The translations under genes and the position numbers were made by a program. A DNA stretch of 64,000 nucleotides from Rosellinia necatrix. Its lineage: Eukaryota; Ascomycota; Sordariomycetes; Xylariales; Xylariaceae. Shown one piece after another: positions 1-64,000 of this stretch. A model generated the notes under the pieces. That model worked only from the letters and a program-made list of their open reading frames with translations. It searched no databases and had not been told where the DNA came from. Numbering within the stretch: the first letter of the stretch is position 1; every line of letters begins with the position of its first letter. Where the stretch lies: the NCBI GenBank assembly GCA_021209875.1, contig JAGYVD010000002.1, positions 3,720,001 to 3,784,000 on the forward strand, in the 5' to 3' direction.

Positions 1-3000
1 GTTTGATATTCTGGGAGGCAGGTGGCTGGTTTTGTCGTGTTTTGACCTAGCCATGTGCCGAAGCGAGGCCCGTATTCTGGAAAAAAAACTCTTGGCTAGA
101 CGCCGCCCAACCGTATTGGACCTGGCGGGTAATACACGACGACAGGGCCATAGCGAGCTGAATCGTGCTCCCCGGTCGAGTCCACCCATAAGCGGTTAGC
201 CATCTCCCTTGAGCCCCAAACCCAGTCACGTCACGTTTTTCATGGTCGCGCATGATACGCCAACCCGGAGTTTTCGGTATAACCACTACCCAAACAGGCA
301 ATCAGTAATGGATACACCGAGAACCGCGCATCCGGGCTGCCTCTGAGCCTCGTGTCGAAGCTTGGGCATGCCGAATATTTGAACAGCATTGCGGACCCTG
401 TTATGTAATCTCTTGTTGACAGTAACTACTTAGTGCTTAGGTCGCCGCCAGTGTTTCATAATTCTATATCAATATATATTGACCTGGGGGCGCGCGCCTT
501 AGAATTTGGCAAGATCCCACTTCTTTTTACGACCGGTGTTGAGACCAACGTGAAGCATATCTGGATTTACCACGACATCGCTGTCACGCCCCACATTTCG
601 CACTGGCTGTTATTATTATCACTATTAAAAAATAAAAACATAGAAGGCCACGATGAAAAGGGGGCCGTTTTATTTCTGACAGTAACCCGATAATCTTCTC
701 CTACATTTTCCTTTCTTACTTGACGTTGTACCAATAATACGTCTGTCTTGGAGAATGCAGGGGGTAGAAGTAATGATACCTATTCTAAAGCTTTCTCATG
801 GCACGATCCATCTTCCAACTCTTTTTCTTTTCTTTCGTATTCATACGTTGCTTATGGGTGAAATAGCATGTTTCGAAGGACCAATGTTAACGGGTGCATG
901 TGTTTAGGCGTGATGACATGGCGAAATTACGCTACTTTCTACAGGGAAGGATCATGCCGCCAGCCTGTAATACTGGTCATCAGCTATGCCACCATCATCG
1001 ATTTAGGTATTTTCAGTTTTATGATGCGTGGTTTCGGGTCGATGGGCCTGGCATAAATCGAACCTCAGGAGTACTAACCTACTATGCATCCTGGCACGGG
1101 CATTATTGGTGTTAGTGGTGGCTAATTAAAGTCTTATTCTATGCACTCGTCCTCCCATCACTTAAATCCGAATCACAAAAAAATAATTAATAATGAAAAG
1201 TAACAACAAAAGGTTCGGTTCCATTAGTGGTCCGTTAACCACCACACAGGGTTGCGAGGCACCCCAATTCTCGCCCCCTGGCCTTCATCCCTAGCGAAAA
1301 GAGCTCTACTTATAGCAGAAAACTAGGTGGTTCGATTATGAACCTCTCCTACGTCACTCAGATCTCATGTGCTCCCTCAATTAGGCATTCGCCTGCCTGG
1401 GGCCTAAGCAATAGGTGGAAATCCACCGTGCTGTTGTGGTTACTAGGTAGGTGTCTTGGAAATATTCGTGACAGCTTTTCGACTGTAGCTCTCACTTGGA
1501 ACATGCAAACTTCAACCGTTCCAGCAAGGTACGCTTAGGTCGTATTAGACAACGCATGTGCGGCCGAAAGGTCCGCACCTATCCCTTCTGTCTCCCTCGC
1601 TCCCCCCTTCCTCACTCTCGCATTTATTTGCTTTAGATTCCTTTCTGCTTTCGACATTCGACAGCTCATAAGTCAGCGGCCAACAGAATGGACGGACGGG
1701 CTCACGCTAGCAAGGCCAAGACCTCCTTCAAACCCATTGCCACGAGGGCACCCCGAGGTAGTAGGGCATAGAAGGGCGTAAAAAAGACCACGTAGACCTG
1801 CGTAGGTAATTCAATAGGTGAATATGACCTATCTATACTTGGCCAAAATGACATCTCTGCCCCCCACGCCCCCTCCCCCCAGGGTCCTCAAGGGGGGTTA
1901 TTCAGTGCATCACCCTTAAGGGCTATGGGGACGTTACTCTACCCACTCCGCCATGGGGGGCTCTAGCCTGACCAGTGGTGGAACACTCGTTTGGCTCCTA
2001 CATTAAACCAAGGGATTACTAACACCTATTCCATCTACCTGGGTAGGCATCTAGGCAGGCATGATAGCACGTAGGTCGGGTAGTAGTTGAGGTATTATAC
2101 CTAATACTGGGTGCCGGTTGCCTAATAGGCTAAGCGAATTATATAGTCGTGTTACACAACCCCTGCACTATGCACTTGTGGCGGTTGCCTGTTGCCTATC
2201 CGGGGTTTCTTCCCCTTCTTTCCGCGCTTGCATGCGCGCGTCTAGCGCCAGCTAGCCTTGTTTCACGCGACACAAATTTGGCTCGGCCACTGCAGAGGCA
2301 CACCACCCCCTTGCCTGATCAGTAATTACAACAATAAGAGCGTTGCCATCGATCTCGCTGTCACACGGGAGAAACCCCAGGTTGAAACGAGGGGCGTTAG
2401 ACAACAACCTCATCTGCTAAAAATACCAACGCCCATCCCGACGAATAATGATCATGGGAACTGTCACATTATCTAAATTACGAACATAAGCCGCAGGTCG
2501 CACTAGTGACTATATACTAATTACCAAAGTCTGCTGAGGCGACGCCCACGAATGGCTGGAATATCCGAGATGTTCATCAGGGGAACGATGCAGGTTCGAG
2601 GGGGCGTATTATTCAGCTTATCTCACACACAGCCTATGGTGTTTACAATTCGGATGAAATTGACAACTTCTTGGATGTGTCTCGAAAAAAAAAAGAAAGG
2701 AAGAAAAAAAAAGGAAAAAGAAAGTGATGCAATACCAGGGCCCCCAACATCTACTCATCCATCTACAACCTATCCCTGAAAAACATGAGCGGCGTTGTGT
2801 GGATTTATCGGCCTTATCATGCACCAACTAGCCGAAAGACAGCATATGCTTTAGGACGCTAGCTTCGTTACGGACTATATCCCTCGGATTTCCTGGGGAC
2901 CTATCGCGCCTCTAGGAGACGCCCCGTTTAGGGGCTGTTATTATGATTGCCATAGCAAGACTGGATTCGCTCAACCGCCCTTCCTTCTCGGGTAACCTAA

Positions 3001-3606
3001 TATATTCCGGCATACATTAAGGTAAGACCCCGGGCTCGAGGGGAGTCTACCGCAGGTGATGGGGTATAAGTGGCCAAATATCTGTAGCTGTACTACCAAC
3101 TTCGGGCAGTGATAGGTAAGTTGAATCGAATTGGAGTACGTGCTGCCTACCTAAAGCGGGCGCTGCTGACATCGTGGACTGATTCTATTGGAGGGCCAAG
3201 CACGCCAACACCTGATAAGTGTGGAATATGGCTTTCTCCCTTGAGAGATGGAGATAGTTGAGTGTTGTGTAACGTGGTGGCTGATCTTACCTGCGTTAAA
3301 CTGCTTCGATGAATACTGATTAAATGTACGTGTACACTGTCTCCATTTAGTTCATTGCTACTGTACCCCCGTTGGCTAGATCAGCAGCCTTATTAGATGT
3401 GAGTAGTTTAAGGTCCACCTAAACCACGATTACCGTCTGTTTGACGAGAGTAGCGAATTTATTCATTTTTCTCTTGTATTATATGGTGGCCTGTCTATTT
3501 TTCTTGTTCCTTTATTCTATATTATGAACTACTCATATGCAGACGTGGCACTAATACTAAACCACAACCGAGAGCGGAGCCTGTAAGTGTTCTTTTTCTA
3601 ACAACC
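1..3606. other. Gene-free flank of normal base composition
   Basis: No open frame here shows a recognisable domain, a splice pattern or a family resemblance. The short frames present are what chance allows. Visible details are an A/G-rich low-complexity tract around 2685-2727 and a small perfect hairpin with a GAAA loop around 1557-1578. The sequence could contain old, unrecognised repeat remnants. Confidence 0.6.
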
Positions 3607-3611
3607 CTGCC

Positions 3612-3882
3612 TGTGATGGCTGCAATAACGGCAGTTGGTACGGAGTCCAACTATACCTATGTATTGGGAAGAAAAACTAAGGTTGAGAAAAGAAGAAGAC
3701 TACATACAGGGCCGACGGCCAGAATTCCTACTTGTACATACTGCTAGGCTATTCACTACCTGACTGGGCCGGTGTATTCACCACGTCGAACCAACACCCA
3801 CCTAGCCCAGTAGCCAATCAGGAGCCACCAGGCCAGCCGTCCATCCAGCCAATCAGGACCCACGTGGCTGTGGGTCATGACA
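3612..3882 (+). mobile_element. Solo LTR-like element, family F (copy 1)
   Basis: The element begins TGTGATGGCTGC and ends GGGTCATGACA, so it has TG...CA ends. It is flanked by a perfect 5-bp duplication CTGCC (3607-3611 and 3883-3887). Its first ~110 bp match, in opposite orientation, the shorter copy at 35232-35419; both contain GCTGCAATAACGGCAGT-like and CTATACCTATGTATTGGG stretches. This copy is about 80 bp longer. Base composition is normal, so it has escaped RIP. It lies just outside the left edge of the AT-rich island. Solo LTR is the simplest reading; a non-autonomous TRIM-like element is possible. Confidence 0.75.
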
Positions 3883-4037
3883 CTGCCCCCCTTCCCCTTC
3901 CCCCCTACCTCTTTTATTAAATAAGCCTAAAAATTAATAATATTAAGCTTTATTTTTATATTTAATGCTTTATTTATTATTTAGACGTTATTTTATAATA
4001 ATTAAACTTTATTTTAAGCATTTTTAATATAATATAG

Positions 4038-4358
4038 TGTTGCAGAGGAACAGATAAATCGTATAGGAACAGTAGAATTAGAGCCGAGCGATTAATACAG
4101 GCAAGTCAATTCAAGCTTATAATAATAATCTATCTAGTTAAATTATATTATATAAAAATAATTAAACTAGCCAGCTTATATATATAGCTTAAAAAAAATT
4201 ATATTTTTTTTGTTTTATAATTAGTCTGTTTAAATAAGTCGGGCTTATATAAGCCCGACTGTTTATTTTAATAGTTATTAATTTAGCTATAAAACTTACC
4301 GCGGTATTTAAGTTATAATTACCAGCTTTTTGCTAAAGCTATTTATTTTATCGTAATA
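4038..4358. repeat. Left LTR of element G
   Basis: This 321-bp repeat starts TGTTGCAGAGG and ends in a RIP-altered form of TCGTGACA (here TCGTAATA). It contains a palindromic GGGCTTATATAAGCCC around a TATA-like core. The first ~70 bp keep some G/C, while the second half is almost fully converted compared with the right LTR, where that part is intact. Confidence 0.8.
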
Positions 4359-4970
4359 TATTTTTTAGATCTAGCTAATTAAAGCTTAATTTATAAAATA
4401 AATTTTAATAATCGCTTTATATAGCTTTATATATAAAAATAAATAATAATTTTATAATTAATTTAAATAATTACTTTTAAAAATTTTATAATTAAAAAGC
4501 TTTTTTTAAATAAAAGTTGCTATTTAAAATAATTAATAATAAAAAAAAATATAGTTATTAAAGCAATTAATTAATAAATAATTTTATAAAAGCAGTATAA
4601 ATATTTTTAAGTAGGTAATAGCTTAGTTTTTTTTTTAATTTTTAAATCGATTAGTTAATTTATATATAATTTTTAAATAGCCGGCATTTTAGCGCGCGTT
4701 AATTTTAAGCTAACAGCTGTTTTTAATAATTTTAAATAATTTTAAAATTATTTTTTATAAATAATTTTTTTATTAAATATATACTGCAGCAGGCAGCTTT
4801 ATATATAATTAGTTGTTTTAACTAGTATAAATAATATTAAAATTTATTATATTTAGTTTTTAAACTGCTGTTTTTTTTTTTTATAAATAATTTTTAAAAT
4901 TGTTTTAATTTTTTATATTATAATTAAAAAACTAATTTTATTTTAAAATAAATATTTTTATATTATTATT

Positions 4971-5173
4971 TAAAAGGTGCACTATAGGGGTGTAAAATAT
5001 ATATTATAAAAAATAAAAATCTAGCAAATCTAGGCTAAGCTAAAGTTTTACTTAAGTATAGGCTAAAGCTTATATATATAAGGCTAGGCTTAATTAAGTT
5101 GTGCTTATAGCTACAGGCTATAGTATTTTAAGCGAAAAGCTTATATAAGCGTTTTTTTTATGCGTGCGTATTA
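4971..5173 (-). repeat. LTR of element A (heavily RIP-mutated copy)
   Basis: Aligns along its length with the near-intact solo LTR at 25557-25759. Differences are almost all C-to-T or G-to-A. Conserved landmarks include AAATCTAGCAAATCTAGGCT and CTTATATAAGCG. Confidence 0.8.
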
Positions 5174-7399
5174 AAAAGCTGTGCTAATTAAAAAGTTCTG
5201 CTAATTTTAGCAGAGTCTGTTATATAATTTATTATAGTTAGCTTTTTTTTTTAACGCTTATTTATATTATAAAATATAAATTATATTAGTTTTAATATTT
5301 TTAATAAGTTTTTGCTATATTAAAGTTGTTTTTCTGTTATTTATTAATTATATTTATAATTTTATTTTTTTATTTAATAAAATAGTTAAAGCTGTTATGT
5401 TTTTAATTAAAATAATACTTAAAAATAAATTTTATTTTATATATATTTTTTCGTTAAAATTTTGTTTAATTTTTATAAGTTTAAGCAGCAGTATTAATTG
5501 CTTAAAAAGTTAAGTTTTTAAAATTACACGTAAATGTTTTATAAAAATTATTAAATAAATATAAAATTATTAAAAAATTTAATTTATAAGCTAGGTTTTT
5601 ATTTATTATTTAACTGTTTAAAGTTTTAATTTTTATTAAAAATATTTTTTAATAGTCGACCAAACAAATAATATTTTTATATAAACGTAAATAAATTTAA
5701 TTTTTTTATTAAATTTTAATAAGCAGTGTTTAACGTTATAAATATGTTTTGCTGCAGCTTAAATAAAATTTATTGCTAAATAGGCGTTTTAATATAAATA
5801 TTTATAAAAAACGTATATTTAAAATTTTTTAATATTATTAAAATTAATTAATATTTTTAATATATTAAACAATTTAAACTTAAATAACTGTTTATAAAAA
5901 TTAAATATATAATATTATTATATGCAGCGTTTAAATTTTATTATAAAAAAATATAATATTTATTTAATCTATTTTTAATTTAATAAATATATAATATTAT
6001 ATTATTATTTTAACTGTTTAATTTTTATGTTTTAACAAGCTGTTTATTTATAAGTAATATATAGCTGTTATTATTAGCTTAATATTAAATAACTTTTATA
6101 TATTTTATTAAAAATTAAATATAAACTTTTAGTTTTTATTAAAAATAATTTTTTTAAAAATGCTTTAGTTGTTTAATAAAAGTTATTTAGTTAAAACAGT
6201 GCTTTATTTTTCTGCTATATATTTTTTATATTTAAAGATTAATAATATATGTTTTAAAGCAGGGCATAAAACTGTTATTATAACGTTATATATATTAAAA
6301 TATAGTTTTTTTTTGTTTAGCTGTTAAAAAGTATTTTTAATTTTAATTTTTAAAAGTGCTAAAATAAAATTTATATTTATAATATATATAAGTAGTAGGT
6401 TTTTAAGTTTAATTAGTTTTAGCTTTTCTACGGATAGCTGTTTATTAGTTTAATTTAAATTATATATGTTATAATATTTAATATAATTTTTATTATTTAT
6501 ATTTTATTAATTATTATAAATAGTTTTAATGTTTATATTATTTATTAAATATTATAGTACTGTTTTTTATTATACGTTTATTTTAAAATTTTTTAATTAT
6601 ACTGATTAAAATATATAAACGTTTTATATTTGCATGCATGTTATATATTAGTTTATTTATAATAATATTAAAAAAATATTTAAGCTTAAAATAAACTGCA
6701 ACGTTTTTATCGCTTTTTTTTTTTTAAAGTATTTTTAAATTTTTAATATTTATATATATTTATAGTTTTTATATATGCTGCTAAAAATTTGTTTTTTAAA
6801 GTTTTATCTATAATTGCTTCTAATATAAACATATAGAACGCGGCTTTTAATTTTTTTTATATTATATTTAGCACAGGTTTATTATTTATTTTTATTAGTT
6901 TTTTATCTGCTTTTTAAACATTTAATATTATTTATAAACAGCTAAAAGCGTTTAATATATAGTTTAGCTTATTTAGTAAATAATATATATATAGTCTGTA
7001 TTATAATAAATTAATAAATAAATTAATTAGTTTATAATTAACGCGTTTAATAGCTGCAGTTTTTAAAGTTGTTTATTTAATAATATTTTTAATAGCTAAA
7101 TAATCTGTTAATATAATTATTAGTTTTTTATTAAATTATATTATTATGCGCAGCTTTTTAGCTATTTAAACTAAGCATGTTATTTTTAGTTTTAAAAGTC
7201 TATAGTTTATTTCTGCGTTAATTAACGATTTATTTAAATATATTATTAATTAAACATTAGTGCTAAAAATCGTTTTTTTTAGTTTTTATATATTTTTTAG
7301 CTTTAAATAAAAAATTATTATTTTAAAACTTTTTTATATTAATCCGTCGATTTATAAAAATAATTTTTTATATAAGTTATAATAAAACAAAGTAGTTTT

Positions 7400-7870
7400 T
7401 TTGCATATAATATTTTATATAGCTTTAAATAAAGCTATTTTTAAAATAGTTAATTTATAATATTTAGTTTTTATATATGTTTTACGCTTACTTAGCTTTT
7501 TTGTTTTAATACGCTTTATTTATTTATTTTTAGCTAATAAAACAGCTTTTTTTTTCTGCAGCGGCTTAATTAGCTTTATATAATATAAAATCAGGCTATA
7601 TAAAAATCTTGTTACGTTTATATATTATTTAAAAGCTTTTAGTTAATTTAAAAAAGCTAGGTTGCGAATTACTGCAACGCGGCTTTTTAATATTGCTATT
7701 TTAAATATATTTATTTTAAATCTAAATAAATTTATTAAAAATAGCTAGTAAAAGATTTTATTAATAATATAATTATATATTTGTTTTAAATAGCTTAAAT
7801 ATAATTTTTAAATATTTTTATACTGTTTAGTAATATTTAAAAATATTATTATATTATTTATAAATGTTTT
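7400..7870 (-). pseudogene. Reverse transcriptase/RNase H relic of element A
   Basis: On the minus strand, codons at 7867-7853 read T-F-I-N-N-I-I-I-F. This matches the FxDD catalytic box of fungal Gypsy reverse transcriptases with both Asp codons changed GAT to AAT. About 60 codons further, around 7690-7530, the reading resembles the conserved thumb/connection block: a run like RNLAF, then YINVTRFL, then a PLQKKKA-like end. At 7437-7418 IALFKAI resembles the start of the RNase H region. Gln/Arg codons appear as TAA or TAG, as RIP produces. Family recognition is from memory of the motif order; no search was run. Confidence 0.7.
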
Positions 7871-10800
7871 ATAATATTTTTAATATATTTTAAAAAATTG
7901 TTTATATAACGTTATATATAAGCTAAAAAATTATAAAATTTTATTACTGCAACGCAGTACTTTTTATTTTTTCGGGCTTATTATTATAAACCGGTTTTTA
8001 AAGTTTAAATATATTAAAAACTAGTAAAAAATATTATTATATTAATAATAGTTATAAAATGCTTTTTTTAAAGATTTAATTATTTCTGTTTATAATAATA
8101 ATAAATAGTTGTTTAATATAGCTATTTTGTTAAAATTTTTAAGTTTATAACTATTTAGTTTTTTATATTATTATATTTAAAAGTTTTATTTTATTTAATA
8201 TTAATCGCTATATTATAAATATAAAATATATAAATAAAGTTAGTTTATTAATTTATTTTATATGTTTTTTTTATAAAAGTTGTTATAAAATTTATTAAAA
8301 AATCTATGTTTTTGTAACTAAGTAAGTATATGCGACTTATAAGCTTAATGCTTTAGTTTTGCTAACTTTTTATTAAAAAGCTTTTAATTATTATTTAATT
8401 AATATATTAACTATTTTTTATTTTGCTAAATATTAAAAACTCCGGTTATTTTTTTAAATTTTTTAGCTAAAAACGTTTTTTAACATATATATATATACTT
8501 ATAGAAGTAATTATTTCTAGCATATTTATAAATTATTTAATTTTTAATATAAATATAATTTTAAAGATTTTAAAACATATTATTTTTAATATTAATATAT
8601 TTTTGTTTTTTATTTAAAAAGTTTATTATGTTTTTATAGCATTTATAAACGGCGTTTTAAAAAAAATATAACTGGGTAAGCTTTTATAAAATCGGCGATT
8701 TTATTTAATATTAGCATATTATATAAAAATATATTGTTTATTACTACCGCTGTAATTATTAAAATTATTTTAAACTATATATTTATATATACTAATATTT
8801 TAACTTAATTAAATATTTATAAAAAGCTTTTTTTTATAAATATAAAAATATTGTTAAAAAATAGCTTTACGTTATTATTTATATTAGCAATTACAGCTGT
8901 AGTAGCAACTGCTAATATACTTAAAGCTTTTTTATAGTTGTAATAAAATAGCTTTAATTTTTATTTTTTATATTATATTTATTTTTACGCTTTTAATAAT
9001 TATAACGCGTTTTTTAAACGTATTAATTATTAATATAACATATAATATTTTTATATTAATAGTTATATTTATAGCTGCCAGAATAATTTCTAACGCAAAA
9101 AAGCTAAAATTACAGTTAATAAATAAAGCTTTATATTTAACAGCTATATAAGCTTTTTTTCTGCTTTAAGGTTTATTTTTTTTATTTGTTATTTTTTTAT
9201 ATATTTATATTTTTAAGCTTAAATATTAAATTTTAATTAAAACTTGTTTAAAGTTAAAAATTAAATTATATTAGTTTTATAGCTTATAATTATTTAATAT
9301 AAAAAAAAAGTTATTTTTAAAAATAGGTTAAGTTTTAATTTTTTATTATTTAGTTTTTTTATAGAATTTTTATTTTATTAGTTTTTTTTATTGTTAGTTT
9401 TTTATAAATAAACAAAAACTTAGCTTATTTTTAAGCTTAATTAGTTTTAATCTAATATTTTAAAAAATCTGCGTTATTTTTTATTATATGTTCTAAAATA
9501 TTTAAAAAGCTTTACTAATATATATTATATTTATGCTTAAATCGGCATATATTTTTATTTTATTGTTTGTTTTAAAGTTTTATGTTTTAAATTATAACTA
9601 AATATAATATATATATTTTTATTTTTTTATATTATATATAAAAGCTTTTTAATACGTTTTATTTTTTAGCATTTTGCGAATAATTAGCGGTTTTTATTTA
9701 TTTAATTGTTTTTACTTAAAGTATGCTGTTATATTTTTATTATATTTTTTTTAGCTTGCTTATAATATTATAAATGTTTAAAAATAAATTATAAAATAAT
9801 ATTAATACAGTGCAATATTTATATATACGTTTTTTTAAATTAAATAAAAACGGTATATTTAACTTTTTAAAACAAATGTTAAATTTATATTTATATAAGT
9901 GCTAAATTTTTTTATTACTAGTAATAAATTTTTTATAATATTAATAACATATTAAGTCTGCTATTAGCTAGTGCGACGTTTTAGATATATTATTTTTTTT
10001 TTAATTTTTAATAAGTAATAGTTTAACTAATTTTTATCGGCTTTTTTAAAAAAATAAACTTAATTGTTTTAATTATTAATATAATTTCTATTATTACGAT
10101 TATTTTTGCTACGTCGATTATTGTTTTTTAACCGTCGATTGTTTTTATTAAAGTTATAATTTCTACGATTTTTACGTTTTTATAAAAAGCTAGATAATTA
10201 GTTGTTTTATCGGTTTTAGTTATATTAATTATTGCGGTTATATTTACTGTTATTATAACGTTGTTAGTTTTTGCTATTATTTTTTTAATATTATTTTTTT
10301 AATCGGTTGCGCAAATAATTTTTTAATTAGTTTTTATAATAGTAATTATTTTTAAAAAAAGACTTAAGTTAATATATGTTTTTTTAAGTATTAAAAATTA
10401 TTAATTATACGGGGTACGTTATATTTTTTGTCTGCCGATTATTTTTTAGCTAAGTTTTATAAATTTTTTTAATTTTTTAATTTTAAGTATATATTTTTTA
10501 TTTATTAATTTTAAAAAATAGTTTTAAAACTGTTTAATTTTTAATTTTATATTATTATAGATTTATGCTATTACTCTGCGCTAGTTGCTATTATTAATAC
10601 TTAAAATACTTATAGCACGTATATATTTTAGTTGTTTTTATATATATTAAAATAAAATATATAAGTTTTAGTATATATTATAAAACGTTAAATAGTTAGT
10701 TTTAAATTTATATATAGTTATATTAACGTTTATTATAAAGCGTTATTATATTATTTTAATTATTTAGCTTATATTTTTATAATATAGTTTTATATATATA

Positions 10801-12147
10801 ATAAAGCTTAGCTTATTATTTTATTATAAAACTGCTGGTTTTATAAAAATGTTTAAAACAAAAATAAAATTTATTATTTTATTTTATATCGTGTTTTTTA
10901 TTTTTAAAAATAAAATAAATAGTTTATAAAAAAATATATATTAATAAAAATAATGTTTTTTTTTTGTTATTATATTAAAATCATCAGGGTTATTATATAA
11001 TAAATTAAATATATTAATTTTTTTTTTTTTAGCTTAATGTTTTTGCTGTAAATGTTTGTAAATTAAATATTTAACAGGTTAGAATTTTTTTGTTTATATT
11101 TTTTTTATTTATTTGCTTTATTTATATTATAATCGGAGTTTAATAAATAGTTAAATAAGTCTAGGTCAGCAGGTGCTCCTGCTTTTATATTTTTTTAAAA
11201 ATTTTTAAAGTTTTTAAGCTACGCAAATAATAAATAGTTTATTAATGCGCTGTTTTATTATGTTTAGCTTGCTGTTTAATTATTTGTTAATATAAGCTTT
11301 TTTTTATATAAGTTATTTTTTTTTTGTTGCGTTTTTTTTTTTTTATAATAAATCACGGCATAGTTTTGCTTTTTTAAGTTTAAGCTTTATTTTATTATTT
11401 TAAATATATTTAATATAATAGCTTGCATTTTTTAAAGCTTTTATTTATTTATTATTTTAAATAAAAAATAAATAATAATATATTAGTTTAGGCCTACTTT
11501 TTAAAAATATTAATATTTTTTTTAAAAAAGCTTTTTTAAGGTTTTTTTTTTAATTTATTGTTTTAAATAATCGCTGTTTTTTAGTTTTAAATTTAACTAA
11601 TAGTTTTATTTTAAGTTTTAAATATTTAACTGTTTTTTTTGTTAACTTATTATTTAGTTATTTTTGCTTTAAAACATTATTCTAAACATATAAATGTTTT
11701 TTTTTTTTATAACTATTAGCAAGCTTAATAAATTAATAAAATAAATTATAGTATAAAAAATAAATAAAATAAATAATTTATATTAAACAGCTAGTTTAAA
11801 TATTTATAACGTTTGTTTTATTATTAATTAAAATATAAAAGTATATATTAAACTTACTGTTTATTTTTACTACGTGTTTATAAAGTTTTTTTAATATTTT
11901 TAATTAACTATGCTATTTAAACAACTTTTTAATTCTTAAAACAGATTATTAATAAAAATAATATTTAGCTTTAATAAATATATTAAATATAAAAAAGCTT
12001 TTGTTTAGCTTGTTTAAACAATATATGCTTTTAACAGCAGGCATACGTTTTATATTTATAAAAACAGTTAGAAATAATTTTGTTTTTAAAAAATAAAATT
12101 TAATAATTTAATTTAATTTTATAAAAAACGTTATAAAAATATTAATT

Positions 12148-12348
12148 TAAAAATATATTATAAAAATATAAAATATATATTATAAAAATAAAAATCTAGC
12201 AAATTTAAGCTAAGCTAAAGTTTTATTTAAATATAGGCTAAAGCTTATATATATAAGGCTAGGCTTAATTAAGTTGTGCCTGTAGCTACGGGCCATAGCA
12301 CCCCAAGCAAGGGGCTTATATAAGCGCTCCCTCTACGCGCACGTATTA
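12148..12348 (-). repeat. LTR of element A (RIP gradient copy)
   Basis: The left ~100 bp are converted to nearly pure A/T. The right ~80 bp (CCTGTAGCTACGGGCCATAG and on to the end) are almost identical to the unmutated solo LTR. The change from mutated to intact occurs within the repeat and continues into the GC-containing GCT-repeat DNA to its right. Confidence 0.75.
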
Positions 12349-12515
12349 TTACTGCTACTGCTGCTATAACTACTGCTGCTGCTGCTAGTGCTACTGCTGC
12401 TCCGCTTTTATATTATTTGTTTGCTTATTTATTTTTTTGCTTGTTTTTTTTTTTGTTTTTATTACTGCTGCAGCTGCTGCTGCTTAAGCCGCCGCTGCTG
12501 TTAAAAAGCTAGGCT
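12349..12515. repeat. Imperfect GCT/CTG trinucleotide repeats
   Basis: Two clusters of GCT-type triplets (about 12349-12410 and 12466-12515) lie just outside element A, in element G internal DNA. They are among the few G/C-containing stretches here. The triplet GCT lacks CpA on either strand except as CAG/CTG, so partial resistance to mutation is plausible but unproven. Confidence 0.6.
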
Positions 12516-13253
12516 TAATCACTGTTTTTTTTTGCTGCTAATTTTGCTTTAAAAAAAACTGCCGAGCTAGTAATAACTAGCGTTATTAATAAAACGCTAG
12601 TTAATATTTATAATATTAAAAAATTAAACTTTAAATTTAACGGTTTTATATTTAGTTCAGTTTTATATATTTTTTTTAAAGTTTTTTTATTAATTATATA
12701 TATTAATTTTATTTTTAGTTTTTTTAATAAGTTTTAAAACTAATTTTTTTAACAAAAAGTTTTAAAGCTTTTTATACTGCTGCTATAGCTTCTAGTTAAT
12801 AACATAGATTTTTTTTTTAATAAAAAGCCAGCTAGTCCAGCTTTTTTATTAAGCTTATATTATATTAATAATAAACATGCTAATAATAATAAAGTTATTT
12901 TTAAAAAACTTGCTAAAAAAATTATTTTATAAAAATAAATTAAAAGGCGTTTTTACTATGTTTATATTTATTTAATAATATAAAAAATTAAAAAATATTA
13001 TTATTAAGCTTAATATTTTAATTAGCAATACTATTTTTATATTAGCAAATATAAATATATTTTTATATAAATAGTTTTATTTTTTATAAGCGTTTTTTTT
13101 TGCTAAAATTTTATATAGTTAAAAAATAAACTAGCTTTTTATTACAGCTTTTTTTAAAATAATATAAGCTAAAAAAAACGTTTTAATAAGCTTTTTATTT
13201 TTTTTTTAATTTAATTTTTTAATATAATAGTTTATAAAAATTTTAAAATCTTT

Positions 13254-13490
13254 AGTTACGGATAACTGGTTGGCCAATCGGGCATGTGGCACGGACCAGT
13301 ATCTGTACACCTGTTGCCAACTAGTGCGCACAGCGCACAGACTAGACCTACCCTACACATTTGCATTTAGCCAGAATTCTAGTAGGCTAATTTTTCCTAC
13401 TTACTTTTTTTTTTTTTTATCTGTAGATTTTTTATATAATATATTATTTATTGCTAAAGCTTTAACTTTTTATTTATAACTAATATAATA
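13254..13490 (+). repeat. 5' LTR of element B
   Basis: 237 bp. The first ~140 bp keep G/C (for example GGCCAATCGGGCATGTGGC). The last ~80 bp are converted, ending CTAATATAATA where the 3' LTR reads CTGGTGCAACA. Confidence 0.88.
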
Positions 13491-16400
13491 ATCTATAAAT
13501 TATTTTATTTTAAAACATTAAAACTGTTTTTTTAAATATTTTTTATATAAAAACAATATTAACGATATAACATTAATTTTTTTTGTAAGCAGTGCTTATA
13601 AACGTGCTAAAAATTTAACATGTTAAAACGTTACTCTATTATATAAAGTTTTTAAGTTATTAGCATATTTTATTAAAAAAACTTTTAATAATATATTTAA
13701 AACTAAATATATTTAAATTATTTTAAAAAACTTAGTATAATATATTTAATTATTAAAGTTAATATTAAAACTAAAGCTATATAAAACTTACTGTTTAACT
13801 TTATTTAAAAATTTTATTTATAAGTTAAAACTTTAGACTTTTAAACTGTTTTATATAATAAAACTTATAAATTTTTTATAAAGCAGTTAATATTTTAATA
13901 TAAAATTTTGCTATAATTATTATAAAAAGCAATTAATAGGTTTTTTTAAAACTTATTATAAAAAAAATAATCTTGCTTAATTTAACTTTAATAAACTTAT
14001 TAATATAAAATTATTTATAAATTTTATATAAACTTTTTATTTTTATTATTTTTTTAATAAAATAAAAATTAAAATATATATATTAATAGCTTTTTAATAA
14101 ACAGCGACTAATTACTACTTTATCGCATGTTATACCGCCAGACAAATAAAAACCGCTATAAAATAAGCTATAAAATTTAACGCTTATATTATAAAGTATA
14201 AAAAAACGCTTAATAAAAAGCAAAAATCACTTAAAAATATTAAAGCAGAGCTAATAATAGCTTAAAAATAATTGTTTAATGTTTAAAAAAGCTTTATTAA
14301 AATATAATAAAAATTAAATAAATTACGCGGATAAAACAAAAAATATAAACTTTTTATATTTAAACTATTTAAAAGCTAAAATAATAACGTAGCTATAAAT
14401 TATATTATAGCTAAACTAAAAATTATAACAGCTAATCGCGATTATATTTAAAACTTATTAAATAAATTTAATTAATAAATAGTTAATTTATTAAATTATA
14501 TAAAAAAACATTTATTTTAAAATTTTAAAAGAAAAATATAAAAATCGATTAAAATATTTATAAATAAGTTTTATAATAACGTTTTAAAAATAAAATAAAA
14601 TTTAAAATATAATATTAAAATATAATTAACTATTTTAAAATAAATATAAACTAGTTTGCTAATAATAATATAAAAATAAGCAATATTAAGTTTTATTTTG
14701 CTAAAAAACATTTAAAAACTTAGTTTTATATTTATTTAATAAATATTTTAATATAATTATAATTTTAAAAACTTAATATAATATTTATATAATATTTATA
14801 AAAATATAAACGTTTTAAAAAAATAAAAGCCGATTATAAAGCTTTAAATTTTAATAAATATATGCTTGCTAAATTTATATAATTTAAAACAAATTTTATA
14901 TATTTTATTAAAAAACACGCTTTAATAAAACTAAATAAAAAAAAATTTAAAAACAAGTTGTTATTTTATATAGCTATAAAATTATTTTTAAATATTTAAA
15001 AATATTATAAATTTTAACGCTTATATAAAATATTATATTTAAATAGCTTATTATCTGTTTATAAATAATTAAAAAAAGCAAAGCTTATAAAACAAAAATA
15101 ATATATAAAATATAATATATATTTATTATATTAAACTTTTTTAGCTATAATAATTTAATTAATTTTATTAGTAAATATATTTATAAAAAACAAAACGCCG
15201 ACTTATAACTAAAGAAATAAAATAGTTAATTATTAAAAATAAATGCTTTTAATATAAACAGAAAAATATATTATTAAAAACTGTTTTATAAAAGCTATAG
15301 ATCAGGTTTAACGCGATGCCCGCGTAAATATAATTATAAAAAGTTTAAACCAGCAACTTTTAAAATTAAAAAAGTACGGCAGAAAAACAAAAAAATAACT
15401 TTAAAAAATAAACTTTTTTAAAAATAATATTATTATATAAAAATAAAAAAACTTAATAAATAATTATTTAAATAAAAACTTTTATTATATATTTATATTT
15501 TATATAATAATAAATTATTATTTATTATTTTTAATATATTTAATAATATAAAAGCTGATATATATATAAATATAAATATATTTTTACTAAAAAATTATAA
15601 AGCTATTAAACCTACTTATTAAAAAAAGTTTAAACTTAAACTAATAATTAAATATAATAGAAAATTAGATTAAAAATTAATCGTGCTTTATATTTAATTT
15701 TAAAAATATATAAAAAATATTTAAAATATACTACTGTTAATATTTTAAATATAAAATAAAAAGTAGTATTAAAAAAAAAATAGTTTAAACAGTATAATAT
15801 ATTATTTAATATTAAATAATATATATTAATTTTATTTTATTTATTAAAAATTATAAATATTATTATATATTAGCTATAAATAAAGCTAAAACATAGTTAT
15901 AATATTTAAAATATTAAACAAATATTAAACAAAAAATAAAAATATTAACTTTAAAAATGCTTGTTAAAAACTAAAAAAAAGCTAAAAAGCTTTTGCAAAA
16001 AATACTAGTAGTAAAAATAAAATTATAAAAGATCTGATTTTACGTTAAAAATATAAAAATAAACTAAAACTTAAAAACGTATTTTTGCTTAATAAATTTT
16101 AAAGCTTTAAACTAAAAAAAGTTATATTAAATAAAAAACAATTTATATTTTTAAATTAAAAATTAGATGTTTTAGACTTTATTATATAAAAAAAAAAAAA
16201 GCTAATATAAAAAAAACTAAACATTTAAATTACTATTTTTAATATTATTGCTTTTAAAACGTTAATATATAAAAATAAAACTAATAACTAAATATAAATT
16301 ATTAATATTTATTAAATTAATAAGTTAATTAACTAAAAAAACAAAAAAACTAAAAAATAAAAACGCAGAAAAAAATATTAAAACTTATATTTTTAAATAT

Positions 16401-16653
16401 TATAACTTATTAAACGTGTTTAATAAAAAAATTTAAATAAATTATTTTTCTACCGACTTTAAATAAACTATAAAATAAATTTTATAAACAGCAAGTTTTA
16501 AAAACTTAAAATATAATTTTTATATAAAATATTACTTGACAAGCTGCACGCTGTACAAGAATATTTAATTAATAATTTATAAAAAAATTTATTAAATTAA
16601 ACGATATATTATACGCTTTTTTAATATTATTTATTAAAACAGCTAGCAAAAAA

Positions 16654-16980
16654 CTCTGTTTTTATATAAACTATTAAAAACTTAATAAAATTATAAAAAA
16701 AAACTAGTACTTATTGCTTTTTATTAAAAAAACTTTGTTTTATATTTTAATATTAAAATTTTATAAAATTAATATATAATAAACATTTTATTATATTAAA
16801 ATATATTAAAAAATAAAAACTTTATTATATTTTATATTAAATATAAAGCTTATTGTTATAAAGTTTTTTATTTAATTTAATAAATAGATTTTCTATGTTT
16901 TAAAAATATATTAATAATATATTGTTTAATTTTTAAATAACTTTTATAGCGCATATATAAACAACGTTTTTATTTATTTT
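16654..16980 (+). pseudogene. Reverse transcriptase relic of element B
   Basis: From 16654 the frame reads L-C-F-Y-I-N-Y-stop-K-L-N-K-I-I-K-K-N-stop-Y. This is the Gypsy block F-x-V-D-Y-R-x-L-N-x-x-T-x-K-N-R-Y with Asp to Asn and Arg codons to TAA/TAG. About 50 codons on comes a block like TFRTRYGAYKYKVLPFGL, read here as IIFYIKYKAYCYKVFYLI. Exactly 100 codons from the start and still in frame, 16951-16980 reads A-Y-I-N-N-V-F-I-Y-F, the AYxDDxLIYS catalytic box with both Asp codons changed GAC to AAC. Order, spacing and frame all agree with a Ty3/Gypsy polymerase. Confidence 0.85.
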
Positions 16981-19709
16981 AATAATATAAAACCTACCGC
17001 ATATATATTTAGAAAATATTTTAAAAACTATAAAACGTAAAATTATAAGCTGATTTAAAAAATCAAAATTTTATATAAAATAAACTAAGTTTTTAAGCTA
17101 TATAATAAATATTAATAATATTTATATTAATTTTATTAAAATAAAAGCTATAATAAATTAAAAATATTTACTATTATAAAAATATATAGTTTTTTTAAGT
17201 TTTTGCAACTTTATAAAAATTTATAAATAAGTATAGTTAAATAGCTTTTTTTATAAACCGCTTAATAATAAAAAAAGCTTTTAAATAAATTAATAAATAT
17301 AATAAAGCTTTTAATATATTAAAAAAAGCTTTAATTTTTGCACTACTATTAAAACATTATAATTATAACTTATTTATTAAAATAAAAACCGACTTTTTTA
17401 ATAAAGTAGCTTTTAGCGCGTTATTTTAATTATATAAAAAAAATTAGTATTTAACAGCTTATTTTTTAAAAATATTATATAATATTAAACTAAATTATAG
17501 AATTTTTAACAAAAAAATATTAGTAGTAGCTATAGTTTTAAAAAAATAGCAACCTGAACTAATTAGCAGATAAAAAACTTTTTTAATAATTACTAATTAT
17601 TAAGCTTTAAAATATTTTAGCACAAAATAATATTTAAACTTATAACAAACAGGATAAACTAACTTGTTTTTAAAATACGATTTTTTTATTATTTTTTAAC
17701 TAGAAAAAAAAAATGTAGTTATAAATACTTTATTTTAAAAATAAAAAGATTTATTAATATAAAAAGCAAAAAAAAAAGCTTAAAAATATTTAATAATATT
17801 TTAACCTGTAGATAATATTATAAAATATATTTTAAGTTAAGCAAAACATAATTACTAAATGTTAATAATATATTTATATAAAAAATTAAAAAATCTAGAA
17901 AAACTTTAACTAATTAAAAAAATATTAAAAAAAAACCGCAAAAACCCCGGTATAAAAATTTATTAACATAAAACTAAAAAAACTAAAAATAATAACTTTT
18001 AATAAATAATAAACAGATTAATAATAATAAATAAACAATTAATAATATTAGATTATTTATACTTAAAAATTAAATTAATATAAAAAATCTACGACTATAT
18101 GCTTATAACATATCTAAAAAAACGTAAAACTAGAAAATTAATATTAAAAAAATACTAATAGCCCAGGCTAACAAACAGCTGTAATACTTATATAATAAAC
18201 TATATAAAATGCCGCCCAGCAAAAGTATTACGCGATAAAACCCTAAAAAAACTAAAACTTTTGCTAATATTTAACCACGTGTAGCAATATTTAATAATAA
18301 ACTTTAAATAAATGCTTTAAAATAAATATAATTATAATAACGTGTTTATTATAATAAACCGATTAAAAAAAAAAAGTTTAAACGATTTTATATATTATAT
18401 AAGCTATTATAATAAACGCGGTTAAAATATATTATAAAAAGCTATTTTAAATATTTAATATATTAATAATAATAATTTTAAATTAAAGTTTATAATTTAT
18501 TTTAATATTTATAAATAAATTATATAAGCTAATAAATATAAAATATATTTTAGCTTTTATTAGCTATTATAAAACTATAAAACAAATAAAAATTATAAAC
18601 AAATATTTAAATTAATAATTATAACTATATATTAACTACTATTAAAACAATTAGTTTAAACGTATTTTAATAATAAACTATATATAAGCAGCACTATTAT
18701 ATAAATTAATAAATATGTTATTTTATAAAGCAGAAATAAAATTTTTAATATTTTTTTATTTTAACTAAAAAAACTAAACTATAGCAAAAAAGTTAAAAAA
18801 ACTCCTGAAAAAAAAAAAACTTTAAAAACAGAAGCTTAAAACAAAATAAAAAAAATCGCTTAGTTTATAAATTTAACAAAAAAACACTTAACTTAAACTT
18901 AGACTTATATAATTAAACAAGCTAATTATAAGCAAAAAAAACTTAACTTTAATATAAATAATTATATGCTAATTTTAAAAAAAAAAAATTATAAAAAACC
19001 GACCAACTATTTAACAAGCTAGACTTTTTTATAACGTAATAAAAGTTTAAAATAATCGATAAAAATAACAATATTTTTATATTAAACGTTTTTTTTTTAT
19101 AAAAAATAATAAACCGTTATTATATTAATAAACTACGATTATATTTTAACAACTTACTGCTAGAACAAAAAGCTAATAATTTAAATAATAAAATAATAAA
19201 ACTTAAAAAAAAAAAAAAGTTCGTAGTTAAAAAAATTAAATCGTTAAAAATATATTATAAAAAACTATAATATTAAATAACTTAAAAAAAATAAAAAGCT
19301 AACGATAAATAATACTCTGCCTAGAATTTTAAAAATAACGTAAAATTACTAAAAAAAATTTATAAAAAATATTTAAACGCGGTAAAACTTTTAAAACGTT
19401 TAAAAAATTAGCTTAAAGCTGTAAAAAACAATAAATTAAATACAGCATATAAAAATAACAATAAAGCAATATAATAAAAAACAATAAAACAAAAATAAAA
19501 ACAAATATAACAATAAATAAAAAAAAGTCGGTAATATAATATAAAAAAACTTATATAATAATTTAATAATATAAAAGCTTAAAAAACATAACATAAAATA
19601 AAAACCTAAAACGATTTTTTTTTTTATTAAAAAGCATACTTAAAAGCTATATATTTAAATATAAACATAACTTAAAAAACAAGCCGTTTTTTTTTTAAAA
19701 AAAAGGGGT

Positions 19710-19946
19710 AGTTACAAATAACTAGTTAGCTAATCAAGCATATAGCACAGACTAATATCTATACACTTGTTGCCAACTAATGCGTACAGCGTATAGACTG
19801 GACCCACTTCACACACCTGCACTTAGCCAGAATTCTAGTAGGCTAATTCCTCCTACTTACTCTTTCTTTTTTTCATCTGTAGATTTTTCATACAATACAT
19901 CACTTATTGCTAAAGCCTTAACTTCTTATTTATAACTGGTGCAACA
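19710..19946 (+). repeat. 3' LTR of element B
   Basis: 237 bp, preceded by a polypurine tract. The pattern is the reverse of the 5' copy: its first part is moderately RIP-mutated and its last part nearly intact. The two LTRs are thus mutated in different places. Confidence 0.88.
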
Positions 19947-20708
19947 TCTTTTAATTTTTTACGTTTTTATTAAAGCTGTTATTTTTTAATTTAAATATAT
20001 TTTTATTAAAAATAAAATAAAGCAAGCTTAAGCTTAGCTATAATAATTAAAAATAACAGCTTTAAAAAAAACTAAAAATAATAGTTTTAAGTCCAGCCGC
20101 TTTTTTTTTAAAAATAATAACGTTAACGCTAATATTAACAATATTTTCGCTTTAACAAATAAAAAAATTATAGCTGCTTTAGCAGCTAAAAAAGCTTTTA
20201 TTTTAATAAAAACAAATATTAAAAAAAAAAACAGTATTACTAAGATTTTTTTTTAGCTATTTATATTATATAAAATAATTAAATATAAAATAAATTTAAT
20301 AATTTATAAGCTTAAAATATTAATAAATATTATAAAATGTTTAAAAACTATAATTGTTTTTTAAGTCGGCAGTTATAACGCTTTAATATAAAAACTTTAA
20401 GTTAAAAAAATTATATATTTTAAGCTTTTTATAATATCTGCTGATCGTTTAAAAGCTTTAATTATTAAAAAATAACTTAAATTTTAAGCTAGCTATTTAT
20501 AAAAAATAAATAAAAAAAAAAAAATACTGTTTTAATATAAAATTAATCCTAATAATAATAATTTTATTAATCTGTTTATAAAGCAGATATTTAAAAATAA
20601 TTTTAAAAATTTTTTTAGTTATAATTAATTAGTTTTTATTGTTTATAACCTATGCTTTTTTTAAATTTTATAATTATAATTATAAAAATTAAATAAAACG
20701 CAAAAATA

Positions 20709-20913
20709 TAAGAAGATTAGTATAAGGGTAAAAAGAAAAAAATGCTTTTATTAATTCCTCTGCTAGGTGGAAAATTCTAGTAAGTCTAGAATTAACCCCT
20801 GCAGGGGTGGCCGTAGGCCACCTGTTGCCAGCCGTAGCCTGTGCAACCTATCTAATCTAATAATACACGAGCTGTTGGCTTGATTAATATAAGCTTTTTT
20901 AGAAACTTTATTA
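20709..20913 (-). repeat. Left LTR of element C
   Basis: 205 bp. The core is well preserved, including the stem-loop GGTGGCCGTAGGCCACC and the box ACCTATCTAATCT at about 20846-20858. Its right end is converted (CTTTATTA against CTCTATCA in the other copy). Confidence 0.82.
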
Positions 20914-23089
20914 AAATACCGGCGGACAGAAAAACAGCTATTGTTTTTAATAATACGTTAGGTTGTTTTATAAAGCTATTTTTTACGCTTAATCTTTTTT
21001 TTTATTTTAAAATAAAAGCCGTTTTTTTTTTAATAGTTGTTTATTATTTTTTTTAAATAATATAGTTAGTTTTTAATATATTATTTGTTATGTTTATATT
21101 TCTAGCTTTATTATTTAATTAAATAATTAAATTTTTTTTTTTTTAACGTAATATTTAAAATTTATTTAATTTTATATATTTTTTATTATTGCTATTTAAA
21201 TATTTATATTAGTTAGCTTTTACTAGCTTAAACGCTAGTTTAGTTTGTTTAAAAAATTATTTTAGCTATATATACGTTTTAAATAAGCTATTAATATTAT
21301 TAAATAAATTTTATAATGTTTTAAAAATTTAATTTATAAGCTAAATTTTTAATTTTTTTTTATTGTTTAAAGTTTTACGCGTTATTATAAATATTTTTTA
21401 AAAGCTTATTTAATAAATAATATTTATTATATAAACGTAATAATATTTTTATTAAAAATAAATTATAATATATAATATTTACTATTATAATATTTTTTAG
21501 TTTATGCTGCAGCAAAATTTATTGCTAGCTTAATGTTTTATTTAAAATAATTTTTAAAGTTTTTATTTATTTTATATTTAGTTAATTAAATTAATTAATA
21601 ATAAAGTTTAAAAGTTCTAGTAATTTAAATCTAAATAGCTGTTTATATAAAATAAACTATATTGTTTATAATTATATAATATTAAAGTTTTATTATAATA
21701 TTAAACATAAATTAACTTAGTTAAACTTAAAATTTTTAAAGTTATAATAACATATTATTAATTTAAATATTTAGTTTTTTTTAATAATTTATTATTTTAA
21801 AAATAATATGTTATAGTTATTAATAATTTTATGCTTAAAAGTTTTATATTTTTTTTAAAAGTTAAATATAAACTTTTAGTTTTAATTAAAAATAATACTT
21901 TTAAACTTTTTTAATTATTTATTAGCAATTATTTTATAAATATATTAGCTTAGTTTTTAATTATATATTTTTATTTTTAAAATAAACAAGCTTTGCTTAA
22001 ATATATAATATAATATAATTATTATATAATTATATATATTATACTATTTTTGCCTGCTAATTATTATAAAATACTTTTAATATTTATTAAAGGTAGTTTT
22101 AATATAAAATTAATTATTATTATTTATATAAACAATATATTTTTAAATATATTAATTTAAAGCTTTTATTAGTTTAAATTAGTTTATATAATTAAAATTA
22201 TAACTTAAACAGTATTTAATATATTTTTAATTAACTAAGATTTATAATAAATAAAAACTTTTAAAATTTTTATTATTTTTTTAAACCGGCATAATATTTA
22301 TTATTATATACAGCTTTAAACATTTATTTAATTATATTATATAAAACATATAATCGTTTTATTTTTTAATATTAATTATAAATTAAACTATTTATAATAA
22401 AAAAAAAATGCTTAAGTTTAAAAAATATTATAACGTTTTTATTGTCCTGGCAAAATTCTAAAATATTTAGCTTGTTTATTATTTTATTATATTATATATT
22501 AGTTTAATAATTTTTTTAAATTTTGTTTTTATTTATTATTTATTACTGCTTTTATTATATATTTTATTATATTTTATATTAAGTTTAATATTACTAGTTC
22601 TTTTAATTTTTAGAACTTGCCTGTTTTATTTATAGCGTTTTATATTAATTTAAATCTGCTTAATATATTTAATATATAGTTTAATTTTTTAATAAATAAT
22701 ATATTTAAAATCTATATTAAAAAAATATATTAAAAATTAACTAATTAAATGTTTATATAATTTATAGCAGCTATATTTAATAATATTTAATTAATTATAG
22801 TTTTAATTATTAAATAATTTATAAATATAATTATATTGTTTTTATTAAATTAAACTATTATTTATAGTTTTTAGCAGCTTAAATAAAACAAGCTATTTTT
22901 AATTTAAATAATTTATATTTAGTTTTAGCTTATAATAAACTATAATTTAAATATATAATTAATTCTATTTATATTAATAAAATTAAGTTTTTAAGCTTTT
23001 AGTTATATTTTTGCTTATATAAAATAATATAACTTTAAAACTACGTTTTTAGCTTTATTTATTTATAAAAAACAGTTTTTAAATCGTAA

Positions 23090-23555
23090 TATTATAAAAT
23101 TATTTTATAGCAGATAATATTTTAAATAGCTTTAAATAAAGCTATTTCTGTTTTTATTAATTTATAATATATATTATAAATATAATAAATACGGTTTTTT
23201 ATTTAAAATTTTTTTTTTATATTTTTTATTAAAAGTTAATTTTTTAATTTTATAATAGTTCTACTAACTAAACATAATATAAAATTAAATTATAAAAAAT
23301 CTGCTTGTTTTAAAATATTTTTTAAAAGCTTGTAATGTTTTTAAAAACTAATTATTAAAATATTTATATTTGTTTAGCAATAGTTAATAATTTTAAAACG
23401 TTTATACAGCATTTAAAAATTTTATAAATAAATAGCTAATAAAGATTTTATAAAAATATTACAATATTTTTTATAAAATAATATAAAAATTATTTTAAAA
23501 TGTTTAAAATAATTTTATAACTATTAAAATATATAATAATATTATTAATAAAATA
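23090..23555 (-). pseudogene. Reverse transcriptase/RNase H relic of element C
   Basis: On the minus strand, 23555-23541 reads Y-F-I-N-N, the FxDD catalytic box with both Asp codons changed to AAT. Further along, around 23150, the minus strand reads I-A-L-F-K-A-I, the same start of the RNase H region as in element A, at nearly the same spacing (about 131 versus 139 codons). Stops and at least one indel break the frame between them. The shared motifs suggest A and C are related Gypsy families. Confidence 0.6.
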
Positions 23556-25556
23556 TTAATAATAATATATATATTTATACAGCAGTTAATTTATATATTT
23601 TTATATATATATTAAAAATTATTATATTTTATTAATGCTATGTTAAGTCGTTTTAAGCTGTAAAAACTAATTATTATAAATATATTTTTAAATTTAAAAT
23701 ATATTAAAAATTAATAAAAAATCCTGTTGCGTTAATAATTATAATATATTTTTTATTTAACAAGCTTTTAATTATTTTATTTTATAAAAATAATAAATAA
23801 CTGTTTAAAACTATTATTTTATTAAATTATTAAAATTAACTACTACTTAGCTTTTATTAACTCTATATATTTTTATTATATAATAAAAATAAAATAAGCA
23901 AAAATATTAATTTATTTATTTATTATAATCAACTTATTTTATATAGCTTATTATAAATATTATTTAATACTTTTATATTTTATTTATTAAAAAATACTGT
24001 TTTAAATTTAATTTAGTTTTTGCTAGTTATTAATAAAAATATTTTAAATTGTTTTTTATAAAATGTTTATTTTTTGCGATTTATTTAAATATTATAAAAT
24101 ATAACTATTTTAATAAATTAAAAAGCTTTAAACGTTTTTTAGCGTATATATAAACATTTTTTTTAATAATAGTTTTAAAAAAGTCGCCTGGTTTTTTAAT
24201 ATTTAAAAAAAAATACGTATTTTTAACTTTAAGTTTATTTTCTAGTGTTAAAAAGTTTAGCTTAAAGTTTTTTAAAGCTTTTAAGTTAATTATTATATTA
24301 AATATAGCGTTTATAAAAAAAATACTTTCTGTTAACACGTTTAAACGTGCTATTTTATATTTAATATTTTTTATATAATATTAAACGTATTAATTATTTA
24401 TATATTTATTATAAAAATTATTATAAAGTTTAATATATAATTTATTTTATTTAAATATATAACTGTTTTTATATTTAATACTATATTAATTATTACTGCA
24501 GTTAATAAAAATTTAAATTAAATTTTGCATTAATTATAATAGTTATATTTATTAAAAATTATTTATTAGTTTTAGTTAAAACTATTTTTATTAATAATAA
24601 AACAATAGCTATAACTATAAAAGTTATTATCGGCGATTTTTAAAAGCTTATATATATTTTATTATTTTTATTTTTTAAATTTAACTTAGTTTAATATTTT
24701 TATAAATTTTAATAGTTTTTATTAAAATATTTATTATTAGTACTATTTTAAAAGTTTTAATATTAATTATATTATATATATTATTTTTATATATAGCTAT
24801 AAAATAAAAGCTTTTATTATTTAATAAAAGTTTATATTTTATTATAAAATAAGCTTTTTTTATTTTATAGTTTTATGTTTTTTAACTAATAATTTTTATA
24901 TATATTTGCAACTATAAATAAATATATTAAATAAAATTATAAATTTATTTATTTTTCAGCTTAATAAATAAATATTTCTAATTTATAATTAATTATAACT
25001 TTATATAAATATAAAAGTTATTATTAAATAATATTTTAGTTTTAAATAATTTTTATTACTTATTTTTTTTTATATATTTAAATATTTTAAGTTTTTTAAT
25101 TTTATTTACTTCTTTAATATAAAAATAAACTTAGCTTTTTTTAAATTTAATTAATTTATTTTTAAAATAATAAACTTAACTTAATTAAAAACAGTTTTAT
25201 ATATTAAAATATTTAAAAAGATTTGCTAATAATAGTTTTTTAGTATTTAAATCAACGCAAATTTATTAGTTTTATTTAACTAAAAATAACTTAATATTAA
25301 TCCGTAAATATATATAACTTAATTAAAAAGCTTTACTATATTTGTTGTTAATATTTAATGTTTTAATTATAAAAATCTTGCGGTTAAAAATATTATTAGC
25401 TGCTTTATATATTATATTAAAGCATGTTTTTAACGTGTTATAATTTGCTTTTTTTTTTTGTTTAATAGTTTTATTTTTAGCTTTAGTGTAATTTTATAAA
25501 TGTTTAAAAAGTTAGTTATATAAAAATAGTTTTTAAAAATAATACTTATAAATATA

Positions 25557-25759
25557 TGAGAGGTGCACCATGGGGGTGTAAAGTGTGTATTATAAAAGAT
25601 GAAGATCTAGCAAATCTAGGCTAAGCTAAAGTTTTACCTAGGTGTGGGCTAGGGCCCACATACATGGGGCTAGGCCCAATTAGGTTGTGCCTGTGGCCAC
25701 GGGCCACAGCACCCCAAGCGAGGGGCTTATGTAAGCGCTCCCTCTACGCGCGCGTATCA
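25557..25759 (-). mobile_element. Solo LTR of family A nested in element C, unmutated
   Basis: 203 bp, starting TGAGAGGTGCACC and ending GCGCGCGTATCA, flanked by a 5-bp duplication ATATA (25552-25556 and 25760-25764). It is the least mutated copy of this LTR and serves as the reference for reading RIP changes in the copies at 4971 and 12148. It stands out as a GC-normal block in fully AT-rich DNA. Confidence 0.88.
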
Positions 25760-28374
25760 ATATATTTTTTACGTATAATTAAAAAAAATGTTATAATTTT
25801 TTTAATTTAATATAAAATTATATTTTTTATATATAATTTTAAAATAATTTTAATTTATAAATTTAATAGTATTAATAACCAATAAAAGCTAAATTTAATA
25901 TTAAATAAAAAAAGCGCGTTTTTGTTGTTATTTTGTTTAGTTTTTGTTTATTTATACTATTATTTATAAAATATATATAAAATAAACACTAGTTATTTTT
26001 TTTTTAATTTTAATTATAGTTTTTACGATTTAAATATTTATAATTTTAACTTTAATTATAATTATAGTTATATTTTTAGTCACGCTTCCGATTATAATTT
26101 TTTAGTTTTTAATTGTTTTTTTTGGTTTTTTAATAATTATCGCGGTTTTAATTCTAACGCTTGCAGCTTTTTTTGCAGCTGCTACTTTAGTTGTTGCAAC
26201 TTTTGCTCTAGCTTTAATATTATTTATAACTACGTTTGCAGCTATTTCAGCTTTAATTTTTAAAATATTTGTTGTTTAATCGACGTTTTTTTTAATTAGG
26301 TTAACAATTATAGCTTTTTTAGCAAGTTGTTTTAACAGCTAATATTAAGTTTATTAATATTGTTTTTAATTTAATATTTAAATATATTTTTTAGTTTTAT
26401 GTTTTAACCTGTGTTAACTGTTTTTTATTTTATATATATAATTAGCTAAAGTTTTTTTAATTTAAAAATTAAATATAATTTAAAATTACGTTTTTTATTA
26501 GTTATAAATATTTTTATAATTTTATGCCAGTTTTTATTGCTTTTTTGCAGCGTTTTTATAGCTTTAACGTATTATATTTAACGTTAAATAAACTAAAAAA
26601 ATATTTTTTAATTTTCTGCGATATTTTTTAAAATAAATTTTTTTTTATAAACTTTTAAAACGTTTTACCGGCTTGCGTTTTAAATCTTTTTTATAGTTTT
26701 TTAAACAATATATTTAGTTCTGCTTTTTTTTATATATATTAGTTGCTTATATAAACTTTGCTGTTTTATTATAGTAAAGCTAATCTAACTAATAAATAAT
26801 TAAACAGATTAATTATTTATTAAACGTTTAAAGCTTAAATATTTTTGTTTTTTAGTAATAATTTAATATAATTAATAAAAAATAAACGTTTATATAAATT
26901 ATGTTTTTTTTGTTAGTTATATATTTTTATTGTTAGGGTTTTTTTATTTTAAGTTAAAAATACTAATATTATTTTGTTTAATTTTATATATGTTTTTTTT
27001 TGTTTTAGCTGCTATATTTAATATAAACTATTTTTATCGGTTTAATGCAGCATAACTATATTTATTATTATTAGAACTATTTAAACTAAAAAAATTAAAT
27101 AAATTGTTATTACTACAGTTTTACTGTAATAATAGTTATTACTTCTGTTTTTATTATTATAACATTTATAAAAATTATTTTAATATTTAATAAAAAGTTT
27201 TAAGTTATTATTTTTTTAAAAAGTTTTTATTTAATAAAACATATAAAAAAATATAATAATTATAATATTTAATTTATTTAAAACATTTATAGTTATATTT
27301 TATATGCTGGTTATTTAAACATTAGTTAATATAACAGCTTTATTTTTGTTTTATTAGCAGGTTTTGTTTTAAATAACTAATTTACCGCTTTATTAGCTTT
27401 AATATTATTTCTAGTCAGCTGCAGTTCTAAGTTCTGCATTATTAAAAATTTAATATTAATGTTTTTAAAAGTTTAAAAACTTTTAAACCTGCTTAATTAA
27501 TTTTAAAACTAAGTTAAAAAATACTTTTATAATTTTTACGTTTTTATATAAAACATTAATTAAAACGTTAGCTTATTTTTAATATTTTAAAAAATAATCA
27601 ACAGTGTTTTAATCTAGGCTAAATTATTTTAGCAGCAGCATATTTTTAAATAAAAATTATACTAATTTAAAATATTTTACTAAAAAATTTTTAAAGTTGC
27701 TTATATTTAAGCTTAATATATATAATAAAATATAATAACATAATATTATTACAAGCTTAAAAAAATTAAACGTATTATTAAAAAAATGTTTAAATATATA
27801 TATAATATGTTTAAATAGTTTTTGCGTGCAAATATTATCGGCTGTTACTTTTAGTTTATTAACTTATAATTTAAAAATTATAAAAGTAAAACAAAATAAA
27901 CTGCGCGCATAAAAAAATAAAATAATAAAACTACTTTTTAAAAAATTCCAGCTTTTAACTATAATATATATACTTATAATTGTTTAATAAACATATTTAC
28001 TAGCGTTTTTTTAATAATAAATAAAAATAAATAATTTGCTACGTTTATAAATCTAAATATATCTTAGTTATTAAACACGTTTAAATATATAATTTTAATA
28101 ATAATAACTTTTAAAATATAAAAATAAACTACTAAACACTTTTTAACAACTGCTTACTTATAAGCTTTAGCAAAGTATATAATTTATACAAAAAAAAATA
28201 GTTGCTAAAATAACGTTCCGTTTATATTAATTATTTAATTATAGCCAGATTAAAACGCGCGCGCTTAAATCTTTAGCTACAAACAAAATCTTTCGACCTT
28301 AAAAAATCTAAAAAATAATATTAGTTTAGTTTAGTTTAATAACAAAATCTATCGGTTGCATAAATGCACTATTT

Positions 28375-28579
28375 TAAAAAAATTAATATAAAAATAAAAA
28401 ATAAAAAATGCTTCTATTAATTCCTCTGCTAAATAAAAAATTCTAATAAGTCTAGAATTAACCCCTGCAGAAGTGGCCGTAGGCCACCTGTTGCCAGCCG
28501 TAGCCTATGCAACCTATCTAATCTAATAATACACAAGCCGTTAGCTCGATTAATATGGGCCCCTTCAGGGACTCTATCA
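28375..28579 (-). repeat. Right LTR of element C
   Basis: 205 bp, same order of landmarks as the left copy. The left end is converted to A-runs (TAAAAAAATTAA against TAAGAAGATTAG) and the right end is intact (GGGCCCCTTCAGGGACTC). Confidence 0.82.
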
Positions 28580-29751
28580 AAATGTTTAAATTAAACGCGC
28601 GATAGATTTTTTATAAGCTTGTTTATTAATATTTAAGCGGTTAAAAAATATTTTATTTTAAATAATCTTTTTTAATATTTTTGTTTTATTTATATGTTTT
28701 ATATATTAATATATTATAATTTTATATTAATTTGTTTATTTTTTTATAATTAATTTAATTGTTTATATATTATTTAAATAAATAGTTTATATATTTTTAA
28801 AATTAAACAGAATGTTTTAAAAAGCTTTTTAATATTATAATCTTTTGGCTATAAAAGCGATTGTTTTAATTTTAGCTTTAATAATTAATATTAAAACAAT
28901 ATTTTATTTTATTATTTTTAAATAAAAAGCTTTTAAAAATTAATATAATATATTTATATGATAATCTGCACGTTTTTTATTATTTATAAATAAAACGTTT
29001 TTAGTAATTATAAAAGCTTATGTTTTTAAAAGCTTATTTTAAATTTAACTGTTAAAAATCTAGTTTTATATAAATATTTAATTAAATAATTAATTATAGC
29101 GTAATAATTAACGTTTAAATTAGTTAAAAACTATAATAATATTTTAATTATAAAAACTATATCTGCTTTTAATATTATTTTGCTATATAGTGCTAATCTA
29201 ACTTTTTTAATAAGCTTTTATTTATTTTTTATAGTTTAATTTAAATTATATATAAAATTTTTATATAATAAAAAGTAGCTGGTATATAAGCTAAATTATT
29301 TAGTTTATAACGTTTAACGATTTTTTAATATATTAATTATAAACTAAAAAATCGTTTAAGTTTTTCGATTATAAATTATTTTAATTTTTAAAAACTATTT
29401 AATATTGTTTTATTTTTTAAGTTTATATATTTTTTAATACTTTATATAATTTTTATTTTTTAGTTTTATAATTTTATAATAAAATATTAAAAATTGTTTA
29501 TATAAAAATTATAAATATAAATCGATTTTAGTATAAAATAAACAAAGCTTTTTAAAAAGCGATTATTTTTAGCATTTTAAATATTAATAAAAACTTTTTA
29601 TATTAAAAAAGCAGGGAATTTTTTAGGCTATATAGTGCTTTATTTAATAATATTGCTTTATTTAATTATAAAAAGCTTTTAAAAAAACGGTATACTATTA
29701 GCGTTTTTTTAGTTTATAAAACGTTTAAAAATATAAAAATTATATTAAACT

Positions 29752-29934
29752 TAGTAAAGTTTACTAGGGGTAGTGTGGTTAAGTCTCTAAAAGTGTGATG
29801 TAGAATTCAAGAAGGAAGGGCTTCTGGTCCCGCAGGGACCAGAAGCCTTAGGCTAGTACCTTATCTAATCTACACAATCCTTATCTAGCTAGCTTCGCTA
29901 GCTAGATAAGGAGCCCCCCTTCCTGACTGTGTCA
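29752..29934. mobile_element. Short element D (copy 1), hairpin-rich, nested in G
   Basis: 183 bp flanked by a perfect 5-bp duplication AAACT (29747-29751 and 29935-29939). Ends are TAGTAAAG...GACTGTGTCA. It contains two strong inverted repeats: CTTCTGGTCCC with its complement, and CCTTATCTAGCTAGC facing GCTAGCTAGATAAGG across a 3-base loop. It has not been hit by RIP. A solo LTR is likely from the 5-bp duplication and CA end; a foldback element is an alternative. Confidence 0.75.
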
Positions 29935-31197
29935 AAACTAAAGTATTTTTAAATTAAAATATGCTGCTAAAGCTATTATAAGTTTAAAAGTTTTTATAGC
30001 AAGTGTTGTTATATAAGTTATTTATAGCATATTTTTTAGCTAAAAATTATTTTATATTATAATATGCAATTTATATTGCTTAACGTATTTTTTTTTATTA
30101 AACTTATATTAAAATATTTATTTAAGCAGTAGCAGAAATCTTAGGACTTTGTTTAGTTTTACTATTTTAATTAAATTTTTTTAAGCGATTTTATTTTTAT
30201 ATAAGCATTAATATAAAACTGTTAGCTTATTAAATAATTTTAAAGATTTTTTTAGCTTTTTAGTAGCGGTTTTAGCAGATTGTTTATATATACACGCTTT
30301 TTTAGCTTAATATTTATTTTTTTTGTTTTATTTTAGTTTATTACAGCTGTAAATACTGCGTATAATATTTTATGTTTTTTAATTTTTTTATAAAGTATTT
30401 GTTTTTAATTAAATAAATAAGTTTTTATAAAGTTAAATTAATTTTAATTATTTAGAACTTTGATAATATTATTTAAATAAATTATTATAATAAATATAAA
30501 TATATTATTAATTTTTTAATATTAAGTTAAAATTTTTAGCTTTTAATTTTTAGTTTAAATAAAAGCCGCTAGAAATACTTTATGTATATATATACGTTTT
30601 ATTAGTTTATTTAATTAATTAGTTAATTAATAAGCTGTTTATGTTTTAGCGATTAGTATTTTAAAGCTATTTTATAATGTTTAATTATTTTAGTTTTAAA
30701 AAGCGACTTTTTAAGCTTTTTTTTAAAGCTGATTAGTTTTACGTTAAATAAAAAGCTTTATTTTATTTTATATAATCGTTTTATTTTTTATATTTAAGCT
30801 TAAAAGCTTTTTCTAGCTTATAGTTTATTTTTTTATTTTTAATTTTTAGTTGTTTTTTAGTTTAAAAATGTTTTAAAAAATTATAAGTTTATACAGCTAA
30901 ATATTATAAGCGCTGTTTTTAGCAGTATATTTTTTAGCTGTTTTTATTTTTAATTTTTGCTCTGTTAGTTAGTTTTTTTCAAGTTTATTAATTAAATTAA
31001 AAATACTTTTATAAAAAACAGAAGTAATAAAAATATTTTTAAGCTTATATACAGCTATAAGTTTAATATTTTATATATTTAATATAATAAAAAATTTAAA
31101 AGTTTAAATTTAATTTTAATAATTTATTTAATAAAAGGTTTATTTATTTTAATCGTTAGTTTTTTCTGCATTTTTTAATAAAAGATTTTTTTGTTAA

Positions 31198-31446
31198 TGT
31201 TAGAGTAGGCAAGGGGTGCCAGGCTTGGCACCACCAGTTGCCCCACTGTAAGATTAGATAAGGTGGCCCAGGCCACCTGGGCTAGCCCACTTGGGCTAGG
31301 CCCACCCACCTACTGTAGGTGGAATTCTAGGACTGCACCTAGAATTCCACCATCTTGATCACCAACACACATACAACACCACAAACTAGACCAGCATACT
31401 GCAAATACAGCTATTTACAGCTTCATACCCCTGACCAGATTTATCA
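31198..31446. mobile_element. Solo LTR E nested in G
   Basis: 249 bp with TGTTAGAG...ATTTATCA ends and a perfect 5-bp duplication GTTAA (31193-31197 and 31447-31451). Composition is normal, so RIP did not act on it. It carries stem-loops (GGTGCCAGGCTTGGCACC; GTGGAATTCTAGG facing CCTAGAATTCCAC) and the box AGATTAGATAAGGT at 31251-31264 shared with families C and D. No second copy is in the window. Confidence 0.8.
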
Positions 31447-33717
31447 GTTAAACTTAACGTTTTATATAATAATTATTTTATTTAATTAAAAATTTATATA
31501 TAATATAAATTATAAGCTTAATAGCTTATAAAATATTTTATATAAATATAAACTTTAGTTTTATATTTTTGTTAATTATGTTTAACAAGTTTATTAATTT
31601 TTATTAAATAGGCTTTATATTTATATATATATATTTTGTTTTAATTAAAGCATAAATTATTTATTAGTTTTTAATATGTTTTAAAATATATTAACGGAAT
31701 AAATGTTTAAACTAGTTTTTAAAATATAATAAAACATGTAATAGTTTTTTATAGCAGAAGGGCTTTTGTTATACAGCTAGACTACTGCTTTAATAATTTT
31801 TAACTAAAGCTTTTTTAAAAGTTCTGTTTTTTTTAGTATTTTAATAGCTTAATTAATAATTTTTTAGCTAGCGTGTTTTAACGCGCCGTTTAATTTAGAA
31901 ATTTTAATAAGTATTAGTTTATTTTTAATTTTTAATTTTTAATTTAACGTTTATATTTTATTAAGCTTTTAATAATAATTATTTTTTTTTATTATTACTC
32001 CAGATTTTATATATTAAAAGTTTAAATTATTTTATTATTTAATACTTAAATTTTATAATTAAATTAATAATTATTTTTTAGCTTTAATTAAAAAATATAT
32101 ATATAAATTATGCCGCTGTATTTTTTTTAATAATAAATATTTAGTTTAATTTATTATATTTTTAAAAATAATTAAATAGATTTTAATAAATATGTTAGAA
32201 CAGGCAGGCTATATGCTGTTTTAAATGTTTTTTATTGATTTTTTTTTTAATATACGTTTTAGTATAGCTTTTATATTTAATTTATAAGATCTTTTAAATT
32301 TTTATATTTTTTATTTTATATATAAACGTTTATAAAACGTTTTGTTTTAAATAACCTGATTTTAAATGCTATAAATTTTAAAAATTTAATTTTAGCTTTA
32401 AAAGTTTTTATAAAATAATATAAACGTTTAAAAGCTTTAAATATAGTTGTAGCGTTTAAATTAGCAGCGCTTGTTTAAATAAAATTAAAAAATTATATAA
32501 ATTAATTATTAATATGCTGCTTAAATAAATAAAAATAAGCTTATATTTAAAAAAACTAAGTTATATTATTTAAATAAGTTAATAATAATTATATTATTTT
32601 TATATTTTTATATTTTAATATATAATCGATTTTATAATATTAGATTTTTTTTTGTTTAAACAAGCTTTTAATATAATATTTATATAAAATTTTTAATTAA
32701 AGCTATATTTTTAAAACTATATTTATAAACTGTTTTTTTAAATATATTAAATATTTTATATATAATTTTATATTTTTTTAAAATCGGAAATTTTATAGTT
32801 TTTGTTTAAACTGTTTTTTATTATAAATAATTATAAATAAATTAAGTTTTAAAAATAATTTATTATTTATTAAATATAAAATATTATAATTATTAATAAA
32901 TATGCTATTAAAAATATATAATGTTTAAACTTTAAAATAATAAATATTTTAATAATATAAGCGGTGCTTTTAAAAAAATAAGGTTAATTATTATAAAATT
33001 TATTTTAAAATCAGGCTATTTATTAAATTAGTTTTTGCTGCTATTAGCTTTATTATTAAGTTTTTTAAAATATAAGTTATTTAAACATTTTTTAGTTTTA
33101 GCTATTAATAGTTTATTTAAGCGATTTTTAATATATAGCTTTTAGCATGTTTTAATTTAATTAACTATTTTTTTTTAAAATAAGTTATTTATTTTTAATT
33201 AGTTTTACTTATAACAGCTAGCTAAAAATCGTATATTTTTTAAGCTTTATTTATAAATATTATTAGCGTTAAATTTATATAAACATTATTATTTATTAAT
33301 TAATTTATTTATATAATTATTTTAATTTTTATAAAATAATTTATTTAATCTTTTGCTAGACTGATTTTTTATGTTTAATTGTTTAATATAACAAAAATTA
33401 ATACTAAATTTTAAATTTTATATTATATTAAATATTAAAACTTTTAAAAAGCTTTTTATATTTATTAAATAATATAATTTTTTTTATAATTTTTTTATTA
33501 TATTAATAAGTTTAGTACCAGCTTAATTTAAAGCTAGTTTTTTATAAAAACTTTTAAAAAACTTTAATTATAAATATTTTTTAAACTTTAAAAAAATTAT
33601 AAACAACAGCTTATAAATAAGCTATTTATTATTTTTTATATTATTTATTAGTTTTAATGTTTTTTTATTTAACATGTTTAAAAACTTAAGCATATTTTTT
33701 TTAAATTACTATTTAAG

Positions 33718-34158
33718 TGATACGCGCCGACAGGGGAGTCGCTTATATAAGCGCTGTAGCCCCACCTGTAGCGTGGCAAAGCCACGCACCCCACCACTTG
33801 GGACTAGCCCTAATAAGTGGGCCCTGGCCGACGCACCTAGCTAGATCCACAAGTTAGATCAGAATAGTTGTTGCACCAGTCACAAATAAGAAGTCAAGGC
33901 TCCAGCAATAAGTGATGTATTGTACGAAAAATCTACAGATGAAAAAGGAAAGAGTAAGTGGGAGGAATTAGCCCACTAGAATTCTGGCTAAGTGCAGGTG
34001 TGTGGGGTGGGTCTGGTCTGTGCGCACCAGTTGGCAACAGGTGTACGGATGTCCCGCGCGTGCCACGCACGCCGCGGGAAGGACCAGTCATCCGTAACTA
34101 TAGTTAGATCTTCATCTTCTACAATACACTTTTCACCCCCCCCATGGTGCACCTCTCA
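33718..34158 (+). mobile_element. Solo LTR of family A, split by a nested LTR
   Basis: Starts TGATACGCGCC and ends GCACCTCTCA, opposite in orientation to the copy at 25557. Perfect 5-bp duplication TTAAG (33713-33717 and 34159-34163). After removing the nested family-B LTR and its duplication, 205 bp remain, matching the usual family-A LTR length. It is largely unmutated. Confidence 0.88.
33869..34099 (-). mobile_element. Solo LTR of family B nested in a solo LTR of family A
   Basis: 231 bp, inverted relative to the LTRs of element B: TGTTGCACCAG...CCGTAACT. Target duplication ATAGT at 33864-33868 and 34100-34104. This is a three-level nest (B in A in G). It is near-intact and includes a stretch (CCGCGCGTGCCACGCACG) lost in the mutated full-length copy. 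Confidence 0.88.
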
Positions 34159-34776
34159 TTAAGCTTATAAAGCTAAAAAAGCTAATTAATTATAAAAAGC
34201 AATAATAATTGCTTAAATTGTTTATTTTCTATTTTTATTTATTATAACTGCAACTTTTATATATTTAATTTTAATAATTTTTTTATTTATTTATATAATA
34301 TTAAATATTTAATAAACTTAGTTAAACTTATATTATATAGCATTATAACTTTTTATAATTTTTAAAATATTTAAAATTAATTTATTAAGTCGTAAACTTA
34401 AAATTTTTATTTTTATATATTTTTTAAATTTAATAATAATCTGATTTTTATTAAAAATATTAGTTTAATATTAAAAAATAAATTGTTTTTGCTACGTTTA
34501 AATTTATAATATTTTAAAAATTTTTATTTTTAATATAAATTTTAAACTTTTAAATTAATAAAACTAATCTGCTAAACTATTTAAAATAACAAACTTAATA
34601 TAATTAATTGCTATAATAAAAATAAATTATTAAATTTTAATAATTAAATTAAATAATTGTTTTAAATATAAAATAAATAAAAATAAAAAATAAAACTTTT
34701 AAATTAATAAGCTTTAAAATAAAAATCGCTTTTATAACAAAAAACACCGGCTTAATTAATAAACCAGGCTTATAAC

Positions 34777-35097
34777 TATCACAAAAAAACAAATAAATTA
34801 TATAAAAACAATAAAATTAAAGCTAAGCGATTAATACAAGCAAATTAATTTAAGCTTATAATAATAATCTATTTAGTTAAATTATATTATATAAAAATAA
34901 TCAGACTAACCAGCTTATATATACAGCCTAAAAAAGATTATATCTTTTTTGCCCTGTGATTAGTCCGTTTAAATAGGTTAGGCTTATACAAGCCCGACTG
35001 CTTACCCCAACAGCCACTAACTTAGCCACAGGGCTTACCGCGGCACTTGGGCTGCGATCACCAGCCTTCTGCCAAGGCTATCCACTTCATCGTGACA
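34777..35097. repeat. Right LTR of element G
   Basis: Same length (321 bp) as the left LTR. The left half is RIP-converted (starts TATCACAAAA where the other copy has TGTTGCAGAGG). The right half, from about 34930, is nearly unmutated and ends ATCGTGACA. TATAG follows, matching the base pairs left of 4038. The RIP edge therefore lies inside this LTR. Confidence 0.85.
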
Positions 35098-35133
35098 TAT
35101 AGGTATTAAAAAAAATTTATAGTTATATATTTA

Positions 35134-35498
35134 TGACACAGTCAGGAAGGGGGCTCCTTATCTAACTAGTTAGATAAGAATTGTGTAGCTTAGGTGAGGT
35201 AACTAGCCTAAGGCTTCTGGTCCCGCAGGGGTGTCATGGCCCACAGCCATGATGGCGATCCCTGATTGGCTACCTGGCTAGGGAGGTACAGGTATGGAGT
35301 AGTAAATGTAGCCAGTCGTAGCCCTGTATGTAGTTTTCTCTTTTCTTCAACCTTAGTTTTTCTTCCCAATACATAGGTATAGTTGAATCTTTTCGACTGC
35401 CGTTATTGCAGCCATTACAAGGGGCCAGAAGCCCCTCCATCTAATCTACATCCCACTTTACAGACTCAATTCCGCACTACCCCTAGTAAACCTTACGA
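35134..35498. mobile_element. Element D (copy 2), interrupted by element F
   Basis: Inverted relative to copy 1: begins TGACACAGTCAGGAAGG and ends CCCCTAGTAAACCTTACGA. It lies 31 bp outside the target duplication of element G. A family F LTR with its own duplication interrupts it at 35232-35419. No convincing target duplication was found for this D copy. Confidence 0.7.
35232..35419 (-). mobile_element. Solo LTR-like element, family F (copy 2)
   Basis: 188 bp, TGTCATGGCC...GCCATTACA, flanked by AGGGG (35227-35231 and 35420-35424), so it inserted into element D. It matches the copy at 3612-3882 in inverted orientation. The two F copies thus sit just beyond each edge of the 31-kb island. Confidence 0.8.
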
Positions 35499-35633
35499 AT
35501 GACATTTCACCCGTAGTGAGTTTTATCTTCTTATTATTTCTTTTTCTATTTCACCGAATCCCTTAATTCCTCTTAATTTGAAGATGGACCCCAATATACA
35601 TTATTGCTAAATACGACGTCACAGAAGGAAACT

Positions 35634-35794
35634 GTCACGGAACTAGTTCTAACCTAAGGACCCCAGTAGGGCACGGGCCAGAATACTGTATATAAAAGAA
35701 GCGAGTAGCTGGCGACTGACCAAGCGAGGAGTTTTCCCTCCTTGTGCAATAACATAAGTCATTTCTGGAACTACCAGCAGTGTGAACTGTGACA
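35634..35794. mobile_element. Solo LTR H (copy 1)
   Basis: 161 bp with TGTCAC...GTGACA ends and a perfect 5-bp duplication GAAAC (35629-35633 and 35795-35799). Contains a TATA-like CTGTATATAAAAG. About 90 percent similar by eye to the copy at 36537. Confidence 0.85.
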
Positions 35795-36347
35795 GAAACT
35801 GTGCACTAAGACAGACCTTATACTATTAATCCTACCTGTGGTTTAACGGCTTCGTTTTTCTACTACAAAATATCATTCCCTCTTGGTTAATAATCTCTAA
35901 AAGTTTACGTCTCTATCCACCTTACATTCGCCTATAGAGAATTGGTTTTCCCACTAGGATCATTTGTGTACTGCTGGCACCACTCCCCTTGCCCACCTTG
36001 GTGTTTCCACGCCAGCACCCTTGGGATCGTGTGTAGGCGGTTTCTTGTTGGCTGTCCGGTTGAGGGATGGTGGCTGCGATCATTCATCACCAGGCATTCA
36101 CCAGGCAATAGCGGGCCATTGACATATTATGAGCACTATATTTAAGATACTTTAAACGGGTAATATGCAGGTGGTTAATGGTCATTTCGCTATCCTTGCT
36201 CATCTACTTCCCCAGGCAGTAAACATTCCATCATAGCAATAACTCTAGTTTTTGCATTGTCGCTATTTATATATGGTGGCGGTCGGGATCCGAAGGGGGG
36301 AGCATACGGCAGAATTTGCCTCGAGATATGGCATCCTCCTTGTTTCG

Positions 36348-36425
36348 TGTCACAATTTACACTGCTGGTAATTAACCCCAGAAATGACTCATGCTATTGC
36401 ACAAGGAGAGAAATCTCACTGTAAA
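36348..36425. mobile_element. Diverged partial H copy, inverted
   Basis: Begins TGTCACAATTTACACTGCTGG and contains CCAGAAATGACTCATG and TATTGCACAAGGAG. These are the reverse complement of the 3' half of the H copies, with several changes. Similarity fades after about 36425 and no target duplication was found, so this is an old or truncated copy. Confidence 0.6.
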
Positions 36426-36536
36426 GTCCCAAGTTATTCTAGCATATATATATTGTACTTGGGTCTGTGTTTGGTAATAGAGGCCCGGAGGCAGAACTTG
36501 GATCTGCATCATTTGTGTTAGGGATGAAGAGTTGAT

Positions 36537-36698
36537 TGTCACGGAACTAGTTCTAACCTAAGGACTCCACTAGGGCACGGGCCAGAATACTGTATATAAA
36601 AGGAGCGAGTAGCTGGTGACTGACCAAGTGAGGAATCTTCCCTCCTTGTGCAATAACATAAGTCATTTCTGGAACTACCAGCAGTACGAACTGTGACA
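36537..36698. mobile_element. Solo LTR H (copy 2)
   Basis: 162 bp with the same TGTCAC...GTGACA ends and its own perfect duplication TTGAT (36532-36536 and 36699-36703). It is therefore an independent insertion and not the partner LTR of copy 1. It lies about 0.5 kb beyond the 3' end of the magnesium transporter gene. Confidence 0.85.
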
Positions 36699-37201
36699 TT
36701 GATGGCAACATTAACAACATTAGTGGGACAGATGTTGGGCGTTTCATCCTCTTAGATAATTTCGTTAGGTAAACGGCCTATGGTTTTAGGCTCTGCAACA
36801 GCAAGGTAAAGGAAAAAAAAAAAAAAAAGTGTACACCCGGATGAATATAAACTGCAAACATTTAGTTACTAGATTATCTAATACCACTTCCGCCCTATTG
36901 AGTAAAAATGGTATAATACTTAAAAATATCGATAGTTTAATATCGGGAGCCTTTGGGGTGAATAGCTATCACCGTCATCTTCGGCGTCTTTTTGTTCGTA
37001 TTTCGGGATACAAAGCCTATTGAGATCATCGAAAGTGGATATGTATTGTGACCAAATGTATGAATGACTTGTAAGAGATCGATCTATCAATTCTTTGGCT
37101 ATCGCTGGATACAAATAAGACAACAAAAGAAATCTAATGATTTCCGTGCCTGACAACCTATCCAGCTCTACCAAACGGCAACTGCCGTACCTGGGTTGTT
37201 G
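36699..37201. other. Intergenic, no gene seen
   Basis: Holds a poly-A tract near 36811-36828. Presumably includes the 3' UTR of the minus-strand transporter gene. No supported coding frame. Confidence 0.5.
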
Positions 37202-39160
37202 TTAGATAAGCCGTAAACGTCGGGCTAATAGTAACGCCAATACGACGAACCCAACCAAACTTCCGAGCACGCCGAAAAAAGCGTTCAAATTGGTGTTATG
37301 GCCGAAAGGGACTTCGACATTCATGCCGAAGAGTCCTGTGACAATATTCAACGGAACGATAACGGTAGCAATAAACGTGATCTTGCTAAGAACGGCATTG
37401 GTCTTCGTCCCTTGAGAAATGCTATCGATAGTGAGTTGTGCAAGGTAGTTGCTGTGCGCTCGTGATAAGATCTTCTCGAAATGTGTCAAGTTGGTCATCA
37501 TTGTGACAACATGATCCTGGATATCGCCCAGGTACATACCAATGTCCATTCGTGGTGTGACTTTGTAGTTCTCATTACATCGCTTAGTGAAGCCCTTGAG
37601 AACATCGGCCTTACCACCAAGAACTCGCATTAAACCTAGCGTATTTTTGCGGACACCGCCAAGTTGGCGAAGGAACTCATTCATATTGTCGGGGCGTGCT
37701 ACGAAGACTGAATCTTCGATGACTTCTGTGAGTGATTCAATGCGAGAAATTGCAGGTGCAAATGAATCGACGATATCGTCACTATGGTTAGGGGTTAGAC
37801 TGGGCCACTGAATATCCTGCAAGTAGAAGAGAACTTACATCAAAGCATAGCATATCCAGTCGCTGCTTAGCGAAACGTATTGGTTTAAATTGGTAATTCT
37901 TTTTCTGACCTGGGAAGCATGACTATTCGGTTGAAAGCTGAAACTCAGCGTCCCCTCGCGCCAAACGATTACGTAGATGTTGAAAGGTTCGTAATCAAGT
38001 TCATAGTCTGGCCCATCCTCGTCCTGCACAATATTGAATGATCGGAAACACGCGAAGTAGTACGAGGGAAATATCTCGATCTTCTCACGAGCTTCTTGAG
38101 TGGTAATATCCTCGATTGTCAAGGGATGAACACCGAAGGCTTTGCATAATGTCCGGACTTCTTCTTCAGTTGGTCGGTTAACATTGAGCCACCATACGCC
38201 ATCGGGTTCATCACGGGGGAAGGTGAAAAGGCCACGTAAATCTTCGCCAGGTAGCACAAGGTCACCAAAGCCGGCTGCGTGAATGGTCGATTCCCATGCC
38301 GACGAGAAGAAGCTGAACCGATTTGGATCCATATGTTCCTTGTCGGAAGGGCCAACGCCGGGATCCACACCCAAACCCTTGGCCGGCTTTGATGGCTTTT
38401 CATCCATATCGGATGAAGCGGGGGTCACGTAGAGAATGTCCCCATCGTTTGTGATCATTGGCTCACCGTACCCGGACTTCTGTTGTGCTCGTAATGTTGG
38501 GAACACCCTTGGGGCTCTTTGCGCTTCAAGGCTCTCTCTCCGTGTCATTTCCTCCGACGCAACAAAATTTTCCAAGTAATCGAAATCGATGTACAGTTGG
38601 CTCTGTTGATAGTCCTCTTGCATAGGGAAACATACATCTTCCTCCGCCGTTTTGTTCGTGGCTAAAGAAGCCGTATCATCAGCAGCAAAGGTTACGGGCC
38701 TACTACGGCGGGATCGTTGGCTCTTAAGACTAAGAGACGATTGGGCACGATGTAGAATTTCTCCCTCATCTGGGTTAATAGCTCGGCCGTCTGAAATCGA
38801 GAAAGTGTGCTCTCGACGACGTGCTTCCGCGAAGGCCTTGACAGAATTTGGTGGTGAAACGGCGCGTTCATTAACGGAAGTAATGGTTGGTCGTCGGCCG
38901 TGGGGGAGGGCCGCTGGAGCATCATCGTCGTCTTCATCGATGATGGCTTCTTCAAAATCTCGGAATCGAACATCGGTCGGAGAACATGGACCGTCGGCAT
39001 CAAGATGCTGACGGGAACCGTAGAGTGTATCAACAGTCCCACGTCGAGGGCGCTCGCGATCCAACCTCTGTGCAGATGCGGTATTGTGGCGATGATCGTC
39101 GAGTTCGGGGACTGGGGTCTCATAGCCCTTATTGGAGCTGCTTCCTTCGTGGTCCGACAT
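37202..39160 (-). CDS. CorA/Mnr2-type magnesium transporter
   Basis: Exons, minus strand: 39160-37839 and 37781-37202, giving 633 aa. The 57-nt intron (37782-37838) has GTAAGT, two CTAAC branch-site candidates and TAG. Splicing joins CYAL to IDDIVDSFAP, the usual fungal wording at this point. Residues 1-280 are polar and probably disordered, with an acidic run near residue 75. The cytoplasmic CorA fold follows (from about WWLNVNRPTEEEV). Two C-terminal membrane helices are separated by the GMN signature at 593-595 (GLFGMNVEVPF), the hallmark of Mg2+ channels of this superfamily, which act as pentamers. Length and long N-terminus fit fungal Mnr2/Alr proteins, of the vacuolar or plasma membrane; which one cannot be told from sequence alone. 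ATG at 39160 opens the frame (MSDHEGSSSNKG). It is divergent from SPC1 across 2.5 kb. Confidence 0.92.
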
Positions 39161-41643
39161 AACGCCCGAAAAATATCGCGGCGGTGTGTATTGCGTCTAT
39201 GTAGAACGGCGATGCGGCGTATTTAATGTTGTCGCAAGAAAGGTTATGAGGGGGCCAGGAAACAAAGCCTTCGATGGGCTATTCATACGAAGGCACGCAT
39301 ACTGGTTGAGTTTCAGTCCAACAGCATTCATATGTCGCAGTGGGCGTAGCAGCACGCCGACTGCAGAACAAGCTAACTGTAGACCAGAACCAGTCCAGTA
39401 ATCAACAACGGCCAAATATAAGCTATATAAAGCAGGCGCGGTTGGTGGACGGAGAAGGAGAAGTAAAACCCGTGGTTACGGCAAAATAAAATGCTGTATC
39501 AGCCAAGTTAGGGAGGCTTCGTGTCAATGCCGCTGTAGACCCAGCAAAGGGGGCCGATAAGCGGTCGAGAGAATGAAAACTTGTCGCTCTTAAGACCCGC
39601 CAACTTGGTGGTTTAAGGTATACCGCGATGTATTCACCGCAAGAAGGGAATGAGGGTGTGGTGGGAAACGGCGCGACTCGTCCTTGTGGCGCAACCTGGA
39701 TTGTTGATCTGCGAGTTCAGGTGGCGGACGACGACGGCGGCGATGAGACTGAGCGGGCTATTTTATCTTCGTCTTGGATGACCAGGTGTAGGCTTTGAGC
39801 ACGATGGTTGAGCAAGTAGTTAGTTGGCCGAATGGCGGGCGACGAAGCTGGTCAGGAAACCTGCTCTAGGCAATCAGTGGGCTGCAAAGGCATCTGAGAA
39901 CGATGGATGCGACGTACCTGCAAGTGACGATTACCGTGATTCATCAGCAAGCGTTCGGGTCGTCTTGGTTTCGCAACGTTGCAATGAGGGAAAAGAGCTC
40001 CGTCCTTAAAGGCTGGAAGAAGCTGGGGGGTCTGCGACACGGGGTAGTCGTTGGGCAGAAGAAGGGTTCGTGCTGTGGCGAGGAGCGAGGAGCAAAGGCA
40101 AAATGTAAAATAAAAGGGTTGGAGTTGGCCGAGAACCGCAAACATGGCAATTTTTCTCTTTCGGTAGGTACCTAGGTAGTCAATGGCCAATGCCTTTTGA
40201 GCCAGTAAAAGGACAGCAGCTAAACCCAATACAGATAGAAGCTAGGTAGTGTATTTGTCCTTGCCCTCGTACTGGCACAGGTATTCTCTTTCCAAGCTGC
40301 AGCCTTTGACTACATACTAAGTATGTACGTGCATACTACTTACCTGCCTGGGTACTTTACTTACCTCAGTACCTGCCTAGGTAGGTACTGCCAAGTGCCT
40401 ACCTAAAGCTGTGCCGTCACAATAGTAAAGGTGTTATACATTGATTCTAGCCAATGATAAGTGGACATAGTAGACAATAGAGAGGCTGATAATCCTTTTC
40501 TTGACAATTGATAAATTTTCAAGTGTGTTTCACATATATTACCTATGTTGATCTACCTACTTGTACTCTCGGGGAGGGGGGACAAACAAATGCTGTAGCG
40601 TACTACCTAGCGGTGCCTAGATAGTTGCATGATCCTGCAAAGCTAGAGGGGAGAGGAGGGGGTTGTTAGAATTGTTTGTTAGCGAATAGCAAGCCGAAGA
40701 TAGTTATAGACAGGAAACGACAGGTTGTGCTCGAGACTTGTTTTCTCATATGTGGCCTTGTTTCTGTCAACCGCTGAGCATTAATGAGACCTATTTGTCT
40801 GTAAGGGCCATCAAAGTACAATCGAAGTGATACGACTTTTTGCTAATGCGCTGAGTACCTAGGTACCTACATAGGAGTACGGTGAACAAAATCAAGATAC
40901 ACAGATCTTTGTTCAACCGTGTATTAGCATTAGATAGCCTCGAAATACTACATTACATAGTTATAGTTACTCTCATAAGTATAATCACATTTACGGGATC
41001 CGTTGCTTTGGTACCCATAAGTCGAGTGTCTGTGCACTGGGGTACCTCGTACACTACATAGATACCTAGTAGCTTAGCAATGGGGCTTCAGAGGTGTGGC
41101 CTGAGTGGTTAGGTAGCAAAAGTGGCCAAACTCACAGATGAACAAGAAAATCTGCCGACTACCTAGGTTAGGTTGCTGTGCAAATAGAAGAAACCTCTGT
41201 AATAATTACCTATACCTACTGCTACATACAACTTCGGGTATAGGTATGGTATGTTCAACGTTAGATTTACCAGCGACTGGGTATGGTGTGGGTCGCTGTA
41301 AGTGGGATGGTGACATCCTGTAATGCCCCTGGATTTGTGGGGCATCAGAAACTGGACTGGTCTGAACTGGTGACTGGCTATATAACTATACATAGGCAGA
41401 TAGATACCTAAGCGCCCGGCCTGCTTACGTAGTAGGTACCGACCTTGGTAGCCTTTGTCTTTTAGCTAAGTGCGTGATTGGTTGGCCTTGCAGTGCGAGA
41501 AAGGACCACGTCGCAGCATTGCTTCTTCTGCGCGTTATTGACAAACTATTCCCTACAAACATCAATGACGGTGCTACGAACAACACTGTTGTAGGAATCC
41601 CAACAAGCCCTGTACGAAACGAATTTCAAGGTGCATCTAAATC
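39161..41643. other. Shared upstream region of transporter and SPC1 genes
   Basis: 2.5 kb between two divergent genes. I see no coding frame with family resemblance. From about 40300 it is rich in short TACC/GGTA-type motifs with CCTAGG centres (for example 40376-40400 and 40858-40870). TGGCCTGAGTGGTTAGG at about 41097 resembles a tRNA A box but no B box follows. Confidence 0.6.
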
Positions 41644-42126
41644 ATGGCAGATCAGGTGCTCGAGCAGGTCCGGGATGTCGTTGATGGCCAAATCGTGCGT
41701 TCCTCGACTTGAATCTCTGTCATGCTCTGGCTAACTCATTTCCATACCCACAGGACTTCAAAGGCCAAAAGCTAGCCGAGATTTTAGCAACAGTACTCCT
41801 CTCTATCGTCGGGGTATGGATCCCTCTCCTCTACCGGGTTGCGTGGGCGTTCCTCTCCATGGATCAGCGCCTACGTCACGTATACGCGGAACGAATGTTA
41901 ATAGCGTCGACAGGCAATCTCCTTCCTTGTCGGCTTCTTCCTCCAAGATATCGCCCTAGCTCTCAAGATTGGTCTAGGCGGCACTGCACTGACTTTCCTC
42001 GTCATCGTCCCTCCGTGGCCTTTTTTCAACCGACACCCCATGAAATGGCTCCCCGTCAACGGATCACCAGTCCCAATTAGTCACCAAAGCATAATCATAG
42101 ACGAGAAGATGCTGGCCGAACGATGA
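41644..42126 (+). CDS. SPC1: Signal peptidase complex subunit 1 (SPC12 family)
   Basis: Exons 41644-41694, 41754-41813 and 41914-42126, giving 107 aa. Intron 1 (59 nt) has GTGCGT and CTAAC; intron 2 (100 nt) begins GTATGG. The start is MADQVLEQVRDVVDGQI, followed by DFKGQKLAE, the conserved opening of the family. Two membrane helices follow at about residues 26-46 and 52-72, with a short luminal turn, and then the conserved VPPWPFFNRHPMKWLP. The C-terminus ends IIIDEKMLAER, similar to other fungal members as I recall them. Spc1 is a small non-catalytic subunit of the ER signal peptidase complex and is thought to bind near the membrane helices of substrates. The gene converges on RBX1 with 272 bp between stop codons. 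Confidence 0.92.
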
Positions 42127-42398
42127 TTTTCTCTTGTTATTTCCCCCCTCTTCCAGAAAATCTGTAATATGGAACCGAGTAGAGGGCCCTATGCAGATAA
42201 TACACGGCAGTTATATGCCTGTCTCAAATACGAGTATACGTGACCATAGCGTCCGACCTGCCCCCTTGCCTCCAGAACGGATCATTCGTTGATTTAGGAT
42301 AGAAATCGTAGAGTGGGATTCCGGAGCCCATGGCAAATTCTGTCTCTAACGATAGATTCCATCCCCCAGTGTCTCTCGCTTTAAAGCGTAACCAGTCC

Positions 42399-42892
<494 letters not shown>

Positions 42893-44017
42893 GGCGTTGG
42901 TTTGTTTATATGATAGAGGGCGTATGGGGCTGAGGTAATCTGAATGAAGGTGCCGCGGTGCCGTGGTGACGGAGGGGCAGTCGAGGGTTTAGATGGTATT
43001 CCACGTTTGGCTGTCGGTGTTGTCGGATTGAATACTAAGCTGTGGAGGCAATATGTCACAATACGGGACCGTGTACTTCGCGGTCGGTCGAGTGGTCGGT
43101 CGAGTGCCAACAAAGAATAGAAAGGCCGAAAAGGGCACAGTGGATGGATGAAAGGTATGTAGGAAGCGAGCTTTAGTTGTGAAGTGCCCTCAAGGTTGCA
43201 AGACACCTAAGCCGGAGCCTTGCTTTAGATAAGTAGCTGTGCTGTATAGTTAGTTATGGGTAACTACTTAACTAAGTGTGGGTACCTTAGGTATCTAACC
43301 AGGTGTATATGCAGGCCGGTAGGTATGTGCAAACCTCCCCTCCCCCCCACCTTAGCCAACCCCACTAAGTTGCTTCCCTTTACAACCAGAGGTACCTACT
43401 TACCTACTCGCCACCACAAGTCTCAACAGCTCCATCGTGACTGATTCCTAAGTACTTAGGTAAGTAAGCAAGAGGCAGGTGCCTCCCTGTGACAGACCCA
43501 TACATTCCTTTGGGCATAGAGAAACAATATGTGCTTACCTGGGTGGGTATCTAGTTAATGCCTTCCTCCAGAAGTCTACCTCCTCAGGGGTTGTTGCCAG
43601 TGACAGACCAGTGACACATCAGTGAACACGGAACATCTATGGGCACCTGCTCTACAGCGCAAACACTTCCTTAAGAGTACAATCAACACTCTTCACACGT
43701 CACCGACAGCCTCTTCCGCAATCGCTGATTTGTGAGAATCGCCATTCATTTGACCCATAATCTCCCGCTATCTCCACCTGGGAATCAATCAACATTCCCT
43801 GCGCCTAACTGGTGTGACCCAGCCTCCCTCTGACAAGTCACCTCTGGCTGCGCCCACCCTCCTTCCCATCGCATCTTCCAGGTGCCCAGTTCCAGCTACC
43901 CTCCGTAACACTGGACTTGTCGAGCGCATTCTCTTCACATAATAGCCCAACCCGTGACGGTTGTCTTGCACCATTTCGCATCCTACCAATCCCTCGACTC
44001 GAGATACATGTCACCAC
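42893..44017. other. Shared upstream region of RBX1 and the PNRC-motif gene
   Basis: About 1.1 kb between divergent genes. CT-rich 5'-leader-like sequence lies on both sides, with TACCTAGG-like repeats at about 43390-43465. No other gene supported. Confidence 0.55.
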
Positions 44018-45172
44018 ATGAGAATGCCGTTCCCGCCGAGCCCGAAGAACACACCTAACCGAAGGCGGCCTGCAACAGGCCAACCTCGGAATGGTTCACA
44101 CAAGGTCTATGCATCCGAAAACGATGTTCCCTCCTATAAACCCGACGATGCCGTAAGCCCAAGCACCCCGCAGAAATCGGTGTCTGGCGGAGCTGCCGCT
44201 GCGCGAACCCAGCCGACACATCAAAAACAAAAGAATAAAGGCGGCAAGAATCGCAACCCCAAGCCCGGGCTTGCGTCACCGGGTCGTCGACAGGGTCATG
44301 AAAGCCCGTCGCTCCAGCCTCAGGAGACTTCGGCTCCCATCTTTGCAGGCTCCACGTTCCACGCATCTCCAGCGCCATCGGCGCTGCCACTGCCAAGTTT
44401 TCTGGGTCTTTCCGACGCTGACTCTCCCACCGTCAAAGCCCGCGAGTCTTCCCCTCTAACAGACTCCGATGAGGACAGCGCAGTAGACGGGCCTGTCCCA
44501 CGCCATGAAGACTCTCCACTTGAATTCATCTTCCGTGCTGACCGGGCTGAGAAGGCGCGTGTTCGTCGAGCCAGCTCGGCAAACACAGACGCTGTTACGA
44601 CCACAGCGTTTTCACCGCTACGTGATTCGTCCCGTGACGAATGTAAAACTTTTCCTCGGACGGTAGCCCACAACTCATTCCGGCACCCCATGTTTACCAA
44701 GATGGACTCCTCGCCGACTACAAACGCACTCGATGGTGGTTCTAGATTGCCTGTTGGTCCCGCGTTTTCAACTCCGTATCAAGAACGAATCCGAGCAGCC
44801 CGTTTAAACCCCAATTCAGCGCAGCCATCACTGGTGGTCAATCACATTCCAGACCCGAACTCCTCTGAAGCCCTGAAACGATATTTGTTCACAGGACAAC
44901 TCGGCCAATCTAAAATGCAAGAGCCACACCACCCTAGTCCGCCGCCACGGATGGCATATGGGGTTGCCCAACAACAACATCAACAACAACAAAATGTATA
45001 CCAAGCTTCACAGCCACCGCCTCCCGCGCCAGGGGGGCTAGTGGGCTATGCGTCTCTTTCCCAGCCAGCCTCGTCCGTTCATATGCATACCGAATCAAAC
45101 GCCCGGCCTGAGCGTATCTTAGAATTGGAGGGCGATCTCCGACGGCTACTCAAGCTCAACCCGCTGGGTTAA
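44018..45172 (+). CDS. PNRC-motif protein, probable decapping-associated (Edc1-like) disordered protein
   Basis: Single exon, 384 aa from ATG 44018 (MRMPFPPSPKNTPNRRR); the second ATG at 44024 is also possible. The open frame continues 19 codons further upstream but without an ATG. Residues 108-130 read IFAGSTFHASPAPSALPLPS followed by FLG. This matches the proline-rich PNRC-type short motif (SP-x-PS-x-LP-x-P) that in Edc1/PNRC proteins docks on the Dcp1 EVH1 domain. Around it the protein is rich in Ser, Pro, Gln and charged residues (KNKGGKNRNPKPG near 73-84; Q-rich near 320), with no folded domain. The C-terminus (RILELEGDLRRLLKLNPLG) could form a short helix. The function is inferred from the motif alone; some databases label such fungal proteins proteophosphoglycan-like. 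Confidence 0.72.
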   Translation: MRMPFPPSPKNTPNRRRPATGQPRNGSHKVYASENDVPSYKPDDAVSPSTPQKSVSGGAAAARTQPTHQKQKNKGGKNRNPKPGLASPGRRQGHESPSLQPQETSAPIFAGSTFHASPAPSALPLPSFLGLSDADSPTVKARESSPLTDSDEDSAVDGPVPRHEDSPLEFIFRADRAEKARVRRASSANTDAVTTTAFSPLRDSSRDECKTFPRTVAHNSFRHPMFTKMDSSPTTNALDGGSRLPVGPAFSTPYQERIRAARLNPNSAQPSLVVNHIPDPNSSEALKRYLFTGQLGQSKMQEPHHPSPPPRMAYGVAQQQHQQQQNVYQASQPPPPAPGGLVGYASLSQPASSVHMHTESNARPERILELEGDLRRLLKLNPLG

Positions 45173-46522
45173 TCTCACCACATCGCTGACCCGAGCCGAA
45201 ACTGATCTAGATATACTGTGGTGTTCCCGGTGTAGATCTAAAGCTCCTCCTCATCTAATATCGCGGCTATGGCTTATTTTGGCCTTGTGGCTTGCTTTTC
45301 TCCTTTTGTTTCTTTATTGACGGACTACCTACTCTTTCTCGGAACGGAGTTCTTCATGGCCGATACTCAATAGCTGAATACGGTAACACATTTCGGACAT
45401 CTACCCCTCCAACAAGGGAAGGCATACTAGGCTTCAGTTCTTGTGTTTTCAGTCGAACTTGAGTAATGTATTACGGTTCATAAGGTTCTAGGCCAGGGTG
45501 TTAAGCGTTACATGTTACATATTGCATGGAAGCGGTGGTTAGCAGAGACTTGGTCTCGGGTAGATGTCCACCGGTCGCATCCGGTATCGGGGACTATGAC
45601 CTCGTCGCACGTTAACAGCATTTGCATTTGGTTTAGGGGCGGTCTATGCGGCATGGAGGCATCACATTCGGTGTTAGGGCACAATAGGGTGATGATTCGG
45701 TTGACAATGGCCAATGCGATGGCGTTTCGATATGTATATGATCATGGAACTAGCAAGCCTGGTATTGATAGGAATACTTGAGTTCCGCTAGCCTCAGCCA
45801 AGTGGGCTGGCACCATTGGGAGCAACAGAAAACCATACAAAAACATCAAGAAAAAAAGAAAAGAAAAGAAAGAAAAGAAGGGGAAGACGAAGAAGAGGAG
45901 GAGCGGGGGAGGAAGAGGAGGAGGAGGGAGAAGAGGGGGTGAAGGTGCTAAGGGGGTAGTGGAGGGTTTTCCTTCTTTTTTTTTTTTTTTTTTTTGGTGG
46001 TATATTTGAACACTATAGTCTCAGCTTCCCTACTAGGTACAGACCATAGACGATAAGAAAACGGGCCAAATGGCCTCGCGTATCATCAATAATGTACCGT
46101 CGGCGCAAATATATTTGAGCCGCTACTAATCGCTGCTCTTGTCGGCGACGTTCATAGGTACTACATAACTAACCTGGATTGGTAGTGCGGATAAGTTACC
46201 CAGCGGAATATACAAGTAGTAGGCGTTTCAAATCGGAATATTGTTGGCTCCGAGCGTTGACAGGGAAATGAACCACAGTGCCCTGCAATGCCTTGTCCCA
46301 CGTGAGCTCGTGCGTCAGTCGCGTCCGCTAACACTACCAACGTCATCTGATAAACGTCAATTGTACAGCCACCAAGCTATCAAGGTACTACCTACCTAGG
46401 TACTTACCTAACCTTAGGCAGGCACACTACCTGCTTGCCTACTTAGCTAACTTAGCAACCATCTTAATTACCTTAATCCAGACTCCCGCTCCTTCAATTT
46501 GCACCCATATAGTTAGTTGACC
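45173..46522. other. Intergenic with purine tract and T20 run
   Basis: Between 45849 and 45947 the plus strand is almost only A and G (first A-rich, then GAGGAG-type), followed by a run of 20 T at 45976-45995. TACCTAGGTA-type motifs lie at about 46383-46445. No coding frame supported. Confidence 0.6.
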
Positions 46523-48966
46523 ATGGATGCCCATCATGACCCTTTTGACGGCGATGAGGAAGCTGCACTACGGTATGCGATTGCGTTATCACTCCAGGAT
46601 CCTGACACACCCACGCCTCCCTTAACCACCAAAAATCCCATCGAGCTAGACTCGGACGGAAGTGAGGACGATGACCTAGAAAATGGACCGAAATGTCCAC
46701 CGACGCCGAAGAAAGTAGCCCAATCGGCCAACATTGACATTCCCAAGGCAACCTCAGTATCGGCCACGCTAGCGGCATCGGCAGCATCGGCGACATCGGC
46801 GGCATCCCGCTCGCCACCAAAGCCTCCAACGGCGTCTCCGAGTGCCCAGTCCAGCGTTTTTGTAACTCTAGGACTCGACAGGAAAAGAATGGAAGAGGAA
46901 CGGCTTGCGCGGGCTACCAAGCGCAAAGCACCTCATGACGATGAACCCGCCAGGCGTCAGCCACAACGAACCAGAATTGATAGCCAACCTGATAGCACGC
47001 CACTCGCTACAGCAACTCATACGTCTACCAGTGCTGCATTCGCCCCATTACCTTACCCCAAAGGAACCGTCAAGAAAACTGTAAGCGCCTGCGCACAGAT
47101 TGTTGTCTTTGTAGTAGCCGGCTGACTCAACCACTCCAGTGGGTTTCTGGTTATGAGCGTGGAGATGATATCAAGATCGAAGAAATATTCTTGAAGGAAC
47201 AGCTTCAGCTGGCAGTGCTAAGTTCCTTTCAGTGGGATGAACAATGGCTACTGTCTAAAATTGACATACAACAAACCAAGATGGTCTGTATTGCATTTGC
47301 ATCAAACGAACATCAGAAGGAGGAAATGAGAGCCAATGTGCCAAGAGATCGTATCCGGTAGGAGTCTCTTCCTCCCTTTTTCCAGAATCCATTCCCGAGG
47401 AGCAGTTTCCTTTAGTTGTCTGCAGGGCTTACTGAGCTGCAAGACGAGCCTACCTACGCACTAGCCTCTAACGTATAATTATCTCCAGATTTTGCTTCCC
47501 TCCGATGATGCCGGTCGGTAGCATGCATTCAAAGCTCCAGCTTCTCAAATTTCCCAATTTCTTACGTATCGTTATTCCGACGGGCAATTTAGTGCCTTAT
47601 GATGTAAGTATATTGTTCTCCATCTTCGGACGCAACTCGGTAGGCTATATCGAAAATCCCACCAGGAGCTTTTGACGTTGCTGTCATAGTCACCAACGTT
47701 CGAGCTTGGAGACCGCAGTGCTGGAAATAAGCTTAACTAACCGTGGCATTTCATACAGTGGGGCGAAACAGGTGTCATGGAGAACATGGTCTTTTTGATC
47801 GACCTACCTATAACAAAAATCCCAACGGACCAACTAACTATGTTTGGTCAAGAACTCTGCTATTTTTTAAATGCATGCGGTCTCGACCAGAGTCTCGTCC
47901 ACAGCTTATCGAAATATGATTTCTCAGAGACAAGTCATTACAGATTTATTCACACTATGTGAGTAGATGATTGTTCTGCACTCGCGTCCGTTATTCACTA
48001 TAACTTACGAGGAAACAGTGGGCAGTCGCACCTCGGAGAAGAATGGCGCCGCACAGGTAAGATAACCTCTAAGCTCTTAATTCAATCCCCCCCGCTGATT
48101 ATAGTCATAGGATACTGCGGTCTTGGACGAGCCGTGCAGTCGTTGGGATTAGCAACAACATCAGAAGTTGAACTAGACTTTGTCGTAGCATCGCTCGGCT
48201 CGGTGAATAATGACCTAATATTGGCCATTTATAATGCCGCCCAAGGTTAGTTCAATCATCCGTCCGAGCTTCCCCAATCAGTTCACTTACTTGGCGTCAG
48301 GGGACGATGGATTGAGAGAGCACGAGAAGAGAACCGCCAGTGGTGGCAAGAAGAGCAATCAAAAGACAGGGTTAGGTCATCATTCGAGTAATTTTCGTAT
48401 TTACTTTCCCTCTCACGAAACCGTAAGCCAGAGCCGTGGCGGCAAACATGTAAGTCGCCGGATACAACCGAAAACATGTTTATGCGCTGACGAAGCAATG
48501 CAGTGCGGGGGTACTATATGTTTACAAGGTAAATGGTGGGATTCGCCAACATTCCCTCGAGGGTTAGTGCATGACTGCAGAAGCGTACGACCTGGTCTAT
48601 TGATGCATACCAAAATTCTCTTTGTTCGACATCCCCACCACGGAAAACTACAACCCTCTTGGGCATATCTTGGTAGCGCAAATCTCTCGGAAAGCGCATG
48701 GTGAGGCTCTCCCAATATTTTAAATCGCATGAGGCCAACTAATATCAAATTTGGGCAGGGGTCGTCTGGTTAAAGATAGGGTGTCTGGGAAGCCTAAGCT
48801 TAATTGTCGTAACTGGGAATGCGGAGTGTTGATTCCCATGAATGGCGAAACCACAAAGCTAGGGTTAGGGGCCTTTGAAGAAAGGATCCCCGTACCTATG
48901 GTCGTCCCCGGCGAGGCTTATGGTAAGACAGGCTCGAAGCGACCGTGGTTATTTCTCGAAGCTTGA
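46523..48966 (+). CDS. TDP1: Tyrosyl-DNA phosphodiesterase 1 with N-terminal ubiquitin-interacting motif
   Basis: Nine exons: 46523-47080, 47140-47357, 47489-47603, 47759-47958, 48019-48056, 48111-48245, 48301-48449, 48504-48700 and 48759-48966. They close in frame at 605 aa. Introns are 54-155 nt. The phospholipase D-superfamily fold has two HKD-type motifs: H272-x-K274 (SMHSKLQLLKF, with N292) and H506-x-K508 (MHTKILFV, with N531 in GSANLSESAWG). These are the nucleophile and acid/base histidines that remove topoisomerase I peptides and other 3' blocks from DNA. Residues 11-26, DEEAALRYAIALSLQD, fit the UIM consensus (acidic, L16, A19, S23, D26). Residues 27-180 are low-complexity. The C-terminus ends KRPWLFLEA, as in fungal homologues. 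Intron 7 (48450-48503) is 54 nt with no stop, so its retention would keep the frame. Confidence 0.94.
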
Positions 48967-51109
48967 TCCTTCACAGCATTATGCCTTACATTAAGCTACG
49001 TTGCGACACAACCGGCCGGTGTTAAGAGGGTTTGTATGCTATACTACGCCTTGTACTAATTCTGTTCACCGACGAAGACATGTAGAGAACGTCCAGACTT
49101 CGTGGGAGATTCTATTTCCAAGACGCTCTAAGGAGATGTGAGAAATTACTATGGTCTACCTCCTTATGAATAGCTCTCACTCCATTCTATAGCGTACTCT
49201 GGGGAGCTCGGATACCATGGCTCATAGCCCTGTGTAAATTAACCATTCGAAAGTTTACCCTGTGGATCGATAAATTCAGTCATATGTCATGTTTGGCATC
49301 TGCTACCTTAATATACCTACCCTAGATAGTTGACGCTTTAACACCAGTCGGTAAGCCGTCAAGGGCTAGCATTTATTCCAGCCAACTCAAAGAGCATTAG
49401 GACCCCCGTCAGCGTTATGTTAGAGCTTATTACGCTCTTGAAGCATTCGGTCATCACAAGCGACACGACGCTTCCTGAAATCCACGCTCGTCGTATTTCG
49501 GAGCGGCAATGTTCCCATAGCGGCTGCTGACGCTATGCTTCTCGCTTGGGCATACCTTCGAAATCATATTCCATGTAAAAGTTGCCCTTCGACACTCAAC
49601 AGTCGTTGTGAGTTGGTCAAAGACAGTGAATTTTCTCGCGGGAACAAAATCCCTGTACTCAACGCGGTAATATCAAAGTGCTAGGTAAGCACTATGACTG
49701 TACCCTTCGAGCCGGCCCAAGAACCATAACGTGATACCTCCAGTATACTGAATTGACCGACCAATTCATATTATTAGTAACAGCATATCTCCTTATTCCT
49801 TGAACAATCGTGTTCCAAATTGCTTCACCAGTGGCGGCGATCCATGAAGTTACCGCCTTTCCTTATATGATTCGGTGGAATCACACCATAGCACAAGTGT
49901 GACGGCCCCAACTCCTCACAGTCCCAGAATGACTTACATTATTACACAAGCAGGAGGGGTTCTCTCCTCTCCCACAGCCGCTGGCTATTATGGCTTCTAT
50001 ACACATAGACTATCGGTTGATATGGTTTCGTGACAACAAGTCTTGTTATTTATTATCGCTGACGGCAAAAAGGGTAAAACGCCATATAATAGTCCATAAC
50101 CTTTCCACCATTCCCAGGCGACACTTGTTCTCTATTTGTGCGACCGGTTTTACGTAGGAAAAATCCGATGTACCTAACTATACTACTACTGCACGAGCAG
50201 TTATCTGGTCACTCAATGTCAGGCCATCAGTATTACCACGGCAGCTGCTCGATCGACCGGCCCCTGAGGCGGGGAATGCGACATTTCATAAACCGCCGTA
50301 GTTCGCTTCAGGACAGAACAGCCTCGCTTCCGGTGGTCGAAGCTCGTTCATAGCTGTGTGACATGGTGATACCTGCGTCTCTAGAAAGGTATCAGCGGCC
50401 TAGGAGGAGTTACACCAACCGTGCCATCGGGCTTTAGCCCTAGTGACTAGTATCACTAATCGGCCCTAAGAACTAAACTTGGAATTGGCTTTATTCAAGC
50501 AAGTCTCTCGTCTACCAAGGTACCGATTCCTGTCGCCCACCACAGACCCGCACCTCAGACGGGGGGGATCGGGGGGTAGAGAACAAGGAATAGATCGGTG
50601 TTGTTGGTCGAACATGTCCTAGCATTCTCGATAAAGTTTTCTCCGATGCATCCCAGTATCAGGGATTCCCTAGTCAAAGTCTGTTGTCTAGGACGACCCC
50701 CTCACCCCCTCCCCCTTTCCCCTCTTTCCTGGAGCAATTCTTACACCCCCCCCCAGTAGTATGTGTCTTGAGGTCGCCCAAGTGTTTTTCTAGCTCTTGT
50801 ACTCACAGACATCAATAGGTTCGTCATTCCCTGCATAAAAATTGGCACGAGCCAGCTAGGATATAGTTTCGCGGCTTAGGGCCTCTTGGGCATGTCTCGT
50901 CTTTGTTTCTGAGATCAAGTACCGGGGACAGAGCCAACCCCGATATTGTAGTCTACACGAGTATGGAAGTATGGAATTCTGGGAACGAACGCATGTAAAA
51001 TGGGTACTGACAGCATACCTACCTAGGTAGATAGCCCTTAGCGCTCTAATGCGATCTATAAATTTAAAATAGAGCTACGTACCTAGTTGGGTATCTATCT
51101 ACCTTCTAA

Positions 51110-51264
51110 CCTACATACCTACCTACCTACCTACCTACCTACTTACCCACCTACCTATCTACCTATCTACCTACCTATCTACCTACCTACCTACCTGCCT
51201 GCCTACCTGCCTGCCTACCTGCCTGCCTATCTGCCTACCTGCCTACCTACCTGCCTGCTTGCCT
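51110..51264 (+). repeat. CCTA/CCTG tetranucleotide microsatellite
   Basis: About 38 imperfect tetranucleotide units (CCTA, CCTG, some CTAT interruptions). It opens a spurious frame of repeated YLPTYLP/YLPAYLP residues, which is not a gene. It is followed by the opposite-strand form (TAGGTAAGTAGGCAAG and on), making a loose inverted repeat up to about 51312. Confidence 0.85.
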
Positions 51265-53749
51265 TAGGTAAGTAGGCAAGTGCCTAGGAAGGTGCCTAGG
51301 TAGGTGCCTAAGGCATATATTGGCCTTTATAGGGAAGAATATGATGATAAAGGGGCGGGGGCTAACTCCACCATTCATATATCACATCAAGAAATGAAGA
51401 ACAAATGGTCCGTTGCGTCTTCTCCACCAAAGAAGAATCCAGCCATGGGATTTATGGCATACGCGACCGGGAACCGTGTTCAAGGCGCTACTTTAGAATA
51501 TATCGCAATCACACAGCGGCTATATGCTTAAATCCTACTTCGAGGCTCACGTCAACGGCGCGAGGTACAGCCTATTGAGGGGCTTCCTTCATGGGTAATT
51601 CCGTAGTGGCCGCAATCTAAACTTTCCTCCCCTTCGCACTCAAATTCCGATTTTCTCTTCTCGACTCCTCCTCGCTCCGCAGTTAGCCTTGAGTCACGAA
51701 GAGAAAGTTCCGGCTAGTTCCGTCCTCGCCATATGAATATATACATTAGCCCCTAGGTCCTCATGTGACTACCCAGATTAGCGTCTGGCATATATATGCA
51801 CAAACATGGTCAAGCTGGCGGCATCACCCAAAGCCCTCCTCTGCTAACCACCGTATAGTAGGTTTTTGGTTTTTATGCGCTTTCATGTTCTTCCATCTAT
51901 TCCCCCCTACAGCGCGGTTACCAAAGATAGACGCCAGTGAACCCCCTTACGTTATTTTTCCCTTTCACGGTGAATAATTATCCGGCAGCTCGAAGCAAGC
52001 ATATGCCAAGCCAAACGCTTCATCAATATGTGCTTACCACTGATCCGGCTACAAACAGGATATTACCCCTCCCCCCAAAAAAAGTGACTAATGATGAGGC
52101 CATGATTTAACGCTTAGTTGGATGGAAAAGATGTATGCTTGGTTGAATCCGCTCACGAGAGGGGGTAGACAGATACAACATATTGCCTGCAGTCATGTGA
52201 GTTGGCGCCTATAGATAATAATCAGGCTGGGCAATTATCGCAGCAAGGGTGGGTTGAAGGGCCAGGGAAGCTCCCTGAGGATTCGGCCGGGTGGGAAGGC
52301 TGTTCTGGTGCAGCACAGTATTAATATGTTACGTTTCCTATTGGCTATAACGGTGATACACGTGTACGGCGCAATAACTTGGGAATATCGCCATCTACTC
52401 ACTGTACTTATTTCGGAGTGTGTCGGGGACAAAAACCAAGGAATTGCAAACTAACAACGCATGAGAGTGAGTAAGCATCAAGTAACTTACTCACTTGTAA
52501 TAATTCCATGCTATTTTGTAGAGGGGGAAAGAAAAATCAGCTATAATAACGAGAACATGGGAAAATATAACAGGATAACTATGAGGAAGAGGAAGAGCAT
52601 GATGCCGATAATGATGATGATGACGATGATAACGATGATAACGACAACAATGATGGTGATAACGATCATCGTCTACAGGAAACACCAGTAGTTTATATCA
52701 AGGTATTGTCGAGTCCTGTTAATATCAGCTCATTGCTATCCTTTTCGCTTCGGTCTTGATTCTCTCTCCTTTAGGTATGTAGGTATCAAGAAGTCCCCAT
52801 CGTGGTCTCTATCGCCCATTCCCCAAGCTTGACCCATTTTTTGGTCACTAGCTTTCCAAAGACGCACCACACAGGGCGAAGAACACCGGGAGCTAAGCAA
52901 AGGGCGAGGGTTGCATGCATTGGCATCCGGGAACTACCAAGGTAGCTCACACTTCTCCGTTCCTTCCTACTCCCTGGCTGGGTAGGTTGCACTAGGTCGC
53001 TAGTAGCTCCAGGTGACTCTGGCATGGCCAGAAGGCCAGACGCGGCCACGCTCCCCTTCCCCTTCCCGCCCTTCTCATATGCCTGCATGTAACTTGCATG
53101 TAACTAACTTTACCGGCATGCGTATGATAATACAGCACGCGGTACTCGGAGTCTCTCTAGCCTTCCTCTCCACTTTTCTCCTAGCTTGCAGCCCGCACCT
53201 GTCTCGTATTGTACCTCTGAACATGAGATATCCCGGAAGTCACGCTAGTTAATTACATTGCCTCCGCCGTGGCTGCCGTTGATGGTGCCGGTGTTTTTAG
53301 GAGAGGGGAAAGAGCTTGATCCTGCAAGATCCATCCTTTCTCAACCCACCGTTCATATGAATACTGCCCCCCTTCCCATTTCGTCGTGTAACCCATCTTG
53401 TCTTCCAAGGCCTCTTCAACTCCCCTTCTTGCGTATCTCCTAAACTCACCAGCCGCCCAACCAGGTACCCCGGGTGCCACGTGTGTTAGAATCAAGCAAC
53501 CCTGAGTGAGTCACCTTCCTTCGAGTACCGCGGCGCACAGGTCCTTATCTAGAGCGGCGCACGGGGCGGCCATTCATCACCCCTTGGGTACCTAGGTATC
53601 TGCGAAGGCACACCCATACCACCTAACCGGTGGCTTATCTTAGGCCTCGACACCACCCGGAGATTTGAAGGCAACCTGCATCTACCTTGTTTTGCGTTTC
53701 CTTAACGCGGAGAAGGGGGTCTTTGGCGTATATCATCACCCTTGGCCAC

Positions 53750-53865
53750 CTTCTAACTCTTGACCACCTCCTAACTCTTGACCACCTTCTCACTCTCGAC
53801 CACATCATAACGCTTGGCCGACTACCTTCTCACTCTCGATTACATCTTAACGCTTGGCCGCCTTC
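53750..53865 (+). repeat. Tandem repeats in the 5' leader of the WOPR gene
   Basis: Several degenerate ~20-bp units of the type CTAACTCTTGACCACCT / CTCACTCTCGACCACAT, pyrimidine-rich, about 140-250 bp before the ATG at 54002. No ATG was seen between about 53650 and 54001, so this is most likely transcribed leader without upstream ORFs. Confidence 0.6.
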
Positions 53866-54001
53866 CAACCATTCAACCTCCGCCTTCCTCACTTGTTCCC
53901 TTATCATCTCATCCCGCTCCTCCACGCCACCACCTTTGCCGTTTGGCTATCGAATCTTAACACTTTACTCTATATTCCGGCCGCTACTTGCAACCTCCGT
54001 C

Positions 54002-55471
54002 ATGGCGAATCAAGCGGCGGCGCAACCGCTCACCGCTACCTTCTACGGATTCATCGCCACTACCATGGATGCCCTCGTCCTTTTCGAGGCATGCCTTTCC
54101 GGTATCCTTTACCACGCTGCACGAAGACCCCACGATAGAGAACGAGGCGACCTAATTCGTAGTGGCAACATATTCATCTACGAAGAACACTCGTCAGGTA
54201 TAAAACGCTGGACCGACGGCGTGGCTTGGAGCCCCAGCCGGATCCTCGGAAATTTTCTTATATATCGAGAGCTCGACAAGCCCTTCCAACCCGGGGAGAA
54301 GAAGCGAGCTATGAAGCGTGGCAAGGGCGACGGGGTTACAAAACCTGCCAACAACCATAGGGTACCACACGCCATCACTAGCATCGCTGGCTCTTCGTCC
54401 TCAGCGGCGAACTTGGAGAACAGCATGAACGGAGGAGACTCTGAGAGGGCTCTTATCGGCTCACTCGTCGACTCATACCAATTCAAAGCAGACGGGCTCG
54501 TTAAAAAGACAATCAGTGTCCAATACCATGGCGTCCATCATCATCTCGTATCCTACTACAACATTGAAGATATCAAAACACATTTCCTAAAGTCAGTTGT
54601 CGAAGCGCCTTCTTTACGAGCTATCGTGCCTCGCTCAGAACTCCTCTCGGCCAGCAATTTCAGGTCTCCTATAGATGATGGTGAATTGAGTATAGACCCC
54701 TCGAGAGCGTCCATATATGTACCTACAGGTATGGACTATGCGCAAATGCATGGTATGCCAGCCAGATCTATATCTATACCGCCACAGCAGGCCTATGCGC
54801 ACTCTCAACAGTGGGCTGCTCAGCACTATGGACACAGCCAACCTTATGGTGCACAGCAAACATTACAGGCACCAACCCCAAACTATGGGCAGCCACTAAT
54901 GTCTCCCTATAACTATGATGCAGCCTACGCAACACCAAGCAGGCTGACGACCTATAGCCCAGTGATGTTGCCCGTCCGGCGGCATTCCGTTGTGACCAAC
55001 ACAAATGATACAAGTCCACTTGGGTATCAGACTAGTGTCAGTGGGCTTCCAGTAAATGAAAGCGAGTTTGCTGCCCATGGTCTCTCTAGCGATTCATATC
55101 TCAATGGCGAAATGTTTAGCAGTTCGGCCGCTAATGCAGTGGCACAAAGTGCTTCCATGGGATCAATGGCTGGTTATGATCCAACCAACTCGATCCAGCA
55201 AGGCAATGGTACTCATTCCATGGTCAACTCTGCGTCGCACCACCCGGCTGGATTTGATGGGCAACTCCCAGACGATTTTGAGGAGTCTACGAACCAACTT
55301 TCAATAAATGACTTTGGAGGCCCCATTCCGGAACCCACGGGTTCAAACTTCGGGCTGACAAACGCTGGCACAGCACCGACAAACCTCGGGCTAGCGATGG
55401 ACAACCCGGAGTCATCAGTGGATAATGAATGGGATCGAACAAACAAGAAACGCAGGTCAAGTGGTTGGTAA
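54002..55471 (+). CDS. WOPR-domain (Gti1/Pac2 family) transcription factor, Wor1/Ryp1/Sge1 type
   Basis: Single exon, 489 aa. ATG 54002 is chosen because it is the only in-frame ATG before the domain; the open frame extends another 105 codons upstream without one. WOPRa spans about residues 11-107: TFYGFIATTMDALVLFEACL, RRPHDRER, LIRSGNIFIYEE, IKRWTDGVAWSPSRILGNF, ELDKPF and a KKRAMKR basic patch. WOPRb spans about 153-205 (FKADGLVKKTISVQYHG...YYNIEDIKTHFL). The two halves bind DNA as one unit in known members. T71 in RWTDG is in the position of the conserved phosphorylatable Thr. The remaining 280 residues are Gln/Tyr/Ser-rich with prion-like composition (QQAYAHSQQWAAQHYGHSQ) and end NKKRRSSGW, a possible nuclear signal. 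Wor1, Ryp1 and Sge1 control morphology, conidiation or virulence programmes. The sequence places this gene closer to that branch than to Pac2/Gti1, by recalled motif wording only. Confidence 0.9.
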   Translation: MANQAAAQPLTATFYGFIATTMDALVLFEACLSGILYHAARRPHDRERGDLIRSGNIFIYEEHSSGIKRWTDGVAWSPSRILGNFLIYRELDKPFQPGEKKRAMKRGKGDGVTKPANNHRVPHAITSIAGSSSSAANLENSMNGGDSERALIGSLVDSYQFKADGLVKKTISVQYHGVHHHLVSYYNIEDIKTHFLKSVVEAPSLRAIVPRSELLSASNFRSPIDDGELSIDPSRASIYVPTGMDYAQMHGMPARSISIPPQQAYAHSQQWAAQHYGHSQPYGAQQTLQAPTPNYGQPLMSPYNYDAAYATPSRLTTYSPVMLPVRRHSVVTNTNDTSPLGYQTSVSGLPVNESEFAAHGLSSDSYLNGEMFSSSAANAVAQSASMGSMAGYDPTNSIQQGNGTHSMVNSASHHPAGFDGQLPDDFEESTNQLSINDFGGPIPEPTGSNFGLTNAGTAPTNLGLAMDNPESSVDNEWDRTNKKRRSSGW

Positions 55472-56807
55472 TAATACAAGGAGGAATGCAACTGTGAGTT
55501 GAGCATCGAGGTCCAATGATATCTACTATGTAACGCGTAGCTTACCATGACCAGCAGGTGTTCCTATATGGGGTTGGGGCATTGTCAGGATTTGTCTGCA
55601 TTACTCAGGGTTTTGGGCGAATATACCTTAGATTAGCTTTGGCGCGTTCTATTAGGAGCTGAGGGGGCCGAGGGGTTACCTGGGTACTGGCAGTAAGAGT
55701 GTCTCCGAGAAGACCATTAATGCCCGTGCTCGCCTCTTCTCTCCTATTGCTTTTTTCTGGATGGGGTTCAGGAGTTACGGGTGGTACGACTAACGTTGGT
55801 TTTGCGACAAAAGGAATGGTATTTCGAGTTCTTCGTATAACGATACCAAGAATGCAGCCAAGGGTAAAGTAGTTCTATAAGGTGGTATTGCCAAGAACTA
55901 CAAGGGAGATTGCTTTGTTTCATAGATCGTATGTAGGTAGATAGGTATAGTGTAATAACAGAGCCGCATTATTATCAGAAAGAACGACGACATACATCTT
56001 TATCTCAAGCTATCTAATACCTGCCTACCTAGCTAGTAGCCAGGTGCCATCAGCCCTTAACCTACCTGGGTAGGCAAGTGGATACGTGCCAAGAAAAGAG
56101 AATCTTGGCACAGCTAGCAGCTCTCTCACTCTCCAGCTTATGGTACCCAGGCAGGTAGCCCTTTTCATGGTTAAATACAGTGTACTTTAACAATTCATAC
56201 TGTAACTTGGACATTTCGTCTACATCCATGCTCTTTTCCGTCTCATGCCGACCGTGCTTGCTTCTCAGTATATATATACCCCATGTACACTACTTGTTGC
56301 CACACACGCCTTGGCTCAACCTTGCCCTAAAGATTAAGATCTAAGCTGTGTCGGGGCAAATTGTTCGATTCCTCCTGCTCTGGTCTGGAGGTACGCACCC
56401 AATCTGATCCCGCGGTGAGTCCGTGACGGACTCGCAGACTCGCGTCGGCACTAACATCAGTACTCCCGGGTTTCTCGACGTCCTTCGTCCCGTGGGGGAA
56501 GGGGTTACCGTCCTGAGGTTTCCTGCTTGCCGCTCAGACGCCAGATTATCACCATCCGGTTTCTTTCCGGGCTCGAAACCCGGTTTCCCCGGAGTGGACA
56601 GAGGACAGAGATGAGAAAGGGGGGGAGACGAGACAGGAACTGAGAGACGGGCCTTACAGCTATCAGGTATACGATTAGAAAAGGCCTTGGCCGGCAGGCT
56701 TCCAGTATTGCTCGTGACACGGAATCCGAACGTGGGGTGAGGCGTTCCGTTGGGGGGTCAAGTAGCGGTTGAGATCCACACCAGCACCCAGACTCGTAGT
56801 TATCGTC
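55472..56807. other. Intergenic, no gene seen
   Basis: Contains the WOPR 3' region and the presumed promoter of the cardiolipin synthase gene, with CCTACC/GGTAGG motifs near 56020-56070. A GTTCGATTCC at about 56362 resembles a tRNA B box but has no partner A box. Confidence 0.5.
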
Positions 56808-58084
56808 ATGTCGATGTACGGGTCTCCCGGCCCCCGGGCACGGACATTCTTCCAAAGTGCTCGAGCTGTGGCACTTGCAACCCCGTTTCGGCCTGTGCCT
56901 AGTTCCATGTTGTCATTACGCGCGGCGATAAAGATGACGACGGCGCAGGCGCAGACGAGATTACGTACACAGCAACATGATTCTCTGTGCTGGACAAATA
57001 GCCCCTCGCCGAAAGGTACTGCCACGTGCAGGTCCAGGCCGGCCGGCGCGGAGTCGTTGCGGCGCCTGTCATGTACGGCAAAGCGCTTCGCTAAAGGGAA
57101 GGGATCTGGCGAATCTGCTCAGGTCCAACCGTCGCAACCGGGCGCACCGCGGCAACAGCCCACGGGCATCCGAAAGGTCCTGCCTTCGCTGACGCCACAT
57201 GAAAACATATACACCGTGCCGAATCTCCTCACGTTCTCACGACTCGCGGCCGCGCCCTTTATCGGCTACGCCATCCTCCACGATGCCCATGGCTTAGCGC
57301 TTAGTCTATTTGCTTATGCCGGCGTCTCGGACCTACTCGACGGCTGGATCGCCCGCCGCTGGAAACTCCAGACCGTCGTCGGGAGCGTTGTCGATCCGAT
57401 GGCAGATAAAATACTCATGACGGTGTTGACCGTATGCTTCGCGATGCAGGGGGCACTGCCCGGTAAGTTTACGTCCCCAAGTCTTTGCCTGCATCCCCCC
57501 CTCTCTCAAGGACGTAACTATAACCGGAATAAACGGTATTTTTGGTTTCCTGTGCTAACCGAGTGGGATTGTCGTACTACGTTCAGTTTGGCTAGCAACG
57601 ATCATCCTTGGCCGTGACGTCGGTCTTGGCTTCGCAGCTATCTACTACCGTTGGATCTCTCTGCCGCCCCCCCAAGACGTTCACAAGATATTGGGACTTT
57701 TCGCTGCCTTCGGCCGAGGTACGACCCACGACCATTAGCAAATACAACACATTCTTGCAGCTCGGCCTCATGGGCGCGACGATGGTCGCCCCGGTTGTGA
57801 CGGCGGACATTAGCAGTGCCATGACAGTTTTTCAGTAAGCCACCCCTATCCTCCCACTCCCCCCCTTCTTAGCGTTAGAATTTCTTTTTTTTTTCACAGA
57901 GTGGACTATTTCATACCAAATCCAATTTGAAATTAGTAGAATGGCTGCTGATCCCTTTCTTTTTTTTTTCTTCCTCCCCCTGAGTAGATATCTCGTCGCT
58001 ACTACTACAGTGTGGAGCGGTCTGAGTTACGTCTTCAGCAAGGATGCTGTTAAGATCTTGTCGGAGAATAGGAAGGATCCATAA
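56808..58084 (+). CDS. CRD1: Mitochondrial cardiolipin synthase (CDP-alcohol phosphatidyltransferase), apparent frameshift
   Basis: Exons 56808-57462, 57587-57834 and 57988-58084. The N-terminus is rich in Arg, Ser and Ala, consistent with a mitochondrial presequence; ATG 56808 is the first in frame and ATG 56907 an alternative. The CDP-alcohol phosphotransferase signature is complete: D175..D178-G179..A182-R183, G192, D196, D200 (DLLDGWIARR...GSVVDPMAD). Members condense CDP-diacylglycerol with phosphatidylglycerol in the inner mitochondrial membrane. Exon 2 begins VWLATIILGRDVGLGFAAIYYRW and then meets seven C at 57667-57673. As written, the frame goes to a stop at 57736. With six C it would continue KTFTRYWDFSLPSAEVRPTT, exon 3 would join in frame (YLVATTTVWSGLSYVFSKDA) and the protein would be 332 aa. 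All downstream sequence is conserved, so a base-call error or a very recent mutation fits best. Confidence 0.85.
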
Positions 58085-58719
58085 GTTAGCTTAGTTACTT
58101 GATGGTTATCGCCAGCAAAAAAAGCAAATTAAATTACAATACGTCTACTGAGTAGCCATGTGTGATATTGCAACTATGTGAAACCTTTTAGTTTTACGAC
58201 GGCGAAGAAAACTCATTTCATCACCTACCAAAATAGCATACATGTGACCGTATGTTGGATGGGGAGCAATATGGGGTTTGTTCTTCTATATTCGATTAAT
58301 ACTTATCTGGTATACTTTCGGGTGCAACTATGACACTCCTAGCTACCTAGGGTGGTTGTAGTACTGGAATTAGCTGTATATAAAGACCTTCAAGACCCCC
58401 TTTGGTTTTGAAGGGTTCAGGAATCAATTGTTTGCCTTATTGGGCCCTAAATACACCCCTACTCACCTACTACCTAGACGGGCCTATCTATTTACTCCGT
58501 GATACCCCCATTTGATAGATCTCCTATACTCTTACAATAGTGAGTACCTAGCCGAGTAGCCGTATAGTATTTCTGTAATTGCCCATCCTAGCTCCACTGA
58601 CACCAATGCCGCCGCGTCCTATCGTACATTCATACATATACATAAAAACTCGCCAAGCAAGCTCTATTATTCCCTGTTAGATATGTAGCCGTTGCAGCCG
58701 TCTCCGTCATCCGCCCGGA
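58085..58719. other. Spacer between convergent genes
   Basis: AT-richer 3' flank of cardiolipin synthase and MTO1. No frame of interest. Confidence 0.5.
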
Positions 58720-60881
58720 TTATAAGTCGCGCGTCCGTGCCTCCGCGTCCAGCGTATCGACCTCCATTCCCAGGGGTGCTATGTCGGCGGCGACGACGTC
58801 GTCGATTCGCCCGACACGCTGCCCGGAGTCTCGCCTCCTTACGAAGCTGAGAAGCCGCAGGCACCCGGCGGGCGTGATCCCCTCGATGCGCCGCGCCTGC
58901 CCGAGGCTCTCGGGTCGCGTCGCGTTGAGGATCGCCTTCTCGACGATGCTAAGTCCCAAGATGGCGCTATAGTCGAGGTCCGTGGGGAGTCTCAAGGTCT
59001 CATCGCGCAGGGTACGCGCCATTTCCGCACGCTGCAGTTCGACGTACGGCGCGTACCGCGCCTCGATGGCAACGCGGGCCTGGATCTTTTTGGGGTACTG
59101 CCCGATCTCGGGGATCACGCCGGCGAGATCCTGGACACCGACTTGCGGTATGCATAGGATCTCGAGGCCGTTCCGCGACTTAGCGTCCTGGCGGACGCGG
59201 AAACCCGCCTCCGCCCAGACTTTCGTAGTGAGGGTGTGCGAGGCGAGGAGGGCGGATAGAGAATTGAGCTGGGTCTTCAGGTCGCTGTGGGCTGACCAAC
59301 GCTTGTCGGATACCACGCCCCAGGAGCGGCCTTTGCTAGTGAGGCGCAGGTCGGCGTTGTCGGCACGGCTCGACATCCGGTATTCGCTGCGCGACGTGAA
59401 CATGCGGTACGGTTCGGACACTCCCTTTGTGATCAGGTCGTCGATCATGATGCCGATGTACCCATCCGCGCGCGTTATCGTGACGGATTCGAGGCCCTGA
59501 GCAGCGCGCCCGGCGTTGATACCTGCTATAATCCCCTGGCCGGCAGCCTCCTCGTACCCCGTTGTTCCGTTAATCTGGCCGGCGAGGAACAGGCCGGAGA
59601 TGGCCTTGGTCTCGAGGGTCGACTTTAAACTGCGCGGGTCCACGTAGTCGTACTCGACGCCGTAGCCAGCTTGCGTCATGTGTGAGTTCTCGAGCCCGGG
59701 AATCGTGCGAAGAAGCTGCTCTTGGGCCTCAGCGGGGATCGTCATCGATAGCCCGTTGGGGTAGATCAGATCGCTAGAGAACCCCTCGGGCTCCAGCCAC
59801 ACTATATGCCTCTCCTTATCGGCGAATTTGATGATCTTGGACTCGAGCGAGGGGCAGTACCTCGGCCCTTTCACCGTTTCCCGGATATGGATTGTCTTGT
59901 CGAGATTGGCGCGCGCGACGTCGTGGGTGCGTGCATTGGTGTATGTCGCCCAGCAGAGCAGCTGGTTTGTCACGGATACCTGGTCATGGAGGTAGCTAAA
60001 GGGCTCCGGTGGGTCGTCGCCCGTCTGCACGTCGAGTGCGCCGTAGTCGATGCTATCCTTTGCAATCCGCGGCGGCGTGCCGGTTTTCAAACGACCGAGC
60101 TGGAACCCGGCATCGCGCAACGACTTGCTCAGCCCAAACGTTGCGTCTTCGCCCATACGCCCGGCCGGATACGCCTCCAGCCCAATATGGATCTCGCCAC
60201 CCAAGAAGGTTCCCGTTGTGATGATGACCTGCGTTGTAGGCAGGATCTCGCCCGTCTCCAACCGCACGCCAGTGATTCTACTCCGGGCAGCACTGTTCGG
60301 GTCGGCCACGCTCTCGTCTACGACGATATCCGAGACGCTACCGGTGATTATGGACAGGTTCGGGTACGCCTGGAGCTCCTCGCGCATATGTTTTTGGTAG
60401 AGGACGCGGTCAATCTGCGCCCGCGGCCCCCAGACCGCAGGCCCCTTTGCTCGGTTCAGGACCTTGAACTGCACGCCGGCTTTGTCGATGATTCGGCCCG
60501 ATACGCCATCCAGTGCGTCGATCTCCCGCATTATCGTCCCCTTGCCTATGCCGCCGAAACTCGGGTTGCAGGAGCATACGCCCAGGTTGTCGATCTTGGG
60601 GGTGATGAGGGCAGTACGCGCACCAGAGCGCGCGGCCGCGGCGCAAGCCTCGGTGCCGGCGTGGCCGCCGCCTACGACGACGACATCAAAGGGCCTATGA
60701 TGGAGACGTTAGCCTCCCGGGAACCAATGCACGCACGCATGCCCAGCGCCCCGGCTACCGACCTTGTCCCCTCCGCCGCGACAGTTGCAAATGCTCTGCG
60801 CCTGGTGCAGAGCAACAGTGGCCGTCCTCTCGCTGCTTGGGGCGGCCGACGCAGGGTCTTTGGCTGCCATATCGTCTTCAT
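58720..60881 (-). CDS. MTO1: Mitochondrial tRNA uridine-5-carboxymethylaminomethyl modification protein (MnmG/GidA family)
   Basis: Exons, minus strand: 60881-60763 and 60694-58720, giving 697 aa. The 68-nt intron has an unusual GTCGGT donor, a GCTAAC branch site and TAG; only this donor keeps the frame ([11 protein letters not shown]). Residues 1-38 ([14 protein letters not shown]...[12 protein letters not shown]) look like a mitochondrial presequence. The FAD-binding Rossmann motif is [13 protein letters not shown] (GGGHAG at 48-53). Family signatures follow: [60 protein letters not shown] and [17 protein letters not shown]. The helical C-terminal region ([17 protein letters not shown]...[11 protein letters not shown]) contacts the partner GTPase Mss1/MnmE. 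Together they install the 5-carboxymethylaminomethyl group on wobble U34 of mitochondrial tRNAs. The gene converges on cardiolipin synthase. Confidence 0.95.
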
Positions 60882-61026
60882 GCCGGCTGCGGTTTGTCGT
60901 CGACCGACGTCGCACTGATTCTACAATCCAAGGAGCCAGGATTTCACACACATCACACATCGCGCAGGTCGCCAGCGCAATTCGCCATCGCAATTCGTCC
61001 GGAGTTCTCGATAAGGAGTTTATTCA

Positions 61027-61077
61027 GATAACGATTCTACGATAACGATTCTACGATAACGATTCTACGATAACGAT
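61027..61077 (+). repeat. 14-bp tandem repeat, about 3.6 copies
   Basis: Unit GATAACGATTCTAC repeated exactly from 61027, ending GATAACGAT. It lies about 150 bp upstream of the MTO1 start. Confidence 0.9.
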
Positions 61078-61193
61078 AGTAGCCGGGAACGGCAGGCGGT
61101 CTAGCCCTGTGCAGACGCTAATTATGACGTCGTGCCAGCGCCGGATCATTTCTGCCGGACAAATTATCACCACAGAGTCGGCAAGTATAAACC

Positions 61194-61240
61194 ACACCAC
61201 CCAATCCATACACCCAATCCACACACCCAATCCACACACC
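61194..61240 (+). repeat. 13-bp tandem repeat
   Basis: Three to four copies of a CACCCAATCCACA-type unit with one T/C variation (CCATACA versus CCACACA). Confidence 0.8.
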
Positions 61241-64000
61241 AAGTATAATGGCATACTTACGTAACGTAATAATTCAACATTCTCCTTATGTTTGTGTTTA
61301 AAATATTTTCCTTTTCGCATTACCTGCTTTTATCTTATTGTATCCAACTGAGTTCCGTGTTCCCTTCTGGTTTTATTTCGCCGCGCCCCCCGGTTTTATA
61401 CCCCCCGATTTCACAATTGCAGCGTTGTGAGGACTTCCAGGTACTGGTGTGGTTTATTAGGTACCTGGCCCCCACTCTGCCACATCCACCGCCACCTCCA
61501 GAACACCCAAGGGCATCGGCTACGCGGCATCAAGCATCCGCGAGTGTTTTCCCACCTTATCATCCGCCAAACTTTGCGATCGCCGTTTCCGAGGATCATC
61601 TCAATCACGGGCATGCTGCTTTTATCAAATGAACCGCGCCATCAATAGCAGGGGGGCAGAAGGCCTTTCGGATCATGGTGACTCGGCCTTCGTTCTTAAT
61701 CTTAGGTTATAGACCCTAGTCTACAACTCACGAATGCTAGACTAAAACCTGATATTGCCTATATCCGACGTTTATTTCCAGGGGAGTCATTCACGATGCT
61801 CTCTCCTCCCAGTGTTTGTGATGGAGGAAGAGCAGCTTGGGAGGGGGCGTGCAAGTAGTAACTGACCTCACACAACTCACCACTTCGTGGTTAACCAAGT
61901 ACATAGCACATATCTACCATCGACATCAACAAGGTTTTCCAACTGAAATGAGAGACTCCAGTCTCACCGCCTTGTCAAGAATCTGGAGTCGCAGATGGAT
62001 TGATGAACTGGAGTAGAGTTCCCTCATCCAACCATGGTGCTAGGGCATGCTGAGACAACTTTCATTGCCTAATGTGACACAACAGATGTGTCTCCATCGT
62101 TCGCTTTTACAAACCGGTACGGTATTTCGCCTACACTCTAACCTAGTCTGTCTCCAGTTATTCCCGAATCGGGAGGCGTTAATCTGAGGCGTGGATGGGC
62201 TGCTACCATAGCCCCGACACAGGGACTCCGATGTACCGATCGATCCCCGGAAACCCGGTCTAGACTACCATACAGCCGGCCTAGTATGCAAGCAGGCGAG
62301 CTCCGCACACCATCATTTGCGGAATAAGCACGGAGGGCCGATCAGAAGCCTATATCTCCCGTATTCTCTAGAAAATCCATAATTATCCTCCCGCAACTAC
62401 CCTTCCGCATGACACCACTCTGCGATGCCAATTTCTCTGATTGCCCACCACCTCCTCTCTGGCCACCCCCTTTATAAAATGGTTCTACTTATCCCTGCCT
62501 TGTCCAAATCCACCGATTTCTCTAGCATCCATATGTACTCTACCTGTTTGGCTCTAGCTACCAACAGCGAGGTCTTCCTCTAACACCACCCCTCCCCCCA
62601 GCCATATTAGCCTCGGATGTCTTGCAGATGAACGGCAGTGATAGCGTAGGAATATGATCCCCTCTTTGACTTGAATTTACGTGTCGCCATTCTAATTACC
62701 GGTAGTATCATAGATAGAATAGGCTTTGAACAGAGAGTGAAAGTTCATCCCCGGGCGGGGCAGTTCCCACGATTCTAATGACTGCACGAGCCAGTCATTC
62801 TATTGTCCTCCCTCAATAAGTCAACAAGTAATGATAACGCAGTAGGTATGGGTCTTATGTTTAGATTAGGATATAATTCAGGCAACGGGTATCTGGGTGA
62901 GGTCAGGGGGGTCTCTGGTCAGAGCTTTCTCCAGCACGCATGTATACATACAGATTTGCTATTTCGTCCACTGCTTCCCAATTCTAACAGAATACTGCTT
63001 GCTATTAAAGAAGCCATACAAATACAGCTTCCCACTTACGCTGAGATCACGTAACAAGCCGGACAGGTGAGTACTACTGCTTATATGTATCAGCAATTGG
63101 GCCAGCGACATTAATAAACCTAGGCTCGAACGGTTAGCACAGCAGCAACAAAAATCAACACTTAGTAGTATATAGGTATGCTTAAAATATTATCTATACG
63201 CAAGTTGCCCACATGAAGTACTTTTGAAATTAATTTACTAGGTTTAGAAATGTGCAATAAAAATCGGGAGGAAAAAAAAAAAAAAAGGAGGTAGAAATAT
63301 GTGTCACCACCGCGGAGACGTTAAAAGACTGAGTTTTCGACATAGTTGGGAAATTATGTAGGTCACTATGAAGCGAGAATGTGAGGTCTGCTTCATTATA
63401 AGATTTTTTTTGATAGTTATGGCCATCCTGGTTGGTGATCAAAAGGGACCTATGCACATACATACATGCATATAACCTGGCAGGGGTGGGAGGTTATCTC
63501 TGCTCACGGTAGGTACCTACCTAGGTTATATACCTACCTACCTAGGCTAGATACCTACTTAGTGTACACCCCATTCCCCTGTACAGAGCAGCAACTATCT
63601 GATAGTGAAACAAACCCGACAACCTTAGTTACTTATCCATACTTAAAAAAAGGGAGGTGGCAGGGGGTACTTCTAGTGTATGCATTGAGTTATTATTCAG
63701 CGCCGTTTTAAACTTGCATGGGGAAACCAAAAAGCCACAGATCCTGTCCCCCGCGCCCCTCTCCCGTACACGCAGTGTACAAGTACGTCCCCGCCCCGGG
63801 GGGTTCTCTTACACACGTGTACTTGCATGCGAATAGTTGCATTTAGATTCAGCCTTGGACATCGCGACGGGTTCTTAGTTTACCAGGATAATTCTCCTTT
63901 ATTTCACACTGTGATCGTGGCCAGGATCAACCGTCCACGACACGGCACGAGAATTCCGGAAGTACAACGCTTGGCGAGGGTGAGAGAAAGCATAGGAGGG

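What the first reader, a model, noticed from the sequence alone, without database searches (positions are those of the whole stretch)
4033..35102. A 31-kb AT island resolves into one retrotransposon with three-level nested insertions
Direct reading: LTR pairs with equal lengths (G 321/321, B 237/237, C 205/205, A about 203/201) and target duplications (G TATAG, B TCTTT, solo A ATATA and TTAAG, solo B ATAGT, D AAACT, E GTTAA; A and C with one RIP-type mismatch each) define at least eight separate insertions. Subtracting them leaves about 8.2 kb for host element G. The order follows: G first, then A, B, C, D, E and solo A into G; solo A into C; solo B into a solo A. Such a fully readable insertion history is uncommon in RIP-decayed DNA, where boundaries are normally lost.
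Basis: partly seen in the sequence, partly recalled or inferred. Interest (0 to 1): 0.75.

Follow-up and report, generated by a model that had tools for sequence, protein, structure and literature searches.

The report
Nested retrotransposons in mutated fungal DNA
A 31-kb AT-rich block in a fungal chromosome is one old jumping gene that other jumping genes landed in, some inside each other; the layering is real and readable, but this kind of structure is already known.

Summary
Host element G (LTRs 4038-4358 and 34777-35097, TSD TATAG) carries A, B, C, D, E and an A-type solo LTR; a solo A lies inside C and a solo B inside the A-type solo. The seven host pieces sum to 8,215 bp. In 20 other G copies chosen from the same genome, 107 of 120 site-by-copy tests read across the predicted empty sites (base level).

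Why is it readable? In 19 of 19 G elements with both LTRs in hand, RIP-type mutation falls off toward the outer end of each LTR. Short units of 183-257 bp are hardly mutated: 60 of 60 fetched A, B, D and E copies have GC 0.45-0.54 and 54 of 60 have perfect 5-bp TSDs. They were taken from the top hits to clean queries, so clean copies are over-sampled.

Nested clusters in a RIP fungus (PMC4522978) and clean solo LTRs beside RIPed full copies (PMC10787394) are published, so this is a well-resolved member of a known kind. The edge gradient within natural LTR pairs is the freshest part; three narrow searches showed no report of it.

The parts
4033..35102 (+). Host LTR retrotransposon G with 5-bp TSDs TATAG at 4033-4037 and 35098-35102; strand shown is that of the LTRs as aligned, coding strand unknown
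   Evidence: other G copies
4038..4358 (+). G left LTR, 321 bp
   Evidence: genome copies
34777..35097 (+). G right LTR, 321 bp
4971..12348 (-). Element A, LTRs 4971-5173 and 12148-12348, TSD TTATT/TTACT; weak RNase H trace on the minus strand (Ty3/gypsy type), RIPed
   Evidence: 40 internal hits scored, window included
13254..19946 (+). Element B, LTRs 13254-13490 and 19710-19946, TSD TCTTT; pol similarity on the plus strand (Ty3/gypsy type), RIPed; LTR ends AG..CA
20709..28579 (-). Element C, LTRs 20709-20913 and 28375-28579, TSD AAATA/AAATG; about 4.5 kb 67% alike to A internal; strand inferred from A
   Evidence: no Pfam hit
25557..25759 (+). Solo A LTR (203 bp, GC 0.53) inside C, TSD ATATA
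29752..29934 (+). Short unit D (183 bp, GC 0.45) in G, TSD AAACT; class not proven
31198..31446 (+). Short unit E (249 bp, GC 0.51) in G, TG..CA ends, TSD GTTAA; probably a solo LTR
33718..34158 (-). A-type solo LTR (variant) in G, TSD TTAAG, split by a solo B
33869..34099 (-). Solo B LTR (231 bp, GC 0.51) inside the A-type solo LTR, TSD ATAGT

Best explanation
The island is a nested stack of LTR retrotransposons in a fungus with RIP-type mutation. Shown: G is the host; A, B and C (full length) and the short units D, E and an A-type solo LTR inserted into G; a solo A LTR lies in C and a solo B LTR in the A-type solo; G, A, B and C carry dense C-to-T type mutation while the short units do not; mutation in LTRs declines toward the outer end of each element. 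Inferred: repeat-induced point mutation recognises long homology, acts weakly on the outer 100-150 bp of a repeat and hardly at all on units under about 260 bp. Element ends therefore stay legible, and solo LTRs formed by LTR-LTR deletion before RIP stay clean. Insertion into such islands may be favoured by chromodomain integrases: one H-family element with open frames, a relative of the LTRs that flank this island, has a chromodomain.
For: Boundaries and TSDs. Empty sites in other G copies: 107 of 120 tests; 101 gap-free of 118 aligned of 120. CpA observed/expected 0.56 and GC 0.155 in the island against 0.98-1.03 and 0.47-0.50 outside. Edge gradient: 19 of 19 G elements; in the left LTR half C/G is kept at 410 sites in the 5' LTR against 66 in the 3' LTR, in the right half 38 against 661; A, B and C in the window go the same way. 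Short units: 60 of 60 fetched have GC 0.45-0.54, 54 of 60 a perfect TSD. Chromodomain in the H element. Three loci with DNA-methylase domains.
Against: No Pfam domain was found in the three of seven G pieces scanned, six frames, stops as X, so the superfamily of G is unknown. C has no Pfam hit in the frames scanned, minus strand only. D and E have no shown full-length partner, so 'solo LTR' is an inference there. Fetched short units were the top hits to clean queries, so mutated copies are under-sampled. Of the DNA-methylase loci, the C11 one has stops in its match (introns or damage) and orthology to RID or DIM-2 was not tested. RIP itself was not tested by a cross. 13 of 120 junction tests were shifted or missing.
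Confidence: 0.95

Rival explanations
1. The island is not one nested host element but a patchwork of unrelated fragments brought together by recombination, the G LTRs being two independent solo LTRs.
For: AT-rich DNA gives many spurious similarities at about 61-73%.
Against: The host pieces abut in the same order in other genomic G copies, 107 of 120 tests (base level); the two G LTRs share one TSD.
Confidence: 0.02
2. Clean solo LTRs arise after RIP: crossing-over joins the spared left edge of a 5' LTR to the spared right edge of a 3' LTR, giving a nearly unmutated solo LTR.
For: Edges are spared in full elements, so such a product would look clean.
Against: The 21 solo A units compared (top hits) show no excess of CpA-type variable columns in the middle (quarters 5, 3, 3, 2) and average 98.1% pairwise identity. 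Small numbers; the sample favours clean copies.
Confidence: 0.1
3. The short units are not solo LTRs but short elements moved as such by proteins of other elements, kept short because RIP ignores short repeats.
For: Among 5 lists of 40 hits, same-strand pairs within 15 kb number one each for H, A, E and B and none for D; only the H pair is shown to bound an element. D lacks TG..CA ends and has internal palindromes. No full-length D or E was shown.
Against: A and B units match the LTRs of full-length elements A and B in the window; H units match the LTRs of an element with open frames. A solo LTR has no known way to move on its own (general knowledge).
Confidence: 0.12

Closest known systems
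Nested TE clusters of Mycosphaerella graminicola (Zymoseptoria tritici, synonym recalled; PMC4522978, passages seen)
   Same: LTR base element with primary and nested insertions, 5-bp TSD, CpA-biased RIP; one cluster is 47 kb
   Different: Here the empty sites are checked in 20 sister copies, and mutation is resolved along the LTRs
crapaud and grenouille LTR elements of Podospora (PMC10787394, passages and section 11 read)
   Same: LTRs of full copies are RIPed, solo or fragment LTRs mostly are not
   Different: There GC distributions were used; here individual TSD-bounded units under 260 bp and the positional gradient within LTR pairs
AT-rich elements of Aspergillus flavus (PMC9910759, passages seen)
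   Same: AT-rich islands holding mutated Gypsy elements and solo LTRs
   Different: The word 'nested' has 0 occurrences in its main text

Membership tests
LTR retrotransposon (G, A, B, C) | Paired direct LTRs flanked by a short TSD | tested here: met
   A and C with one transition in the TSD
LTR retrotransposon (G) | Dispersed copies with different target sites | tested here: met
   differing flanks printed
LTR retrotransposon (A, B, C) | Dispersed full-length copies with different target sites | tested here: inconclusive
Ty3/gypsy (B) | Gypsy-type RT-RNase H in the internal region | tested here: met
   RT_RNaseH_2 E 3.1e-7, above its cut-off; tblastn E 8e-33 with the H-family pol
Ty3/gypsy (A) | Gypsy-type RT-RNase H in the internal region | tested here: inconclusive
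   RT_RNaseH E 4.3e-4, 20.8 bits against a cut-off of 24.8
Ty3/gypsy (G, C) | Gypsy-type RT-RNase H in the internal region | tested here: inconclusive
   No Pfam hit; C is alike to A over about 4.5 kb of DNA
Chromovirus (H family, L089) | Integrase followed by a chromodomain | tested here: met
   Integrase_H2C2 E 7.7e-15, Chromo E 6.8e-8; rve 21.4 bits, below its cut-off of 32.6
RIP-mutated sequence | C-to-T type transitions with CpA depletion and AT enrichment of repeats | tested here: met
   (1175 transitions against 34 transversions between G LTRs)
RIP-mutated sequence | Occurs in the sexual cycle and needs RID or DIM-2 | not testable with these tools
   DNA-methylase domains at C4, C11 and C3; orthology not tested
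Solo LTR (units A, B) | Same ends as LTRs of a full element, single copy with its own TSD | tested here: met
   genome copies with perfect TSD 17 of 20 (A) and 8 of 10 (B)
Solo LTR (units D, E) | A full-length element with the same LTRs | not tested
   only pairs among the 40 listed hits were looked for; one E pair 2.2 kb apart was not examined

The most novel reading that the evidence does not exclude
RIP intensity falls off over the outer 100-150 bp of natural repeats, so every LTR pair records which way is out, and LTR-LTR deletion happens before RIP often enough that new insertions end either as mutated full copies or as clean solo LTRs. This would answer, for this genome, the question left open in the Podospora paper of why clean solo LTRs outnumber mutated ones.
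Probability: 0.35. Interest if true: 0.5.

Novelty: new member of a known kind. Interest (0 to 1): 0.32.

Why it matters
It shows that insertion history in RIP-decayed islands can be read and verified base by base, and why: element ends and short units are spared. The opposite gradients in the two LTRs of one element give a built-in control for how RIP senses the end of homology, and the edge effect could help annotation tools find element boundaries in AT-rich isochores.

Tried and rejected
Inverted repeat flanking the island (arms 3648-3712 and 35321-35385), considered as a larger host element: rejected, because these are two separate H-family LTRs with their own TSDs CTGCC and AGGGG.

tRNA-targeted insertion: ARAGORN, run with its bacterial setting, found no tRNA in the window; this setting may miss fungal tRNAs with introns.

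Mid-LTR residual mutation as a sign of post-RIP crossing-over in the solo A units: not seen in 21 units.

Protein domains in G: none in the three largest host pieces, both strands. The H-family pol used as a query hit only B in the window; in the 20 G-copy loci it gave one hit, L017:9681-9986, E 4e-10, beyond the span expected for G there.

I saw passages of PMC10787394, PMC9910759, PMC4522978, PMC4858203 and PMC12543289, and section 11 of PMC10787394; other papers only as listings. That an edge gradient in natural LTR pairs is not in print rests alone and is weak.
Full report
What was checked. The window lies at G000:C2:3720001-3784000 of a 49.1-Mb assembly in 12 contigs. Between about 4.0 and 35.1 kb GC drops to 0.10-0.23 per kb, with CpA observed/expected 0.56 and TpG 0.59, against 0.98-1.03 outside. 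This is the signature of repeat-induced point mutation (RIP). No call names the organism. That it is an ascomycete is my inference from the RIP pattern and from recalled likeness of the neighbouring open frames (no family search made).

Anatomy. LTR alignments and boundary words give: G LTRs 4038-4358 and 34777-35097 (TSD TATAG); A 4971-12348 (TTATT/TTACT); B 13254-19946 (TCTTT); C 20709-28579 (AAATA/AAATG); a solo A LTR 25557-25759 inside C (ATATA); D 29752-29934 (AAACT); E 31198-31446 (GTTAA); an A-type solo LTR 33718-34158 (TTAAG) split by a solo B LTR 33869-34099 (ATAGT). LTR lengths are 321/321 (G), 203/201 (A), 237/237 (B) and 205/205 (C). The A-type unit matches the A LTR at 47 of 53 and 91 of 118 aligned bases in its two parts. 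Nesting is three levels deep in two places. The seven host pieces sum to 8,215 bp.

Test of the empty sites. G has many copies; each search scored only its best 40 candidates (LTR; 5' internal piece; piece between C and D). I fetched 20 copies, chosen for an LTR hit and a nearby hit of the C-D piece, which favours copies without large insertions between these. For six insertion sites the end of the left piece and the start of the right piece were placed in each copy, extrapolating by up to 60 bp. The distance was within 3 bp in 107 of 120 tests (A 17, B 16, C 17, D 19, E 20, A-type solo 18, each of 20); of the other 13, eight were missing and five shifted by 4-42 bp. Joined 150-bp flanks aligned without a gap within 10 bp of the join in 20 of 20 (A), 10 of 20 (B, where the site lies among runs of T), 15 of 20 (C), 20 of 20 (D), 18 of 20 (E) and 18 of 18 aligned of 20 (A-type solo) copies.

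Target sites and order. At the A site the other copies have G or A at the third base (10 each) and C or T at the fourth (14 and 6). Both TSD copies in the window have A at the third base and differ at the fourth. The simplest reading is that G was already partly mutated when A inserted and was mutated again later; this rests on one site and is weak.

Edge gradient. In 19 G elements with both LTRs in hand (the window plus 18 of the 20 fetched; L011 and L017 gave no second LTR in the stretch) I compared the two LTRs of each element directly. In the left half of the LTR the 5' copy keeps C or G at 410 differing sites and the 3' copy at 66; in the right half the numbers are 38 and 661. All 19 elements agree in both halves (sign test 3.8e-6 each), with 34 transversions in all. 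Over 40-bp bins of 117 transition columns the unmutated share runs from 0.76 to 0.22 along the 5' LTR and from 0.20 to 0.89 along the 3' LTR. The same sequence is thus spared or mutated according to its distance from the outer end of the element. A, B and C in the window go the same way (5'-kept to 3'-kept, left and right half: 13:0 and 2:19; 20:6 and 0:17; 14:1 and 3:12). This explains why the boundaries stayed legible. In Neurospora, RIP keeps largely to the extent of shared homology, and one test construct showed few mutations in its first 130 bp or so (PMC4858203, passages seen).

Short units. Each list of 40 hits includes the window copy: A at 96-100% identity, D 91-100%, E 93-100%, B 85-100%, some partial. 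I fetched 20, 20, 10 and 10 of these, from the top of each list, so clean copies are over-represented. All 60 have GC 0.45-0.54. In 56 of 60 both flanks (300-400 bp) have GC of 0.32 or less; the exceptions are L039, L059, L062 and L084. A perfect 5-bp TSD is present in 54 of 60 (A 17 of 20, D 19 of 20, E 10 of 10, B 8 of 10). That they are solo rests on these TSDs; only the A units were also searched for internal sequence, with weak AT-rich matches of 61-75% in three loci (L035, L039, L042) and no clear one. Among 5 lists of 40, same-strand pairs within 15 kb number one for H, A, E and B each and none for D. The H pair bounds an element; in the A pair one member has its own perfect TSD and the other none (L042, L034); in the B pair one member has its own TSD (L085) and the other was not fetched; the E pair was not examined.

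Full-length copies. The 40 scored hits for an internal stretch of A, window included, are 86-100% identical to the mutated window sequence, so mutated A copies are common; a clean A copy would score poorly in that search and is not excluded by it. A six-frame search for RVT_1 gave 17 matches, 5 without stops, on C10 (two), C7, C8 and C12; for RVT_2 none of 16 matches was stop-free. I examined only one of these places.

A relative with open frames. That place, L089 (C10:606000-615900), holds an H-family element with 271-bp LTRs that are 100% identical, stop-free stretches of 599 and 1463 codons and GC 0.46-0.56, in an AT-rich island. The longer frame carries RT, RNase H, an integrase zinc-binding domain, a sub-threshold integrase core and a chromodomain. 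H LTRs are listed 40 times at 86-100%, and more distant H-family LTRs flank the window's island on both sides. I note this as an observation only.

Residual variation. Among 21 solo A units, 13 of 17 transition columns are in CpA context against a background of 26%, so some RIP-type change does occur, without concentration in the middle (quarters 5, 3, 3, 2). The shares for D, E and B are 4 of 10, 6 of 10 and 8 of 18, against backgrounds of 19%, 34% and 34%. For A this speaks against solo LTRs being stitched from the spared edges of mutated elements, and for formation before RIP or escape by size; numbers are small.

Classification. B is Ty3/gypsy-like; A has a weak trace below the curated cut-off; C is alike to A in DNA. 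G stays unclassified.

Known or new. Nested LTR clusters in a RIP fungus, including a 47-kb one, were published for Mycosphaerella graminicola (PMC4522978). Clean solo LTRs beside RIPed full copies were published for Podospora, with the cause left open between early LTR recombination and gene conversion (PMC10787394). The finding is therefore a very well resolved member of a known kind. The positional gradient in natural LTR pairs is the part I did not find in print, which is a narrow search.

Noticed in passing
window 3612-3882 (-) and 35232-35419 (+): Two H-family LTRs flank the island in opposite orientation, with separate TSDs CTGCC and AGGGG; the right one is shorter (188 bp) and by direct reading sits inside a D-family unit that begins near 35134.
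   Followed up: partly
L089:1278-8224: A chromodomain LTR element of the H family with identical LTRs and long open frames, unmutated, inside an AT island.
   Followed up: partly
L009-L028 and window G LTRs: Opposite mutation gradients in the two LTRs of each G element, 19 of 19 with both LTRs in hand.
   Followed up: yes
window 29752-29934: Unit D has internal palindromes, does not end in TG..CA, and has many copies of 183-186 bp; its class is open.
   Followed up: partly
window 13254-19946 and L079-L088: B LTRs begin AG and end CA in the window and in the 10 fetched copies, a non-canonical LTR terminus.
   Followed up: no
L011:7396-9989: Two E-like units in the same orientation 2.4 kb apart, perhaps a short full-length E element; the second is cut by the end of the stretch.
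   Followed up: no
window 12349-12500: A CTG-rich stretch of G next to the A insertion is less AT-rich than its surroundings.
   Followed up: no
G000:C12: Four reverse transcriptase matches, three of them interrupted only by TGA, suggest that contig 12 is mitochondrial DNA with intron-encoded enzymes.
   Followed up: no
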